From the NCBI RefSeq assembly GCF_900108065.1, contig NZ_FNVQ01000001.1, positions 2,108,001 through 2,172,000 of the forward strand: a DNA stretch of 64,000 nt, read 5' to 3'. Position 1 is the first letter of the stretch. Each line of letters opens with the position of its first letter. Source of the stretch: Marinobacterium lutimaris. Its GTDB lineage: Bacteria; Pseudomonadota; Gammaproteobacteria; Pseudomonadales; Balneatricaceae. Made by a program: the position numbers and the translations under genes. This document shows positions 1-64,000 of the stretch, one piece after another. Under the pieces are notes generated by a model. It was not told the origin of the DNA and made no database searches. It saw only the letters and a list, made by a program, of their open reading frames with translations.

Positions 1-1662
1 CGTAACTTTCACGCTCTGGACGGCAGTCTGCTGCCGACGCCGCTGGGCTTCAAGCTCGGTGCCGAGCTTGCTGCCGATGCGCGCAGCAAGCCGATGACCG
101 AGGCGGAACGGCTCAAGAAGGAAGCAGTCATCCTCTGGGCCTCCGACGCGGTGCGTGATGAAGGCGCGATGATCGGCTTCGGTTTCGATATGCTCGGCGT
201 CACCCCGGTCTGGAACAGCCGCGGCATCATCAAGGGGCTGACACTGATCCCGCTGGATCAAAGCCGCCCGCGCCGTCACGATGTGCTGTTTACCACCTCG
301 GGGCTTTTCCGCGATCTTTACGGGCGCCAGCTTAAGTGGCTCGATGAGGCAGTCCTGCTGAGTCTCGCGGCCAGCGAAGAGACCATTCGTCGCGACTACC
401 CGGCACTGGACATCGCACTGACCGGCGCCCTGGCCCCTCTGGCTGAATACACAGCCGGCAATGAAACCCTGGAACAAAACCTGATCGCCGCCAACTGGGT
501 TGAAGAAGCACGGCTGCTGCTGAGAAACCCAACGGCCAGCGCCTCCGAACTGGGCCGCCAGGCATCGCTGCGGGTATTCGGATCGGCACCCGGCGCATAC
601 GGCGCGGGTGTGAACCGTCTGGTGGAGCGCTCCGGCAGCTGGCAGCAGCGTCAGGAACTGGGCCAGGCCTATATCGCCCGCCTCGGCCACGCCTATGGCA
701 TGAGCCTGGACGGACTCAGCGCCCAGGATCACTTCAGCAACCAGCTCAGCCAGGTAGGCCGCAGCTATCTCGGTCGCGCCAGTCACCTGTACGGTCTGAT
801 CGATAACAACGATGCCTTCGACTACCTCGGTGGCCTGAACCTTGCGGTGGAAACCGTCACCGGCGCCCCGCCCACCAGCTACGTGATTCAACATGCCGAC
901 GCGGATAACGCCCGTCTCGACCCACTGGCCCAGGCGCTGGGTAGCGAGCTGCGCGGTCGCTTCCTCAACCCTCAGTGGATCAAACCGCTGATGGACGAGG
1001 GTTACTCAGGCGCCCGTACCATGGGGAGCGAATTTATCGAGTACCTCTGGGGCTGGCAGGTAACCAGCCCGGAGATCATCCAGTCCCGTGTCTGGGATGA
1101 GGTGAAGGCTGTCTACCTTGATGACCGGTTTGAACTGGGCCTTGACGAGTTTCTGCGCGAGGGGCACAACCAGCAGGTGCTGACCAATATCCAGGCAGTG
1201 ATGCTGGTGGCGGCAGAAAAAGGGTTCTGGCAGACCGATGAGGAAACTCTGAACCAGCTCTCCCGCGACTTTGCCCGCTCGATTATCGAGCAGGGTATTC
1301 CCGGCAGTGGCCACACCCACCCCGACCACCCGGTGTACCAGTTCGTCATGCCAAGGCTGGATACCAACAGCGCTCAAGCACTACAGCAGTTGCTGTCCAA
1401 CAACCGCATGCCCGACGTGGATTCTGAGTCACCCCTGGATAACCAGCCAAGCCATATTCAGGAGATCAGCCTTCAGGATCAGCAGGCTTCCGAGCCGGAC
1501 AGCGCTGACGCCGAGGCTGCGGCTGCGGCTGCGGATAGCAACGACACCACCCAGGCTCAGGCCCAGCCCAGCAACACCCTTGAGCTATCGGTGCTGATCG
1601 CCCTGGCGCTGTTGATCATGTTTGCCGGCCTGCTTCGTGGCCGCATGGGAGGAAAACGCTGA
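1..1662 (+). CDS. CobN-like metal chelatase subunit, C-terminal part (5' truncated by window edge)
   Basis: The reading frame is open from base 1, so the start lies outside the window. The visible 553 or so residues match the C-terminal half of the CobN/ChlH large chelatase subunit family. Visible family marks are NFHALDGSLLPTP, the LLGV-PVW-like segment (MLGVTPVWNSRG), SGLFRDLY, RVFGSAPGAYGAGVN and FLNPQWIKPLMDEGYSGA. CobN proper inserts cobalt into the corrin ring. Unlike classical CobN, this protein ends in a low-complexity Asp/Ala/Gln linker (about 1480-1575) and one transmembrane helix followed by RGRMGGKR, so it is anchored in the inner membrane. It is translationally coupled to a MotA/ExbB-type channel and a DUF2149 protein. 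This arrangement is shared with the HmuS-type chelatases of Bacteroidetes haem-uptake operons and with archaeal clusters. A metal- or tetrapyrrole-handling role powered by proton flow is inferred; the substrate is unknown. Confidence 0.85.
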   Translation, partial: RNFHALDGSLLPTPLGFKLGAELAADARSKPMTEAERLKKEAVILWASDAVRDEGAMIGFGFDMLGVTPVWNSRGIIKGLTLIPLDQSRPRRHDVLFTTSGLFRDLYGRQLKWLDEAVLLSLAASEETIRRDYPALDIALTGALAPLAEYTAGNETLEQNLIAANWVEEARLLLRNPTASASELGRQASLRVFGSAPGAYGAGVNRLVERSGSWQQRQELGQAYIARLGHAYGMSLDGLSAQDHFSNQLSQVGRSYLGRASHLYGLIDNNDAFDYLGGLNLAVETVTGAPPTSYVIQHADADNARLDPLAQALGSELRGRFLNPQWIKPLMDEGYSGARTMGSEFIEYLWGWQVTSPEIIQSRVWDEVKAVYLDDRFELGLDEFLREGHNQQVLTNIQAVMLVAAEKGFWQTDEETLNQLSRDFARSIIEQGIPGSGHTHPDHPVYQFVMPRLDTNSAQALQQLLSNNRMPDVDSESPLDNQPSHIQEISLQDQQASEPDSADAEAAAAAADSNDTTQAQAQPSNTLELSVLIALALLIMFAGLLRGRMGGKR

Positions 1663-2141
1663 TGCTTTCATCTTTCTCACTCAACCTGATGCACCAGATC
1701 ACCAGCCTGCTGCTGGAGCCGGTGGTCTGGGGCCTGGTTTTCCTGCTGCTGCTGAGCATCTGGGAGATCGGCCTCGCCTTTGGCGAGCGCTGGGGCGGTT
1801 TGCAACGCCTGCTGCACGGTGGCGATATGAGCACGGCCCTGGCGCAGGGCCGCCGCCGGATCGAACGGGCGGACTTCATCACCCGCCTGTCGCCGATGCT
1901 GGGCCTGATGGGAACGCTGATCCCGCTCGGCCCCGGCCTTGCGGCTCTCGGTGATGGCGAACTGTCGGTGCTGACCACGGCGATGACAGTGGCCTTCGAT
2001 ACCACGGTGATGGGCCTGCTCGGCGGCATTATCGGCTTTGTGCTCGGCCGCCTGCGTCGGCGCTGGTACGACCGGCTGATGGAACAGCTGGAGGCTATCG
2101 AACAGCAAGCCGGTTCAGCCGATCTCAGGGAGGCCGCCTGA
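1662..2141 (+). CDS. MotA/TolQ/ExbB proton channel family protein
   Basis: A 159-residue inner-membrane protein with a first hydrophobic helix near residues 15-32 and two more around residues 75-95 and 105-130. The segment LSPMLGLMGTLIPLGPGLAAL, followed by an AFDTTVMGLLGG helix, is the conserved channel pair of the MotA/TolQ/ExbB family. Such proteins conduct protons and energise partner proteins. The ATG overlaps the TGA of the CobN-like gene by one base and its own stop overlaps the next start, so the three genes form one transcription and translation unit. With the DUF2149 protein as an ExbD-like partner it probably energises the CobN-like chelatase or an outer-membrane receptor encoded further left. 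The family assignment is firm; the partner is inferred. Confidence 0.85.
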   Translation: MLSSFSLNLMHQITSLLLEPVVWGLVFLLLLSIWEIGLAFGERWGGLQRLLHGGDMSTALAQGRRRIERADFITRLSPMLGLMGTLIPLGPGLAALGDGELSVLTTAMTVAFDTTVMGLLGGIIGFVLGRLRRRWYDRLMEQLEAIEQQAGSADLREAA

Positions 2142-2434
2142 TGAGTTCACGCTGGCGCAGTAACCGCTTCGACCAGGAGATGGACGAACCCCTGGGCCCA
2201 CTGGCCAACCTGATCGACCTGATGCTGGTGTTCGCCTGCGGCCTGATCGCCGCGCTGGTGGCGCAAAGCCCTTCGCTGGCGGAGCACTTCAACAACAAGC
2301 GCCAGGTCAGCGAAGGCCGTGAACTGCCGCAGATGCCCAAGGGGATGAATGGCGAAGCAGGCGCAGGCTATGAATCGGTGGGCCAGGTTTACCGTGACCC
2401 GGAAACCGGCAAGCTGATTCTGATCGGCGATTAA
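2141..2434 (+). CDS. DUF2149 family protein, ExbD-like partner
   Basis: A 97-residue protein with a short N-terminal basic/acidic stretch, a single transmembrane helix (LIDLMLVFACGLIAALVAQ, about residues 24-42) and a periplasmic tail ending in YRDPETGKLILIGD. That topology, one N-terminal helix preceded by a charged segment (NLIDLMLVF resembles the ExbD/TolR helix with its Asp), is typical of DUF2149 proteins that accompany MotA/ExbB-like channels and CobN-like chelatases. The start codon overlaps the previous stop (TGATG). It is the last gene of the three-gene unit. The function is unproven; a role as the second channel subunit is inferred. Confidence 0.75.
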   Translation: MSSRWRSNRFDQEMDEPLGPLANLIDLMLVFACGLIAALVAQSPSLAEHFNNKRQVSEGRELPQMPKGMNGEAGAGYESVGQVYRDPETGKLILIGD

Positions 2435-2535
2435 CGCAGCTAGTTAGAAACCTCGCCAGAAAACTCAAAACTGTCTGCTGCCCGCTATTATTCAGGGAAT
2501 TAAAACCGTCGTTAGCGTCACCGCGGAGCCCTGAG

Positions 2536-3915
2536 ATGAGACTGGCGTTATCCTGCATCACGTTGAAACAGGCAAACTGCCTGCTACTTGCCATTGTCCT
2601 GTTGACCGGCTGTACAAGCCTTAATCTGACACCTTCACGCCCCAACCCCGGGGCGCAGCTCAGTGCCGGCAATGAGAGCTCCGCCACCTCTGATATGGAT
2701 ATGCTGACGCTGCAGTCGCTGGTGATGTCCATGGCCGATGAGTATGTCTCTTCGGTATCCGAAGTCGCTTTTCTGCATCTGCGCCCCAAGGCACAGACCA
2801 GCCAGGAACGGGTACTGATCCAGTCATTCATGCGCAACAGTTTCGGCGCCGCCACCGAGATCGCGGCTGGCCGTAACCCCGATGTGGCGCTGCTCGACCT
2901 GCTGGTGCTCGTCAGGTTGCAGCGCCAGACGTTCAAGAACTACTGGATCCCCAATATCTGGGGCGAAGAGCGCGGCCACGACGCTCTGGCCCAGCTCACC
3001 GCGACGGAACTCGCTCTCTGGCAGCGCTCATCCAGACTGCTCACCCCGGAGCAGCAAGCCACGTTGAGAGAGCTCATCGATGCCTGGGTCGCACAAAACC
3101 CCGACCGCCTGGTGGTCGAGTTGATCCGTTTCGATGAATTTGCCGATGCCCGCTGGATGCCGCAGCAGCGCAACCGCGAGGCTGCGCGGGGCCTGCTGCA
3201 AGAGCTGGATGCCGCTGTAAGCACCATTGATGAAGCGCTTCTGTTTGCCGAGCGCGCGATGTGGTACTCGGGCCGACTAACCTATATCGCCGGCGAACAG
3301 GCCGAGCTGTCCGCCTACCGTATCCTGGCGACGCCAGAGGTTCAGGAAGTACTGCTTCAACTGGCCAACTTCGAGCAGATTCTCACTGAGTTCCAGGCCA
3401 CGCTGGGCGCTTACCCTCAACACCTTGCCGATGCCGAACAGCGCATCTTCACCAACCTGAGCGCCGAGCGGCAACGGGCCATCGACTATCTGTTCGAACG
3501 CTTTTCGCAGGAGCGCGCGCAGATTTTCAGCGCCGTATCCAGCAGTGGCGAACAGATGGCGGAGATACTGCCCGCTTCGCTTGACCTTATCAATGCGACA
3601 GCCAACCTGGCTTCGATGACTAACGAGGCGCTGATTAATCTGGACGGATTGATGGCACGGATCGATACGCAATTTCCCTCTACACCGGATGCCGATACAG
3701 ACTTTTCTGCCGATGCGCTGGAACTGGTGACCGCGTCGAGCCGACTGGCCAGCCAGTTACAACTCTTGCTACCCAGGCTACAGCAGGACCTGGATACAGC
3801 GGAGCGTTTCTCCACCAATCTCGCCGACTACCTTTTCTGGCGGCTGGTCGCCCTGATCGCTTTCATTTTCTGCGGTATCGCCGCGCTGCGGCTGATCCCT
3901 GGACGCAAAGCCTGA
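2536..3915 (+). CDS. Putative lipoprotein with coiled-coil body and C-terminal membrane helix, unknown function
   Basis: A 459-residue protein with an N-terminal export signal and lipobox (LLTGC, Cys about residue 26), a long largely helical body rich in Gln, Ala, Leu and Glu, and a transmembrane helix near the C-terminus (LFWRLVALIAFIFCGIAALRLIPG). A lipid anchor at one end and a helix at the other would tie it twice to membranes, or the C-terminal helix could lie in the inner membrane with the lipid in the same leaflet. No enzyme motif is visible and no family was recognised. It lies 101 bases after the DUF2149 gene on the same strand and could be cotranscribed, but the gap is large enough for its own promoter. 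Confidence 0.6.
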   Translation: MRLALSCITLKQANCLLLAIVLLTGCTSLNLTPSRPNPGAQLSAGNESSATSDMDMLTLQSLVMSMADEYVSSVSEVAFLHLRPKAQTSQERVLIQSFMRNSFGAATEIAAGRNPDVALLDLLVLVRLQRQTFKNYWIPNIWGEERGHDALAQLTATELALWQRSSRLLTPEQQATLRELIDAWVAQNPDRLVVELIRFDEFADARWMPQQRNREAARGLLQELDAAVSTIDEALLFAERAMWYSGRLTYIAGEQAELSAYRILATPEVQEVLLQLANFEQILTEFQATLGAYPQHLADAEQRIFTNLSAERQRAIDYLFERFSQERAQIFSAVSSSGEQMAEILPASLDLINATANLASMTNEALINLDGLMARIDTQFPSTPDADTDFSADALELVTASSRLASQLQLLLPRLQQDLDTAERFSTNLADYLFWRLVALIAFIFCGIAALRLIPGRKA

Positions 3916-4014
3916 ATCGCCAACGTATGCGCGAATAGCCACTTAAAGTGCACGCAGAACCCTCCGCTCAGGCGGACAAGCGAATGATCGATCTACTGCG
4001 GACAGAAGAATTAA

Positions 4015-4031
4015 ATGTTATTTTATAACAT
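4015..4031 (+). promoter_or_regulatory. Zur operator upstream of folE2
   Basis: The 17-base sequence ATGTTATTTTATAACAT is an inverted repeat with seven matched pairs around a three-base centre. It fits the gammaproteobacterial Zur box core (TGTTATA-N-TATAACA). It lies 33 bases before the folE2 ATG, where bound Zur would block transcription when zinc is sufficient. FolE2 is the standard zinc-independent replacement for FolE in Zur regulons, which supports the call. Confidence 0.85.
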
Positions 4032-4063
4032 ATCAATTAATTCAACCGCCCAAGAGATTCAGG

Positions 4064-5017
4064 ATGAACAGCCTCAGCATCACACCAAATCATCTTCCCG
4101 ATATCGCATCCTCCGCTAAAGCCGGTATCAGCAGCCGGCTGGACTGGGTCGGCATGTCCGGTATGGCTCTGCCTTTCCAGATTATGGAAGCCGAACGCGG
4201 CTCACTGCCGCTGCAGGGCAAGGCGGATATTCATGTCGATATCGCCCGCCCGGAGGTGAAGGGGATCCATATGTCGCGGCTTTACCTGCTGCTGGAGCAG
4301 CTGGCGGAATCCACCCCGCTGTCCCCCGCGGTATTGAGCAGCTTTCTCTGGCAGCAACTGGAGACCCACAGGGATATCAGCCATGCCGCAGGCCTTTCCG
4401 TACAGTTTCCCTACCTGTCGCGGCGCCCGGCACTGAAAAGCGATAACAATGGCTGGAAGGAGTACCCGGCCGCCATTCATGCCAGGCTACAGGACGATCT
4501 GCTGATCGAACTGGAACTGGCTATCCCTTACTCCAGCACCTGTCCCTGCTCTGCTTCCCTCTCCCGGCAGCTGCTCGTTGAGGCACTGGACTCGGACTTT
4601 GCCGACCGGGCGCGACTGACACTGGAGGAGATGCGCCACTGGTTGCTGGAGAATGGCTCCCTGGCGACGCCCCACAGCCAGCGCTCCTGGGCGAAGCTTA
4701 AGCTGGCACTTAAAGAAGACGCCGGAGCCTTTGAAATCGAGTCGCTGATTGCCGCAGTGGAGAGTGCGCTGGGCACACCGGTTCAAACGGCGGTCAAACG
4801 GGAAGACGAGCAGGCGTTCGCACGTTTGAACGGCAGCAATCTGATGTTCTGCGAGGATGCAGCACGCCGCATCAGCAAGGCGCTTTCCCAACGAGACGAT
4901 GTGAAGGATTTCTGGATCCGGGTGGAGCATCAGGAGAGCCTGCACGCCCACGATGCCGTTGCGGTGGTTACCGCCGGTGTGCCCGGCGGCTACCAACCGT
5001 TTTTAAGACAGGGCTGA
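4064..5017 (+). CDS. folE2: GTP cyclohydrolase FolE2 (type IB)
   Basis: A 317-residue enzyme of the COG1469 family that converts GTP to 7,8-dihydroneopterin triphosphate, the first step of folate (and queuosine-type) biosynthesis. The characteristic start SRLDWVGMSGMALP, the catalytic-cysteine segment STCPCSASLSRQ and the C-terminal VEHQESLHAHDAVAVV are all present. FolE2 works with metals other than zinc and is used when zinc is scarce. The Zur palindrome 33 bases upstream fits this directly. Its length is normal for the family. The first in-frame ATG sits after a weak purine-rich site (AGGATG). It appears to be monocistronic; the next gene (ggt) is convergent. Confidence 0.95.
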   Translation: MNSLSITPNHLPDIASSAKAGISSRLDWVGMSGMALPFQIMEAERGSLPLQGKADIHVDIARPEVKGIHMSRLYLLLEQLAESTPLSPAVLSSFLWQQLETHRDISHAAGLSVQFPYLSRRPALKSDNNGWKEYPAAIHARLQDDLLIELELAIPYSSTCPCSASLSRQLLVEALDSDFADRARLTLEEMRHWLLENGSLATPHSQRSWAKLKLALKEDAGAFEIESLIAAVESALGTPVQTAVKREDEQAFARLNGSNLMFCEDAARRISKALSQRDDVKDFWIRVEHQESLHAHDAVAVVTAGVPGGYQPFLRQG

Positions 5018-5036
5018 AGCTGAGAGGACTCGCAGC

Positions 5037-6779
5037 TCAGTATCCCTTGGCGGAAGAGGTGCTGCGACGCGGGTCGGCGCCGCCATAAAAGGTGCCATCC
5101 TCACCAACCATGATCGACTGAATCGCCCCCATTGCCGCTTTCTGCACGACCGTATGGCCCATGCCCTCGAGCAGCTTGATGGTATCGGGGCTGATCCCCT
5201 GCTCAATACGGATCTCGTCCGGCACCCACTGGTGATGGATACGCGGTGCGTTCACCGCTGCCTGAATATTCAGGTTATGGTCAATCACGTTCATCAGCAC
5301 CTGCAGGGTGGTGGTGATAATGCGAGAACCGCCGGGACTGCCAGTGACGATAAAGTTTTTACCCTCCTTCTTCACGATGGTGGGCGACATGGAGCTGAGC
5401 ATCCGCTTGTTTGGCTCAATCTTGTTGGCCTCACCGCCGATCAACCCATAGGCGTTGGGCACACCGGGCTTGGCGCTGAAGTCGTCCATCTCATTGTTGA
5501 GCAGGAAACCGGCACCATCCACCACAATGTGGGAACCGTAGCTGAAGTTGATGGTGTAGGTGTTCGACACCGCATTACCGTACTTGTCGACGATGGAGAA
5601 ATGGGTCGTCTCGTTGCTTTCATAGGGCGCCGGATTGCCGGGTTTGATCTCTACGCTGGGCGTGGCTTGCTCCGGGTCGATCTGCTGCCGCAGGCTGGCG
5701 GCATAATCCGTGGAGGTCAGCCCCTTCAACGGCACATCGACAAAGTCGGTATCCCCCAGGTACTCGGAACGATCCGCATAGGCGCGCTTCATCGCTTCGG
5801 CCATCAGATGGATGGTTTTCGCCGAGTTCAAGCCGCTGTCGCCGATCGGGAATCCTTCAAGGATATTCAGGATCTGCACGATATGGGTACCGCCGGAGCT
5901 GGGCGGGCTCATGGAGTAGATATCGTAGCCGCGGTAGTTGCCATGCACCGGTTTGCGGATCACCGGCTGGTAGTTTTTCAGATCCTCGTGGGTGATCAGG
6001 CCACCGCCGCGCTGCATCTCGGCCACGATCAGGTCGGCAGTTTCGCCTTCGTAAAAGCCTTTTACTCCCTGCTCGGCGATGCGCTTGAGCGTCGCCGCCA
6101 GATCTTTCTGCACGAAGCGTTCGCCCGCTTGATAGAGGCTGCCATCCTGCTTGAAGAATACCTTGCGGCTGGACTCAAACTGCTTCAGCCGATCCGCCTG
6201 AGATTCTATCCCCTGGGCAAAACGGGGTGGAATCACAAACCCCTCGTCCGCCAGTTTGATGGCAGGCGCCAGCGCTTCTTTCAGGCTGATGGTGCCGTAC
6301 TTATCCAGCGCCAGCGCCAGACCAGCCACGGTTCCCGGCACACCGGCTGCCTTATGAGTAAAGCGGCTGCGATCGGTAACCACCTCGCCATTTTCATCCA
6401 GGTACATATCGCGACTGGCCGCGGCCGGCGCGGTCTCACGATAATCGATAGCGTTGACCTCACCGCTTTCCTCCGAGGAGACCAGCATAAAGCCGCCGCC
6501 CCCGATATTGCCGGAGCGGGGCTGGGTAACCGCCAGCGCAAACGCCGCGGTTACGGCGGCATCTATGGCGTTACCGCCCTCTTCCAGGACGCGAAGTGCC
6601 TCATCGGTGGCAAGGTAGTGACTGGTCACCACCATGCCGTTGCGCGCCTCCACCGGTACGCTGCGATCCCCTTCAAGGATCGCTTCGGCTCCCACATTGG
6701 CTACGCCGCCAAGGGTCATGCTGGTGCAGAGCATCACTGCACCCAGCATTTTCGCGCCAGACCTATCCATCATCGACAT
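5037..6779 (-). CDS. ggt: Gamma-glutamyltransferase (glutathione hydrolase)
   Basis: A 580-residue periplasmic N-terminal-nucleophile hydrolase that cleaves gamma-glutamyl bonds of glutathione and transfers the glutamyl group. The frame is open further upstream, but an AAGGAAG ribosome site sits six bases before the ATG at 6779, giving MSMMDRSGAKML and a signal peptide ending near GVANVGAEA. Visible marks are the NIGGGGF segment, the SMSPPSSGGTH segment, the autoprocessing and catalytic threonine in NETTHFSIVD, and the SPGGSRIITT loop near the C-terminus. Autocleavage before that Thr yields the large and small subunits. It is convergent with folE2, with 19 bases between stop codons. The full length and all key motifs look intact. 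Confidence 0.95.
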   Translation of the reverse strand: MSMMDRSGAKMLGAVMLCTSMTLGGVANVGAEAILEGDRSVPVEARNGMVVTSHYLATDEALRVLEEGGNAIDAAVTAAFALAVTQPRSGNIGGGGFMLVSSEESGEVNAIDYRETAPAAASRDMYLDENGEVVTDRSRFTHKAAGVPGTVAGLALALDKYGTISLKEALAPAIKLADEGFVIPPRFAQGIESQADRLKQFESSRKVFFKQDGSLYQAGERFVQKDLAATLKRIAEQGVKGFYEGETADLIVAEMQRGGGLITHEDLKNYQPVIRKPVHGNYRGYDIYSMSPPSSGGTHIVQILNILEGFPIGDSGLNSAKTIHLMAEAMKRAYADRSEYLGDTDFVDVPLKGLTSTDYAASLRQQIDPEQATPSVEIKPGNPAPYESNETTHFSIVDKYGNAVSNTYTINFSYGSHIVVDGAGFLLNNEMDDFSAKPGVPNAYGLIGGEANKIEPNKRMLSSMSPTIVKKEGKNFIVTGSPGGSRIITTTLQVLMNVIDHNLNIQAAVNAPRIHHQWVPDEIRIEQGISPDTIKLLEGMGHTVVQKAAMGAIQSIMVGEDGTFYGGADPRRSTSSAKGY

Positions 6780-7070
6780 CGCCATCTTCCTTATTTGCCA
6801 AGCCTTGCAGAAATTACCCTCAGCGTAGACCGTAAACCGCAACTACCGCCATGTTGCAATCTTTCAGCAAAACATCAGTGTTACCTTTAACAGACATGCA
6901 ACATACTTTTTTCAGATCTGTGGCAATTAACGCTCAACAAACCCTTACCGCTGGCCGATAACCAGGCTGTGCGAGATTTTTCCTGCATCAGAGCAACCTT
7001 TTGATAATGCCGTAAATATTCGCACGCAGCGATACGCAGTCCCACAGACACCACACCCAAGGATAACCCG

Positions 7071-8717
7071 ATGCTAGGGAAGCTTAGCCTTAAAGCCCAG
7101 TTCACCACCGCTGTTCTCGTACCCTGTCTGACCCTGATTCTTATCGGCTGGGGAGGCATTCGCAGCCTGCAGGCGCTTCAGCAGGACACTCTGCTACTGT
7201 CACAGAACACCAGTAATCCGATGCGCGCCCTGGCAGAAGTGGCGTCGCGGATCCCGCGTATGCGCGTAGGCATCGATATGATGCTGCTGCAGGGCATCGA
7301 TGACCTCAAAGATGAAAGGGGTCTGGTTACACGAGTCAGAGAAACCAGGGATGAGGATATCCCGGCGATGGTGCAGTCGCTGACTGACGCTCGTGACGCC
7401 CAGGTAAACCCCGCCGACCGGGCTGAACTGCAAAAGCTGTTGGGGCAGTTCAACAGCGTGCAGGCCAATACGCTGAAACCGATGCTCGACGCGCTGGAGC
7501 AGGGTCGCATGTCGGAAGCACATCGTCTTTATCAGCAAGATTATGCGAGAAGCTATGGCGATATGCGCAAACAGGTGAACGACCTGCTCGACAAGCAGCT
7601 CGCCAACGCCCACGACATCTACAACCACAGCGAACAAAACTACCTCAGCAGCCGCAACACCCTGATCCTGCTGATCAGCGTAGCGTTGCTGATCTCTGTC
7701 GTCCTGGCCTCCATTATTCTTATCCGTCTTAACAACCGGGTTAAAACGTTGAAGTCCCACATCAATCAGGCCGTGACCAACCTGGATCTGTCACAGCGGG
7801 TTGGACTGACCGGTCGAGACGAGCTGGCGGATATCGGCAGCGACTTCGACACCTTCACCCAGCGCATGAACGACACCCTGAGCTCGGTGGCTGATAACTC
7901 CCAGTTGCTGGCCAGCACCGCCGCCGACGTGGCAACCCGGGCACAACAAACCTTTGACAACTGCATGCGCGAGAACGACCGCTCGACCCAGATTGCTGCG
8001 GCGATCACCGAGCTCGGCAGCGCCGTGGAAAGCATTGCCGGTAATGCCTCGGACGCAGCGAATGCGGCTCAGGAAGCCAACACCGAGGCTAACAGCAGCA
8101 GCGATATCATCAACCGCGCCCGTGACAACGTCAGGGCACTCTCAACCGAACTCGCCGGCGTCAGCACCCAGATCGGCTCTCTTGCCAGTGAGGCGGAAGC
8201 GATCGGCAGCATCCTGGAAACCATCCGCGCCATCTCCGAACAGACCAACCTGCTGGCACTAAACGCCGCAATCGAGGCTGCGCGGGCTGGAGATCACGGC
8301 CGCGGCTTTGCCGTCGTTGCCGACGAGGTTCGCAACCTGGCAAGCCGCTCCGCCGAATCGGCCGATGAGATCCAGACCATGATCGCCAAACTGCACCAGC
8401 AAACCAGTCTCTCGGTGCGGGCGACCAATGAGAGCCGTGACCAGAGCAATACGGTGGCGGAGCAGTCGACCGAGACCACCGCTGCGCTGGATCGCATTGT
8501 GCGCCATATCAGCAGTATCAGCGAAATGAACATTCAGGTGGCCACCGCCACGGAAGAGCAGTCGATGGTCGTGAACGACATGAACCAGAGTGTCGAGGAG
8601 ATCAGCATGCTCACCGCCGAGACCACCCAGATCGCCGACCAGCTGTCCGAGTCCAGCCGCCAGCTGCAGGAGCTCTCCCACCAGCTCGACCGCCAGGTCA
8701 AACAGTTCCGCCTGTAA
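7071..8717 (+). CDS. Methyl-accepting chemotaxis protein, membrane type
   Basis: A 548-residue chemoreceptor. TM1 lies at about residues 10-30, then a helical periplasmic domain of about 150 residues of four-helix-bundle type, TM2 ([20 protein letters not shown]), a HAMP domain (about 213-265) and the cytoplasmic signalling hairpin. The hairpin tip contains [19 protein letters not shown] and [15 protein letters not shown], the CheA/CheW contact region of the MCP family. The start ATG follows AAGGATAACCCG. No C-terminal NWETF-like CheR tether is visible; the protein ends in DRQVKQFRL. The ligand cannot be read from sequence. A monocistronic unit is likely, followed by short tandem repeats and a strong terminator. 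Confidence 0.92.
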
Positions 8718-8732
8718 CTGCAGAGGCGCTTT

Positions 8733-8804
8733 CTGTTCTCAGAGGACTTTCTGTTCTTAGAGAGCTGGCTGTTCACTGGGGACTGTCCGTTCACTGTGAA
8801 CCAG
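8733..8804 (+). repeat. Four imperfect 18-base tandem repeats
   Basis: Directly after the chemoreceptor stop there are four consecutive 18-base units at 8733, 8751, 8769 and 8787. Each begins C(T/C)GTTC and most carry a GA(G)GAC/GGGGAC-like second half. The units are diverged, so this is an old minisatellite or a stack of short hairpin-forming segments. It lies between the stop codon and the terminator. Confidence 0.6.
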
Positions 8805-8813
8805 CCAGCCGGC

Positions 8814-8855
8814 AAAAAGGCCGCGCTCCGCCAATGGGTGGAGCGCGGCCTTTTT
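8814..8855 (+). terminator. Rho-independent terminator, bidirectional
   Basis: A perfect 16-base inverted repeat (AAAAAGGCCGCGCTCC and its complement) with a 10-base loop, flanked by an A-run and a T-run. It can end transcription of the chemoreceptor gene on the plus strand and of the convergent GFA gene on the minus strand. Confidence 0.92.
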
Positions 8856-8911
8856 AGTCATCAGCTAGCGTCGATGTTTACCAATGCCGAAACGGACCGG
8901 GCGTTCCAGGT

Positions 8912-9382
8912 TCAGCTCACCAGTCCGTTTCGCTCATGCCACTGGGCCAGGCTTTCCTCCGGATACTCTTCAAAGCAGAGGTCGTCTTCATCGGCATTAA
9001 CCGGCACCCAGCTGGCTTTGCTGCCCAGCATCAGATGAGTGCGCTGTGGCGGCACCGGCAGCTCGGTATCGATGGCGGAGGCAAAGGGATGGATAAGCTC
9101 CGGCCAGCGGCTGTCATAGACCCAGAGCGCGCTACCGCAGGTGGCACAGAAGTGACGCTCGGCGTTACTTTTCTCATCGTTGATGCGGGCGTGATAGATG
9201 CTCAGGTTTTCCGAGCCCTCGACCTCCAGGGAATCGGCCAAGGCCCCCAGATTGATGGCAAAACCGCCGCCGCCCGCCGTCTTGCGACAGATAGAGCAGT
9301 AACAGAGGTTGTACGGATAGGGATGAGGGGATTCAACGCTGAAGTGCACTGCGCCGCAGTGGCAGGAACCTTTGAGTAGCAT
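8912..9382 (-). CDS. GFA (glutathione-dependent formaldehyde-activating enzyme-like) family protein
   Basis: A 156-residue zinc-binding protein of the GFA/CENP-V fold. The cysteine ligands are visible in CHCGAVHF, CYCSICRK and HFCATCGSALWVYD, matching the three-part zinc site of the family. The founding member speeds glutathione-formaldehyde adduct formation, but most family members have no proven reaction. The N-terminus LLKGSCHCGAVHFSV is typical. It is one of three distinct GFA paralogues in this window. Convergent with the preceding chemoreceptor and separated from it by the shared terminator. Confidence 0.85.
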   Translation of the reverse strand: MLLKGSCHCGAVHFSVESPHPYPYNLCYCSICRKTAGGGGFAINLGALADSLEVEGSENLSIYHARINDEKSNAERHFCATCGSALWVYDSRWPELIHPFASAIDTELPVPPQRTHLMLGSKASWVPVNADEDDLCFEEYPEESLAQWHERNGLVS

Positions 9383-9471
9383 GGCGTCTCTCTCTTATGT
9401 TCGACACCCTAACTCTAGACTCGAAAACCGGCTCCTGCCTCCCGATCAGCCGTCACCGGGAATTTACGCGC

Positions 9472-9897
9472 TTAAAACTTGATGCTGGAAGCGTCTCGCG
9501 GCTGCAACGGGTTGGTATCGAGAACCTCTTCTTGCGGCTTCGAAATATCAGGAATTGCCCGCTTCTGCGGCTGGGGCTTGCTAGCCTCAACGCGTTTTTC
9601 CTGGCGCAGTGATGCGAGCTGCTTGCGGATTCGCAGCCCCTCCTCTTCGCCGGCGTTCCAGCCCTGGCGGTAGGATTTATCTTCGGTGTAGCGGTCCAGA
9701 TCCTTGATCAGCGCCGGGGAGAGCTCATCCGCAGCCTGCAGACCGCTGTGGCGGCCATCGTGAAAACCGGTTTCGTAAGCAGCTTCCTCAGCCAGATCTG
9801 TCGATTTGATCAAACCATCGCTAACACAGGCGGACAGCACCAGGGGCAGAAAAATAACCGGCAGCGCACGGACAAAACGGCGGACAGACAAAGACAT
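9472..9897 (-). CDS. Small lipoprotein, unknown function
   Basis: The true start is probably the ATG at 9897, preceded by a GAGGT site, although the frame is open further upstream. It gives 141 residues with a signal peptide and lipobox LSAC (Cys about residue 23). The mature part is charged and contains short Gly/Tyr motifs, YETGFHDGRHSGLQAAD and YRQGWNAGEEEGLR, which look like two copies of a Y-x-x-G-x-(N/D)-x-G unit. The tail is Lys/Pro/Gln rich. No family was recognised. It is probably an outer- or inner-membrane-tethered periplasmic protein transcribed alone. Confidence 0.6.
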   Translation of the reverse strand: MSLSVRRFVRALPVIFLPLVLSACVSDGLIKSTDLAEEAAYETGFHDGRHSGLQAADELSPALIKDLDRYTEDKSYRQGWNAGEEEGLRIRKQLASLRQEKRVEASKPQPQKRAIPDISKPQEEVLDTNPLQPRDASSIKF

Positions 9898-10045
9898 ACG
9901 GACGGGTACCTCAGCGGCACGAATACAGGTGCACAAATAATACAAAGAGAACAACGGAAAAAACGCGGCGCTAATTCTGCCACGCCCGCCCGTTTTTTTA
10001 CAGCCGCCCGTATTCCGAGACGTAATTACACGATCAGCGCGACGT

Positions 10046-10441
10046 TCAGCCGGAAACAGCCGCCACAGAGACGATATAGACACAGGTAAACAGCCCACCG
10101 CAGTATGCCAGGCTGCGAAGAGTCGCCAGATCCAGCAGATAAAACAGGGCATGCAGCGTTCGGAACAGCAAATAGATCAGGGCCGGCAATGTCAGGGCCT
10201 GCAGCGGCACACCGGCGGCAAAAGCGATAAACACCGTGCTGACAAACACGATGGCCGCCTCCCAGGCGTTCTGCTGCGCTGACATCGCCCTCGCGCCCAA
10301 TCCCTCCAGCTGGCTCTGTTGCGCACGTGGATGGTTGTTGTCGATGTGACCGAACTGCTTGAGACGGCAGCGCACCGCGATACCGGCAAGAAAAACCGGG
10401 GCAACCGCCAGAATAAACAAAATATAGAGAACAGGGACCAT
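10046..10441 (-). CDS. MAPEG family membrane protein
   Basis: A 131-residue integral membrane protein with four hydrophobic helices. The segment NNHPRAQQSQLEGLGARAMS followed by AQQNAWEA is the signature of bacterial MAPEG proteins (membrane-associated proteins in eicosanoid and glutathione metabolism), many of which have glutathione-dependent activity. The start at 10441 is supported by AAAGGAG seven bases upstream. No partner gene is evident. The gamma-glutamyltransferase and GFA genes nearby also touch glutathione, which is suggestive only. Confidence 0.85.
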   Translation of the reverse strand: MVPVLYILFILAVAPVFLAGIAVRCRLKQFGHIDNNHPRAQQSQLEGLGARAMSAQQNAWEAAIVFVSTVFIAFAAGVPLQALTLPALIYLLFRTLHALFYLLDLATLRSLAYCGGLFTCVYIVSVAAVSG

Positions 10442-10542
10442 GGCGCACTCCTTTGACTGAAGACCGGGGATCACTTTCCTTTATGTACGAGCCCCAAACC
10501 AGGTCGGTTCTGCCGCCTGGGTAACGATTTATCTCTGCTCCT

Positions 10543-10574
10543 GTTTATCGCTACTCCCGTTTATCGCTACTCTT
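10543..10574 (+). repeat. Two 16-base tandem repeats
   Basis: The unit GTTTATCGCTACTCCC at 10543-10558 is followed by GTTTATCGCTACTCTT at 10559-10574, and then by a partial third TATCGTTAG that runs into the stop of the HD gene. It is a short local duplication in the gap between the HD and MAPEG genes. Confidence 0.6.
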
Positions 10575-10579
10575 TATCG

Positions 10580-11173
10580 TTAGTCTGGCTTCAACCAGCC
10601 CTGCTCCACGGCATGATCGATCTGCGCCAGCATCCAGCCGTGAATCTGTGGAAACTCTGCGGCGATAAAAGCGTGCGCCGCTTGCACCTGGGAACGGCAG
10701 ACGCCCAGATCCAGCCAGGTACGCCCCTCGTTTTTCACGTTGAGCAGAAACGGCAACAGGCGATCAGCTACCTTGAGCAGCCGGGTTTCCAGGCTGGAGC
10801 CTGTCTCCTGCTCCTCCCAGAGTTCGCTCAGTTCCTCGATACCGTTGCCATCGTGTGCCGCCAGCCGGGCCACACAGCGCCGCTCCTCCTGGTGAGCATC
10901 GCTGCGCTCCTTGGCATAGAGAAAGGTGTCGCCGGCGTCGATCTCTCCCAGATCATGCACCAGCGCCAGCTTGATCAGTTTCTCTTCCGATACCGGCAGG
11001 TCAAAACGCCGCGCCAACGTCCAGCACGCCATCGCCAGATGCCAGGAGTGTTCTGCGGAATTCTCCAGCCGGGTACCGTCGCCGATATAAGAGCGTCGCT
11101 CGACGCTCTTCAGCGCATCGATCTGCATAAAAAAGTCGGTTAAATCGGCTAGCTGTTCTATTGCGTCGCTCAT
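10580..11173 (-). CDS. HD-domain hydrolase (YfbR/HDDC2-like 5'-nucleotidase family)
   Basis: A 197-residue cytoplasmic protein with the HD metal-binding pattern: His in ENSAEHSWHLA, His-Asp in LVHDLGEIDAGD, and a distal Asp in KVADRLLPFL. This arrangement matches the YfbR/HDDC2 group, whose studied members remove phosphate from deoxynucleoside 5'-monophosphates. The start ATG gives MSDAIEQLADLTDFF, normal for the group. It is divergent from the sigma-factor gene. The specific substrate is inferred from the family only. Confidence 0.85.
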   Translation of the reverse strand: MSDAIEQLADLTDFFMQIDALKSVERRSYIGDGTRLENSAEHSWHLAMACWTLARRFDLPVSEEKLIKLALVHDLGEIDAGDTFLYAKERSDAHQEERRCVARLAAHDGNGIEELSELWEEQETGSSLETRLLKVADRLLPFLLNVKNEGRTWLDLGVCRSQVQAAHAFIAAEFPQIHGWMLAQIDHAVEQGWLKPD

Positions 11174-11349
11174 TGCAATTTCGGTCCTGGCTGTTGCTCA
11201 TTTGATCTGGCTAAGCCTAAATTCTGGAGCAAAGTCTACCCAAGCACCAGTTGCTCATTTGCGGGTTCCAACAAAGAACGGATCGCACCTGAGGGTGGTC
11301 TATCGGCTATTCTTTGCGTACAACTGGCAACATACCCTTCCCGCCCTCC

Positions 11350-11919
11350 ATGGAACCGGACCTGCCGATGCGCGAATCCGATCGATCACCCTCACTGACC
11401 GAACTGCTCGAGCGCTGCGCCGGCAACGACCGCCGCGCCTTCGCAGAGCTCTACGCCGCAACCTCGGCGAAACTTTATGGTACGGTTTTGCGTATCTTGA
11501 AAAATGAGCGCTGGAGCGAAGAGGTACTGCAGGAGGCCTACATCAAAGTCTGGCAGAAAGCGGACAGCTTTGACGCGGGCAAAGCCTCACCGATCACCTG
11601 GCTGGTAACGCTGGCACGCAACACTGCCATCGACCAGCTCAGGCGAGAACCAACCGCCGCCAACGATGGTGACGAGGTAATCGATCTGCTACCCGGTCAC
11701 TTTCCAGACGGCGAACAGAAACTGGCGCAAAGCCGAGAGCAGGAACAACTGCTGCACTGCCTCAAGCAGCTTGAAGATGGCCGCGCCGACCTGGTGCGCC
11801 TGGCTTATCTCGATGGCCTCTCGCGTATCGAGCTGGCGGAACGGTTCGAGCAACCGGTGAATACCATTAAAACCTGGCTGCACCGGGCGTTGAAACAGTT
11901 AAAAGGGTGTATGAGCTGA
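11350..11919 (+). CDS. ECF-type RNA polymerase sigma factor (SigK/RpoE4-like)
   Basis: About 189 residues. Region 2 contains AFAELYAATSAKLYG and the -10-binding block EEVLQEAYIKVWQKADSFD followed by ITWLVTLARNTAIDQLRR. Region 4 contains LVRLAYLDGLSRIELAERFEQPVNTIKTWLHRALKQLKGCM. The first ATG in frame is at 11350; the frame also allows a TTG at 11314 and an ATG at 11368, and none has a good ribosome site. The stop overlaps the start of an RskA-like anti-sigma gene (TGATG), the usual arrangement of an ECF switch. Autoregulation is likely but no promoter copy was identified. Confidence 0.9.
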   Translation: MEPDLPMRESDRSPSLTELLERCAGNDRRAFAELYAATSAKLYGTVLRILKNERWSEEVLQEAYIKVWQKADSFDAGKASPITWLVTLARNTAIDQLRREPTAANDGDEVIDLLPGHFPDGEQKLAQSREQEQLLHCLKQLEDGRADLVRLAYLDGLSRIELAERFEQPVNTIKTWLHRALKQLKGCMS

Positions 11920-12668
11920 TGAGCGATCACGACGATCTCGACATGCTGGCCGCAGAGTTCGTGCTCGGTACGCTGGAACCGGAAGCTCGCGAAGAGGTGA
12001 AGCGGCGGCGCGTGCAGGAGCCTGAGCTTGATCAGCTGATCCAGGCCTGGGAGAACCGCCTTGCACCGCTTGGCAATGAGATCGATGAAATCAAACCAGG
12101 GCCCAACCTGTTCTCCCGTATCGAACAGCGCCTGGATGAACTGGAGTCCGCCCAGGATAGGCCTGGCGAAACCGGCGCTGCGGGCGACCAGCTGACGGCC
12201 CTCAAACTACGCTTACGGCGCTGGCAGTGGAGCACCGCCCTCGCCTCGGCCGCATCGGTACTACTGTGCATCCTGCTGCTGAACAAACCCACCCCTGAGC
12301 TCGCGCCGCAATCCTTTGTCGCCGTTTTTCAGCATGACGACCAGCAACCCGCGTTTATGCTCAGCGTCGACCTGCAGAGCCGCAGCCTGAGTATCACCCC
12401 GGTGACCGCAGAGGCGATCCCCGGCAGGTCTTACCAGTTGTGGATCAAGGCCGACCCGCTCGGTCCAAAACCAAGATCGGTGGGCGTACTCAATGCCAAC
12501 ATGGAGATCGATGGCGCCAGCCTCACACAATACGACCCGGCTCTGCTGAAACAGGCGACCTTCGGTATCAGCCTGGAGCCTGAAGGCGGTTCCCCTACAG
12601 GTCAACCGACGGGGCCCGCCATTCACGGCTTCCTCTACCCCGCCAACCCTGCACAGCTATCGCTCTGA
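11919..12668 (+). CDS. Anti-sigma factor, RskA-like
   Basis: A 249-residue protein. The N-terminal cytoplasmic anti-sigma domain is DMLAAEFVLGTLEPEAREEVK with the L-x-P-G-x-N-L-F-type segment (KPGPNLFSRIEQRL). It is followed by a single transmembrane helix (WSTALASAASVLLCILLL, about residues 92-112) and a periplasmic RskA-type domain containing SYQLWIKADPLGPKPRSVGVL. No His-x3-Cys-x2-Cys zinc motif is present, so it belongs to the zinc-free type. It is coupled by a one-base overlap to the sigma gene it should bind. The signal sensed is unknown. Confidence 0.85.
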   Translation: MSDHDDLDMLAAEFVLGTLEPEAREEVKRRRVQEPELDQLIQAWENRLAPLGNEIDEIKPGPNLFSRIEQRLDELESAQDRPGETGAAGDQLTALKLRLRRWQWSTALASAASVLLCILLLNKPTPELAPQSFVAVFQHDDQQPAFMLSVDLQSRSLSITPVTAEAIPGRSYQLWIKADPLGPKPRSVGVLNANMEIDGASLTQYDPALLKQATFGISLEPEGGSPTGQPTGPAIHGFLYPANPAQLSL

Positions 12669-12830
12669 CAAGCCCCACACAGAGGCCCGACGGAACTATC
12701 CACCGGGCCAGAGTTTTCGGATCAGCGCCTCTGAGTTGGCAGAACGGTTGCGTATTGCCGCTCGCGGCAACATCCAAAAGAGGGGAAAAAGGCGACCCCA
12801 GGGGCCGTTTCCCAAGGGGCCGATTGAGGT

Positions 12831-13217
12831 TTAGCTGGATTTTTCGATCAGCTCAACCATGTAACCATCGGGATCTTTGACGAAAGCGATCACGGTGGTG
12901 CCGTGTTTCATCGGGCCCGCTTCGCGCACGACGTTACCGCCACGATTGCGAATTTCATCACAGGCCGCTGCTGCATCTTCCACTTCCAGCGCTATATGGC
13001 CGTAACCTTCGCCCAGGTCGTAGCTATCGGTGTCCCAGTTGTAGGTCAGCTCCAACGCCGCCGCTTCTGACTCATCTTCGTAGCCGACGAAAGCGATGGT
13101 GAACTTGCCACCCGGAAAGTCGTGTTTACGCAAAAGACGCATGCCCAGCACTTCGGTGTAAAACGCGATGGAGCGGTCCAGATTGCCCACCCGCAGCATG
13201 GTATGCAGAATTCTCAT
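12831..13217 (-). CDS. gloA: Lactoylglutathione lyase (glyoxalase I)
   Basis: A 128-residue VOC-fold enzyme that isomerises the methylglyoxal-glutathione hemithioacetal to S-lactoylglutathione. It matches the short nickel-type GloA throughout: [20 protein letters not shown], the His metal ligand in the first motif, LELTYNWD with its Glu, GYGHIALEV with the second His, and [11 protein letters not shown] with the last Glu. Full length and intact. Transcribed alone, converging with the anti-sigma gene. Confidence 0.96.
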
Positions 13218-13321
13218 GGCTGATATTTCCTTGAATAGTCTAGGGATTTAGCGCCACCCCGGTTGCTTTGACAGTAGGGTCGACAGTGACGGCGCATGAT
13301 AACAGCGCCAGGGTTAAGAGG

Positions 13322-13346
13322 AAAAAACCGGGCAGAAGTGCCCGGT
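13322..13346 (-). terminator. Terminator after the iron ABC operon
   Basis: On the minus strand a perfect 8-base stem (ACCGGGCA and its complement) with a four-base loop is followed by a run of six Ts. It lies just past the stop of the ATPase gene at 13369. Confidence 0.9.
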
Positions 13347-13368
13347 GCGTGGTAACTGCACTGGCTGG

Positions 13369-14139
13369 CTAGAGAGCCGCCATGGGATGAACACAGAGCG
13401 AGCCGTCAGAGGCGCGCAAAAGCTCGCAATGGACGCCGTAGGTCTGTGCGATCCGCTCGGTATTCAGGATCGCCTCGGTCGCCCCAAGCGCGACCTTATC
13501 GCCCGCCTCGAGCAAGAGTGTCTGATCGGCGTAGCGGTGCGCCAGGTTAAGATCATGCAACACCATCAGCGTGGTTATCTCATGCTCGCGCGTGTATTGG
13601 CGTACGGTGTCGAGCAGTTGAAACTGGTTAGCCATATCCAGTGCAGAGGTGGGTTCATCAAGCAGCAGCAGGCGGGGCCGGCGGATCAGTGCCAAAGCCA
13701 GCGCGACCATCTGCCGCTGCCCACCCGACATCTGTGTCGGCTGGCGCTCAGCCAGATGCTCAAGCCCCAACAGGCTCAACATCTGGGAAGCCCGCGCCAG
13801 TGACTGAGGATCCGCCCGAAAGCGCATGTTCTGGCTGTTCTGCGCCAGCAGCAACAGCTCAAACACACTCAGACGCACATCACTGGCACTGAACTCCTGC
13901 GCCACATAACCAATCAGCCGGCTGCGCTCACGCATCGACAGGTCACGAAGACGCATCCCGTCGATCAAGACTTCACCCTGGGCACGGATCAATCCGGCAA
14001 TCGCTTTCACGACAGTCGACTTACCTGCGCCATTGCGCCCTAAAAGCGCCAGAGAGGCGCCACTGTCCAACGTCAGGTCCAGCGGTTTGACGATCTGGCG
14101 ACGATCGATCTCGACGCTTAACTGCTTCAGCTCCAGCAT
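13369..14139 (-). CDS. Iron-complex (siderophore/haem) ABC transporter ATP-binding protein
   Basis: A 256-residue ABC ATPase of the FecE/BtuD group. Walker A is GRNGAGKST, the signature is QMSGGQRQM, Walker B is [12 protein letters not shown], and the H-loop His is in VLHDLNLA. It powers the FecCD-type permease encoded immediately upstream; its ATG overlaps that stop (TGATG). Together with the binding protein it forms a complete importer for a ferric chelate or haem, controlled by the Fur-type site at 16432. The cargo cannot be decided from sequence. Confidence 0.93.
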   Translation of the reverse strand: MLELKQLSVEIDRRQIVKPLDLTLDSGASLALLGRNGAGKSTVVKAIAGLIRAQGEVLIDGMRLRDLSMRERSRLIGYVAQEFSASDVRLSVFELLLLAQNSQNMRFRADPQSLARASQMLSLLGLEHLAERQPTQMSGGQRQMVALALALIRRPRLLLLDEPTSALDMANQFQLLDTVRQYTREHEITTLMVLHDLNLAHRYADQTLLLEAGDKVALGATEAILNTERIAQTYGVHCELLRASDGSLCVHPMAAL

Positions 14140-15221
14140 CAGGCAACCCTCCCGCCACGGCCAAACACCAGCCAGATAAAGAACGGCACGCCGAGCAGCG
14201 AGGTCATGATGCCGATCGGCAGAATGACACCCGGGATCAGCATTTTGCTGGCGATGGAAGCGAGCGTCATCAGCAACGCTCCGGTCACCATGGTCATCAC
14301 CAGCGTATAGCGCTGATCTTCACCCACCAGCAGGCGCGCCACGTGCGGTGCCACCAGACCGATAAAACCGACCACGCCGATAGTAGCGGTGATGGCACTG
14401 GCCAGCAGCGCCGCAAACACCAGCAGCAGCATGCGCAGACGCGCCACCGAGATCCCCAGCACCTGGGCCTGATCACCAAAGCCGCGCAGTGCCGATATCT
14501 GCCAGGAGAGCGCCATCAGCACCGGCGCAATCACCAGCACCAGCACCGCGTTGATCCCCACCTGGGTCCAGCTGGTTTTCTGCAGCGAGCCCATCATCCA
14601 GAACACCAGCGTCTGCAGCTGATCCACATCGGCCACATACTGCGCGAGCCCCAACAGAGCGGAGAAGATAAAGTGTACGGCGATGCCCAGCATGACGATC
14701 ATCTCCACCGAGAGCCCCCGGCGGCTGGCGAAGATACCGATAAACAGCACCGTCGCCAGCGAAAAGATAAAGGCGTTGCCGGTCAGCAGATAACTCACCG
14801 GCAGCCAGCTCACCACCGCCGTCTGAAACACGATCACCAGCGCCGCACCAAAGCCCGCGGCGGCCGAAATCCCCAGCGTAAACGGCTCGGCAAGCGGGTT
14901 ATCAAGCACCGTCTGCATCAATGAACCCGCCAGCGCCAGGCCAATACCTGCCAGTACCGCGGTCAGCGTCACCGGCAGGCGCAGATCCCACATCACCACA
15001 CGGGTCAGCGATGAGGCGCGCTCGGGATGCAGCAGGGCCTGCAGCGCATCGCGCCAGGCCAGGGTGCCGGAGCCCAGCATCAGGTCGGTAATCACCGCCG
15101 CCAGCGTCAACGCCAGCGCCCCCAGCAACCAGCCCAGGCGACGCCCCTGCTGACGGCTGTAGTGCTCACTGCCGGCGGTGGACTCGGCAGTATCTACCGA
15201 CAGTATCGCCTGCGCACTCAT
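14139..15221 (-). CDS. Iron-complex ABC transporter permease (FecCD family)
   Basis: About 360 residues with nine to ten hydrophobic helices and FecCD/BtuC family segments, for example GSLMQTVLDNPLAEPFTLGISAAAGFGAAL and the coupling region GVVGFIGLVAPHVARLLVG. The longer frame uses a TTG at 15242. The ATG at 15221, one base after the binding-protein stop, gives the more plausible start MSAQAILSVD. It forms the homodimeric channel of the importer. Coupled by overlap to the ATPase. Confidence 0.93.
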   Translation of the reverse strand: MSAQAILSVDTAESTAGSEHYSRQQGRRLGWLLGALALTLAAVITDLMLGSGTLAWRDALQALLHPERASSLTRVVMWDLRLPVTLTAVLAGIGLALAGSLMQTVLDNPLAEPFTLGISAAAGFGAALVIVFQTAVVSWLPVSYLLTGNAFIFSLATVLFIGIFASRRGLSVEMIVMLGIAVHFIFSALLGLAQYVADVDQLQTLVFWMMGSLQKTSWTQVGINAVLVLVIAPVLMALSWQISALRGFGDQAQVLGISVARLRMLLLVFAALLASAITATIGVVGFIGLVAPHVARLLVGEDQRYTLVMTMVTGALLMTLASIASKMLIPGVILPIGIMTSLLGVPFFIWLVFGRGGRVA

Positions 15222-15222
15222 C

Positions 15223-16359
15223 TCAGTGATCGACCTTGGCAAACAGCGTAATGCCGTCGGCGCTGAGCTCTGTCATCGCCATCAGATCACGGTAGCTCTG
15301 CATCGGATCCAGGTCTGCAAACGCCTGCGGATAGAAGTCCTTGGCCAGGGCTTCAATGGCGATCACGTTATAGGGGTGGTTGTAGAACTGATGGTAGAGG
15401 CCATAGACCTGCCCCTCTTTTGCCGCGCGCAGCTCGCTAAAGCCCGGGCGTGCCAGCAGACCTTCGAAAGCGGCCTGAATGTTGGCAGGGTCGATATCAT
15501 AGCCAAACGGCAGCGCGATGGAGTTGGCGCGGCTCCACTGAGAACCGGTCATGACATAGATATCCGGTTCCATCGCCAGCACTTTTTCCATGGCGATGGT
15601 GGCGGTGTCACCGTCCAGCAGATCCAGCCCGACGTTGTGGCCGCCGGCCGCAGCGATCAGCGCGCCCCAGCCAAAATCAGCGTGGGTAAAGCAGCAGTCA
15701 TTGTTGCCGCCGACACCGGCATGGGCCTCAACAAAGACGCTGGCCGGTTCGCGGCCGTCAGCCAGTGCCTTGGCAACGCGGGTTTTGACGCCTTCAAGGT
15801 GCTCAGCGACGAAGTCGTTAAACGCTTTGGCTTCGCTTTCACGGTTCAGGGCCTTACCCATCAGTGCCATCGACTCGGTGGCGCCAGCAACCGGATCTTC
15901 CGCCAGGTCGACAAACAGCACCGGTACATTCACCTTGGCCAGCATATCCAGCACACCCGCCTGCTCCAGCGCCGGTTTCGAGCGCAGCTGAATCAGCACC
16001 AGGTCAGGCTCTTTAGCAAGTACGGTTTCGAGGTTCATCTCGCCGCCATCACCAAACTTCATATCCATGATGTCACGGGCCTGCGGCCACTTCTCCAGCA
16101 TCTGTTGCCAGAGTTTTTCATCATTGCGCGCCACCAGGTTGTTCCAGGCCACCACGCGTGCAAACGGGCTTTCACGATCCAGCACTGCCAGTGACATCAG
16201 GTCACGGCCATCCTGCAGGATGATGCGCTCAGGTTCAGCGGGCAGCGTCACTTCACGCCCCGCCAGGTCGGTCAGGGTTACCGGGTATTCAGTCGCCAGC
16301 GTCAGGCTGGAAAACAGGCAACCGGCCACCAGGGCCAGTACAGCGCTCAAGCGAGACAT
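15223..16359 (-). CDS. Iron-complex ABC transporter periplasmic binding protein
   Basis: A 378-residue class III binding protein with a signal peptide ending near SLTLATEYP, then VTLTDLAGREVTLPAEPERII, the standard start of TroA/FecB-like proteins. A GTG at 16371 is possible, but the ATG at 16359 has GTGGAG six to seven bases upstream. A short Cys-Cys motif (NNDCCFTHADFGWG) is embedded in the second half. First gene of the three-gene importer operon under the Fur-type site. The identity of the chelate is unknown; TroA-like proteins for vitamin B12 look similar, but the Fur-type operator points to iron. Confidence 0.9.
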   Translation of the reverse strand: MSRLSAVLALVAGCLFSSLTLATEYPVTLTDLAGREVTLPAEPERIILQDGRDLMSLAVLDRESPFARVVAWNNLVARNDEKLWQQMLEKWPQARDIMDMKFGDGGEMNLETVLAKEPDLVLIQLRSKPALEQAGVLDMLAKVNVPVLFVDLAEDPVAGATESMALMGKALNRESEAKAFNDFVAEHLEGVKTRVAKALADGREPASVFVEAHAGVGGNNDCCFTHADFGWGALIAAAGGHNVGLDLLDGDTATIAMEKVLAMEPDIYVMTGSQWSRANSIALPFGYDIDPANIQAAFEGLLARPGFSELRAAKEGQVYGLYHQFYNHPYNVIAIEALAKDFYPQAFADLDPMQSYRDLMAMTELSADGITLFAKVDH

Positions 16360-16752
16360 CAAACACTCCACTTGTCAGGGGAATAAAAACGGAAGGCCGG
16401 CACGCAAGGCCAGCCAAAAACCGATTTTATTATAAATGAGAATCATTAATACCAAGGATCGCAGTGTTGCGAAAAACCACCCGGGCAGCGCCACACGCCG
16501 TCGCAGCGACGCTTCAAAAGGCCTATTGCAGCCGGCCGAAGCCACACAAAACCTTGCGCACAAAACGCCTCTTTTACGCGGGCGATTGCAGCCCTTAGAA
16601 AAAATCCGCTTTTTCTGAAACCTTTCCTGAAACGCTCCGTAGCTATAGACACCACGAACCTTCCCGGGCAGAGATGACGTCCGGCGGTGAGGGTTAACCC
16701 AAAGAGAGTCCGCAAAAATGCGGTCAACTCCAATCGCTACGGAGCAAAGAGT
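16360..16752. other. Intergenic region between iron importer and divergent small periplasmic protein
   Basis: A 393-base divergent promoter region. It holds the Fur box near its left end and, at about 16598-16617, an A/T-only inverted repeat (AGAAAAA and its complement). The rest is GC-rich, and no conserved ORF or recognised RNA was seen. The long leader before the plus-strand gene leaves room for an untranslated leader or a small RNA, but nothing specific supports one. Confidence 0.5.
16429..16450 (-). promoter_or_regulatory. Fur box overlapping the -10 of the iron ABC operon
   Basis: ATAAATGAGAATCATTAAT at 16432-16450 matches 13 of 19 positions of the Fur consensus, with an uninterrupted AATCATTA core. 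On the minus strand a perfect TATAAT (16434 down to 16429) overlaps it, about 70 bases before the ATG at 16359. Iron-bound Fur would therefore cover the -10 element. The same site could also affect the divergent gene at 16753. Confidence 0.8.
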
Positions 16753-17172
16753 ATGAATAAGCAGATGATAAAAACCGCAGTGCTCGCTACCAGCCTTATC
16801 GCCGGCAGTGCTTTTGCTCAGGATCATATGAAGCTTGGTGTCTGGGCAGAGGATCAGGATGTGTCGGGCGGTACCGTTTCGGCCGAAAAAATTACCGCCG
16901 AAAGCAACGGCTGGCTGGTGGTTCATCGTACCGGCGAAGACCACAAACCGGGTCCAGTGGTAGGCCATGCACCACTGAAGAAAGGTGAGAATATGGACGT
17001 GGCCGCCATCCTTACAGAAGAGGTTAAATCCGGCGACAAGCTGATGCTGATGCTGCATGGCGAAGCGGGTGGCATGAGCACCGGTATTTTCGAGTACACC
17101 TTGGGCGCCAAGGAAGATGGCCCGGTGAAGATCGACGGCAAACTGGTGATGGACGTTATCACCGCGCTCTAA
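16753..17172 (+). CDS. Small periplasmic protein with DUF7282-like domain
   Basis: A 139-residue protein starting at ATG 16753, with GGAG nine bases upstream. It has a clean Sec signal peptide ending AGSAFAQD. The mature domain of about 115 residues contains GGTVSAEKITAESNGWLVVHR followed by GPVVGHAPLKKGENMDVAAIL. This resembles the DUF7282 beta-sandwich domain seen in many archaeal and bacterial surface proteins. No metal-binding or catalytic motif is obvious, and the function is unknown. It is divergent from the iron importer and shares the Fur-type regulatory region. Confidence 0.7.
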   Translation: MNKQMIKTAVLATSLIAGSAFAQDHMKLGVWAEDQDVSGGTVSAEKITAESNGWLVVHRTGEDHKPGPVVGHAPLKKGENMDVAAILTEEVKSGDKLMLMLHGEAGGMSTGIFEYTLGAKEDGPVKIDGKLVMDVITAL

Positions 17173-17197
17173 GCCGCTTCAGCAGCAACGTCGATCT

Positions 17198-18220
17198 TCA
17201 GGGGACCAGCACAGCGGCGCCGCTCAGGCGCCCTTCCCGCAGATCAGACAGCGCCCGGTTCGCATCGACCAGATCGTACCGGGTCACGCTGGTCTCTATC
17301 GCTATATCCTGAGCCAGCGCCATAAACGCCTCGCCATCGGCGCGGGTCAGGTTGGCGACCGAACGTACCTGCCGTTCCTCCCAGAGAATACTGTAGGGAA
17401 AGGCGGGAATATCCGACATATGAATCCCCGCACAGACCACCGTTGCGCCCTTGCGCACCGCTCTCAACGCCTGAGGCACCAGCGCACCCACCGGGGCAAA
17501 GATGATGGCTGCATCCAGCGGTTGCGGCGGCAGGCAATCGGAATCACCTACCCAGCAAGCCCCCAACTCCTCGGCAAACGCCTGAGCCCGGATATCTCCG
17601 GGACGTGAAAAAGCGTAGATCTTCGCGCCCCTGGCGATCGCCACCTGGGCGATGATATGCGCCGCTGCGCCAAAGCCATATAGCCCCAAATGCCTGGCGT
17701 CCTGCACCATCGCCCAGGAACGGTAGCCGATCAGGCCAGCGCAGAGCAGCGGCGCCGCATGCAGATCGTCGTAATGTTCAGGCAGTGAAAAAACATAATG
17801 AGCGTCGGCCACGCAGTATTCGGCATAACCGCCATTGAGGGTATAGCCGGTAAAACCGGGGGCATCGCAGAGGTTTTCCTGATTGCTGGTGCAGTAGGGA
17901 CAGACGCCGCAGGTATGCCCAAGCCAGGGAATGCCCACCCGATCTCCGTCGGAGAAGCCGGTAACCCCCTCGCCGAGCCGGTCGATAACACCAACCACCT
18001 CATGCCCAGGCACTATGCCTGCCGGTATATCCTTGAGGTCGCCATCCACCACATGCAGATCGGTACGACAGACACCGCAGGCGCTGACGCGGATACGCAC
18101 CTGACCGGGGCCAGGTTCGGGGATCGGCAACTGCGTTTCCTTAAGGGGATGACCCGGTGCTTTGAGCACCATCGCCCGCATAAATCCTGCGCGCGCTGGC
18201 GTATTGTTATTACCCATCAT
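17198..18220 (-). CDS. Zinc-dependent alcohol dehydrogenase family protein
   Basis: About 340 residues of the medium-chain dehydrogenase fold. The catalytic zinc ligands are in ACGVCRTDLH (Cys), PGHEVVG (His-Glu) and the later LLCAG (Cys). The structural zinc site is CGVCPYCTSNQENLC with four Cys. The Rossmann segment is LGLYGFGAAAHIIAQVA, where the usual GxGxxG is changed to GFGAAA. The tail ends LVP. Close to the AdhP/AdhA-like group that oxidises or reduces simple alcohols and aldehydes with NAD(P). Start chosen at ATG 18220 behind CAGGTGG; ATG 18217 is equally possible. Confidence 0.9.
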   Translation of the reverse strand: MMGNNNTPARAGFMRAMVLKAPGHPLKETQLPIPEPGPGQVRIRVSACGVCRTDLHVVDGDLKDIPAGIVPGHEVVGVIDRLGEGVTGFSDGDRVGIPWLGHTCGVCPYCTSNQENLCDAPGFTGYTLNGGYAEYCVADAHYVFSLPEHYDDLHAAPLLCAGLIGYRSWAMVQDARHLGLYGFGAAAHIIAQVAIARGAKIYAFSRPGDIRAQAFAEELGACWVGDSDCLPPQPLDAAIIFAPVGALVPQALRAVRKGATVVCAGIHMSDIPAFPYSILWEERQVRSVANLTRADGEAFMALAQDIAIETSVTRYDLVDANRALSDLREGRLSGAAVLVP

Positions 18221-18331
18221 CGCCACCTGCTTAATCGCTGTGCTTTATCCTCAGCTTTGTTCTTCAGCTTAGTTGCTCTGCACAGCGCCTAAACTGCCCG
18301 GGCGCAAGATTCTGTCAGGTTAGGGATAACG

Positions 18332-19189
18332 TCAGTGGCGGTTGAAGAAGGCAAGCATATCGTCCAGCACCGGCCGCCGCTTCTGGTAAAACCAGGTCAG
18401 ACTGGCAACGATGCCGACATGATCCATACCGGGGTAGATCTGGGTTTCGACCTGGCCGCCCTGCGCACGGATCTGCTGCGCCAGCAGGTCCAGGTTACGC
18501 CGCCACACGGTGGTATCGGAATCGCCCCAGAGCAGCAGCATCGGTGGCTCATCGCCCTCGATAAAGGTGGTGACCTGCATCTGCGGATAGTTTTCCGGCG
18601 GCCCGAACATATCTTTCAGGTCCTCTTCATCGGGCTCGAAATCATAGGGGCCAGCCAACCCCGCAAAAGCGCGAATGATTCCATTATCTACCCCCTGGGC
18701 CCGGGTGTAGCGCTCATCCGCCACCAGTAGCGCGCCGATATGAGCACCGGATGAATGCCCGGACAGATAGATCCGTTCTGGATCACCGCCATATTCACCA
18801 ATATGCCGGTACACCCAGGCCAGTGCCGCCGCGCCATCCTCGACAAAAGCGGGAAAGCGCACTTCGGGATACTTGCTGTGGTCTGCGATCACGGTGATAT
18901 AGCCCTCTTTGGCAAAGGTCTCGCCAACAAAGGGATACATCTGCCGCGAACCATCGGTCCAGCGACCGCCGTAGAAAAACAGTAGCACCGGCAACGAGGT
19001 CTCCGATGTCGTTTCAGGCAGATAGATATCGAGTTTCTGTGAATCCTCCGCGCCGTATGCGATCGCCTTGACGGTTTGCGTCGAACTGAACCTGGCAGGC
19101 AGATTGGCCAACCCCAACCCAGCCTGGGTGCATCCCTCCAGCAATCCCAACAGCAGCAGAGATCCGAAGGCGACGAGCTGTTTTTTCAT
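18332..19189 (-). CDS. Alpha/beta-hydrolase lipoprotein (carboxylesterase-like)
   Basis: About 285 residues starting at ATG 19189 (MKKQLVAFGSLLLLGLLEGC), with a lipobox ending at Cys about residue 20. The nucleophile elbow is LSGHSSGAHIGAL (GHSSG), the acid is probably the Asp in LLWGDSDTTVW, and the His is in GMDHVGIV. The oxyanion segment is FFYGGRW rather than the usual HGGG. This resembles the BD-FAE/kynurenine-formamidase-like esterases. An extended open frame upstream (GTG at 19300) lacks a signal sequence and is not favoured. The substrate is unknown. Confidence 0.8.
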   Translation of the reverse strand: MKKQLVAFGSLLLLGLLEGCTQAGLGLANLPARFSSTQTVKAIAYGAEDSQKLDIYLPETTSETSLPVLLFFYGGRWTDGSRQMYPFVGETFAKEGYITVIADHSKYPEVRFPAFVEDGAAALAWVYRHIGEYGGDPERIYLSGHSSGAHIGALLVADERYTRAQGVDNGIIRAFAGLAGPYDFEPDEEDLKDMFGPPENYPQMQVTTFIEGDEPPMLLLWGDSDTTVWRRNLDLLAQQIRAQGGQVETQIYPGMDHVGIVASLTWFYQKRRPVLDDMLAFFNRH

Positions 19190-19286
19190 ATAACGCAGAG
19201 ACCTTCCATTGCTATCAACATTCAACCGGCGACCCAGCGCCCTTAAAGCGGCTACGCAGATCCAAAGAGGCTGGAGCACAACAGAG

Positions 19287-19682
19287 TCAGGGAAGTTCAC
19301 GAAACACTGGCAGAGTATCCAGCGCCTCCTCCCAGTCCGCCCGGCTGTCCATAAACAGGTGGGCCTCGGGCCGAATCGATACCGGTGTATCCAGCGACCC
19401 GGCCGGTATTACCACCCTATCACCCGAGCAGCTAGGCAGGGCTGCTCCGCAGTGAGAGCAGAAAGAGCAGACCTTGCGGGTCCCCGGCAGATCGAAGCGC
19501 TTTACCAGACTCTCACCCGATAGCCAGCGCAGCACGCCCCCACGGGCGGACAGGTTTGCTCCGTGAGCGGAGCCACTGGCCTTGCGGCAACGCTGGCAAT
19601 GACAAAGAAAGAAGTGCTCAAACTCGCTTTCAAACTCAAAGACCACCTGCCCGCAAAGGCAGGAGCCACGGCTCACCGACAT
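19287..19682 (-). CDS. GFA family zinc-binding protein (second copy)
   Basis: About 131 residues. The zinc-ligand cysteines are in GSCLCGQVVFEFE, CHCQRCRKASGS and CSFCSHCGAALPS. It is more compact than the copy at 8912, and its CHCQRCRK motif is the one most often seen in GFA proteins that follow a DUF1330-like or aldehyde-handling gene. The start ATG at 19682 gives MSVSRGSCLCG; the frame is open six codons further. It lies 42 bases downstream of the third GFA gene, so the two may be cotranscribed. Confidence 0.85.
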   Translation of the reverse strand: MSVSRGSCLCGQVVFEFESEFEHFFLCHCQRCRKASGSAHGANLSARGGVLRWLSGESLVKRFDLPGTRKVCSFCSHCGAALPSCSGDRVVIPAGSLDTPVSIRPEAHLFMDSRADWEEALDTLPVFRELP

Positions 19683-19724
19683 GGTTGAACTCCTTTTCAC
19701 TGATCCTGTTCGGTCAAATCCGGT

Positions 19725-20144
19725 TCAGGATGATTTACCGTACTGGGCAAACAGCTCCGCCCCGGTCAGCTCGGCTGTTTTCTGACTGAAGGAATAAAAA
19801 CCGGGCTTTTCATCGATGAAGACCTGGGAATGCAGCACCCAGCCCTCCGCGTTATCGAGCAGGCCTACCGGAAGGGCATAGAAACCGCCCTCTTTCAGAC
19901 GGTAGAACAGGTGAGTGCCACACTCTTTGCAGAAGCCGCGTTCGGCCCAGTCTGAGGAAGCAAACACACCGATGTGGGCCTCGCCCTTGAAATCGGGTTC
20001 TCCTTCACAGGCCACCGCCAGCATCGGGCCGCCCGCCCAGCGACGACAGGTGTCGCAGTGACAGGCATCCACATCATGATTTTTTAAGGCGGCCGTTACG
20101 CTGACCTTGCCGCACAGGCAGTGACCTGTCTGTTTCTTCTCCAT
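19725..20144 (-). CDS. GFA family zinc-binding protein (third copy)
   Basis: A 139-residue protein. The start ATG at 20144 is fixed by AAAGGAGG nine bases upstream; the longer frame to 20231 is not used. Zinc ligands are in GHCLCGKVSVTA, ACHCDTCRRWAGG and FCKECGTHLFYR, with the C-terminal YSFSQKTAELTGAELFAQYG typical of one GFA subgroup. The function is inferred only from the fold. It differs clearly in sequence from the copies at 8912 and 19287, so these are old paralogues and not a recent duplication. Confidence 0.87.
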   Translation of the reverse strand: MEKKQTGHCLCGKVSVTAALKNHDVDACHCDTCRRWAGGPMLAVACEGEPDFKGEAHIGVFASSDWAERGFCKECGTHLFYRLKEGGFYALPVGLLDNAEGWVLHSQVFIDEKPGFYSFSQKTAELTGAELFAQYGKSS

Positions 20145-20206
20145 CGGCTCAATCCTCCTTTGATCACCTTCATACCCAGCGCCAGCCCAGGATTTATCAC
20201 TGACGT

Positions 20207-20956
20207 TCAGGGCACATAGACATAAAACCATTTCACATTAAGCAGCGTAGTCACAAATGCGGAAGGATCCTCCATACCGATGAAATGCAGGTAGGATTTC
20301 ACCGCGAACTTCTCCGGCGCAAACGCCATATAGACTTCGCTGATGGTATCGCCCGATTGCCAGGCACTGACATCGGCACTCTCGATCAATTGCCGCCGCT
20401 GCGGCTCTGGCAGCACCGCCAGTTGGGTGGCATAAGCGAGATACTCCTGGGCCGCATTGGAGAGCTGCGCATCCGGCCCATTCTGATGGAACAGCGCATG
20501 GGCGATTTCGTGGGCGACGCCCGCTCGAAAATGCTCATAATCCATCGTTTGCCCCAGCATTTTCGGCGTTTCCTCCAACCCTGAGATAGCAGCCATCGAC
20601 ATCAGGCTGATGCGCCCGGTACGCCGGTCATAGCTGCCAAACGCCGCACCGCCGTTATGCTCCTGAGGGCTGTCAACGACCTCGATCTGAAGACTGCCGG
20701 TGGGAGTGACGCCGTAATTGGCCAGAAACGCCAGCGCCTCGCGCGCGCCCTGGCAGATCTCCATGCGTTGCCTGGGGCTGTCCTGGCCAACCACCTGGAT
20801 CTCCACGGCACAGTCTGCATCTTCAGCGGCCCTCGGCTGGCTATCTTCGGCCAGCAGCAATGCCGGCGAAAGTAAGGTTGCCAAAAGCAAGGTTGGCAGA
20901 AGCCTCTGCCAAAGAGAAAACAGAGGTATTTTCAACGCTCTGTTGAATCGATTCAT
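20207..20956 (-). CDS. Exported protein with HEIAH zinc-protease-like motif
   Basis: A 249-residue protein with a signal peptide (MNRFNR start at 20956 after GGGGATC) ending near LLLAEDSQP. The mature part contains AGVAHEIAHALFHQNG, an HExxH motif of the gluzincin/zincin type, followed 25-30 residues later by NAAQEYLAYATQL, whose Glu could be the third zinc ligand. Two cysteines (ADCAVEI and EICQGA) could form a disulfide. It looks like a periplasmic metallopeptidase-like protein of a family without assigned function. The reaction is inferred from the motif alone. Confidence 0.65.
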   Translation of the reverse strand: MNRFNRALKIPLFSLWQRLLPTLLLATLLSPALLLAEDSQPRAAEDADCAVEIQVVGQDSPRQRMEICQGAREALAFLANYGVTPTGSLQIEVVDSPQEHNGGAAFGSYDRRTGRISLMSMAAISGLEETPKMLGQTMDYEHFRAGVAHEIAHALFHQNGPDAQLSNAAQEYLAYATQLAVLPEPQRRQLIESADVSAWQSGDTISEVYMAFAPEKFAVKSYLHFIGMEDPSAFVTTLLNVKWFYVYVP

Positions 20957-21009
20957 AGAGATCCCCGCCACGATATCGGGTCGGCGCTTCCAGCGGGGAA
21001 AGCGCCGCT

Positions 21010-21915
21010 TCAGTTATCGGTATGGATATAACCGCTAAGCAGTTCCGCCACCCAGTCCATAAAGACCCTGACCCGCCTGGCCAGATGACGGCGATGCGGG
21101 TAAACGAGGCTCACCGGCATGGGCTGCGCATGAAACGCCTTTAACACCTCAACCATCTCGCCCGACTCAAGATAGCGTCGCACTCCCACTTCGGGCACCT
21201 GGATAATGCCCAGGCCGGAAAGACAGGCGTGGCTGTATGCATCGGTATTATTGACCGTCACCAGACCCGGCATATCCACGCTGCGATAAGTCTCGCCATC
21301 CCAGTATTCCCAGCCCCCGGCGTGCGCGCCCAGCGTTGGTGAGTAGTGCACCAGCCGATGCTCACTCAATTGCTCCAGATGACGAGGCTCGCCCCAGGTT
21401 TCAATATAGCCGGGACTGACACAGTTGATGATTTTCATGTCACCGAGTTTCCGGGCGATCAAAGCGGAGTCATCGAGCTCGCCTACCCGGATGACGCAGT
21501 CGAACCCTTCTCTTATGACATCGACGCGGCGATCGCTGCTGCTGATCTCTATCTGTAACTGCGGATAACGGCCAAGGAAGTCGGCCAGGTTCGGCAGGAC
21601 AAAGTTCTTTGCCATGCCGGTGGGCATATCCACCCTGAGCCTGCCGGAGACTGCCGTGTCCCCCTGAAACAGGGAGCCGAGCTCGTCCATATCGGCCAGC
21701 AGATCGACACAGCGCTCGTAGAACACCCGGCCCTCTTCGGTCATGGCCACCTTGCGGGTGGTGCGGTTGAGCAGTCGCACATCCAACTGCTTCTCCAGTT
21801 GCTGCACCGCATTGGAAATACTTGCCTTGGGCAGCCCAAGCTCATCGGCGGTACGGGTAAAACTGCCCACTTCCGCCACCCGCACAAACACCTGCATCGC
21901 ATCCAGCCTGTCCAC
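21010..21915 (-). CDS. LysR family transcriptional regulator
   Basis: About 301 residues with the N-terminal winged helix (VRVAEVGSFTRTADELGLPKASISNAVQQLEKQLDVRLLNRTTRKVAMTEEG) and a type 2 periplasmic-binding-like effector domain. The most likely start is the GTG at 21915, with AAGGG seven bases upstream, giving MDRLDAMQVFVRV, the usual opening of this subgroup. A GTG at 21921 is also in frame. It is divergent from the SDR gene at 22034, which it probably controls through the palindrome at 21940. Confidence 0.92.
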   Translation of the reverse strand: MDRLDAMQVFVRVAEVGSFTRTADELGLPKASISNAVQQLEKQLDVRLLNRTTRKVAMTEEGRVFYERCVDLLADMDELGSLFQGDTAVSGRLRVDMPTGMAKNFVLPNLADFLGRYPQLQIEISSSDRRVDVIREGFDCVIRVGELDDSALIARKLGDMKIINCVSPGYIETWGEPRHLEQLSEHRLVHYSPTLGAHAGGWEYWDGETYRSVDMPGLVTVNNTDAYSHACLSGLGIIQVPEVGVRRYLESGEMVEVLKAFHAQPMPVSLVYPHRRHLARRVRVFMDWVAELLSGYIHTDN

Positions 21916-21939
21916 TCTCACACCCTTTTGTTATTAAAG

Positions 21940-21953
21940 TTTGAACAATCAAA
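21940..21953. promoter_or_regulatory. Candidate LysR operator
   Basis: TTTGAACAATCAAA is a perfect 5-base inverted repeat with a four-base spacer. It lies 24 bases before the regulator start and 80 bases before the SDR start, where LysR proteins usually bind to control both genes. Position and symmetry are the only evidence. Confidence 0.4.
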
Positions 21954-22033
21954 TCAAAAACAGATCATTTATCCAACCAAGATATAACAATAACCTAATT
22001 CTCATCCAAACCAACAGAGAACGGAGACAGGTT

Positions 22034-22792
22034 ATGAACTCGAAAATCGCACTGATCACCGGCGGCAACCGCGGCCTTGGCAAAAGCATGATCCTGCATC
22101 TCGCCTCCCAGGGCTGCGATGCCCTCTTCACCTACCGCAGCCACCGTGAAGAAGCTGAGGCGGTGATCAAAGAGGTCGAAGCGCTGGGCGCCAAAGCGGT
22201 GGCCCTGCCGCTCGATATGGCCAAGAACGAGAGCTTCGCGACTTTCGCAGCAGAGGTGAAAACGCTGCTCGCGGAAACCTGGCAGCGCCAGCAATTCGAC
22301 TTCCTGGTCAATAACGCGGGAATCGGTCTCAACAGCCTGATCTCGGAAACCAGCGAGGCGCAGTTCGACCAGTTGATGGCGATCCACCTCAAGGGCCCCT
22401 TCTTTTTGACCCAGCAACTGCTGCCGCTGATTGCGGATGGTGGCCGTATCCTGAACCTTTCCAGTGGCCTGACCCGCTTTGCCTCACCGGGCTATGCCGC
22501 CTACGCGATGATGAAAGGCGGCATCGAAGTATTCAGTCACTACCTGGCTAAAGAGCTGGGCCCGCGTCGCATCAGCGTCAATACCCTGGCACCGGGCGCC
22601 ATTGCCACGGACTTTCGTGACGGCGCGATCCGGGATTCAAAAGAGATGTCAGGGTTTGTTGCTGCGCAGACCGCGCTGGGCCGTGTCGGGCAACCTGAAG
22701 ATATTGGTGGTGTGGTCGCGGCGCTGCTCTCGCCCCAGAGCGGCTGGATCAACGCACAGCGAATCGAAGCCTCGGGCGGTATGTTTCTCTGA
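22034..22792 (+). CDS. SDR family oxidoreductase
   Basis: A 252-residue Rossmann-fold short-chain dehydrogenase. The start ATG at 22034 follows GGAG nine bases upstream; the longer frame is untranslated leader. Visible marks are the cofactor motif TGGNRGLGKS, NNAG (FLVNNAGIGL), the catalytic Ser (LNLSSGLTRF) and YxxxK-like YAAYAMMKGG, where the usual Tyr-x3-Lys reads Y-A-M-M-K, and NTLAPGAIATDF. NADP preference is suggested by TYRSHREEA. Target of the divergent LysR regulator by context; the substrate is unknown. Confidence 0.92.
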   Translation: MNSKIALITGGNRGLGKSMILHLASQGCDALFTYRSHREEAEAVIKEVEALGAKAVALPLDMAKNESFATFAAEVKTLLAETWQRQQFDFLVNNAGIGLNSLISETSEAQFDQLMAIHLKGPFFLTQQLLPLIADGGRILNLSSGLTRFASPGYAAYAMMKGGIEVFSHYLAKELGPRRISVNTLAPGAIATDFRDGAIRDSKEMSGFVAAQTALGRVGQPEDIGGVVAALLSPQSGWINAQRIEASGGMFL

Positions 22793-22802
22793 GTCGGTAA
22801 GA

Positions 22803-23135
22803 CTAGAGCTCCAGCGGCTGAGCGCTGGCCCGATCTTTACGACCGGCTTCATGAAGCTCCCACAACTGCTGTTTTTCCAGCCAGAACATCGGAGTAGTCT
22901 GAAAGAAAGCGGAGAGTTTCAGGGCCGTATCAGCGCTGATGGCACGTTGGCCGTTAACGATTTCGTTGATACGCCGGCGCGAGATGCCCAACTGTCGCGC
23001 CAGTTCGGCCTGGGAGATATGCAGAGGGATCAGATAACAGCGCTCCAGCAGCAACCCCGGATGTTCCGGTCGGCGGCTGCTGAGCAGCTGTTGGAAACGC
23101 GGAGGCGTGCGCCTCCGCTCAGTCTGGCTTGTCAT
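22803..23135 (-). CDS. HigA-like antitoxin, no toxin gene adjacent
   Basis: About 110 residues of the XRE helix-turn-helix HigA/VapI group: HPGLLLERCYLIPLHISQAELARQLGISRRRINEIVNGQRAISADTALKLSAFFQTTPMFWLEKQQLWEL. HigA normally neutralises the HigB ribonuclease, encoded directly upstream. Here the upstream neighbour is the hydrogenase cytochrome b gene, which this gene overlaps by 17 bases, and no HigB-like ORF exists on either side. It could act as a stand-alone repressor of the hydrogenase operon or of its own promoter. Start ATG at 23135 chosen by comparison with the family. Confidence 0.85.
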   Translation of the reverse strand: MTSQTERRRTPPRFQQLLSSRRPEHPGLLLERCYLIPLHISQAELARQLGISRRRINEIVNGQRAISADTALKLSAFFQTTPMFWLEKQQLWELHEAGRKDRASAQPLEL

Positions 23136-23841
23136 CCTTGAACATGCGCCAGCCACCCACCATGGTGGAGATCAGCGACTGTCGGGACATGATATCTTCG
23201 CGCACCGCCACGTAAACGTGGGTCATCACGAAGATGATGATGTACCACATGCCCAGGTGGTGCCAGGTATGCACATCCTGGCTCTGACCGAACAGCGGGA
23301 TCACCCAGCCGAACCAGCGATCCGCCCAGCTGCCAACGCCCAGGCCTTCGCCATAGAGCGCAAAGCCTGTGATGATCATGAAGAAGTTGCCGATGACAAA
23401 GAAGCCGAACATCGCCAGTTGCCCCATCGGATTGTGTCCGATGTATTTTTTCGGTGTTTTCTCCAGGAATAGATACCAGCGCAGCTCATGCAGCAGTTCT
23501 GACCACCACTGTTTGCGCCAGACCGGCACGATAAACAGTTCGCGGGCGTGGCTGTTGCCCACAAAAGCCCAGTAGATGCGGCCCACAAAGGCGATCGCCA
23601 GGATGTAACCCGCGGCAAAATGCGCAAAGCGGATATACCCCATCAGATAGTTGTCGCTAGCCTCGCCCGGCTGCGCCGGCAGCGGTGAGCCGATAAAGTA
23701 GCCGGAGATGCAGAGCGTCAGGATGCAGAGTACGGTGACCCAGTGCCAGAGACGCACCGGCGCCTCATACACGTAAACCGCCGTCTGCTTGCGAACCTTC
23801 TCTCCACTGTCACCGGCCGATAGTTGTTTTTCCAGTGCCAT
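23119..23841 (-). CDS. hupC: [NiFe] hydrogenase b-type cytochrome subunit
   Basis: A 240-residue inner-membrane dihaem cytochrome b that passes electrons from the hydrogenase to the quinone pool. Four transmembrane segments with haem-ligand histidines are visible in RLWHWVTVLCILTL, IRFAHFAAGY and TWHHLGMWYIIIFVMTHVYVAVREDI, the last being the HupC/HyaC signature. YEAPVRLWHW is typical for the N-terminus. Third gene of the hup operon, 51 bases after hupL and overlapping the HigA-like gene. Start taken at ATG 23841. Confidence 0.95.
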   Translation of the reverse strand: MALEKQLSAGDSGEKVRKQTAVYVYEAPVRLWHWVTVLCILTLCISGYFIGSPLPAQPGEASDNYLMGYIRFAHFAAGYILAIAFVGRIYWAFVGNSHARELFIVPVWRKQWWSELLHELRWYLFLEKTPKKYIGHNPMGQLAMFGFFVIGNFFMIITGFALYGEGLGVGSWADRWFGWVIPLFGQSQDVHTWHHLGMWYIIIFVMTHVYVAVREDIMSRQSLISTMVGGWRMFKDDKPD

Positions 23842-23892
23842 CGCGGAATCCTCCACGGGCAGGCCACCAGTGTCGGCGGCACGCCCTCGTTA

Positions 23893-25701
23893 TCAGCGGA
23901 TTTTCACCTTGGTCAGTTCCTGACCATCCGGTGACATGACGTGCGTAGAACAGGCCAGACAGGGATCGAAACTGTGCAGGGTGCGCAGAATCTCCACCGG
24001 CTCGTCCGGACGCTCCATCGGCGTATCCAGCAGCGATGCCTCAAAGGCACCGATGTTGCCGTTATGGTCGCGGGGAGATCCGTTCCAGGTGGTCGGGACG
24101 ATCGCCTGGTAGTTATCGATCTTGCCATCCTTGATCTTGATCCAGTGACCCAGGGCACCACGCGGAGCCTCGTTGATGCCCACGCCCTGCGCCTCTTTCG
24201 GCCAGGTGCTCGGGTCCCACTTCTCCACGTTGGCAGTAGAGCTGTCACCGTTTTTGATGTTGTTCACCAACGCGTGCCAGTCTTCCAGCATGGTGTCGGT
24301 GCAGAGTTCGCACTCCAGCGCCCGCGCCAGGGTACGGCCCAGGGTCGAAGGCAGGAACTGCTTCAGGCCCAGGTCCAGACCTGTGTTCTGGTTGAACGCC
24401 GACAGGGAGCGGTCCACCTGCTCCTGGATGTACTCCTTGCCGGAGGCGTAGGCGACGATGTAGCGCGCCAGCGGGCCCACTTCCATGGCGTGCCCGCGCC
24501 AGCGCGGTGACTTGATCCAGGAGTACTTGGCGGACTCGTCCAGCTCCTTGATATCGGTCTTGGTGCCTTTGGTGTTCGGCCCCAGCTCGAACTTCGGCTC
24601 GGTGACCCCTTCCCAAGGATGCAGGCCGAGGGTTTCGTCGCCACCGTAGGTGTACCAGCTGTGGCTGACGAACTCCTTGATCTGCTCCGGATCGCGCACA
24701 TCCACCGGATGCACTTCGTTCCAGTTACCGCCGATGATGGCGCCGGCCGGCAGCAGGTCGGTGGACTTGTCGCCCGGCACCTGGGTGTAGGTACCGTAAG
24801 AGAGCACGTTCTGCCCCGCCAGACCGCCACCGTAGAGCCAGTCCTTGTAGATGCCGGCAATCGCCATGACATCGGGCAGATAGACATTCTTGGTAAACGC
24901 CTGGGCTTCGCGGATACGCTCCAGCACGAAGTTCAGGCTGACCATGTTGACCGGTGCGCCGGCAGCGCCCACGTCATCCAGATTGATGGCGCAGGCCACG
25001 CCGCCCACCATGTAGTTCGGGTGCGGGTTCTTGCCGCCGAAGATGGTGTGGATCTTCACCACCTCTTTCTGCAGATCCAGCGCTTCCAGGTAGTGCGCCA
25101 CCGCCATCAGATCCGCCGCTGGCGGCAGTTTATAGGCGGGGTTGTCCCAGTAACCGTTGGAGAACAGGCCCAGCTGTCCGCTTTCAACAAACTTGCGGAT
25201 GCGGGTCTGCACATCGCGGAAGTAGCCGGGGCTGGATTTCGGGTGGTGCGGCGACACCATCTGCTGCAGTTCGGAGGTCTCTTTCGGGTCCGCCTTGAGG
25301 GCGTTCACCGGGTTAACCCAGTCCAGCGCGTGCAGGTGATAGAAGTGCACGATGTGGTCGTGAATCTGCAGCGTCTTGTCCATCAGGTGACGGATCAGGT
25401 GCGCGTTCAGCGGGATATCGATGCCCAGGGCATCTTCCACCGCACGGACGGAGGTCAGCGCGTGGGTACCGGTGCAGACACCGCAGATACGCTCCACGAA
25501 GGCCCAGGCATCGCGCGGGTCGCGCCCTTTCAGGATCACTTCCAGGCCGCGCCACATGGTGCCGGTGGACACCGCGTTGCGGATGATGTTGTTCTCGTCG
25601 ACGTTGACCTCGCAGCGCATGTGACCCTCGATACGGGTCACCGGGTCGACAACGATACGACGGCCGGAGTTATCCAGACTGCTGGAATTAAGATCGGTCA
25701 T
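23893..25701 (-). CDS. hupL: [NiFe] uptake hydrogenase large subunit
   Basis: A 602-residue catalytic subunit with the NiFe active site, oxidising H2 at the periplasmic face. The N-terminal nickel-ligand motif is [22 protein letters not shown]. The C-terminal motif is [11 protein letters not shown], followed by a short tail of about 15 residues that a HupD-type protease should remove after the His-Val. [16 protein letters not shown] is the usual start. Its ATG overlaps the hupS stop by one base. Together with hupS and hupC it is a group 1 membrane-bound uptake hydrogenase. No hupD or hyp maturation gene lies in the window. Confidence 0.97.
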
Positions 25702-26786
25702 CAGTTATCTCCCTGGTCGTCTTTGCGGCTGGTCGCTCGCTTGATGGCGCTGACGGCGGCATGGGCGGCAATGGCAGCACCTACACCACCGGCGACAGCG
25801 GTGCCGATCTCGTCGGCATTTTTCTCAATCCCGAACTGATGAATGTCGGTGAGGCGGTTGTAGAAAGAACCTTTGTCCCAGAAACCATCTTCGGAACAGC
25901 CGATACAGCCGTGACCGGCCTGGATCGGGAAGGAGGTACCCTCGTTCCAGCGCACGGTGGAACAGGCGTTGTAGGTGGTCGGCCCCTTGCAACCCACCTT
26001 GTACAGACAGTACCCCTTGCGGGCGCCCTCGTCGTCCCACTCCTCCACGAACTGGCCGGCATCGAAGTGCGGACGGCGGTAGCATTTATCGTGGATGCGC
26101 TGGCCGTAGAACATCTTCGGACGGCCCTGGCGGTCCAGCTCCGGCACCTTGCCGAAAGTCAGCATGTAGGTGATAACACCAGTCATCACCTCGGCGATGG
26201 GCGGGCAGCCCGGCACCTTGATAATCGGCTTGTCGGTGATCACCTTATGAATCGGCACGGCCTGGGTCGGGTTCGGGCGCGCAGCCTGAACACAGCCCCA
26301 GCTTGCACAGCTGCCCCAGGCGATGATCGCCTTGGCGTCTTTTGCTGCGCGTTTGAGCTGATCCAGGAACGGCTTGCCACCGACGATACAAAACATGCCG
26401 TCTTCATTCAGTGGCGGGTTACCTTCCACCGCCAGAATGTACTCACCCTTGTACTTTTCCAGCGTATGTTCGAGGGCGGCTTCCGCCTGGTGACCGGCGG
26501 CGGCCATCAGCGTGTCGTCGTAATCGAGGGAGATCATCGACAACACCACATCCTTCACCAGCGGATGCGCGGAGCGGATAAAGGATTCGGAACAGCAGGT
26601 GCATTCCAGACCATGCAGCCAGACCACCGGTGTACGCGGCTTGGTCTCCATGGCGTGAGCAATCTGTGGGGCAAAGCTGGGCCCAAGGCCCAGGGCTGCA
26701 GCGGTGAGGCTGCTGTATTTCAACAAGCTGCGACGGGTGATCCCCTGGCGCCGCATCACATCATAGAAGGTTTCTATTTGGGACAT
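25701..26786 (-). CDS. hupS: [NiFe] uptake hydrogenase small subunit, O2-tolerant type
   Basis: About 361 residues with a Tat signal ([25 protein letters not shown]), so the folded heterodimer is exported. The proximal cluster motif is [10 protein letters not shown], with a Cys at the extra position, and a second extra Cys lies in [10 protein letters not shown]. These six cysteines mark the 4Fe-3S proximal cluster of O2-tolerant group 1d enzymes such as E. coli Hyd-1. The medial and distal cluster Cys/His are in the C-terminal part ([11 protein letters not shown]). A C-terminal hydrophobic anchor ([19 protein letters not shown]) holds it at the membrane. Start ATG 26786 after GGGAG. Confidence 0.96.
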
Positions 26787-26888
26787 GCCGTACTCCCTTC
26801 GGCGTACCAACACACTTACAGCTTTGACGGGCTACTGACAGGTTGGTCACCGGCTACTTATCGTTCTGGTGCAATTCGGCATGCCTAG

Positions 26889-26905
26889 AGCAAAAAACGG
26901 CCCAA
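26889..26905 (-). promoter_or_regulatory. Candidate sigma-54 promoter of the hup operon
   Basis: Read on the minus strand, TTGGGCCGTTTTTTGCT has GG and GC separated by exactly 10 bases, with TTTGC at the -12 side. It matches the consensus TTGGCACG-N4-TTGCW at most fixed positions but lacks the CA after GG. The predicted start near 26879 leaves a leader of about 93 bases. HupUV/HupT systems usually act through a sigma-54-dependent activator, which fits. Confidence 0.45.
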
Positions 26906-27089
26906 CTTATAAAAGATATATTTTTCAATTAGTTAATCACACGCCATTGTCGATACGTCTTATTGTTTAGCCAATCATCGACCAATATGGAAAGCAGACT
27001 GCCAGACCAATATCCACCCGATCTGCATCCGGCAGACCCCATAAAAGCGCACCGGTAGCCGGGCTCAGCGGGGACAGAAAGAAGAAATG

Positions 27090-27124
27090 AAAAAGCCCGC
27101 TGGCGATCAGTTCACCAGCGGGCC
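27090..27124 (-). terminator. Terminator after the PAS chemoreceptor gene
   Basis: On the minus strand a 9-base stem (GCCCGCTGG and its complement) with an 11-base loop is followed by TTTTTCA. It lies about 50 bases past the stop at 27173. Confidence 0.85.
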
Positions 27125-27172
27125 GAGAAAGTCAGGGTTCAGCAGTAGAAAGAAAAGGTCAGCGGTAAAAGG

Positions 27173-28489
27173 TCAGAGCCGGTCTTTGAACTGGCGCACC
27201 GCATCGACCACCTGGCGAGCACCGGTCTGAATCTCCTCCACGACCTTGCCGGCATCGTTGGAGTGCCCCAGCGCCACCTGAGCTTCGGCCTGGCTTTCCT
27301 CTATCTGGCTGACCGCTTTTTTGGTCAGCTCGCGGTTCTTGGAGACCACCTCGATGATCTGTTCGGTAGCGTTGCTGGTTCTGGATGCCAACTGTCTTAC
27401 CTCATCGGCAACCACCGCAAAGCCGCGCCCCTGGTCGCCCGCTCTTGCCGCCTCGATCGCCGCATTCAGCGCCAGCAGGTTGGTCTGATCGGCAATCCCG
27501 CGGATGCTCTCGACCAGTTCAGCCACCTTGGATGACTGGTCATTAAGATCAAGAATGCCGGTGTTGGCCGCCGCCATTTTATCCGAAAGTCGGTTCATCG
27601 AATCGATGGTCGAACCGATCACCTGCATACCCCGTGTAGCGCCTTCATCGGTCTGGGTCGAAATGTCATAGGCGATGTTGGAGGTTTCGGTGATGGCCGC
27701 CTCGCGCTGTACCTCTTCAGTGATCACCGAAGCCAGCTTGGCCACCTTATAGAGCCGGCCCGACTCATCATGGATCGGGTTATAGGTCGCCTCGAGCCAA
27801 ACCACGTTACCGTGGCTGTCGAAGCGCTTAAAACGGCCAGAGAAAAACTCACCCGATCGGAGCTTTTGCCAGAAACGCTCGTACGCCTCGGACGAGACCT
27901 CCTCCTTCGAGCAGAAGATACGGTGATGCTTACCGACGATCTGCTGCTTGCTGTACCCCATCGCCCTGAGGAAGTTGTCATTGGCATCAATAACGATGCC
28001 ATCCAGCGAGAACTCGATAATAGCCGAGGAGCGGTGCAGCGCCGCCAGCATGTCCTCCTTCTCCCGGGCGCGGGAGATAGTGCGGGTCACTTCGGCGGCA
28101 TAGCTCATCAGCAGAATATCCTGAGCACCCGGCTGCCGGATTGGATGGATGATCACCCTGAACCAGGCCTCACCACCCTTTTTGGTTTGCAGATGCAGGG
28201 CCCCATGCCAGTGATGCCCCTCACGGATCGCCTCCAACAAGCGCTGGATATGCTCTTTATCCAGCGAGCCTTTGACGAACAGGGACTTAAGCTCAAGGGA
28301 TTCGAGCTCTCTCTGGGTGTAACCGATCGCATCGAGAAATTTTTGGTTAGCTTCGACAAACTTCCCTTTTCGGCTCAACCCGAAATAGGCCATCTCTGCC
28401 CGGAGATCAGCCTGTATATTGTGGAACTCATTTAGCTCATCGGCCTGCGCCTTAAGCTCTTCCCGCTTCTTTTTTCCAGCGAAAAACAT
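27173..28489 (-). CDS. Soluble PAS-PAS chemoreceptor (BdlA-like)
   Basis: About 438 residues with no transmembrane helix. It has two PAS domains (about 30-140 and 150-260; [15 protein letters not shown] and [23 protein letters not shown]) followed by a short MCP signalling hairpin containing [21 protein letters not shown] and [18 protein letters not shown]. Two PAS domains plus an MCP module in about 420-440 residues is the layout of BdlA, the Pseudomonas biofilm-dispersion receptor. PAS domains may bind haem or flavin and sense oxygen or redox state. Start ATG 28489 behind AGGGG. It lies upstream of the hydrogenase operon but has its own terminator. Confidence 0.9.
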
Positions 28490-29114
28490 CACGAAAACCC
28501 CTGGCGCTTTTTACAGCACTCTACTAATGACTTTCAGAGAGTCGACTTCTGTCGGACCCAGACTCTCGCTACTTCTTCTCAAATGCTTTCGAGCATTGCC
28601 AAACTCACGGCAATCACTCACTTCTTTATCCCTCGGCTACCTTTACCTTTGCCAATTGTCCTCTTGCACTCACTCCTGCGAAGCCCTCAACGCCACTACT
28701 TACATGCCACTCAACAGCTCTTTTATTAATAGCAGATATGCGCGCAATGACGGCTCACTCAACTTGACGAACCATATTGGCAACTAGAGTAAAAAGACAA
28801 CAAATTCTGTGCTGAGACCAAAATTTACGTAGCTAATTCCATACTAGATTTAAAGCTATCAGGTTTATTTTTCCGTTTAAGCAACCAACCACTACCGATA
28901 CACTGTCCACGACGAACTCCAGCACGAACCTCTCTTCTTCCTTCTCGCGGCCCCTTAACCGGGGTCTGAGACTCTCCTTCAACTGTTAATAGCTGGGCCT
29001 GTGCCGAAGGAATATAGCCAAGAAAAATCATGTAATACCTGTTACACTTTCGTCTTTTTCTCCCTGTTCTCGCACGACTCAACAAGCACCGCGTACAACT
29101 CTAGTAGGAATCCC
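28490..29114. other. 625-base intergenic region, largely unexplained
   Basis: Between the BdlA-like gene and the MFS gene. Composition is lower in GC than the neighbours, with many short pyrimidine tracts. A minus-strand frame of 86 codons at 28825-29085 has a basic, Arg/Gly-rich translation and no recognised relative. A weak GGGGCC / GGCCCC-like pairing near 28950 is not followed by Ts. The region probably contains the divergent promoters; no terminator, tRNA or known RNA was recognised. Confidence 0.5.
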
Positions 29115-30347
29115 ATGGCGTCCCCCTCCCTGTTGCAACACAAATCCTTTATGCGTTTCTGGGTCGGCCAGATGGCGGCCTCCTTTGCCTTTCAGATGCT
29201 GCTGGTGGGGATGGGCTGGCAGATCTATAACCTGACCGACAGTGCGCTGAGCCTGGGCCTTGTCGGCCTCGCCCGTTACCTGCCACAACTGGTGCTCACG
29301 CTCTATGGCGGGCATGTGGCCGACAACCATAATCGCCGCACAATTATGCTGGTCAGCCGCAGTGTGATCGCCGTGACGATCGCGGTGCTCGCCGTGACCA
29401 GCGTGATGGAGATCATCACCCCGACGATCATCTACGCCTGCTGCATCGCCATGGGCGCTGCCCGCGCCTTTGAGATGCCGGCCACCCAGGCGATGGTGCC
29501 CAAGCTGGTGGGGCCCGATCTGCTCGCCAAGGCGATGACCTGGACTGCATCCGGCCGCGAAGCCACCACCATCATCGGCCCGGCCCTGGGCGGCCTTATC
29601 TACATTTTCGGCGCCGGCGCGCTCTATGGCAGCAGCACCGCCTGCGCTGTCCTCTCGGCGCTAATACTGTTCGACCTCAAATACCAGCATGACCAGCGTG
29701 AGAAACGCCCGGTCACGCTGGAATCCCTGTTTGGCGGTTTGAAGTTCACCTGGAGCAACAAGGTAGTGTTCGGCTCCATTTCGCTGGATATGTTTGCCGT
29801 GCTGGTAGGCAGCGTCACCGCACTGCTACCCATCGTCGCCAAGGATATTCTCAACGCCGGCCCCGAGGCCCTCGGTCTGCTGCGCAGCGCGCCCGCCATC
29901 GGTGCCGTGGTGATGTCACTCTGGCTCGCCTGGCGTCCTATTGAAAACCGCGTAGGCGTGAAGATGTTCGCTGCTGTGGCGGTATTTGGCGCCATGACCG
30001 TGGTGTTCGGCCTGTCCGAATCGCTCTGGCTTTCGGTGGCGGCACTGGTATTGCTCGGCGCCGCCGATATGATCAGCGTCGTGATCCGTTCCACCCTGGT
30101 GCAGTTGGAAACCCCGGACGATATGCGCGGCCGCGTCAGCGCAGTGAACTCTATCTTCATAAGCACCTCAAACCAGCTGGGTGAGTTCCGTGCCGGCGCT
30201 GTAGCGGCACTGATTGGAACGGTGCCGACCATCGTCATCGGCGGTATCGGCACCCTGGCTGTCACGGCCCTGTGGATGCTCTGGTTCCCGCGTCTGACCA
30301 AGCGCGACCGCCTGGATGAACGCAACCTCAGCGGCGAAATTAAATAG
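29115..30347 (+). CDS. MFS transporter, DHA3 (EntS-like) family
   Basis: About 410 residues with roughly 12 transmembrane segments. MRFWVGQMAASFAFQMLLVGMGWQIYNLT, the loop motif GGHVADNHNRRTIML and the later AVNSIFISTSNQLGEFRAG are characteristic of the DHA3 drug/siderophore exporter group. The start ATG 29115 follows AGGAA; the longer frame begins in the leader. The transported compound is unknown. No regulator gene adjoins it. Confidence 0.9.
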   Translation: MASPSLLQHKSFMRFWVGQMAASFAFQMLLVGMGWQIYNLTDSALSLGLVGLARYLPQLVLTLYGGHVADNHNRRTIMLVSRSVIAVTIAVLAVTSVMEIITPTIIYACCIAMGAARAFEMPATQAMVPKLVGPDLLAKAMTWTASGREATTIIGPALGGLIYIFGAGALYGSSTACAVLSALILFDLKYQHDQREKRPVTLESLFGGLKFTWSNKVVFGSISLDMFAVLVGSVTALLPIVAKDILNAGPEALGLLRSAPAIGAVVMSLWLAWRPIENRVGVKMFAAVAVFGAMTVVFGLSESLWLSVAALVLLGAADMISVVIRSTLVQLETPDDMRGRVSAVNSIFISTSNQLGEFRAGAVAALIGTVPTIVIGGIGTLAVTALWMLWFPRLTKRDRLDERNLSGEIK

Positions 30348-30484
30348 CACCGAATTGCATAGCGAGCGTGGGCGCTTTCAGGTAAGCTTCGCCCTCTTCC
30401 CGAGAGCGCCCCAGTACCGGCTCCTTAGCCCGGCCTTTTGCACCTTTCCGGTTCTCGTCACACCTTAGATACAGAGAGTAATTA

Positions 30485-31783
30485 ATGAGTTTTGCCAGTC
30501 TCGGCCTGTCCGATCCTATTCTTAAAGCCGTCGCCGAACAGGGTTACGACACTCCCTCCCCGATCCAGCAGCAGGCGATTCCCGCCGTACTGGAAGGCAA
30601 GGATGTCATGGCCGCTGCGCAGACCGGTACCGGCAAGACCGCAGGCTTTACCCTGCCGATTCTGGAAAGACTGATTCCCGGTGAGCGCGCCAAGCCCAAC
30701 CAGGCTCGCGTACTGATCCTGACACCGACCCGCGAGCTCGCCGCCCAGGTGGGCGAAAGCGTGGCCACTTACGGCAAGTACCTGCCGCTGCGCTCCGCCA
30801 TCGTCTTCGGCGGCGTCAAGATCAACCCGCAGATGATGGCCCTGCGCAAGGGCGCTGACGTACTGATCGCCACCCCGGGCCGTCTGCTCGACCTTTACAA
30901 GCAGAACGCCGTACGCTTCGACAACCTCGAAGTGCTGGTGCTGGATGAAGCGGACCGCATGCTCGACATGGGCTTTATCCACGACATCAAACGCATCCTG
31001 GCGCTGCTGCCGGCCAAGCGTCAGAACCTGCTGTTCTCCGCCACCTTCTCCAGCGAGATCCGCGCCCTGGCCAAAGGTCTGGTACAGGATCCCGTTGAAG
31101 TGTCGGTGACGCCGCGTAACTCCACCGCGGATACCGTCAAGCAGTGGATCGCGCCGGTGGACAAAAAGCAGAAGTCTCCGCTGCTGATCAAGCTAATAAA
31201 GGACAACAGCTGGCACCAGGTGCTGGTGTTCACCCGCACCAAACATGGCGCCAACAAGCTGAGCACCCAGCTGGAAAAAGCCGGTATCAAGGCCGCGGCT
31301 ATTCACGGCAACAAGAGCCAGAACGCCCGTACCAAGGCGCTGAAAGAGTTCAAGGACAACAGCCTGCAGGTGCTGGTAGCGACCGATATCGCCGCCCGCG
31401 GTCTGGATATCGATCAGCTGCCCCAGGTCGTCAACTATGACCTGCCCAACGTGGCCGAGGATTACGTGCACCGCATCGGCCGTACAGGTCGTGCCGGCGC
31501 CACCGGTCAGGCGGTATCCCTGGTCTGCGCCGATGAGCTGGACCAGCTGCGCGCCATCGAGCGTCTGACCAGCAAGCTGCTGGAGCGCGAGATCATCGAA
31601 GGCTTCGATCCGACCCACGCACTACCGGAAACCACCCTGGATACCCGCCCGGCCCGCCGTCGTCGCCCGAAGAAGCCCAAGCCGCAGCACCGCGACGGCC
31701 AGCGCTCCGGCGATACCCACCGCGGGCATCAGCCGCGCAGCAAGGGCAGCAACAACGCACCGCGTAGCCCGAAACAGCGCTAA
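30485..31783 (+). CDS. rhlE: DEAD-box RNA helicase RhlE
   Basis: A 432-residue ATP-dependent RNA helicase. The Q motif ([31 protein letters not shown]), motif [21 protein letters not shown], motif [20 protein letters not shown], and the C-terminal motifs [12 protein letters not shown] and [10 protein letters not shown] are all visible. A basic, unstructured tail of about 60 residues ([20 protein letters not shown] onward) follows, as in RhlE proteins that remodel ribosome assembly intermediates and help RNA decay. Followed by a strong terminator. Probably transcribed alone. Confidence 0.96.
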
Positions 31784-31802
31784 TATCCGCAACGCTTAAC
31801 GA

Positions 31803-31835
31803 ATGGCTGGAACCTCGGTTCCGGCCATTTTTCTT
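31803..31835 (+). terminator. Terminator after rhlE
   Basis: ATGGCTGGAACC and GGTTCCGGCCAT form a 12-base stem with one mismatch and a two-base loop, followed by TTTTCTTTT. It starts 20 bases after the rhlE stop codon. Confidence 0.9.
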
Positions 31836-32038
31836 TTACCTTTATGCAAACATTGTTAGCGTCAGAAAGTACCGCTTCCATCGGCGCGAGACGCGCCTCC
31901 CATCCTCACCAGTATACTTCCCCAGTTAAGCTTCTATCCTCCTTAAGAACAAAGTCTGATCTGGGACTAGGATCTCCAGAGGCCATAAATTAGATTATCC
32001 TTAATTAAAACCAACATCGTTCAACGGGAGAGGAAAGG

Positions 32039-33424
32039 ATGCGCAGCACTCAAGTCGCGGTTATCGGCGCCGGAAGCGCCGGGCTCAACGCTTATCGTCA
32101 AGCCCGAAAACATACCGATTCCGTATTACTGATCGATCCAGGTCCGCTCGGCACCACCTGTGCCCGGGTCGGCTGCATGCCCAGCAAACTGCTGATTGCC
32201 GCCGCCGATGCAGCCTGGAACGCCCGCCAGGCGCAGGCGCTGGGTGTTCACGTCGGCGACCTCCATATCGATGGCAAGGCGGTGATGAAGCGTGTGCAGG
32301 AGATGCGCGATCGCTTTGTCGGCAAGGTACTCAGTGGTATGTCGGGCATTCCCACAGAGCACCAAGTGCATCAGTCAGTCCGCTTTGTCGCGGATCACCT
32401 GCTGGAAACCGCCGATGGTGAGCAGATCGAAGCGGAACGGATCGTGATTGCCACCGGCTCCCGCCCTGCGATCCCCAAGTTTCTTTACAACGCCGATGAC
32501 CGGATGCTGGTCAACGATGACCTGTTTGAACTGACCGAGCTGCCCGAATCCGTGGTGGTGTTTGGCCCCGGCGTTATCGGCCTGGAGCTGGGTCAGGCGC
32601 TGCATCGCCTCGGAGTGCGTGTGCGCATGTTCGGTGTCGGCGGAGCCATCGGCCCTCTGGGCGATTCAGAGCTGCTCGTCTGCGCCGCGAAGACCTTCGG
32701 GGGTGAATACCCGCTGGATGCCGATGCCAGGGTAACCCAGGTCGAACGCTCCGACGCTGGCGTGCGTGTCAGCTTTACCGACCCGCAGGGCAAGGAACAG
32801 AGCGAGAGCTTCGATTATCTGCTCGCCGCCACCGGCCGCCGCCCCAACGTGGATAATCTGGGGCTGGAGAACACCTCGCTGGAACTGGACGAGCACGGTA
32901 TCCCTCTGTTCGATACCGAAACCCTGCAATGCGGCAACAGCGCCGTGTTTATCGCCGGAGATGCCAACAACCACCTGCCGCTGCTGCACGAGGCCTCGGA
33001 CGAAGGCCATATCGCAGGGGGCAACGCCGGCCGCTACCCGGACGTTCGCGCCGGCCACCGCACTCAGCCTCTGGCGGTGGTGTTCAGTGATCCGCAGATC
33101 GCCACGGTCGGTATGAGCACCGCCAAGATCGCTCAGTACGACACCCGCCTTGTCGCCAGTGCCTCGCTCGCTTTTGCCGATGTGGCACGAGCCAAGGTAC
33201 TGAACCGGACCGAAGGGTTGATGAAGGTCTGGGCCGACCGCAAAACCGGCAGGCTGCTTGGCGCCGAGCTGCTCGGGCCGGATGTGGAGCATCTTGCCCA
33301 CCTGCTGGCCTGGGCCATGGAACGGGGCCAGACTCTGGATGAGATGCTCGCCATGCCCTACTACCACCCGGTGCTGGAAGAGGGGCTTAGATCCCTGCTA
33401 CGTGAACTCAAGGCCTCACTCTGA
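32039..33424 (+). CDS. Dihydrolipoyl dehydrogenase-like flavoprotein disulfide reductase
   Basis: A 461-residue class I pyridine nucleotide-disulfide oxidoreductase. It has FAD-binding VIGAGSAGLNAYRQA, the redox-active pair in TTCARVGCMPSKLL (Cys-x4-Cys), NAD-binding VVVFGPGVIGLELGQAL, the second FAD site AVFIAGDANNHLPLLHEA, and the C-terminal acid/base HPVLEEGLR (His-x3-Glu). It follows the lipoamide dehydrogenase pattern, but it is not near any 2-oxoacid dehydrogenase genes, so it may be a free-standing reductase of another disulfide or quinone. Ribosome site GGAGAGGAAAGG precedes the ATG. Confidence 0.88.
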   Translation: MRSTQVAVIGAGSAGLNAYRQARKHTDSVLLIDPGPLGTTCARVGCMPSKLLIAAADAAWNARQAQALGVHVGDLHIDGKAVMKRVQEMRDRFVGKVLSGMSGIPTEHQVHQSVRFVADHLLETADGEQIEAERIVIATGSRPAIPKFLYNADDRMLVNDDLFELTELPESVVVFGPGVIGLELGQALHRLGVRVRMFGVGGAIGPLGDSELLVCAAKTFGGEYPLDADARVTQVERSDAGVRVSFTDPQGKEQSESFDYLLAATGRRPNVDNLGLENTSLELDEHGIPLFDTETLQCGNSAVFIAGDANNHLPLLHEASDEGHIAGGNAGRYPDVRAGHRTQPLAVVFSDPQIATVGMSTAKIAQYDTRLVASASLAFADVARAKVLNRTEGLMKVWADRKTGRLLGAELLGPDVEHLAHLLAWAMERGQTLDEMLAMPYYHPVLEEGLRSLLRELKASL

Positions 33425-33590
33425 AATGAGCCGGCCAAGAGCGACGCAGCGAACAGTCTCGAGCCGTATGGCAAGCAAAGATGACGAGCGCCGATAGGTA
33501 AGAATCGATCTTAAACCCTGAGGCACTTGAGAAAAGCGACGCAACACATCAAGCGGCAAACAGTCCCTCCGACCACTTCAGGCAGGCGTA

Positions 33591-33627
33591 AAAAAAGCCG
33601 GTTGGACTGGCAGTCTACCCGGCTTTA
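33591..33627 (-). terminator. Terminator after the CZB chemoreceptor gene
   Basis: Minus strand: AAAGCCGGGT...ACCGGCTT, a 7-base core stem (AAGCCGG and its complement) with a long loop, followed by a run of seven Ts. It lies about 30 bases past the stop at 33654. Confidence 0.75.
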
Positions 33628-33653
33628 ACAGAAGCTTTAGTGTAAACCGGCGT

Positions 33654-35138
33654 TCAGCTGCGGCGCTCTTTCTCTTCCACCATATCGCTGATGCAGCTGA
33701 TAACGCCCTTGCTGGCCAGTTCCGCATCGCTGACGCAGCCCACCAGATCATTCAGCACGCTGTCATCCCTTACCCAGTCTTTCTTAACCAGCGTCAGCGC
33801 TTCCTGCACGTTGTTATGCACATCGGCGTGGTAACCCTCCAGCTTGCGATAGGCCGAGGAAGTACCGTAGGCGTCCTTACCACCACCCTGGTAGTACCAG
33901 TTGCCCAGGCGGCAGGAGAAGTGGTCGACCGCAACGGCATCGGCCTCGCTGCCTTCACCGTTATTCTCCAGCGCAATGTAGCCGTTCTGCATGTAGATCA
34001 CATGATCGAGCTGCACCAGCGACGCGAACGCGCGTTCCTTGGTGCGCGACATCAGGGTGATGGTCTTCTGCGCTGCCGAAGCCACGCTGTCAAAGTTGGC
34101 GTAGAAGTTATCGACCTCGGTACCGATCGCCTTGGTCTGCTCACCCACTGCAAAGGTCTGAGACACCACATCGACAATCTGCTCCTGCAGATCGGTGATA
34201 ATGGTGCTGATCTCACCCGTGGAGGAACGCGTGCGAGTGGCCAGATTGCGCACCTCATCGGCCACCACCGCAAAGCCGCGACCTACCTCACCGGCCCGGG
34301 CCGCTTCGATCGCCGCGTTCAGCGCCAGCAGGTTGGTCTGCTCGGCGATCCCGGTGATCAGCTTCACTGTTTCGGCGATGGTTGAGCTCTGGCTCTCCAG
34401 GCGCTTGGCGGCCTGCTCCACCCTTTCCATGCGGTTGTTGACGTCTTCCACCGCTTTCTTCAGATCCGCCACGGTCGCCTGGCTGGTCTGCGCACCGTCC
34501 CGGCTCTCGGCTGCGATGTTGAGCACATCATCCATGCGGCTGGACAGCACGCCCAGCTCGGTCTGGCTGTTTTTCAGATTGGTCAGCAGGTTGGAGGTGT
34601 TCAGGTGATGCAACTCACTCATCAGGCGGTTCTGGCGGGCGAAGTTGTCCGCATCCTCCATCCCTTTGATCGCCACGTTCACGTTGCTCATCATCTTGCC
34701 AAATTCGCCGGGCAGACCATTCACCAGGCCCTTGCGGTAAAACTCCCGGCGGCTGGATGCCTGAAAGCTGTTGGAGAGTTCCTTGAAATTGGTTTCCACA
34801 ATGTCGAGAAAATCGTTCAGCGACCAGGCGACCTTGCCGATCTCGCCCAGGCCCTTGGTATGGGTGATGCGCACATGGGTATTGCCCTTGCGCGCCTCAT
34901 CCAGGGTGTCTTTGATGCGAATCAGAGCAGCGATCGGTTTGCAGTGGTCACGCCAGGAATACCAGGCAAAACCGATCGTCAGCAGCGGAAACGCCACGTT
35001 GATAAAGCTGATGCCATAATTGTAGGCATTGACCGCGCTGACGATCACCGTGAACAGCACGAAAACGACACAGGTGATCGCGTATTTCTGTTCGATAAAC
35101 GGGATGGACTGACTGACGCCACTGGTTTTGGTTTTCAT
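33654..35138 (-). CDS. Chemoreceptor with C-terminal zinc-binding CZB domain
   Basis: About 494 residues. Two adjacent N-terminal transmembrane helices ([21 protein letters not shown] and [17 protein letters not shown]) have almost no periplasmic loop, then a HAMP-like segment and the MCP hairpin ([39 protein letters not shown]). At the C-terminus a CZB domain of about 110 residues has its zinc ligands in [27 protein letters not shown] and [14 protein letters not shown] domains sense zinc or hypochlorous acid through the conserved Cys. Its start lies nine bases after the stop of an Aer-type PAS gene, so the two are probably one split energy-taxis receptor. Start ATG 35138 behind AAGGA. Confidence 0.9.
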
Positions 35139-35147
35139 CAGCAATCC

Positions 35148-35717
35148 TTATAGATACTTCTGATAAAGAGAAATAATGAATTCTTCGTAGCTGGGGTAGC
35201 CCGCTGCCCGGCACTGCTCCATCAGCCAATCCCAGCTCGCCCTGGGGCCTTCTGCTTTCCCCTTGGACTTTTCAATCGCCAGCATCTGTCGGTAAAGGCC
35301 CATGGCCGCCTCTTTCGCGGCCGCCGGAGCGCAACGCCGCACCGAGTAGAAGCCGATCAGCTTGTTGTCGTGGTAATCGGGTGTGATATTGGCAAAGACC
35401 CAGTAGTAATTATCGTCTGCGGTTCTGTTCTTCACGAAACCGAAAAACTCCCGGCCCGCATTAACCGATTTCCACAGGCCGTAGAAGACGCCTCGCGGCA
35501 TATCCTCGTGGCGGATAATGTTATGAGGCTGACCAAGGAGCGCAGGTTCGGAAAAGTTGGAGACGCGCATGAAAACGCGGTTGGCGTAGGTGATTTTACC
35601 TTTGAGGTCGGTTTTGCTGACGATCAGTTCGTCATTGTCAAAGGTCACTTCCTGATTGGACGTAGCCACAAACAACATCTCCAAAGACAACGGGCTGCAG
35701 TGGGCGCCCGGTTCCAT
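35148..35717 (-). CDS. Stand-alone Aer-type PAS sensor protein
   Basis: About 189 residues. A PAS domain at about residues 25-130 closely follows the aerotaxis receptor Aer: IVSKTDLKGKITYANRVF, NIIRHEDMPRGVFYGLWKSVNAG, GFVKNRTADDNYYWVFANITPDY. Aer binds FAD in this fold and reads redox state. Here the MCP part is missing and instead is encoded by the next gene, nine bases downstream. The C-terminal part, about residues 130-189, is helical and could contact the receptor. Start: ATG 35717 has AGGTGG nine bases upstream; ATG 35678 is also possible and would resemble the Aer N-terminus in length. Confidence 0.88.
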   Translation of the reverse strand: MEPGAHCSPLSLEMLFVATSNQEVTFDNDELIVSKTDLKGKITYANRVFMRVSNFSEPALLGQPHNIIRHEDMPRGVFYGLWKSVNAGREFFGFVKNRTADDNYYWVFANITPDYHDNKLIGFYSVRRCAPAAAKEAAMGLYRQMLAIEKSKGKAEGPRASWDWLMEQCRAAGYPSYEEFIISLYQKYL

Positions 35718-36145
35718 CTGCAAGCCCACCTGAGAAAATACTGATTGTTGAGAACCGGCAATCCGCCAACTCTAACTCTGACAGACAATCTAACTCTGAC
35801 AGACAACGCTCGCCTGCCCGGCCCCGTCAGAAAAACACACCGGAAACACCGCCACGCACAGAGGTTGCGCCTACCCAACTTAGAGCCAGGCGGGCGGCAA
35901 TTCAATAATTAATGGATGTCATTTGTATATTTACAGCTGCAGTTTTGACCGAAAACAAGGTTCCGTGGGCTGGATACAAAAAAATCCTGCTGCAGAGCGT
36001 AAATTTCAGCGCATTTATCCTGCTCCCGGACAACTAACTTCGTCTAATTCATCACCCAGCCTCGTCGCCTGACACACGTCAACGACTTGACCGGTCAGTC
36101 AGCCCAGCATGGCCGCTGAACACATAACAAACAAGGATGCCTGTC
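35718..36145. other. Divergent promoter region between the PAS gene and the peroxidase gene
   Basis: A 428-base gap. It contains the 18-base tandem repeat, an AT-rich stretch at about 35903-35940 and a perfect 10-base palindrome TGACCGGTCA near 36088. A poor FNR-like match at 35945 was not accepted as a site. No ORF was seen. Confidence 0.5.
35771..35806 (+). repeat. Exact 18-base tandem duplication
   Basis: TCTAACTCTGACAGACAA occurs twice without a break at 35771-35788 and 35789-35806, in the leader region of the PAS gene. Identity is complete, so the duplication is recent. Confidence 0.85.
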
Positions 36146-37144
36146 ATGTCGATCAAACGCCGTTTGCTTTATGCCGCGACAGCACTCTCTGTCGGGGCGA
36201 TCTCCAGCCTCAGCCAGGCGAATGAACCGATTCAACCCATAGAGCCGGTCAAAGAGGTCAATGTCGCCCTGGCCGAACTGGGCAAAAAGCTCTACTTCGA
36301 TCCCCGCCTGTCCAAATCCGGTTTTATCTCCTGCAACTCCTGCCACAACCTCAGCATGGGCGGTACCGACAACCTGAAAACCTCCATCGGCCATAACTGG
36401 CAGCAGGGGCCGATCAACTCACCTACGGTACTCAACTCAAGCCTGAACCTGGCGCAGTTCTGGGATGGCCGCGCAGCGGACCTGAAAGAACAGGCTGGCG
36501 GGCCGATCGCCAACCCCGGCGAGATGGCGTTCACCCATACGCTGGCGGTGGATCTACTGAAGTCGATCCCCGGCTACGTGCATGAATTCCGCCTCACCTT
36601 CGGCAACGACGAGATCAACATCGACCAGGTCACCGATGCCATCGCCGAATTCGAAAAAACCCTGGTGACACCGGACTCGCCGTTCGACCAGTGGCTTCTT
36701 GGGGACGAAGACGCACTGACTGCGGATGAGCTGGCCGGCTATAAACTGTTCAAAGACAGCGGCTGCGTTGCCTGCCACAACGGCGAGGCCGTGGGTGGCA
36801 GCTCGTTCCAGAAAATGGGTGTTGTTGAGCCTTACCAGACCAACAACGAGGTAGAGGGCCGGGTCGCCGTCACTGGTGTGGATGCCGACCGCTTCATGTT
36901 CAAAGTGCCAACCCTGCGTAACGTGGAACTGACCTATCCGTACTTCCACGACGGTGAAGCCCAGACCCTGACCGAAGCGGTGGATATCATGGGCCGCCTG
37001 CAGCTGGGTCGCCAGTTTACCGATGGCGAGAACGCGCAGATTGTGGCTTTCCTGAAGTCACTGACCGGCCAGCAGCCCAGCTTCCAGTTGCCGATCCTGC
37101 CGCCCTCCTCCGAGAACACTCCACCGCCGCAACCGTTCGAGTAA
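36146..37144 (+). CDS. Di-haem cytochrome c peroxidase
   Basis: A 332-residue periplasmic enzyme that reduces H2O2 with electrons from cytochromes or quinols. It has a signal peptide ending SLSQANEP, two c-haem motifs CNSCH (low-potential haem) and CVACH, the FWDGRA segment, and the late PTLRNVELTYPYFHDGEAQTLTEAV with the Met/His ligand region. AAGG sits eight bases before the ATG at 36146, so that start is preferred over the ATG at 36137. Belongs to the CcpA/MauG family. Regulation could not be assigned. Followed by its own terminator. Confidence 0.95.
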   Translation: MSIKRRLLYAATALSVGAISSLSQANEPIQPIEPVKEVNVALAELGKKLYFDPRLSKSGFISCNSCHNLSMGGTDNLKTSIGHNWQQGPINSPTVLNSSLNLAQFWDGRAADLKEQAGGPIANPGEMAFTHTLAVDLLKSIPGYVHEFRLTFGNDEINIDQVTDAIAEFEKTLVTPDSPFDQWLLGDEDALTADELAGYKLFKDSGCVACHNGEAVGGSSFQKMGVVEPYQTNNEVEGRVAVTGVDADRFMFKVPTLRNVELTYPYFHDGEAQTLTEAVDIMGRLQLGRQFTDGENAQIVAFLKSLTGQQPSFQLPILPPSSENTPPPQPFE

Positions 37145-37158
37145 CCTGCAGTACACTT

Positions 37159-37190
37159 GAAAGAGCCTCCTCCTGCACGGAGGCTCTTTC
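37159..37190 (+). terminator. Terminator after the peroxidase gene
   Basis: GAAAGAGCCTCC pairs perfectly with GGAGGCTCTTTC over 12 bases with an eight-base loop, 14 bases past the stop. The trailing sequence is T-rich only for a short run, so it may act in both directions. Confidence 0.8.
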
Positions 37191-37204
37191 ATTGTCGCTC
37201 TTAA

Positions 37205-37225
37205 ACCACCTCCTGTGGAGGTGGT
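37205..37225. repeat. Perfect 9-base hairpin
   Basis: ACCACCTCC and GGAGGTGGT with a TGT loop. It lies between the peroxidase terminator and repeat element A, on the 3' side of A when A is read on its minus strand. Confidence 0.7.
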
Positions 37226-37302
37226 GATCGTTTAGTCGAGGCTATGCCTTTCTCGCGCCGTATCGAGAAGTGGGCTCGATGTCTCATGGCTATCTGAGCG
37301 CA

Positions 37303-37510
37303 GCAATCCATCCCCTTTGGTGCAGCCGAGCATCGCAGACTGAAAGAGAGATAAGGGACAGGCTGTTTGAGCAGCAACGCTGCGAGTTTCCTGTCCCGCT
37401 CTTTCAGACGAGAAGCACAGGGGAGTCGGCGCAGCCGACCAAACCATAGGGGCGGTTTGGGATTGCAAAGAGACTTGTCCGTACAAGTCTCTTTGCTCGG
37501 CAGCAGCCGA
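37303..37510 (-). repeat. Structured dispersed element, copy A
   Basis: A repeated non-coding element of about 200 bases, read on the minus strand. In order: hairpin 0 (CGGC, loop TGCT, 37497-37510), hairpin 1 (14-base perfect stem GCAAAGAGACTTGT, loop ACGG, 37465-37496), a linker AATCCCAAACCGCCCC, hairpin 2 (GTCGGC, loop TGC, 37425-37439) and a long hairpin 3 at 37340-37407. Hairpin 3 has outer stem CTGAAAGAG, middle stem GGGACAGG and an apical five-base GCAGC stem. It ends near AAGGGGAT. Copies B and C share loops and linkers, but stem bases change in pairs. Any coding frame across it is judged accidental. Confidence 0.85.
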
Positions 37511-37584
37511 AACCGGCCTCGTAAAGGACGCGGATACGGGGATTCATTCGTCGGTAGGTTTATCCAAACTCTCTTATAGGGAGC

Positions 37585-37598
37585 TTGATGCAAATCAA
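37585..37598. promoter_or_regulatory. Perfect FNR/Anr box with no obvious target gene
   Basis: TTGATGCAAATCAA is an exact TTGAT-N4-ATCAA match, extended by one more pair on each side. The nearest plus-strand gene starts 314 bases away and the minus side has only repeat copy A. At the usual -41.5 spacing a plus-strand transcript would begin near 37633 and a minus-strand one near 37550, the latter with a weak GATAAA -10. The same bases also form a hairpin with a GCAA loop, so an RNA role is an alternative. Confidence 0.55.
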
Positions 37599-37649
37599 GC
37601 CTGCTATACAGGTGGATTTGCCAATTAAGCCCCAGCGATACAAAAGCCG

Positions 37650-37683
37650 CGACACGAAAGTGTCGGAGTCTGCTTTAGACTCC
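37650..37683 (+). repeat. Two adjacent small hairpins (GAAA and GCTTT loops)
   Basis: CGACAC-GAAA-GTGTCG (37650-37665) is followed at once by GAGTCT-GCTTT-AGACTC (37666-37682). The GAAA loop is a GNRA tetraloop, typical of stable RNA. The GCTTT loop recurs, with a different stem (TCAGCT), on the minus strand at 62725-62741. This suggests structured RNA or a second family of repeat elements. Confidence 0.65.
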
Positions 37684-37843
37684 AGGCCAGCGGCACTGAA
37701 CGCCGAAATCGGGCTAAGCTTTCCCTGCATGCAGCTTCTCATCCCGGCTCCAGGCTTGAGCCAAACATCGTTTCGGCCAGACTCTTATGAGCCAGCATGC
37801 TTGGCTTCAACCATTATATTCCATTTAATTATTTGCTTATTCT

Positions 37844-37855
37844 ATATAATTATAT
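37844..37855 (+). promoter_or_regulatory. -10 element inside an AT palindrome, persulfide operon promoter
   Basis: ATATAATTATAT is a perfect 12-base palindrome containing the -10 hexamer TATAAT (37845-37850), about 57 bases before the ATG at 37912. Two TTATATTC repeats lie around it. ArsR-type sulfide/persulfide repressors (BigR/SqrR) bind such AT-rich palindromes over the promoter of persulfide dioxygenase genes, so this is a candidate operator. The regulator gene is not in the window. Confidence 0.4.
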
Positions 37856-37911
37856 TCTAATATTTAGAAGATCATATCCCCACCTACATCTCATCAACCG
37901 TGGGAGCTCAG

Positions 37912-38769
37912 ATGCAGATTATTCCTTTTTTCGACAAGGCCACCTTCACCTTCAGCTACATCGTTATCGATGAAGCGACGCGCCAGTGCACCCTTATCGA
38001 CTCCGTGCTGGATTACGACGCCGCCTCCGGGCGCACCTCCACCGCCAGTGCCGACCGGCTGATCAGCTATGTGCGCGAACACCAGCTAAGTGTGGAGTGG
38101 ATTCTGGAAACCCATGTTCATGCCGATCACCTTAGCGCGGCGCCTTACTTGAAGCAGGTCCTCGGCGGAAAATTGGGCATCGGCGAGCATATCCGTACGG
38201 TGCAGCTCACCTTTGGCAAGCTGTTCAACGCCGGTACCGAGTTCGCCACCGATGGCAGCCAGTTCGACCATCTGTTCTGTGATGACGAGACCTTTACCAT
38301 CGGCAACCTGAGTGCCAGAGCTCTGCATACTCCTGGGCATACCCCGGCCTGCATGACCTACCTGATCGAAGACGCAGGCTTCGTCGGCGATACCCTGTTT
38401 ATGCCGGATTACGGCACCGCGCGCTGCGACTTCCCCGGTGGCGATGCGCGTACCCTGTACCGTTCCATACAGAAGCTGCTGGCCCTGCCAGACGAAACCC
38501 GGCTGTTCATGTGCCACGACTACAAGGCGGAAGGACGCGACGAGTACCTCTGCGAAACCACCGTCGCCGAGCAGCGCCAGCACAATATCCACATCTCAGA
38601 GGGCCACAACGAAGAGAGCTTCGTGAAGATGCGCAGCGAACGTGATGCAACCCTGGGAATGCCGGTACTGATCCTGCCCTCGGTGCAGATCAACATGCGC
38701 GCCGGCGAGCTGCCGCCCGCCGAAGATAACGGCACCCGCTACCTGAAGATTCCGCTGAACAAGCTCTGA
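37912..38769 (+). CDS. MBL-fold persulfide dioxygenase-like protein (Blh/ETHE1 type)
   Basis: A 285-residue metallo-beta-lactamase-fold enzyme. Metal ligands are visible in ETHVHADHLSAAPYLK, TPGHTPACMTYL, GFVGDTLFMPDYGTARCDFPGG and FMCHDYKAEGRDEY. This set is that of the Blh/ETHE1-like group, which oxidises glutathione persulfide to sulfite using mononuclear iron. The start ATG 37912 has GGGAG six bases upstream; the GTG at 37900 is rejected. First gene of a three-gene operon with a SulP transporter and a rhodanese, which supports a role in sulfide or persulfide detoxification. Confidence 0.9.
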   Translation: MQIIPFFDKATFTFSYIVIDEATRQCTLIDSVLDYDAASGRTSTASADRLISYVREHQLSVEWILETHVHADHLSAAPYLKQVLGGKLGIGEHIRTVQLTFGKLFNAGTEFATDGSQFDHLFCDDETFTIGNLSARALHTPGHTPACMTYLIEDAGFVGDTLFMPDYGTARCDFPGGDARTLYRSIQKLLALPDETRLFMCHDYKAEGRDEYLCETTVAEQRQHNIHISEGHNEESFVKMRSERDATLGMPVLILPSVQINMRAGELPPAEDNGTRYLKIPLNKL

Positions 38770-38777
38770 GACCAACC

Positions 38778-40577
38778 ATGATCCGGCTTCCCAAAATTAC
38801 AGCCTCGCAGCTGCTCCCCTGCCTGAGCTGGGCACGCGAATACAATCGCGATATGGCACTCAAGGATGGCCTAGCCGCGGTGATCGTCACGCTGATGCTG
38901 ATTCCGCAAAGTCTCGCCTACGCCATGCTGGCGGGGCTACCGCCGGTGATCGGTCTTTATGCCAGTATCCTGCCGCTGATCGCCTATGCGCTGTTCGGCA
39001 CCAGCCGCGCACTGGCAGTGGGCCCTGTGGCGGTGGTCTCACTGATGACCGGCGCCATCCTGATGCCGCTGTTTCCAGCGGGTAGCGCGGAGTATGTCCA
39101 GGCGGCCATGCTGATGGCGATGCTCTCCGGTCTGATTCTGATCGGCATGTCGCTGCTGCGACTCGGTTTCCTGGTCAACTTTCTCAGCCACCCGGTGGTC
39201 TCCGGCTTTGTCACCGCCTCGGGCATTCTGATCACCCTCGGCCAGCTGCGTCATATCCTCGGCATCAAGGCCGGCGGCGATACCGCCTTTGAGCTTCTGG
39301 CCTCAACGCTGGAGGGCCTTGGCGCTACCAACCTGCCGACCCTGCTGATCGGCCTCGGCAGCATCGCTTTCCTCTACCTGGCACGGAAACAGGGCAAGAG
39401 CTTCCTGGAAGCTATCGGCCTCTCAACCGGCGCTGCCGCCAATCTGAGCCGCGCCGCGCCGGTGCTGGCGCTGGTCGTCACCGCGGCACTGGTGGCCTGG
39501 CTGAACCTGGCAGAAGCCGGCGTTCCCGTGGTTGGTCAGGTACCAACCGGTTTACCCTCGCTGCAGTTGCCGACATTCGACCTGGCACTGATCTACCAGC
39601 TACTGCCCGGTGCCGTGCTGATCAGCCTGGTGGGCTTTATGGAATCGGTCTCCGTGGCGCAGACCTTTGCCGCGCGGCGGCGCCAGCGCATCCACCCCAA
39701 CCAGGAACTCAGCGCCCTGGGCAGCGCCAATATCGCCTCGGCGATCAGCGGTGGTATGCCGGTGACCGGCGGTTTCTCCCGCTCCGTGGTCAGCTTTGAA
39801 GCCGGTGCCCAGACACCGCTGGCCGGTGCCCTTTCAGCCCTGGGAATTGGTGTGACGGTGATGTTCTTCACCCCACTGTTTGAGAGCCTGCCAAGGGCGG
39901 TGCTTGCGGCCACTATTATCGTCGCCGTACTCACCCTGGTGGATCTGCGCGCTATCGGCCGCACCTGGAAGTATTCGCGCCAGGACGGCCTCGCCCTGAT
40001 AGCCACGCTGGTGGGCGTGCTGGTTGTCGGCGTAGAGACCGGCATTATCCTCGGACTCGCGCTGTCACTGCTACTGTTCCTCTGGCGCACCAGCAAACCG
40101 CATATGGCGGTAGTCGGCCAGTTGCCCGGCAGCCAGCACTTTCGTAACGAGGAGCGTTTTCATGTGGTGCAGAGCCCCCATGTGCTGACGGTGCGGGTGG
40201 ATGAAAGCCTCTATTTCCCCAACGCCCGCTACCTGGAAGATCGTATCGCCGCACTGGTGGAATCCCATCCGGGTATCGATGCCCTGGTGCTGATGTGTCC
40301 TGGCGTGAACCTGATCGATGCCAGCGCCCTTGAAAGCCTTGAAGCGATCAATGAACGACTCGGCACCGCCGGCATCACCCTGCACCTCTCCGAGGTGAAA
40401 GGCCCGGTCATGGACCAGCTGCACAAAAGCCATCTGCTGCAACAGCTCACCGGCAACGTCTACCTGAGCCAGTACGAAGCGATGGCGGCACTGGACCCGG
40501 AAACAACACAACGCACGCTGGCGACCAAAGCGGAAGCCTGCGCAAAAAAACAGCCAATGGAGGAACAGCAATCATGA
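38778..40577 (+). CDS. SulP (SLC26) family anion transporter with STAS domain
   Basis: A 599-residue inner-membrane transporter. About 10-12 membrane segments include LKDGLAAVIVTLMLIPQSLAYAMLAGLPPVIGLYAS, the family signature, and ALGSANIASAISGGMPVTGGFSRSVVS. A C-terminal cytoplasmic STAS domain follows (about residues 455-570, LMCPGVNLIDASALESLEAINERL). SulP proteins move sulfate, bicarbonate or related anions. It lies eight bases after the dioxygenase gene and overlaps the rhodanese gene by four bases, so sulfite or sulfate export or import is the likely role here. Confidence 0.94.
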   Translation: MIRLPKITASQLLPCLSWAREYNRDMALKDGLAAVIVTLMLIPQSLAYAMLAGLPPVIGLYASILPLIAYALFGTSRALAVGPVAVVSLMTGAILMPLFPAGSAEYVQAAMLMAMLSGLILIGMSLLRLGFLVNFLSHPVVSGFVTASGILITLGQLRHILGIKAGGDTAFELLASTLEGLGATNLPTLLIGLGSIAFLYLARKQGKSFLEAIGLSTGAAANLSRAAPVLALVVTAALVAWLNLAEAGVPVVGQVPTGLPSLQLPTFDLALIYQLLPGAVLISLVGFMESVSVAQTFAARRRQRIHPNQELSALGSANIASAISGGMPVTGGFSRSVVSFEAGAQTPLAGALSALGIGVTVMFFTPLFESLPRAVLAATIIVAVLTLVDLRAIGRTWKYSRQDGLALIATLVGVLVVGVETGIILGLALSLLLFLWRTSKPHMAVVGQLPGSQHFRNEERFHVVQSPHVLTVRVDESLYFPNARYLEDRIAALVESHPGIDALVLMCPGVNLIDASALESLEAINERLGTAGITLHLSEVKGPVMDQLHKSHLLQQLTGNVYLSQYEAMAALDPETTQRTLATKAEACAKKQPMEEQQS

Positions 40578-40954
40578 AAACGGCCATGGACCTAGTCGGC
40601 GCCGCCAAGGCACAAATTCAGGAGATCGACACAGAAGGCGCCGAGATGCAGACAAAATCTGCCGATGCGATTATCGATGTACGTGAACCCGATGAGTTTG
40701 CCGCCGGCCATCTGCCGGGCGCGATCAATATTCCGCGCGGCCTGCTGGAGTTCAAGCTGAGTGCCGACGAGGCCCTGTCTGCACGGGATCTGAATATCCT
40801 GCTCTACTGCAAGACCAGCGGCCGTGCGGCCCTGGCGGCACAGGCGATGAAAGAGATGGGCTACCTGCATGTCAGCTCGATCAGCGGCGGCTTCGACGCC
40901 TGGCTGCAAGCCGGCAAGCCGGTATTTACACCCAGCCTGCCGGACTTCGACTAA
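40574..40954 (+). CDS. Single-domain rhodanese
   Basis: A 126-residue sulfurtransferase with IDVREPDEFAAGHLPGAINIPRG and the active-site loop LLYCKTSGRAALAA, whose Cys carries the persulfide. It transfers sulfane sulfur between thiosulfate, glutathione persulfide and acceptors. The ATG overlaps the SulP stop (ATGA), and a strong terminator follows. With the upstream dioxygenase it would connect persulfide, sulfite and thiosulfate. Confidence 0.93.
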   Translation: MKTAMDLVGAAKAQIQEIDTEGAEMQTKSADAIIDVREPDEFAAGHLPGAINIPRGLLEFKLSADEALSARDLNILLYCKTSGRAALAAQAMKEMGYLHVSSISGGFDAWLQAGKPVFTPSLPDFD

Positions 40955-40980
40955 GCTTTCAGCGCCTAAATTCAACCTCC

Positions 40981-41017
40981 AAAACCGCGGCCCCGCCCTG
41001 GCAGTCGCCGCGGTTTT
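40981..41017 (+). terminator. Terminator after the persulfide operon
   Basis: AAAACCGCGGC pairs with GCCGCGGTTTT over 11 bases with a 15-base loop, ending in TTTT. It lies 26 bases past the rhodanese stop. Confidence 0.85.
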
Positions 41018-41153
41018 GCCTGTCGCAAAGATAAAATCATCTCCCCTGTTCACGCCAAATTATGCGCAAAAATGAACTTTCGCTAATACTGGTTATCGGA
41101 CAAAACGTTCCATTTAACCAACAAGGCCCGATGAGCAGGGCCTGGGAGAGACC

Positions 41154-41537
41154 ATGACAAACCATCCGACACGTAGCCGTTTTCTTGCCTGGATTCTCAT
41201 GGCGTTGTTCACCTTCGCCGGCGTTCAGGTACCCGCCTCAGCCGCCATTGTCACCACTGACCAAATAGCCGCCGACTCCCACCTCGAAGATCGACGGTCT
41301 GAAATCAAAGAGATGCTGACCCGCGACGACGTCAAGCAACAGCTGGTGGATCTGGGCGTGGATGTGAACCATGTACAGGACCGTGTCGATAGCATGACCG
41401 CAAGCGAACTGGCCCAGCTTGACGGTAAGATGGATGATCTTCCCGCCGGCGGTATTCTCGGTGCCGTTCTGGCCGTTATCCTGATTCTTGTTCTTCTGGA
41501 TCTGCTCGGCGCCACCGATGTATTCCCCAATATCTAA
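41154..41537 (+). CDS. PA2779-like small exported protein
   Basis: A 127-residue protein with a signal peptide (MALFTFAGVQVPASAA), a helical acidic middle (LEDRRSEIKEMLTRDDVKQQLVDLGVDVNHVQDRVDSMTASELAQLDGKMDDLPAGG) and a C-terminal membrane helix (GILGAVLAVILILVLLDLLG) ending TDVFPNI. This is the layout of the PA2779 family, which always seems to precede a PA2778-type peptidase. Their open frames overlap by 20 bases here. The joint function is unknown. Confidence 0.88.
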   Translation: MTNHPTRSRFLAWILMALFTFAGVQVPASAAIVTTDQIAADSHLEDRRSEIKEMLTRDDVKQQLVDLGVDVNHVQDRVDSMTASELAQLDGKMDDLPAGGILGAVLAVILILVLLDLLGATDVFPNI

Positions 41538-42522
41538 GCGCTCAGCCGCGCCCGGGCACACGCCCGGGCGCTCCGTTTTCTGTCCCCTGTTTGCCCTGTT
41601 TGCCACCTTGCTTATGCTCGGCGGCTGCAGCGCTACTCCTCAGACCAACGCCCTGTTGAGCAGTCCGCTGCCGGAGCAGGAACCGCTGAGTGCGGAGTTG
41701 ACCGAGGTTCCCTTCTACCCTCAGGAGCAGTACCAGTGCGGCCCTGCTGCCCTGGCGACACTGCTGGAGTACAGCGGCCGGGAGGTCACACCTGACGACC
41801 TGGTGCCCAGGGTCTATGTACCTGAGCGCGAAGGGAGTTTTCAGGTCGAGATGCTCGGCGCCACGCGCCAGTATCAGCGTATCGCCTACCCCATCGAACC
41901 GCAGCTTGAGGCACTGATCGGTGCCATCGATGCCGGTTATCCGGTACTCGTGCTGCAGAACCTGGCGATGGAGTGGTACCCGCGCTGGCACTACGCAGTC
42001 GCGATCGGTTATGACCTGGAGGACGAAACCATCATTCTCCGCACCGGCGTCACCGAGCGTTATGCGGCCGATATGAAGGTGTTTGAGCGCACCTGGGAGC
42101 GCGGTGATTACTGGGGCATGGTGGCGGTTAAACCCGGCGATATGCCGCCGGATGCGGATGCCCGAGACTATTTCCAGGCGGTCGCAGCCTTTGAGCGCCC
42201 GGCGCCGGAAGTACAGGCCCGAACCGCCTGGCAAACTGGCCTGCAACACTGGCCAGACGATCGTTCACTGCTGATGGGTTATGGCAACCATCTGTATAAC
42301 GCAGGCCTGCCCGCTCAGGCCGGGGAGCAGTATCTGAGGGTGACCCAGCTGTATGCGGACTATGCTCCCGCCTACAACAATCTGGCGCAGACACTGATCG
42401 ACACCGGCCAACCCTCAGCGGCGCTCAATTATGCCCGCAAGGCGGTATCGCTCGGCAATGAGCAGCAAGTCGAGGTGTATCGCCAGACACTGGAGCAGGC
42501 TGAGAACGCACTGGCGGATTGA
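41518..42522 (+). CDS. PA2778-like C39-type cysteine peptidase lipoprotein with TPR
   Basis: About 334 residues. The export signal ends in a lipobox (LLMLGGC). The papain-like C39 domain has the catalytic Cys in YQCGPAALATLLEYSG and His in RWHYAVAIGYD. The C-terminal half carries tetratricopeptide-like helices (YADYAPAYNNLAQTLIDTGQPSAALNYARKAVSLG). ATG 41518 is used; it lies inside the end of the PA2779 gene and has no clear ribosome site, consistent with coupled translation. Family partner of PA2779; the substrate of the peptidase is not known. Confidence 0.87.
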   Translation: MYSPISKRSAAPGHTPGRSVFCPLFALFATLLMLGGCSATPQTNALLSSPLPEQEPLSAELTEVPFYPQEQYQCGPAALATLLEYSGREVTPDDLVPRVYVPEREGSFQVEMLGATRQYQRIAYPIEPQLEALIGAIDAGYPVLVLQNLAMEWYPRWHYAVAIGYDLEDETIILRTGVTERYAADMKVFERTWERGDYWGMVAVKPGDMPPDADARDYFQAVAAFERPAPEVQARTAWQTGLQHWPDDRSLLMGYGNHLYNAGLPAQAGEQYLRVTQLYADYAPAYNNLAQTLIDTGQPSAALNYARKAVSLGNEQQVEVYRQTLEQAENALAD

Positions 42523-42547
42523 GTCTCAGCAAAGCATTTCGCGCATA

Positions 42548-42575
42548 AAAAAGCCTGGGAACCCCCAGGCTTTTT
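42548..42575. terminator. Bidirectional terminator
   Basis: AAAAAGCCTGGG pairs perfectly with CCCAGGCTTTTT over 12 bases with a four-base loop. It sits between the convergent PA2778 and aldolase genes and can serve both. Confidence 0.93.
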
Positions 42576-42598
42576 CGTTTCCATGCACTTAACGCCGA

Positions 42599-43330
42599 TC
42601 AGTCCTTATAGGAAGGATCAATACGGTCCAGCTTACGCAGCCAGGCCTGCCATACCATCTGGCGCTCAGATTCGGTCGCCTTGAACTGGCCACAGACGTA
42701 CTGCGCCAGCGACTCTGGAATCTCCGAGACCTGTGTCAGCGCCGCCATCTGCGCGGCTGCCAGCTGGATCTCACACGCCTTATTCAGGTAATACATCACC
42801 TGGAAGGCATCGGCGATGGTTTCACCGACGCTGAGCAGGCCATGACTCTGCAAAATCAGCGCGATGTTATCGCCCAGTGACTGCTGAATCCGCTCACGCT
42901 CCTCCAGGTTGAACGCCACCCCCTCGTAGGGGTGGTAGCCGACCCGGTTATAGAACTCGGCACTGATCTGGTTCAGTGTCAGCAGGCCCTTGTCACAGGC
43001 CGCCACCGCCATGCCCGGCAGGGTGTGGGTGTGGATGACGCAGTGCGCATCTTCCCGCGCCATATGCACGGCACTGTGGATGGTGAAACCGGCCGGGTTG
43101 TACTTGGCATCGCCATCGACCACCTTGCCGTTTACATCGACCACGATAAGATCGCTGGCGCGAATCTCATCGAACATATAACCGAACGGGTTAATCAGGA
43201 AGCGCGGCTCACCTTCACCCGGCAGTCGCACGGAAAAGTGAGTGTAGATTGTGTCTTCCCAGCCCAGCATCGCTGCCAGGCGGTACGATGCAGCCAGATC
43301 GCGTCGTAGTTCCGCTTCTGTTGCCATCAT
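42599..43330 (-). CDS. Class II aldolase/adducin family protein
   Basis: A 243-residue zinc-dependent aldolase-fold protein. Zinc-ligand histidines are in [15 protein letters not shown] and [10 protein letters not shown], with the N-terminal [25 protein letters not shown]. Family members cleave or decarboxylate hydroxy-acids or act as dehydratases; the substrate is not readable. Last gene of a six-gene operon: its ATG overlaps the transporter stop by four bases (ATGA). In this context it probably acts on the carbon skeleton left after amine removal. Confidence 0.88.
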
Positions 43331-44862
43331 GCTATTGCCTCCGCTTTACCCATAAACTCTCTTGCACGCAGCAGATTGGGTGTGCTGCTATCCGCGTTGA
43401 TGATCTGCGCCGGAGACGCATCTGCCTGGATCACGCCATGTTCCATCATCACCACACGATCGGAGACGCTCAGTGCAAAATCCATCTCGTGAGTGACGAT
43501 AATCAGTGTCATCCCCTCTTTCGCCAGATCCTGGATCACCTTGAGCACTTCGCCCACCATCTCCGGATCCAGCGCCGAGGTCGGCTCATCGAAGAGTATG
43601 ATATCAGGTGAGAGCGCCAGGGTACGGGCGATCGCCACACGCTGCTGCTGACCGCCGGAAAGCTGATGCGGATATTTATCGGCATGCATCAGCAGCCCGA
43701 CACGGTCCAGCAGATACAACGCCTGCTTGCGGTTCACTTCCAGCTCCGCCGGTTTACCGTGGTAGCGCGGCGCCATCATGATGTTTTCCAGCGCGGTTTT
43801 GTGCGGGAACAGGTTGAAGCTTTGGAACACCATGCCGATGCGTTGCATCCCGGCGCGCACCCGGTTCCGATCCGGCGTAGTGCCGCCCTTGATGAAATCT
43901 TCGCCGAACAGCACGATCTCGCCGCCGTTGAGCTCTTCCAGCATGTTCACGGTGCGGATCAGGGTAGTTTTACCCGAGCCCGACGGCCCAATCACGCTGA
44001 TTACCTCACCGATGCCCACGTTCATATCAACGCTTTTGAGTACCTGGTGCTCACCGTAGGATTTCTGAATGCCGCGCAGCTGCAGCGCCTTGGGCGCACC
44101 ATGGGACGGCGCCGGCTGGCGGGTCGGTAACGGCTGCACCTCTTTACGCAAACGTTCGCACTCGGCATCGCTGAGCGTACCTGGGCGACGTGAAGGCACA
44201 TCGAGCTTTTTCTCGGCCCACTGCAGCACCGAGCCAAACACGGTCACGATCATCACGTAGTACACCGCCACCGCCAGCAGGGTCTCCAGCACCAGGAAGT
44301 TTTGGGCATAGAGACGCTGACCGGTCTGCAGCAGCTCCGGCAGCGAGATCGCCGATACCAGCGAGCTCAGCTTGATAATGGTGACATATTCATTGATCAG
44401 CGACGGCATGGAGATACGGATCGCCTGGGGGATCACGATCATCCGCTGCACGCCAAGGAATCCGATATTCAGGGCATGGCCCGCTTCGCGCTGGCCCTTG
44501 GCCACCGACAGCAGACCGCTGCGATGAATCTCTGCCATGTAGGCTGCTTCCGTGACCACCAGGCTCACCAGGCCGGCGATAAAGGGCACGCCGAGGAATG
44601 AGCCGGTGGAGGGAAACAGCTGAGGCAGGTTGAACACAAATACCAGTACCACCAGCAGGGGTACGCTGCGGAAGAACCACACGTACAACCCTGCCGGGAT
44701 ATTCAGCCAGCGATGGCTGGACATTTTCGCAGAAGCGACAAGGAAGCCCAGAGCGAGCCCTATTCCCCACGACAGCGTGCTGAGAACCACCACCGTGACA
44801 CACGCTTTCCAAAACGCGGCCAGGGTAAATAACGAGAAGAAATAGTCCCAATCCAGGCTCAT
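43327..44862 (-). CDS. Amino-acid ABC transporter, permease fused to ATPase
   Basis: A 511-residue fusion. Residues 1-225 are a HisM/GlnP-type permease (coupling [28 protein letters not shown]). After a proline-rich linker, residues 250-500 are a GlnQ-type ATPase with Walker [11 protein letters not shown], signature [13 protein letters not shown] and Walker [15 protein letters not shown]. These are normally two genes. It lies 34 bases after the binding-protein gene and overlaps the aldolase gene, completing an importer for a polar, probably basic or guanidino, amino compound. A single permease implies a homodimer. Confidence 0.94.
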
Positions 44863-44896
44863 AATTCGCTCCTGTTTTTACGTTAACCGCCGCTCG

Positions 44897-45700
44897 TTAT
44901 TCGACCGGCGTCAGCTCGTACTTCTCGATCAGCGCCGCGTAGGAACCGTCAGCCTTGATCTCTTCCAGCGCCTTTTCCAGCGCCTCTTTCATCTCGGTGT
45001 TGCCCTGTTTCACGTACATGCCCAGGGTCTGCGGATACACCAGTTCCGGAGAGCTGATCTCGAGACGACCCCGGGTACGCTCAACAAACATCTTGGCTGC
45101 GCCGGCAATCTCCAGCTGTGCTTCGACGTTGCGGGACATCAGCGCCTGGGAAACTTCCGGCGCGGTGGGGAATTCCTGAATCTCTACCGGCTCTTTGCCG
45201 TTGGCTTCGCAGTAATCGGTAGACAGGCTCTGCAACTGGCTGACCCAGGCGGTACCCTGCTGCAGACCGACGTTAACGCCACACAGATCTTCAGCGGTCT
45301 GAGGTTTAACCTCGCTGTCCTTCATCACCAGGATGGAGGCGCCGGTCAGACCGTAAGGAATCGCATCGGCCTTTTTCAGGCGGTCTTCGGTGATGTACAT
45401 ACCGGAGATAACGGCATCAAACTTGTTGGCGCCCAGGCCCAGGATCAGACCGGTGAACTTGGTGTCGTGGAAGCTGGCGGTCGCTCCCATTTTCTCTGCC
45501 AGCAGAGCGGAAATTTCCGGGTCAAAACCGACCACTTTGTCGCCGTCGTAGGATTCGAACGGCGGATAGCTGATCTCCATACCCACTTTCAGATCACCCT
45601 CTGTCATCAGGGGTGCTGCACTGACAGCCTGGCTCAGGATGCCCGCAGACAGTACGGAAAGCCCGGTTTTTACAAGCGCTTTGGTCATCTTCACGGTCAT
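44897..45700 (-). CDS. Amino-acid ABC transporter periplasmic binding protein
   Basis: About 267 residues of the SBP_bac_3 (GlnH/ArgT-like) family. It has a signal peptide ending AVSAAPLM, the mature start LKVGMEISYPPFESYDGDKVVGFDPEISALLAEKMGA, then YGLTGASILVMKDSEVK and TPQTLGMYVKQGN-like segments. The start ATG 45700 follows GAGGAG. It delivers its ligand to the fused permease-ATPase encoded next. Residues that would define the ligand cannot be judged without a structure. Confidence 0.93.
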   Translation of the reverse strand: MTVKMTKALVKTGLSVLSAGILSQAVSAAPLMTEGDLKVGMEISYPPFESYDGDKVVGFDPEISALLAEKMGATASFHDTKFTGLILGLGANKFDAVISGMYITEDRLKKADAIPYGLTGASILVMKDSEVKPQTAEDLCGVNVGLQQGTAWVSQLQSLSTDYCEANGKEPVEIQEFPTAPEVSQALMSRNVEAQLEIAGAAKMFVERTRGRLEISSPELVYPQTLGMYVKQGNTEMKEALEKALEEIKADGSYAALIEKYELTPVE

Positions 45701-45756
45701 GCTCCTCAAAGGGATTATCAGTTATTCAGTTTCTTCAGATTTTTATTTCGCGGTTT

Positions 45757-46845
45757 TCATTTAGCGGTTTTCATATGGCCGAAGGTCTTCACTGCGGTTG
45801 CCCGCTCCGGCATGGAAAGCTCACCCTTGGCGACCTTGTCACGCAGGTAGCTGTAGGTCTGCAGAGCCTGGCTGTACATATGCTCACCGATGCTCAGTTC
45901 CCGGTATTCTCCGGCCCCTTCACTGAACTGCGGCAGCGGTTTGATCAGGGTGTGGTAGTCGCAGGCGAAGAACAGCGGGAAGGAGTAGCGCTCCTCAGCC
46001 ACCTTGCGCACCCGGTGAGAGGTAGCCACGAACTGACCGGCTGTGAGTACTTCGAGCATGTCACCGATATTGATGACCAGCGCTTCCTCATCGCCCTCTT
46101 GCCCTTTAACAGTCAGGGGAGGCGCATCGATCCATTCGCCATCCTCGTTCATCACCTCAAGGCCCGGCTTGTCGGATAGCAGCATGGTGAAGCACTCGTA
46201 ATCGGTGTGGGCGCCAATACCCGGGCGGTCTTCAGCGTCGGCATCATAGGGATAATGGATCAGGCGCAGTTTTGAGGGCGGGCAGGTTACCAGAGATTCG
46301 AAATAATCCTCAGATAAATCAAGCGCCAGCGCGAATCCGGAGAACAGTTTGCGGCCCAGGGCAAATACGGTTTCATAGTAATCCAGTACCCAGGCGCGGA
46401 AGTTCTCATCCACCGGCCACTCGTTTTCACCGATCAGCGGGGTTTTGGCCAGCACCAGCGGATGATCGGCCGGCGCCGGAAAACCCACATCGTAGGCTTC
46501 CTTACGGTCCGGCTTGCCGGTGCCGTAGATCTCTTCACCCTCCGGCACGAAGCCCTTGTGGCTTTTGGAAGCACCGATGTAGTAATCCATCTTGGTATCG
46601 ATCGACTGGGCGAAGAACCACTTGGCCGCTTCACGCAGCTTGGCGATCTTCTGCTTGGGAATGCCGTGACCGGTCACATAGAGGAAACCCACTTCACGGG
46701 CCGCTTTGCCCATCTCTTCGGCGACTTTCTTGCGCTCATCCAGACTGTCACTGAACAGACCGGATACGTTGACCAGCGGGATCGACTGAAACGCTCTGGT
46801 TTCCTGGCCTTTTGCTTCACTGGCACTGCTTGTCTGACTGCTCAT
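45757..46845 (-). CDS. 2-oxoglutarate/Fe(II) oxygenase, isopenicillin N synthase family
   Basis: A 362-residue protein. The N-terminal DIOX_N segment is [10 protein letters not shown]...[13 protein letters not shown]. The iron ligands are His-x-Asp in [13 protein letters not shown] and a distal His in [18 protein letters not shown], whose Arg binds 2-oxoglutarate. IPNS-family members hydroxylate or cleave small amine and amino-acid substrates; relatives include ethylene-forming enzyme and arginine/homoarginine hydroxylases. It lies between the TIM-barrel and transporter genes, so it probably acts on the imported compound. The substrate is not known. Confidence 0.9.
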
Positions 46846-46855
46846 GATCTACTTC

Positions 46856-47701
46856 CTAAACAGACTGGATGAATTGGTTAAAGTGACGGCGCTCTTCGAT
46901 CGCCATGCGCTCGTTCAGCGACCAGAGATCGGCCACCGGCACGTTGGTAAACGGCAGGTGATGCAGGTATCCGTCAGGGCCAAACTCGGTGGTCAACGTG
47001 CTGCGTTCATACCCCTTCTCGATATGCTTGCGCCACACCGCTTCCCAGATCGACTGGTGGAACTCCAGTGCGCCCCGGTATTCCGGCGCATCCGGATGCG
47101 GCACCTGCGGCCCCTGGTCGTAACCGACACGGGCCTGAATGTGGTGAACGCGGTCGATAAAGGCGCTGAGATCATCCTTGGGATGGTTCAGCAGTCGCTC
47201 GCACACCAGCACCCAGTGGCTGATATCGGTGGTGAACTGCAGCTGCGGCAGCTGGCGAATCAGATCCAGCGTGACCCAGGGGCTGTACAGCGACGTGCCG
47301 CGATGGGTTTCAAAACTGCAGAGGATGCCGTGCTTGTCGGCCAGCTCCTGCGCCCTGCCGAAAAACTCCACCTGTTCCGCCATGGGCCAGCGGTCATTCC
47401 CCGGCAGCACGTTGATAAAGCGCGGCGACAGCTCCGCCGCGGCATCCAGCAGCCGATCCATGCGCGCCAGATGATCGGCGCTGGTCTCGGCCTGGTCCGG
47501 GATTACATCGCCGCCAGTGAACAGGATGGCGATATGCTCCATACCGGTATTATCCAGTGCCTGGCGAAACGCTCTGCGCTCTTCCGAGGTCGCCGCTATG
47601 CGGGCCTCGACACCGGTAAAACCAACGCTTTTCAGCTGCTCGGCATAGCTTTCCAGCGGCGCGGTCACGCCCCAGAGGGTACGAAAGATATCCAGTTCCA
47701 T
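46856..47701 (-). CDS. Sugar phosphate isomerase/epimerase-like TIM-barrel protein
   Basis: A 281-residue xylose-isomerase-like (AP endonuclease 2) fold protein with FRTLWGVTAPLESYAEQLKSVGFTGVEARI, CSFETHRGTSLYSPW, TDISHWVLVCER and YDQGPQVPHP. The metal-binding Glu, His and Asp residues are spread along these segments as in hydroxypyruvate isomerase and inosose dehydratase relatives. It lies 36 bases downstream of the ureohydrolase gene and 10 bases upstream of the oxygenase gene. The role within the pathway is inferred from context only. Confidence 0.85.
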   Translation of the reverse strand: MELDIFRTLWGVTAPLESYAEQLKSVGFTGVEARIAATSEERRAFRQALDNTGMEHIAILFTGGDVIPDQAETSADHLARMDRLLDAAAELSPRFINVLPGNDRWPMAEQVEFFGRAQELADKHGILCSFETHRGTSLYSPWVTLDLIRQLPQLQFTTDISHWVLVCERLLNHPKDDLSAFIDRVHHIQARVGYDQGPQVPHPDAPEYRGALEFHQSIWEAVWRKHIEKGYERSTLTTEFGPDGYLHHLPFTNVPVADLWSLNERMAIEERRHFNQFIQSV

Positions 47702-47737
47702 GCGCTGCTCCTCGCTGCTTCCCGAATTCGATGCCGC

Positions 47738-48688
47738 TTAGCGGTAGTTCACGCCCGGCAGTACGCAGAGCATCTCATACAGCAGGTTGGCCGCCAGCTG
47801 CGAGGTGTTGCCGCTGATATCGTAGGCCGGCGCCACTTCTACAAGATCCGCACCGATCAGGTTCAAGCCCTTGCAGCCACGCACAATTTCCAGCCCCTGG
47901 ATCGAGGTCAGGCCACCTACTTCAGGTGTGCCGGTACCCGGCGCCCAGGCGGGGTCGATACCGTCGATATCGAAAGAGAGATAAACAGGGCCATCGCCGA
48001 TCTGCTCGCGAACTTCCGCCATCAGCGGTTCAAGCGACTTGTGCCAGCACTGCTCGGCGGTAACCAGACGGAATCCCTGACGCTCGCCCCACTTGAAGTC
48101 ATCGGCGGAATAACCCTGGGCGCGCTGACCGATCTGCACAACACGGTTCAGGTCCAGCAGCCCCTCTTCCACGGCGCGGCGGAAGGTGGTGCCGTGGGCG
48201 ATTTTCTCGCCGAACATGTTGTCATTGGTGTCGGTATGCGCATCCACATGGATCAGGCCCACCGGGCCATGCTTTTTGGCGATGGCGCGCAGGATCGGCA
48301 GAGTCAGGGTGTGGTCACCGCCCAGCGTCAGCGGAATCAGCGGGTAATCGTTCAGGCGGGTGTAATAGTCTTCGATGATGTCGACCGACTTCAGCAGGCT
48401 GTAGGTGTTGATCGGTACATCGCCGATATCGGCCACGGACAGGGCATCGAAAGGCGCAGCGCCAGTGGCCATGTTGTAAGGACGGATCATCACCGATTCG
48501 GCGCGGATCTGCCGCGGCCCGTAGCGGGTGCCGGCACGCTGGGAGGTACCCACATCCAGCGGGATACCAACGAACGCTGCATCCAGACCCTCAAGCTCCT
48601 CCACAAACGGCAGTCGCATCATCGTCGCGCGGCCGCCGAAGCGGGGCATGTCGTTTCCACTCTGCGGCTGATGAAGTTGCTTTTCCAT
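47738..48688 (-). CDS. Agmatinase/guanidinase-like ureohydrolase
   Basis: A 316-residue binuclear-metal hydrolase of the arginase/agmatinase superfamily. Metal ligands are visible in TLGGDHTLTLPILRA, IHVDAHTDTND and SFDIDGIDPAWAPGTGTPEVGG. Members release urea from agmatine, guanidinobutyrate, guanidinopropionate or free guanidine; motif comparison by eye cannot separate these. It is the first gene of the operon and is divergent from a LysR regulator. Coexistence with an Fe/2OG oxygenase and an amino-acid importer favours a guanidino substrate. Confidence 0.93.
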   Translation of the reverse strand: MEKQLHQPQSGNDMPRFGGRATMMRLPFVEELEGLDAAFVGIPLDVGTSQRAGTRYGPRQIRAESVMIRPYNMATGAAPFDALSVADIGDVPINTYSLLKSVDIIEDYYTRLNDYPLIPLTLGGDHTLTLPILRAIAKKHGPVGLIHVDAHTDTNDNMFGEKIAHGTTFRRAVEEGLLDLNRVVQIGQRAQGYSADDFKWGERQGFRLVTAEQCWHKSLEPLMAEVREQIGDGPVYLSFDIDGIDPAWAPGTGTPEVGGLTSIQGLEIVRGCKGLNLIGADLVEVAPAYDISGNTSQLAANLLYEMLCVLPGVNYR

Positions 48689-48793
48689 AACTCTGAACCC
48701 TCTGCTTCCGGGTCTTGCCTAAGGCCCGATTGAATGAATCTAGATCCATCTTAGGAACGCCAACTTGACGGTTAAATAGCAAATCAAAAATAA

Positions 48794-48812
48794 TCAGTTC
48801 ATAAATTACTGA
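48794..48812. promoter_or_regulatory. Candidate LysR operator
   Basis: TCAGT and ACTGA form an inverted repeat with a nine-base AT-rich spacer, 28 bases before the regulator start and about 106 bases before the ureohydrolase start. Spacing and symmetry fit a LysR site; nothing else was tested. Confidence 0.4.
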
Positions 48813-48839
48813 AGTATGAAAACAGGATAAGAATCGCGC

Positions 48840-49742
48840 ATGAGACCGGACAAGCGACTTAATATCAGGCTGCTGGAAGTGTTTGTAACCGTGGTCCAGC
48901 ACCAGGGCTATGCCGGCGCACAGCAAGAGCTGAAGCTGACCGCTTCGGCAATCAGTAACTACATGAGCGAACTGGAGAGCCAGCTTGGTTTCGTGCTCTG
49001 CCAGCGCGGACGTTCCGGCTTTTCGCTGACAGAGAAGGGACAGCAGTTTCTGCATCAGTCGGTGAAACTGCTCGACGAGTACGAATCAATGGAGCGCCAG
49101 GCGGAAGCGCTGAAAGGCGATAAGGGCGGGACTTTCACCCTGGCGGTACTGGACGCCACGGTAATGGACGAGGCGCTGTCATTGCCGGAAATTCTGCGTC
49201 AGTTCAACGACCGCTTCCCGGCGGTGCATTTCAACCTGCAGATCCGCAGCCCCTACGAACAGGTACAGGGAATTCTGAACAATCAGCTGGACCTGGCGAT
49301 CGGTAACTATCCGTCGAGCACCAATAACGTTATCGAGGAGAAGCTCTACCGCGAGCAGCACTGGCTCTACTGCAGTGATCTGCATCCACTGTTTACCCAG
49401 CGGCGTATCCCGCCGGAAACCATTACCCAGTATGGCTTGGTCACCCGCAGTTACTGGAACATGGCAGATCTGCGCAAGCGCGGCTTTGGCCACAGTACCG
49501 CCACGGTGGAGAGCATGGAGGCGCAGCTGGCGCTGATCCTGTCCGGTCGCTTTGTCGGCTATCTGCCGGAGCATTACGCCCAGCCATTCGTGAAACAGGG
49601 CCGGCTAAGACCGCTGGTACCCGCCGAGTTTGGCTACCAGGCGCCCTTCTCGATGATCTGCCGCCGTGGCCGCAGCCGCGAGCCGTTTATCCGCACCCTG
49701 CGCGAGCTGCTGATCGCACAGACCTCACGCAAAGCGAAATAA
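48840..49742 (+). CDS. LysR family transcriptional regulator
   Basis: A 300-residue regulator with an N-terminal winged helix (RLNIRLLEVFVTVVQHQGYAGAQQELKLTASAISNYMSELESQLGFVLCQRGRSGFSLTEKG) and a C-terminal effector-binding domain. It is divergent from, and almost certainly controls, the ureohydrolase-oxygenase-importer operon. The inducer is presumably the imported compound or a breakdown product. Confidence 0.93.
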   Translation: MRPDKRLNIRLLEVFVTVVQHQGYAGAQQELKLTASAISNYMSELESQLGFVLCQRGRSGFSLTEKGQQFLHQSVKLLDEYESMERQAEALKGDKGGTFTLAVLDATVMDEALSLPEILRQFNDRFPAVHFNLQIRSPYEQVQGILNNQLDLAIGNYPSSTNNVIEEKLYREQHWLYCSDLHPLFTQRRIPPETITQYGLVTRSYWNMADLRKRGFGHSTATVESMEAQLALILSGRFVGYLPEHYAQPFVKQGRLRPLVPAEFGYQAPFSMICRRGRSREPFIRTLRELLIAQTSRKAK

Positions 49743-49755
49743 GCCGGCCAGGCGT

Positions 49756-51147
49756 CTAGCCGATCTCGCCGATCAACAGCCACCAGAGGTAATCCAGCGG
49801 CAGCAGCACAAACAGGGTGATCAGGGTGAGCGGCACGGTGATCTTCAACAGCTGGCCCAGCGGCTCCTTGGCTAACTGCATGGAGACCAGCAGCGGACCC
49901 GACTGGTAGGGAAAGAGCACGGTGGAGAAACCCAGCACCTGGGTCATCACCACCGCCTCCACGCTCCAGCCTGTCTGCACCGCCAGATCCGGCGCCACCG
50001 GCGTCAGCACAGCGGGGACTCCAGGCAAGGTCGCCACCAGGCTGACCACAAAGGACATCAGGCTCAACGACATAAAGTTAATAAAGTCGGCGCCCTGCTG
50101 CAGCGGCAGCAACTGCTCCAGCCAAACCGCCAGCAGATCGCCCAGGCCTGTGCTGGCCACCAGTTGGCCGAGGCCCAGAATACCGGCGATAAACAGCAGC
50201 AGCGTGATATCTATCCCTTCCGAAAGCTGCTTGCCACCGACCAGGCCGAAACCCGGCAGTAACAGCAGGCAGGCCGCCGCCAGCCCCACCCAGGCCGGAC
50301 TGATACCATGCAGGCTGTCGGTCATCCAGAACCCCAGCGCCAGCGCCAGTACCACCAGCAGGCGGACCTGTCCCTGCCCCGCCGCGCCGTCCGTCTCTGC
50401 GGGCCCCAGGGCCGCCTCGGTATCGGGCTGCTCGCGAAACAGCCAGACGATCAGCAGACTTCCCACTGCCGCCTTGAGCACACCGAGCACCGGAAAATGC
50501 AGCAACAGGTAATGGGTATAGCTGAAGGTCATATCCAGCACGGTCTCGGCGGAGCCGATCATCACCATATTTGGAATGTTCGCCGGCATGATAGCAAAGG
50601 TGGGCATATGGCAACCAAAGGCCACCGCCAATACCACACCGGTGCGCCCGCGGGAGCCGGCCATAAAGCCGCAGCGATCAGCGATCGCCAGCCCGATGGG
50701 AATCATCATCACGGCGCGCCCCATCGACGATGGCATCAGAAAGCCGAGCAGCGTGCAGGCCGCCATCAGACCAAAGATCAGGCGTGCATAACTGCCATCC
50801 AGATGATGCCCCAACAGACCCGCTATGCGCGCGCCAAGCCCTGTGGACTTGATCGCAAGCCCCATCACCATGCCGGAAAAAATCAGCCAGAGCGCGCCGG
50901 ACGAAAACCCGGAGAACACCTCATCCGGCGGTGCGATACCGCTAAGCAGCGCCGCCAGAAAGAACAGCAGCGCGGTCATATAACCGGGCAGCGCGTTGGT
51001 GACCAGCAACCCAAGAGTAAGAATAACAATGGCAAGACTGCGCCCCTGCAGCGGCGTCAAAGGCGCCATCGGCGCGATGGCTACCCAAAGCGCCAGGGGC
51101 AGTAACAGCAGCATGATCAGATTGGCCGGGCGGCGAATCCACGACAT
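49756..51147 (-). CDS. SLC13/ArsB-type anion permease
   Basis: About 463 residues, 10-12 membrane helices, with GALWLIFSGMVMGLAIKSTGLGARIA and GVPAVLTPVAPDLAVQTGW, typical of the DASS/SLC13 dicarboxylate, sulfate and related anion transporters. The preferred start is ATG 51147, nine bases after AAGGA; ATG 51156 is adjacent to that site and less likely. It lies 15 bases after the hydrolase gene on the same strand, so the two probably form an operon. The carried anion is unknown; a short organic acid is plausible. Confidence 0.88.
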   Translation of the reverse strand: MSWIRRPANLIMLLLLPLALWVAIAPMAPLTPLQGRSLAIVILTLGLLVTNALPGYMTALLFFLAALLSGIAPPDEVFSGFSSGALWLIFSGMVMGLAIKSTGLGARIAGLLGHHLDGSYARLIFGLMAACTLLGFLMPSSMGRAVMMIPIGLAIADRCGFMAGSRGRTGVVLAVAFGCHMPTFAIMPANIPNMVMIGSAETVLDMTFSYTHYLLLHFPVLGVLKAAVGSLLIVWLFREQPDTEAALGPAETDGAAGQGQVRLLVVLALALGFWMTDSLHGISPAWVGLAAACLLLLPGFGLVGGKQLSEGIDITLLLFIAGILGLGQLVASTGLGDLLAVWLEQLLPLQQGADFINFMSLSLMSFVVSLVATLPGVPAVLTPVAPDLAVQTGWSVEAVVMTQVLGFSTVLFPYQSGPLLVSMQLAKEPLGQLLKITVPLTLITLFVLLPLDYLWWLLIGEIG

Positions 51148-51162
51148 CGATAACATTCCTTA

Positions 51163-52083
51163 TTATTGTTTGGCGTTATTCTCGAACTGGCAAAACGTCT
51201 TCAGCGCCGCAGCCAGCTCATCCGGCTGTTCTTCCGGCAGAAAGTGTCCACATTCAAGCGGGTATCCGCTGACATCGCTGGCGTAATCCCGCCAGACCGA
51301 CAACAGATCATAGGTGCGATGGACAAAGCCCCTGGCACCCCAGAGCACCAGCAGCGGACAGTCGACAGTTCGTCCGCGATCGGCGCGGTCATGCTCCAGG
51401 TCGATGGTGGCGGCTGCGCGATAGTCCTCGCAGGAGCCGTGAATCGCCTTCGGATTACGGAAACAGCGAAGATACTCGGCTCGGGCCACGGGTGCAAAGT
51501 CAGCACCGGGCGCCGCCCAGCGTTTCAGCTTTTCATTGAGGTAGTAATCCGGGTCCTGGCCGATCAGGTGTTCGGGCAGGCCATCCGGCTGAATCAGGAA
51601 AAACCAGTGGTAGTAACCAGTGGCGAACGCCTGATCGGTGTGGTCGAACATATGCAGCGTCGGCGCGATATCCATGACACAGGCGCGCTCGACACGCTCG
51701 GGGTAATCCAGCGCCAGCCGATGGGTGACCCGGGCGCCGCGATCGTGACCCGCCACCGCGAAGCGCTGATAGCCGAAATGGTCCATCACGGCGATCATAT
51801 CCGCAGCCATTTCGCGCTTGGAGTAGTTACTGTGATCGGGCAGCCCTGCGGGCTTGGCGCTATCGCCGTAGCCCCTAAGGTCCGGACAGATAAGGTGAAA
51901 ATGATCTGCCAGCAGTGGAGCGATGCGGTGCCAGATGACATGGGTCTGCGGGTAACCATGGATAAGCAGCAGCGGCGGGCCGCTACCACCGTGAACCAGG
52001 TTGATAGCGACCCCATCATGTGTGACTTCAGTGCGGCTAAAACGGCTATCGAATAGAGTGTCCAACATGTGTTGCTGTGACAA
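51163..52083 (-). CDS. Alpha/beta hydrolase, fluoroacetate dehalogenase-like
   Basis: A 306-residue hydrolase. HGYPQTHVIWHRIAPLLADHF, DLRGYGDSAKP and the nucleophile elbow AGHDRGARVTHRLALD have the Asp nucleophile followed by Arg and a second Arg three residues later, as in fluoroacetate dehalogenase. YYHWFF supplies the His-Trp pair that binds the halide there, and the catalytic His is in LECGHFLPEE. An Asp nucleophile also occurs in epoxide hydrolases, but the RGAR and HW residues favour a haloacetate dehalogenase. Pairing with an anion permease fits uptake and breakdown of a haloacid; the activity is inferred. Confidence 0.85.
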   Translation of the reverse strand: MSQQHMLDTLFDSRFSRTEVTHDGVAINLVHGGSGPPLLLIHGYPQTHVIWHRIAPLLADHFHLICPDLRGYGDSAKPAGLPDHSNYSKREMAADMIAVMDHFGYQRFAVAGHDRGARVTHRLALDYPERVERACVMDIAPTLHMFDHTDQAFATGYYHWFFLIQPDGLPEHLIGQDPDYYLNEKLKRWAAPGADFAPVARAEYLRCFRNPKAIHGSCEDYRAAATIDLEHDRADRGRTVDCPLLVLWGARGFVHRTYDLLSVWRDYASDVSGYPLECGHFLPEEQPDELAAALKTFCQFENNAKQ

Positions 52084-52145
52084 AGCAGCCTCCTGCGCCT
52101 AAAAACTCATGCCGGCGGGCCAGAGTGCTCCCCTGCCTGCCGCAA

Positions 52146-52727
52146 TCAGCGGGTCTCCTCGCGGGCGATCACCACCGGCTCCCCCTCCTCCATGCGGATC
52201 AGGATCATCTCGCCGGAAGATGGATAGATATCCAGCAGAGCGGTGATATTGACCTGGTGCGTGATCAGCACCGCGGGTCGATCGGCACCGCGCTGTGCCA
52301 GCCAGTTTTTCAGTTCACTGGTCTGATCAACGCCCGCCGACGCATTACGAAAGAAGGAGTTTAGCAGAGGCTGGGGTTGAACCTCGCCGATTCCCAGCAG
52401 TTCAGAGGTATCCAGGCAGCGGCACCACTGGCTGGAATAAACATCGGCCTGTCCGAAGCCCAACTGCTGCAGGCGCTTGCCAATAGCGCGGGCCTGATCA
52501 CGCCCCTCATCATTCAGATTGCGCTGGGTGGAACAGTCGCCCAACTGAAAGTTGGCTGGATCGCCGACACCCGGTGCCAGCGCATGGCGGATAACGATGA
52601 TGCCACCGCCCTCCTGCACCGCCTCCGACAGGGTCTGGGCACTCAAGCCCAACGGCACGAAAGCTGCGGCTAGTGTCAGTGAGATTAGAGCGATGCGATG
52701 ACGGAAGCAGGCAATAAGACGAGTCAT
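52146..52727 (-). CDS. Exported histidine phosphatase family protein
   Basis: About 193 residues starting at ATG 52727. A signal peptide ends near PLGLSAQT. The phosphoglycerate-mutase-like core has the catalytic RHG-type motif as IIVIRHALAPG, an Arg in SSQWCRCLDTSEL and the second His in VLITHQVNITALLD. Secretion suggests removal of phosphate from periplasmic compounds. The group is common in proteobacteria and has no defined substrate. Monocistronic. Confidence 0.87.
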   Translation of the reverse strand: MTRLIACFRHRIALISLTLAAAFVPLGLSAQTLSEAVQEGGGIIVIRHALAPGVGDPANFQLGDCSTQRNLNDEGRDQARAIGKRLQQLGFGQADVYSSQWCRCLDTSELLGIGEVQPQPLLNSFFRNASAGVDQTSELKNWLAQRGADRPAVLITHQVNITALLDIYPSSGEMILIRMEEGEPVVIAREETR

Positions 52728-52868
52728 GATCGGTCCCCGTTTGCTGAGAGCTCGTAGTACTGAGCTGATAGTACCCAGCTGATACGCCAGCAAAGGGAAG
52801 ATGGTTTGCTCTCCCCCTCTTCTGCAACCGCAGAATGCGGGCGCAGTGCAGAGCTTTGCGTCAGAACT

Positions 52869-53300
52869 TTAATCGAGAACCAGCGCCCCATTGGCATCGA
52901 ACTGCCAGAATTCCGCCCAGGCCACTTCCGACAAATAACCGTCAGGATCGGCGAAGTAACCGCTGTATCCACCCCAAAATGCATCCTGCGCAGGTTTAAC
53001 GATCTCGCCACCGGCGGCTTCCGCCCGCTTGAGTATCTCGTCCACCTGCGCTTTTTCACGGGTGTTATGCGCCAGGGTGATTCCAGGGAAGCTCCGATCC
53101 CGGCCGATCAGACGCGAGCCTGCATCCTCGGCCAGTTTCTCGCGGGGATAAAGCGCCAGCCGAGTGCCGGCGGTGCTGAAAAAGACGATATCCTGCCCCT
53201 CGGTGCGATGGGCAGGAAAGCCGAGTCCTTCGGCATAGAAACGATAGGCACGCTCGAGGTCATCGACCCCGAGCGTGATAAGACTGATACGAGGTTCCAT
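52869..53300 (-). CDS. VOC (glyoxalase/bleomycin-resistance) family protein
   Basis: A 143-residue protein with two beta-alpha-beta-beta-beta motifs: PRISLITLGVDDLERAYRFYAEGLGF at the start and FADPDGYLSEVAWAEFW near the end. The mix of His, Glu and other metal ligands cannot be assigned with certainty. The ribosome site AAGGAGG is eight bases before the ATG. No neighbour suggests the substrate. Confidence 0.87.
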   Translation of the reverse strand: MEPRISLITLGVDDLERAYRFYAEGLGFPAHRTEGQDIVFFSTAGTRLALYPREKLAEDAGSRLIGRDRSFPGITLAHNTREKAQVDEILKRAEAAGGEIVKPAQDAFWGGYSGYFADPDGYLSEVAWAEFWQFDANGALVLD

Positions 53301-53343
53301 CTATACCTCCTTGACCCCGCACCAGTCTGCAACGGCAGCGGGG

Positions 53344-56019
<2,676 letters not shown>

Positions 56020-56385
56020 CGATATCTCCTTGGCCATAATCTGCGTCAGGTGCCCAAACCGGGCTCCGGGCGTTCTGTTTGAATGTTCACGGGCTTGAGA
56101 TGTTCTGGATACAGGGCAGCGCGAAGAGCCTAATACGGAATTATTGTTGTGCACGCTAAAAGCGCTTCAGCGTCTCTCATTTCGGACAAGCCGCTTACCG
56201 ATACAGTTCAAAATAGTTCATTAGGGTGGGGGATTCAGGTTTCAACCGGGTAACAACAGCGTTGCAGACCCTGCATCTATCTGGGGTTGTGTTGCCAGAA
56301 GAACTGAAAACAGCACCCTGCGCAGATGCTGTGGATGGGGGAAAATCGCCCTATTGCCGTAAAAATCGCTGAAAACGGGCCCAGT
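56020..56385. other. acnA promoter region and end of the regulatory hydrogenase operon
   Basis: A 366-base gap. The part next to acnA is its leader, AT-rich around 56130-56160. The remainder shows no ORF, palindrome or terminator strong enough to name. Confidence 0.4.
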
Positions 56386-57837
56386 TTAATGAACCGTACA
56401 TACCATGCATGGATCGAAGCTGCGTACGATATGCTGAACCGCCACCGGATCGGTTTCACCTTCACGCACCGGTGTGCCCACCAAAGCCTGTTCCAGCGCA
56501 CCCGGCTGCCCTGAGGCGTCCCGCGGAGAGAAGTTCCAGGTGGTCGGCGCGATAATCTGGTACTGGCTGATGCGCCCCTTGCGAACCTCGATCCAGTGAC
56601 CCAGGCTGCCGCGGGCTGCTTCCATCAGGCCGACGCCCTCGCCATCGGTGATCGACGACGGATGGTTACAGAAAGGCTCTTCCGGCTCGATCATCTGGGC
56701 CCACTGCTGCAGTCTGGGCAGCATTTTCGCCAGCTCCAGCAACCGCGCCAGCATTCGCGTCTTCACATTGGCACCCTCTTTTCTGGCCATTGCGGTCAGC
56801 AGGGGATCGCCATCCACCAGCGCCCTCGCCAGAGCACCGGTTTCCATCACCTGGCCTGCGTAACGCGGCGCTTTGCACCAGCTGTAAGCGCCCTCTTTCT
56901 CAGCCACTGGTTCGGTCTCGCCCTGTTGCGGATGCAAAGCCTCCGACGGGCGCATCCAGGCGTGGCTGACATCCTCGACGATCCTGCCGGCATCAAAACC
57001 GGAGAGGCCCTGGTCCGGCGTCCAGATCCCCTGGCCAACGGCATTTACCCCTTCCAGCGAGTAATTACCAAAGCTCATAAAACGGTCAACACTGCGGCCC
57101 AGCCCTGCAAAGCCTAGCTGCTCGGAGAGATGCAGAAAGGTACGCAGATCGTCATGCTGCCAGGGCTTTTCATGGCGCCAGTTCTCCAGCTGCGCTGGAG
57201 TCTGGATCGCCTGCACCCGCTCAAGGTCATCGCCAAACAGGGTCTTTTCCAGAAAGCGGCGAAACCCACTGAGGATCGCCATCAGCCGCAGCCGCTCCTG
57301 TCGCTGCACCGGCTTGGTGCTGCCGCCAGGCTGGATACTCAGCGTATGTGGCCACTTACCCGCCAGCAGGCCCATCAGATGCAGAAACTCGGCGCGAGCC
57401 GGCAGCACATCGCGAGTCGCCTCGCCTTTCACCGCACGGAAGCGAGTTGCAACCTGGTTATACCAGAGCTCGGCGGCATAGGTTTCCCGCGCCAGGTCCG
57501 GCATAAAGAACAGGTAAAAGTGAGTCAGCAGATCGGTAAGGGATTCGTTCGCCAGCACCAGGTTACGGCACAGTTCACCGTTGCGGGTAGGCTTGATACC
57601 GAGCGCCTGAGACAGCGCCTGAGCCGCCGCCACCGACTGGCTTACCGAGCAGATCCCGCAGATACGCGGCACGTAGACCAGCGCATCCAGCGCCGGCTTG
57701 CCCACCAGTATCTGTTCGAAACCGCGATAGAGCGTGGAGTTCACCCGTGCTTCGGTCACCTGGCCATTATCGGTGTCCAGGGCAATATCCAGATCACCCT
57801 CCACCCGATTGAAAGGGCCGACTACAACTCTGCTCAT
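56386..57837 (-). CDS. hupV: Regulatory [NiFe] hydrogenase large subunit
   Basis: A 483-residue H2-sensing large subunit (HupV/HoxC, group 2b). It has the nickel ligands RICGICSVSQSVAAAQAL near the N-terminus and SFDPCMVCTVH at the very end. There is no C-terminal extension after the His, so no protease processing is needed, a hallmark of these sensors. GPFNRVEGDLDIALD is the expected N-terminus. It lies 31 bases after hupU. Together with HupU it detects H2 and controls kinase HupT. Confidence 0.96.
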   Translation of the reverse strand: MSRVVVGPFNRVEGDLDIALDTDNGQVTEARVNSTLYRGFEQILVGKPALDALVYVPRICGICSVSQSVAAAQALSQALGIKPTRNGELCRNLVLANESLTDLLTHFYLFFMPDLARETYAAELWYNQVATRFRAVKGEATRDVLPARAEFLHLMGLLAGKWPHTLSIQPGGSTKPVQRQERLRLMAILSGFRRFLEKTLFGDDLERVQAIQTPAQLENWRHEKPWQHDDLRTFLHLSEQLGFAGLGRSVDRFMSFGNYSLEGVNAVGQGIWTPDQGLSGFDAGRIVEDVSHAWMRPSEALHPQQGETEPVAEKEGAYSWCKAPRYAGQVMETGALARALVDGDPLLTAMARKEGANVKTRMLARLLELAKMLPRLQQWAQMIEPEEPFCNHPSSITDGEGVGLMEAARGSLGHWIEVRKGRISQYQIIAPTTWNFSPRDASGQPGALEQALVGTPVREGETDPVAVQHIVRSFDPCMVCTVH

Positions 57838-57868
57838 GAACGCGTTCTCAACTCTTCATTTATCGAAA

Positions 57869-58894
57869 TTATTTAGAAGAAGCCTTATTACCGGAAGTCT
57901 TCTTGGCAGAAGGCGGATAAATCAATTGCTCTGAGCGGGCGTTTTCCTTCAGGCGCTCCGGCGTAGCAGCTTTCGACAGGGACGCCAGTGCGACAAACCA
58001 GGCCTTGGGCATATCGGTGGGCAGCCCCACGGGAATACCTGCGATTTTAGGTGTTTCGGTAAAGCGGTGGCGCGGCTCTTCAAACTCCGGCGCCGTGCAG
58101 TTGATGCAGGGATAACCACCCCGCGTACAGGAGCCTTCGCCATTCCAGGGCCGGGTATTGCAGTCACCATGGGCCTGGGTGCCCAGGCACCCGAGATGCT
58201 CCATCATGCAGCCCTGATGTCCCAGCGCCTCTGCACTGGCCTTGTATTCGTAGTATTCATTGCGGGTACAACCGTGATGCACCAGCTGATCGGCATAGAG
58301 CCTGGGCCGCACCAGGGCATCCAGCCGTTCGGGATCGCCCTCGCCCAACGCCAGCTCGATCAGCGACTCGGTCACCCAGTTAGGATGCACCGGGCAACCC
58401 GACACATTCACCACCGGCAGATCGCCACCAGAGCGATAATCGCTGCCCAACAGGCCACCGCGCAGCTCTCCTTCAAACTGCAGCCCGGTGGCATCGGTAG
58501 GGTTATCGCCCGCCGTGCTGATACCGCCAAAGGCAGCGCAGGAGCCGATCGCGAGGGTATACCGCGCCTTGGCGGCCAGTTGCTCAACCCAGTGGATCAT
58601 CGGGATACCGGTGCCACCGAGGAGATGAAAACGGCCTGTACCCATGGGGCCGCGCATCATCGAGCCTTCGATGCAGAGCAGATCCAGCTCGGTGCGCCCT
58701 TCGAGGATATCGTCCAGCAACTGGCGAACTTCCGCGCCGGTCTGCTCACTCAGGGAAGGATGCCAGAGCAGGTTGATACCCGCGCTTTCCAGTGTGGTGA
58801 TCAGGTCGGGCGCCTCCGCCCCCAGCAGGGACATGGAACAACCACCACAACCTCCGGACTGCAGCCAAAGCAGGTTAGCCATCAGCACTTTCAT
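57869..58894 (-). CDS. hupU: Regulatory [NiFe] hydrogenase small subunit
   Basis: A 341-residue cytoplasmic small subunit (HupU/HoxB). It has no Tat signal and begins KVLMANLLWLQSGGCGGCSMSLL, with the proximal-cluster Cys-x2-Cys. GSCAAFGG, SGCPVHPNW, HHGCTRNEYYEYKA and CNTRPWNGEGSCTRGGYPCINCTAPEFEEP provide the remaining cluster ligands. It lacks a membrane anchor, as in all HoxB proteins. The gene overlaps the hupT stop by 20 bases, so the kinase and sensor are translated together. Confidence 0.96.
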   Translation of the reverse strand: MKVLMANLLWLQSGGCGGCSMSLLGAEAPDLITTLESAGINLLWHPSLSEQTGAEVRQLLDDILEGRTELDLLCIEGSMMRGPMGTGRFHLLGGTGIPMIHWVEQLAAKARYTLAIGSCAAFGGISTAGDNPTDATGLQFEGELRGGLLGSDYRSGGDLPVVNVSGCPVHPNWVTESLIELALGEGDPERLDALVRPRLYADQLVHHGCTRNEYYEYKASAEALGHQGCMMEHLGCLGTQAHGDCNTRPWNGEGSCTRGGYPCINCTAPEFEEPRHRFTETPKIAGIPVGLPTDMPKAWFVALASLSKAATPERLKENARSEQLIYPPSAKKTSGNKASSK

Positions 58895-60227
58895 CCAGAC
58901 CTGGCGCCGGCTGGCTGGCCGGCAGGGTCAACTGTGCGACAGCGCCGCCTTCCGCGCCGTTAATAATCTTCAAGGTGCCACCATGTTCGTTGACGATTCC
59001 GTAGCTGATCGAAAGCCCAAGCCCGGTGCCCTGCCCAGTGGGCTTGGTGGTAAAGAAGGGATCAAACAGACGCGGCAGATTCTCCGGCGCGATCCCCTGT
59101 CCGTTGTCGGCCACGCTGAGCCAGGCCAGCCCCTGATCACTGCCCGCCTCTATTTTCAGCGCTGGTTTGGGCTGATCAGCGACGGCATCGGCGGCATTCT
59201 GGATCAGGTTTACGACGACCTGATGAATCTGGCCGGAGTGTCCCACCACCTCGAGTTTATCCGGCAGCTCCAGATCCACATGGATCGCCACCTTGCTCTC
59301 CTTGGTGATCCAGTGCAGTGCCGAGCGCACCACGTGGATCAGATCGAAAGGCGCCTTCTCGCTACTCTGGGTGGATGAGAACTGGCGCAGGTCATTAACG
59401 ATCTCGCGCACCCGGTCCGCCCCCTCCATGGTGCCTTCGACCAGCGAATCCAGATCGGCGATCGCCCGATCCAGGCGCAGCTTTTGGCGCAGCTCGCGCA
59501 GCTCATCACGGCTCGCGCCGGACTGTACCAGGTCGAAATACTCCACCAGTCGTCCGGTGTAGCGCCGCAGGGCGTGCATATTGCCATAAACGAAGCTAAT
59601 CGGGTTGTTGAGTTCGTGGGCCACGCCGGCCACAAGACGACCGAGGGAGGCCATCTTTTCTGCCTGGATCAGCCGCTCCTGCGCCAGCTTCAGCTCGGCG
59701 TGGGCCTGGTGCAGTTCATTAAAGGCACACTGCAGCTCACCCAGCGGGCGACCCGCCACGACTATCCCGGCCAGACGGCCACGTTGATTGAAACGGGGGG
59801 AACAGTTCAGCGCCAGCGGCTCCGGGCCATTAACGCCATCGATGCTGATCTCCTGATCGCGCACCGCCTCCTTGCGGACCCGCTGCAGACACTGCACCAG
59901 CTTGTCGCGGCTCTCGCCGCTGCAGAGGCTTTCCATCGGCTGGTCCAGCAGCGATTCCATGGTGCGACCGGTAAGCTCTTCAAAGGCGCGGTTAACCTGC
60001 TGAATCCGCCCCTCGTGATCGCAGGCGATCAGCACATCGCTCATGGCCGACTGCACGCTGTCGACGAAGTTATGGGCTTCCTCAAGCGCCTCGTTCTGCT
60101 CTTCCACCTGAACCTGATAGCGCACCAGATCGGCATAGGCCTCGTCCATCTTGCGTATAACGCTGACCCAGGCTTCGTCGGCCGTGCCCGATTCTTTGTG
60201 GCTGTTGGGGTGTTGCTGCTGCACCAT
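58875..60227 (-). CDS. hupT: Sensor histidine kinase HupT/HoxJ
   Basis: A 450-residue soluble kinase. A helical N-terminus is followed by a PAS domain (about residues 52-165, IACDHEGRIQQVNRAFEELTGR), the H-box with phospho-His about residue 204 (SLGRLVAGVAHELNNPISFVYGN), and a HATPase domain with N, G1 and G2 boxes (NLIQNAADAV, VADNGQGIAPENL, GTGLGLSISYGIV). No transmembrane helix. The complex with HupUV is inhibited or released according to H2. The cognate NtrC-like regulator HupR/HoxA is not encoded in the window. Start ATG 60227 behind GGGTAAG. Confidence 0.93.
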   Translation of the reverse strand: MVQQQHPNSHKESGTADEAWVSVIRKMDEAYADLVRYQVQVEEQNEALEEAHNFVDSVQSAMSDVLIACDHEGRIQQVNRAFEELTGRTMESLLDQPMESLCSGESRDKLVQCLQRVRKEAVRDQEISIDGVNGPEPLALNCSPRFNQRGRLAGIVVAGRPLGELQCAFNELHQAHAELKLAQERLIQAEKMASLGRLVAGVAHELNNPISFVYGNMHALRRYTGRLVEYFDLVQSGASRDELRELRQKLRLDRAIADLDSLVEGTMEGADRVREIVNDLRQFSSTQSSEKAPFDLIHVVRSALHWITKESKVAIHVDLELPDKLEVVGHSGQIHQVVVNLIQNAADAVADQPKPALKIEAGSDQGLAWLSVADNGQGIAPENLPRLFDPFFTTKPTGQGTGLGLSISYGIVNEHGGTLKIINGAEGGAVAQLTLPASQPAPGLDESADG

Positions 60228-60577
60228 CGTTTACTTACCCGTTTGGAAGATTCCAGACTACCGCCAGACCGCGGTCAGGCCAACCTCGGCGCACGGAAAC
60301 TCGTCACTTTGAAGCTCAGCACATTGAATGCACGAGCGAGTTTCCATTTAACACCCAGGGCGGCAACCAAATATCCACTTAAACAGCTAAAACCGTAGAT
60401 TCTGTATGCCTACGCATTGAACGTGCCGCCCCGGTCGCAGCCATCGCGAAGCCTCGATTTTCCGCTTTCCCCAGGCAATATCGCCCCTTAATTTCCCCGC
60501 AACGGCGGCGATGGCATCGCTTTTGCTCCATGACAGGGAAGAAAGTGTGGAAAGAAAATTAAGAGTAGGAAACAACA
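60228..60577. other. Divergent hupT/hupE regulatory region
   Basis: A 350-base gap. The right part contains the sigma-54 promoter of hupE (60511-60527). The left part contains the hupT leader; a weak GG-N10-GC match on the minus strand near 60360-60375 was not accepted. No ORF was seen. Confidence 0.5.
60511..60527 (+). promoter_or_regulatory. Sigma-54 promoter of hupE
   Basis: TGGCATCGCTTTTGCT at 60512-60527 matches the consensus TGGCACG-N4-TTGCW with GG and GC exactly 10 bases apart and an intact TTGCT. The predicted start is near 60538, leaving a 40-base leader with GAGTAGGA before the ATG. The position next to the H2-sensing genes supports control by a HupR/HoxA-type activator. Confidence 0.75.
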
Positions 60578-61132
60578 ATGAAGAAACAGCTTTTCACCGC
60601 TGCACTGCTGCTGGGCCCGAGCCTGGCATTCGCCCACCCCGGCCATGAAACCGGTGGACTGATTGCCGGCCTGACTCACCCGCTGATGGGTCTGGACCAT
60701 CTGCTGGCGATGCTGGCCATCGGCATCTGGGCCGCACTGCAGCAGGGCAAAATGAAACTGGCGATGCCAATCACCTTCGTTGGCGTATTGATCGCCGGTT
60801 TCGCCCAGGGCGTTGCCGGCGTGAGCCTTCCGATGGTTGAAAGCGGCATCGCACTCTCGGTACTGCTGCTGGGCCTGATCATCACCGTCGCCGCCCGCCT
60901 GCCCGCTTCTGCCGCTCTGGCGCTGACCTCTGTTTTCGCCCTGTTTCACGGCTATGCCCACGGCGCCGAAGCCACAGGCTCACTGGCCCTGTTCGCCATC
61001 GGTTTCTCCGTCACCAGCGCCCTGCTGCACCTGAGCGGTATCGCCGTAACCGACAAGCTGAAAGCGCTGCCAGCCGTTGTTCGCAGCGCCGGTGCTGCCA
61101 TCGCGGCCAGCGGTGTATGGATGCTTAGCTGA
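60578..61132 (+). CDS. hupE: HupE/UreJ nickel permease
   Basis: A 184-residue membrane protein. It has a cleavable signal ending AFAHPGHE and six helices, with the HPGHETGGLIAGLTHPLMGLDHLLAM signature of the family and a second motif ALFHGYAHGAEA, both rich in His. Family members import Ni2+ by diffusion for hydrogenase or urease. It is divergent from the H2-sensor operon, which argues for hydrogenase supply. Followed by a strong terminator. Confidence 0.95.
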   Translation: MKKQLFTAALLLGPSLAFAHPGHETGGLIAGLTHPLMGLDHLLAMLAIGIWAALQQGKMKLAMPITFVGVLIAGFAQGVAGVSLPMVESGIALSVLLLGLIITVAARLPASAALALTSVFALFHGYAHGAEATGSLALFAIGFSVTSALLHLSGIAVTDKLKALPAVVRSAGAAIAASGVWMLS

Positions 61133-61189
61133 GGGTCTCCACCCTTTTCACCCCCAGGTAGTGTTTTACCGACACTCCGCGTAAGTTTT

Positions 61190-61213
61190 CCGGGCCTTGT
61201 GCCCGGTTTTTTT
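61190..61213 (+). terminator. Terminator after hupE
   Basis: CCGGGC pairs with GCCCGG over six bases, with the loop CTTGT and a run of seven Ts. Confidence 0.92.
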
Positions 61214-61257
61214 GTTTGGTGGGACGATTCTTATTTCGGAGTTTGTAGATGGTGCAG

Positions 61258-61457
61258 GTTCCGCCTGCTGGCGTATCAAGGATCTTGGACGGCCAAGATC
61301 CTTGATAATCCTAAGCCGCCCCGACAGCTTGATCGGCTGCGCCGATTACCCTGTGCTTCTCGCCTGAAAGAGCGGGAAGGGAAACTCGGCTTCGCCTCAA
61401 ACAGCCCTTCCCTTTTCTCTCTTTCAGCCTGCGATGCTCGGCTGCGCTGAAGGGGAA
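61258..61457 (+). repeat. Structured dispersed element, copy B
   Basis: Plus-strand copy of the element at 37303. Hairpin 0 (CGCC, loop TGCT, 61262-61273), hairpin 1 (14-base perfect stem ATCAAGGATCTTGG, loop ACGG, 61275-61306), the linker AATCCTAAGCCGCCCC, hairpin 2 (ATCGGC, loop TGC, 61332-61346) and hairpin 3 at 61364-61427 (outer CTGAAAGAG, middle GGGAAGGG, apical GGC/GCC). It ends with AAGGGGAA. Stem bases differ from copy A at many positions, yet pairing is kept. The 3' end faces the Phd cassette. Confidence 0.85.
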
Positions 61458-61532
61458 TCAGGGTGCTCTTAGCTAGCGAATTATTAAAATCAAAGAGACC
61501 CTAACCACCCATGATTTTATCAATGATAAAAT

Positions 61533-62189
61533 CTAACAAAACGCCTCGAAGAATCCTTTTTGCAAAGATGAATTCATCAAACCATATTTTTCAAAAACCT
61601 TAAAAGACTTATCTTTAAAACTTACATCGCCTCTAAACTTAAATTTATATTTTTCCTTATCAAAAAATTCAAAATAGTAAAGTAAATCAACCAAGTAATA
61701 TGAAACTTCCAGACTAGGAGCGTGATCAACCCAATGCATATAAGAATCATCATTTAGCCTCCTCACACGACCTTTATCCATATCACGAACTTTATCCCAC
61801 TGAATCTTTACATTTTGAACAAATCTTCGGTGATCATAATTTGGTATTTTTCTAGTTTTATACAGTTCTAAGTGTAACTCACTGAAAACACTAAAATCTA
61901 CTTTATGCGGAGCACTGTATTTTTCACCTTGATCTAAGTCTATTTTTCTTTTTTCATATTCATCGGCAATTCTTTTAAAGAAGGACTCTACATGACCGTA
62001 AATAAAACGTGTCTCATTATAGAATGCTCTCTCTAGTTTTATATTTCTTCGATAATCTAGAAAAGCTGAAGTTATAAATCCGAAGAATGCACCAAGAAAT
62101 GCGCCGATCAATGCCCCCATGATTGACCAAAAACCTTCTCCTATAAAATGCTCCATGCATACTCCAAAAATATTCAGTTTTGGCATCAT
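61533..62189 (-). CDS. AT-rich unknown membrane protein paired with a Phd antitoxin
   Basis: A 218-residue protein. Glycine-rich transmembrane helix (FWSIMGALIGAFLGAFFGFITSAFL, about residues 20-44), then a mainly helical, charged cytoplasmic domain rich in Lys, Asp, Tyr and Phe. No family was recognised. Base composition is far lower in GC than the neighbours, a sign of recent acquisition. The ATG overlaps the antitoxin stop (two ATGs at 62189 and 62186). It occupies the position where the RelE/Doc-type toxin normally sits, so it could be a toxin of a new kind or a replaced passenger; neither is shown. Confidence 0.6.
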   Translation of the reverse strand: MMPKLNIFGVCMEHFIGEGFWSIMGALIGAFLGAFFGFITSAFLDYRRNIKLERAFYNETRFIYGHVESFFKRIADEYEKRKIDLDQGEKYSAPHKVDFSVFSELHLELYKTRKIPNYDHRRFVQNVKIQWDKVRDMDKGRVRRLNDDSYMHWVDHAPSLEVSYYLVDLLYYFEFFDKEKYKFKFRGDVSFKDKSFKVFEKYGLMNSSLQKGFFEAFC

Positions 62190-62452
62190 TTAGAATAATT
62201 CAGCCACTTACTCATCTTCGTCATCGCCTCAGTTTGAGCAAGCAGCTTTCCTTCAGCTACTGCTCGCTCTCCTCCTAAGATCCCCTCAAGTGATTCGACT
62301 CGGCGCTGCATAAGCTCATAGTCCTGCACATCAACGAGATAGGCCAGCGGCTGACCATGCTCAGTAATCTGCACAGGCTCTTTGGAAGAACTCAGGTCAG
62401 CTAGCATTTGGGATGTATCGTTCTTGAGGCTGGTAAGCGACTCAACTTTCAT
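62186..62452 (-). CDS. Phd/YefM family antitoxin
   Basis: An 88-residue protein beginning MKVESLTSLKNDTSQMLADL, with the family fold continuing through EPVQITEHGQPLAYLVDVQDYELMQRRVESLEGIL and a C-terminus EAMTKMSKWLNYSK of the toxin-binding type. The start ATG 62452 has AGGA seven bases upstream; the open frame to 62608 is not used. It overlaps by four bases the downstream gene on the same strand, the arrangement of toxin-antitoxin pairs, but the partner is not RelE-like. Confidence 0.87.
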   Translation of the reverse strand: MKVESLTSLKNDTSQMLADLSSSKEPVQITEHGQPLAYLVDVQDYELMQRRVESLEGILGGERAVAEGKLLAQTEAMTKMSKWLNYSK

Positions 62453-62603
62453 AGGCGTCCTGCTGATCAAATAAACATCAATACAACAGTAGCACTCTAC
62501 GAGAACCGTGGACACGAAATGAGCAGTGAATGACCGCGCCAAGGAGTATTGAGAAAGCACGGGGACAAAAAAGTTACGCACAAACCAACTAACCGCAGCC
62601 GTA

Positions 62604-62722
62604 TTCATCCCCCTTCAGTGCACAGCCGATCAAACTGTCGGGGCGGCTTGGGGTTATTAGGGGCCCATTTTTCATCAATGTAAGCGCACAAGGCCCCTAA
62701 TTCGCCAGCAAGGCGAAACCTG
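62604..62722 (-). repeat. Structured dispersed element, copy C, internally deleted
   Basis: Minus-strand copy. Hairpin 0 is TTCGCC/GGCGAA (62701-62717). Hairpin 1 has a 10-base perfect stem ATTAGGGGCC but an enlarged 26-base loop (62656-62701). The linker ends in CCCCAAGCCGCCCCGAC. After CGGCTG it jumps directly to the terminal TGAAGGGGGAT, omitting hairpin 3. The missing part is flanked by CGGCTGC in copies A and B, so deletion by recombination between those repeats is likely. It faces copy B across the Phd cassette. Confidence 0.8.
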
Positions 62723-62750
62723 ACTCAGCTAAAGCAGCTGAAATATCAGG
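62719..62750 (-). repeat. Hairpin with GCTTT loop
   Basis: CCTGA and TCAGG enclose an inner TCAGCT/AGCTGA stem whose loop is GCTTT on the minus strand. The same loop with another stem occurs at 37666-37682. It adjoins copy C on its 5' side and lies about 40 bases beyond the nirD stop. Confidence 0.65.
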
Positions 62751-62793
62751 TCACAACTGAAGAAAGGATCGATTCAAAGCGGAGTCAGCGGGA

Positions 62794-63195
62794 TCAAGCA
62801 CTCTCCCGCAATACCCCCTGGTTAACCGACTGCGGATCCACCAGCAATTGATCCCCCTCCAGCCAGGTATTCCAGGTATCCAGCACCACCTCCGGATTAT
62901 CCAGGCAGCGTCCGGTCTCCAGGCAGTAGCGCTCCTTGTACAGCGGCGAAGCCAGGAACAGGCCGCCTTCACTGCTGCCGACCAGCCCGCGGGAGAGCAC
63001 GTTGGCCTGCCCTACCGGATCGAAGTTATCGATGGCGTAGACCCGAGCCCTGGCCGGGAAGTAGAACAGGGCGACCTGACGGCCGTTGATCAGGGCACAG
63101 ACGCCGGATTCGGCGACCAGGTCATCAACAGTGCAGACCGGGATGCCCTTTGTTTCTAAAGCTTTCATTTCTACAGAATGGCTTTCTACAGACAT
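62794..63195 (-). CDS. nirD: Nitrite reductase [NAD(P)H] small subunit
   Basis: A 133-residue Rieske-fold subunit of assimilatory NirBD that reduces nitrite to ammonia. VCTVDDLVAESGVCALINGRQVALFYF, RVYAIDNFDPVGQANVLSRGLVG and LASPLYKERYCLETGRCLDNPE follow the family. The Rieske Cys and His ligands are absent, as is normal for NirD. It lies 16 bases after nirB in the same operon. Confidence 0.95.
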   Translation of the reverse strand: MSVESHSVEMKALETKGIPVCTVDDLVAESGVCALINGRQVALFYFPARARVYAIDNFDPVGQANVLSRGLVGSSEGGLFLASPLYKERYCLETGRCLDNPEVVLDTWNTWLEGDQLLVDPQSVNQGVLRESA

Positions 63196-63211
63196 GATTC
63201 TCTCCTCCGGC

Positions 63212-64000
63212 TTAGGCCATCACGATGGGCTGGGCTTCGATCTCTTTCTCTTCAGGTCGGGCGGGACGGATCTGGCCACGCTCCTGCACGAACACCACGT
63301 TGCTGTCTGACTTGTCGCTATTGACGAACTGGCGGAAGCGTTTGAGCGCCTGCTCGTCGTTGACGGTTTTCTTCCACTCGCACTCGTAGGTTTCCACTAC
63401 GTGCTGCATCTGAGATTCCAGCTCGTCACCCAGAGCGAGGCTGTCGTTGATCACCACGTCGCGCAGGTAATCCAGCCCGCCCTCCAGGTTGTCCATCCAG
63501 ACGGAGGTACGCTGTAGGCGGTCCGCCGTGCGGATGTAGAACATCAGCACCCGGTCGATGTATTTGATCAGGGTCTCTTTATCCAGGTCGGTAGCGAACA
63601 GGTCCGCGTGGCGCGGCTTCATGCCGCCGTTACCGCAGACGTAAAGGTTCCAACCGTTTTCGGTGGCGATCACGCCGATATCCTTGGACTGGGCTTCGGC
63701 GCACTCACGGGTGCAGCCGGAGACGGCGAATTTGATCTTGTGCGGCGCGCGCAGGCCCTTGTAGCGGTTCTCGATCTCGATGGCGAGGCCGACGCTGTCG
63801 TCGACACCAAAGCGGCACCAGGTGCTGCCGACACAGGATTTCACGGTACGCACCGATTTGCCGTAGGCATGGCCGGTCTCGAAGCCAGCATCGATCAGGC
63901 GGCCCCAGATCTCCGGCAACTGCTCAAGGCGTGCACCAAAGAGGTCGACGCGCTGGCCGCCGGTGATCTTGGTGTAGAGGTTGTAATCCCGCGCCACCTC
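63212..64000 (-). CDS. nirB: Nitrite reductase [NAD(P)H] large subunit, C-terminal part (cut by window edge)
   Basis: The frame remains open to base 64000, so only the C-terminal 262 or so residues are present. It contains VARDYNLYTKITGGQRVDLFGA and the sirohaem/4Fe-4S ligands in KSCVGSTWCRFG and SGCTRECAEAQSKDIG, then the NirB tail WNLYVCGNGGMKPRHADLFATDLD. NirB carries FAD, sirohaem and an Fe-S cluster and works with NirD. The N-terminal flavin domains lie outside the window. Confidence 0.96.
   Translation of the reverse strand, partial: EVARDYNLYTKITGGQRVDLFGARLEQLPEIWGRLIDAGFETGHAYGKSVRTVKSCVGSTWCRFGVDDSVGLAIEIENRYKGLRAPHKIKFAVSGCTRECAEAQSKDIGVIATENGWNLYVCGNGGMKPRHADLFATDLDKETLIKYIDRVLMFYIRTADRLQRTSVWMDNLEGGLDYLRDVVINDSLALGDELESQMQHVVETYECEWKKTVNDEQALKRFRQFVNSDKSDSNVVFVQERGQIRPARPEEKEIEAQPIVMA

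What the first reader, a model, noticed from the sequence alone, without database searches (positions are those of the whole stretch)
37303..62722. Repeated element whose hairpin stems change in pairs while loops stay constant
Three copies (A 37303-37510 minus, B 61258-61457 plus, C 62604-62722 minus) share loops and linkers but differ in stem sequence with pairing kept. Hairpin 1 of A has stem GCAAAGAGACTTGT and of B ATCAAGGATCTTGG: only about half the bases agree, both are perfectly paired over 14 bases, and both have loop ACGG. Hairpin 0 is CGGC/GCCG versus CGCC/GGCG around TGCT. Hairpin 2 is GTCGGC/GCCGAC versus ATCGGC/GCCGAT. In hairpin 3 the middle stem is GGGACAGG versus GGGAAGGG and the apex GCAGC versus GGC. 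This is the covariation expected of a structured RNA or a hairpin-dependent mobile ssDNA element. I know of no named family with this exact layout.
Basis: seen in the sequence. Interest (0 to 1): 0.8.

Follow-up and report, generated by a model that had tools for sequence, protein, structure and literature searches.

The report
Widespread folded repeat with matched stems
About forty copies of a roughly 200-letter DNA repeat in this marine bacterium change the two sides of their hairpin stems together, so a folded single strand is being kept; relatives lie in many other bacteria, yet the family was not found in the RNA catalogue or papers searched here.

Summary
Copies A and B belong to a repeat with 40 strong copies in this Marinobacterium genome; C is an internally deleted copy. 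Across 64 aligned rows, 97.1% of stem cells pair (shuffled 87.2%), with 326 two-sided changes against 102 in shuffles. A covariance model of the core finds relatives in 31 of 165 other sampled gammaproteobacterial genomes and in Variovorax. A hairpin outside the model, H1, follows 44 of 51 distinct hits (control 8 of 280). Its loop pairs with the linker before it (15 of 21 distinct loops, permuted mean 4.2), and the linker follows a parallel third-strand rule with H1, which suggests a triple-helix pseudoknot. At 4 of 17 gene gaps shared with M. mangrovicola the copies point in opposite directions and are not closest relatives, a sign of turnover. Rfam 15 has no match to the core. Most likely it is a multicopy, non-autonomous structured RNA or ssDNA element. 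Expression, the copying step and function are unproven.

The parts
61254..61472 (-). Copy B, whole conserved unit from GCAGG to TGCTCTTAG (reader: 61258-61457 plus). Given as minus because the folding strand is inferred to be the complement
61262..61273 (-). B, hairpin H0 (CGCC TGCT GGCG as read on +)
61275..61306 (-). B, hairpin H1: 14 perfect pairs; stem sequence differs between copies
   Evidence: 10 of 14 pairs with two-sided changes
61307..61318 (-). B, linker between H1 and the outer helix; its sequence goes with the H1 type (AATCCTA in 20 of 20 rows with the AAGGATC stem, 0 of 44 others)
61319..61455 (-). B, core closed by CCCC (61319-61322) and GGGG (61452-61455); the part covered by model R1
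61332..61346 (-). B, hairpin H2; on the minus strand the loop is GCA within GCGCAGC
61364..61427 (-). B, long hairpin H3 (basal stem 61364-61372/61419-61427, middle stem 61374-61381/61405-61412) with the conserved internal loop CTGTTTGAG..CGAGTTT on the minus strand
37303..37510 (+). Copy A, core (reader: minus; folding strand inferred to be +)
37191..37619 (+). Copy A, long form with outer hairpins shared with some other copies (for example L028, L029, L032, L033, L035, L039). G003 lacks an element here and has about 19 other bases instead
37465..37496 (+). A, hairpin H1 (GCAAAGAGACTTGT ACGG ACAAGTCTCTTTGC as read on -)
62604..62722 (+). Copy C, internally deleted: H0, H1 with enlarged tip, linker, fused end

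Best explanation
Shown: about 40 copies in this genome; most of them between convergent genes; paired stem changes; strand asymmetry of mismatches; the same core in 29 sampled gammaproteobacterial families outside the own one, mostly followed by an H1 hairpin; loop-linker pairing; a linker that also obeys a parallel third-strand rule with the H1 stem, which fits a triple helix; turnover of copies in the same gene gaps between two species. Inferred: the folded strand is a transcript (somewhat more likely than ssDNA); a trans-acting factor recognises the fold; that recognition, for copying to new sites or for a host use at each site, keeps the stems paired while their letters drift. Neither the factor nor the copying step was identified.
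For: Own genome: 43 matches at E <= 0.01, 40 of them above 139 bits. Covariation (64 rows, 48 pairs): 97.1% paired against 87.2% shuffled, 23 pairs and 326 cells with two-sided changes against 13.3 and 101.9, no shuffle of 500 as high; sliding partners by 1-3 columns drops pairing to 40-53%. Breadth: 31 of 165 other genomes in a class sample; two cores in Variovorax, 51.6 and 50.4 bits. H1 of at least nine net pairs follows 44 of 51 distinct hits against 8 of 280 control windows; among loci fetched by the core model alone, 24 of 30. Loop-linker complementarity of 4 or more: 15 of 21 distinct loops, permuted mean 4.2, maximum 11 in 5000. Third-strand rule: 116 against 103.1 (sd 2.8), no permutation of 5000 as high. 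Turnover: 4 of 17 shared gene gaps hold copies in opposite orientation, and in all 4 neither copy is the other's best match. Not in Rfam 15.
Against: No expression data. In the middle stem of other genomes, poorly aligned (69 other mismatches), G.T and A.C are even (11 and 13). The number of further pair types is not raised over shuffles (41 against 39.4). No clean empty site with a target duplication was found. No autonomous partner was found. Several loci were fetched by the H1 motif itself, so H1 there is not independent (hence the 24 of 30). Seven of 51 hits have no H1. The direct-repeat alternative for the linker also exceeds chance (113 against 106.9, p 0.037), and L189, L190 and L195 do not fit the third-strand rule. 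GCGNAGC mini-hairpins (34 of 55 rows) would suit ssDNA as well.
Confidence: 0.6

Rival explanations
1. A REPIN-like ssDNA repeat moved by a Y1 (HUH) transposase of the RAYT/TnpA-REP or IS200/IS605 type, which recognises folded ssDNA.
For: In several other genomes the units lie as inverted neighbours (G168 about 190 bases apart; genus g7 loci; Variovorax; Paraburkholderia H1 ends about 511 bases apart). One strand is favoured. Compensatory changes and inverted doublets are described for REPINs (PMC3116915, passages). One Y1 match, a 153-residue open frame, exists in this genome.
Against: Only 2 of 31 Y1 loci searched hold a core within the fetched stretch (30 of the 38 matches plus L079); one more lies 0.4 kb away by coordinates (G113:C11). 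4 of 16 carriers, among them G128 and G136 with at least 12 scored copies each, have no Y1_Tnp match. None of the 40 strong copies here lies within 1 kb of another. No GT[AG]G foot was recognised by eye.
Confidence: 0.2
2. A transcription-end or mRNA-stability element kept between convergent genes: a stem-loop repeat tolerated or selected at 3' ends.
For: 47 of 73 copy contexts lie between convergent genes by a simple ORF rule. The long form ends beside terminator-like hairpins of neighbouring genes. Tail-repeat-Tail bias is described for P. fluorescens repeats (PMC2718517, passages). Opposite orientations in the same gap would be tolerated.
Against: A terminator needs no conserved internal loops, loop-linker pairing or third-strand rule. 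The place bias is also what any harmless insert would show.
Confidence: 0.12
3. A dsDNA miniature transposon (MITE) whose stems stay paired through gene conversion among copies and between arms, not through selection on a single strand.
For: Copies at shared sites are often closer to copies elsewhere than to each other (5 of 12 same-orientation pairs are not reciprocal best). Short end similarities CTAAGCGCA..TGCGCTTAG were seen.
Against: Arm-to-arm conversion would favour neither strand, yet A.C and G.T differ in three data sets. It does not explain conserved loops and loop-linker pairing across families.
Confidence: 0.08

Closest known systems
REPINs / REP sequences (Bertels and Rainey 2011, PMC3116915; passages seen)
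   Same: Dispersed intergenic, multicopy, paired-stem repeats with compensatory changes; inverted doublets in several related genomes here.
   Different: The unit is about 200 bases with several helices, conserved internal loops and loop-linker pairing; single in this genome; no general link to Y1/RAYT genes.
Mobile/repeat sequence candidates such as MRSC-65-2 (PMC11109978; passages seen)
   Same: Covarying motif, many copies per genome, no steady gene neighbour.
   Different: MRSC-65-2 is described as a single long stem; this has a branched layout. The other 249 candidates were not compared (supplements not readable here).
TwoAYGGAY RNA (Rfam RF01731)
   Same: Pseudoalteromonas locus L116, found by the H1 motif, has an RF01731 match (51.3 bits, cut-off 43) on the folding strand right beside H1.
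   Different: R1 did not match L116 at E <= 0.05; RF01731 has no match in the own genome, but its controls did not ring either.
Bp1_684 Burkholderia sRNA (Rfam RF02421)
   Same: In B. cepacia L114 it covers H0 and a few bases of one H1 arm on the folding strand (118.8 bits).
   Different: R1 did not match L114 at E <= 0.05.
Triple-helix pseudoknots (telomerase RNA, SAM-II riboswitch, ENE; recalled, no call)
   Same: Loop-linker pairing plus a parallel pyrimidine strand along the stem.
   Different: Only a sequence rule here, no structure determined; otherwise unrelated.

Membership tests
REPIN/REP (RAYT-associated) | Multicopy, extragenic, palindromic units | tested here: met
REPIN/REP (RAYT-associated) | Copies beside a RAYT/Y1 transposase gene | tested here: not met
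   2 of 31 Y1 loci hold a core; 4 of 16 carriers without Y1_Tnp match
REPIN/REP (RAYT-associated) | Inverted doublets | tested here: inconclusive
   Seen in G168, genus g7 and Variovorax; absent among 40 strong own copies
REPIN/REP (RAYT-associated) | GT[AG]G foot at the hairpin | tested here: inconclusive
   Looked for by eye only in the end listings
TwoAYGGAY RF01731 | Match above the gathering score | tested here: not met
   Window 0 matches; own genome 0 (controls silent); 1 of 17 H1-motif loci matched, outside the core
IS200/IS605-type non-autonomous element | Precise empty site with cleavage tetranucleotide | tested here: inconclusive
   Site A is empty in G003 but the junction is blurred
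Any Rfam 15 family | Core reaches a family's cut-off | tested here: not met
   0 matches; 2 matches in 17 loci, both outside the core; none at E <= 1; only hits far below the cut-offs
Mobile/repeat candidates of PMC11109978 | Same consensus as one of the 250 | not testable with these tools

The most novel reading that the evidence does not exclude
A widespread bacterial family of RNA-based mobile elements: a roughly 200-base transcript with a triple-helix pseudoknot towards its 3' end, spreading through an RNA (or ssDNA) intermediate with a borrowed enzyme much as SINEs do in animals, and laid down as single copies or inverted doublets, in either direction, in gaps between convergent genes.
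Probability: 0.12. Interest if true: 0.88.

Novelty: new variant of a known kind. Interest (0 to 1): 0.62.

Why it matters
A structured element in about a fifth of sampled gammaproteobacterial genomes (31 of 165), with at least 12 scored copies in five of them (18 candidates scored per genome), has a conserved core, covarying loop-linker pairing and a likely triple helix, and matched no Rfam family in the tested loci. If it is an RNA, it is a broadly spread class whose partner and task are open; if it is ssDNA, it is an unusually elaborate substrate for an unknown mobilising enzyme. The strand test and the covariance model make the question directly testable.

Tried and rejected
Known RNA family: Rfam gave no core match. 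Phage or plasmid origin: no match in phages and none to copy B in plasmids (one chance-level hit; none for a relative); the tip motif hits 2 stretches in IMG/VR, of which one also holds a weak core (L201). Autonomous parent: the 1.7-1.9 kb Paraburkholderia units hold ORFs that I read as IS256- and IS5-like transposases (recalled, no family search), different between units and in either orientation, so ordinary IS insertions; the G002 pair 2.35 kb apart holds genes that I did not identify. RAYT mobilisation: not general. CsrA sponge: ANGGA loops were noticed by eye in some H1-linked loci, and RF01731 is a CsrA-binding candidate (passage of PMC4333381), but I saw no such loops in the common Marinobacterium copies. 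Replication-strand bias: orientations are mixed (22 minus, 18 plus on the model strand); not tested further. Thermodynamic strand choice: inconclusive. Target duplication: not found.

Papers. Searches for sequence strings gave 0 papers; the listings of searches showed no description of this repeat. Seen: passages of PMC4333381, PMC2864571, PMC11701678, PMC2718517, PMC11109978, PMC8632094, PMC3116915; outline and section 12 of PMC6006769; PMC3521395 was listed for Bp1_Cand684, but its passage was not found. Subscription papers and preprints are not held.

Mended on recheck. One search compared flanks in the element's own direction and is wrong for the four sites that one search shows to be flipped; its flank figures for these are not used. 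One search mixed those four with the rest; one search separates them. One search had left out hits without H1 that I had seen (L182, L198, L189:75); one search counts all 55 hits (51 distinct and long enough) with a control.

Rows dropped or doubled: one search kept copies aligned over more than 180 bases, one of each identical sequence (61); one search added window copy A and two M. litorale rows that are trimmed duplicates of the L073 rows, so 64 rows hold 62 independent ones. One search left out long-insert copies and rows over 93% alike (32 left); 24 of these and 5 distant ones made A2. Searches used 31 of 55 hits (H1 of the pyrimidine-arm type or similar; the eight genus-g7 rows, hits without H1, duplicates and some weak hits were left out). 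leave out unpaired columns 128-187, where length varies; L024/L042 is but not in 95 and 124. rests on a longest-ORF rule, includes some wrong calls, and counts some loci twice (L059, L061 and L073 are one place; L004, L006, L011 and L017 overlap neighbours).
Full report
What is in the window. A and B keep H0, H1, H2 and a long hairpin H3 with different stem letters and kept pairing. C is an internally deleted copy. A is the centre of a longer form of about 429 bases (37191-37619) shared with a subset of copies. The window lies in a 5.57 Mb genome. The exact pattern from the last hairpin is found, in the collection of 84,980 species genomes, only in Marinobacterium mangrovicola (18 stretches) and M. 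litorale (1) (the window's own genome may be left out there), so the genus is taken as Marinobacterium.

Copy number and place. BLAST shows 40 long matches in the own genome (40 of 72 candidates scored), and the later covariance model R1 gives 43 matches at E <= 0.01, 40 above 139 bits. None of these 40 lies within 1 kb of another; on the model strand 22 are minus and 18 plus. By a longest-ORF rule, 47 of 73 copy contexts of this genus lie between convergent genes, 14 in +/+, 6 in -/+ and 6 in -/- settings. Such a bias is known for other stem-loop repeats (PMC2718517, passages).

Covariation. On 64 aligned rows (62 independent), 48 pairs and 3072 cells give 97.1% standard pairs against 87.2% in shuffles, 23 pairs and 326 cells with changes on both sides against 13.3 and 101.9, and a covariation score of 0.267 against 0.087; no shuffle of 500 reached these. 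The number of further pair types (41 against 39.4) is not raised. Sliding the partners by 1-3 columns lowers pairing to 40-53%. H1 carries 10 of 14 pairs with two-sided changes.

Which strand folds. On the complement, outside this genus, the main stem has 21 G.T and 3 A.C (this alignment was fitted to a model of that strand, which leans to G.T); the poorly aligned middle stem has 11 and 13. H1, which is not in the model and was sought by Watson-Crick pairs only, has 14 G.T and 2 A.C. So the complement is most likely the folding strand.

Shared sites and turnover. G003 is M. mangrovicola by equal contig lengths. Seventeen gene gaps hold a copy in both genomes. In 11 both flanks match and the copies point the same way; in 2 (L005/L056, L004/L051) only one flank was matched; in 4 (L025/L044, L016/L050, L003/L054, L002/L057) the copies point in opposite directions with respect to the flanks. 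In all 4 flipped gaps each copy is more like some other copy than like its partner, and flank homology stops from 1 to 236 bases away from the cores. Separate arrivals in the same gap, or replacement, explain this better than simple inheritance. Of the 12 same-orientation pairs compared, 7 are reciprocal best matches. Over these 12, 21 of 576 stem pairs changed on both sides (16 standard in both) and 14 on one side, while unpaired positions differ at 58 of 1003; some of the two-sided changes may be replacement (L012/L052, L015/L041, L023/L053 are not best matches). Site A has no element in G003, but the junction is blurred and shows no duplication. One M. mangrovicola copy (L051:3991) has no counterpart at the same place in the own genome.

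A wider family. Distant relatives in the same genus and in genus g7 share the core but have other stems. Model R1 was built from 24 genus and 5 distant sequences, without H0/H1. In a class sample it found 32 of 166 genomes including the own one, so 31 of 165 others, in 29 other families, at E <= 0.001 and down to 6.6e-23 (strict filters, 18 candidates scored per genome; five of the 31 have at least 12 matches). The alignment of 55 matches shows conserved unpaired stretches (GCCGAGCAUCGCAG, UGUUUGAG..CGAGUU, CGAGAAGCGCAGGG) between stems without common sequence. In 43 distinct arm pairs, nine of ten main-stem positions use all four Watson-Crick pairs. Two cores, as inverted neighbours, are in Variovorax, a betaproteobacterium.

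H1, pseudoknot, third strand. Although absent from R1, an H1-like hairpin of at least nine net pairs follows 44 of 51 distinct hits, against 8 of 280 control windows nearby. Some of these loci were fetched by the H1 motif; among the loci fetched by the core model alone (L182-L200) it is 24 of 30. In the exceptions L182, L183 and L198 the flanks of the core pair with each other instead (read by eye). The H1 loop is complementary over four or more bases to the linker just before it in 15 of 21 distinct loops, against 4.2 expected and 11 at most in 5000 permutations. The linker also matches the third strand predicted from the 3' arm of H1 (A to U, G to C, U to G, parallel): 116 against 103.1, sd 2.8, no permutation of 5000 as high. 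A plain direct repeat of the 5' arm scores 113 against 106.9, p 0.037; L189, L190 and L195 do not fit. In Marinobacterium H1 is of another sequence type, but the linker still goes with it: AATCCTA in 20 of 20 rows with the AAGGATC stem and 0 of 44 others; shared descent could also cause this. A triple-helix pseudoknot is therefore a supported proposal, not a shown structure.

The H1 motif elsewhere. TTTCTTTGCTTGCCCAAAGAAA with at most one mismatch is in 12 of 274 gammaproteobacterial genomes, control 0. A 49-base consensus finds 21 records of the plasmid collection: Paraburkholderia 7, Burkholderia 7, Pasteurella 3, Pseudoalteromonas 2, Aeromonas 1, Ilyobacter 1. In Paraburkholderia caribensis the H1 ends (49 sites on the forward listing) come mostly as inverted pairs about 511 bases apart, with another centre. 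R1 did not match the tested Paraburkholderia, Burkholderia, Pseudoalteromonas and Ilyobacter loci, so H1 ends and the R1 core do not always go together.

Mechanism. The evidence fits a non-autonomous element recognised as a folded single strand. Shown: repetition, paired evolution, strand asymmetry, shared architecture, loop-linker pairing, turnover in shared gaps. Inferred: transcription, a recognising factor, copying. Against a general Y1/RAYT route: 2 of 31 Y1 loci hold a core (one more by coordinates), and 4 of 16 carriers have no Y1_Tnp match. RNA is favoured slightly over ssDNA by the pseudoknot and the conserved internal loops; GCGNAGC (34 of 55 rows against 4 for the other-strand form) is known from memory as a very stable DNA mini-hairpin, so ssDNA stays open.

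Known or new. Rfam 15 has no match to the core in the loci tested. Ten paper searches in an open-licence library showed no description (see Tried and rejected). The kind is known: REPINs with compensatory changes (PMC3116915, passages) and covarying mobile/repeat candidates (PMC11109978, passages). The layout appears to be new, with the caution that 249 of the 250 such candidates could not be compared.

Noticed in passing
window 61533-62608: A Phd/YefM-type antitoxin gene (62186-62608 minus, PF02604) followed by an unnamed 218-aa gene (61533-62189 minus, no Pfam match) lies between copies B and C, which are in opposite orientation; C sits at the upstream end of the antitoxin gene. The long alignment to G003 stops at copy B, so this may be an inserted toxin-antitoxin-like pair flanked by two copies.
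   Followed up: partly
L016/L050, L025/L044, L003/L054, L002/L057: Same gene gap, opposite direction of the element in the two Marinobacterium species: possible hot gaps for arrival, or in-place replacement.
   Followed up: partly
L116 3067-3180 minus: Rfam TwoAYGGAY (RF01731) match in Pseudoalteromonas directly beside an H1 motif on the folding strand; other H1-linked loci (L103, L105-L107, L109-L111) show ANGGA-like tip loops by eye. TwoAYGGAY may be one of several centres carried by H1 elements.
   Followed up: partly
L114 3897-4008 minus: Burkholderia sRNA family Bp1_684 (RF02421) covers H0 and a few bases of H1 between aceF and lpdA in B. cepacia: a catalogued sRNA candidate may be part of this kind of element.
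   Followed up: partly
L079 1501-1692: The only Y1_Tnp match of the own genome is a 153-aa open frame; the DNA upstream of it looks broken. The sequence beside it ends in GACAACAAAAAGG, like the end of the long element form; possibly chance.
   Followed up: no
L172, L173, L175 (Paraburkholderia caribensis record NZ_CP012748): Palindromic units with inverted H1 ends (49 forward-listed H1 sites on the replicon); some carry ORFs that look like unrelated IS transposases in the middle.
   Followed up: partly
L223 800-932; L221 431-588: Two cores lie within about 0.7 kb of Y1 transposase matches in G113 and G209, and a third by coordinates (G113:C11). Too few for a rule, but G113 deserves a look.
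   Followed up: partly
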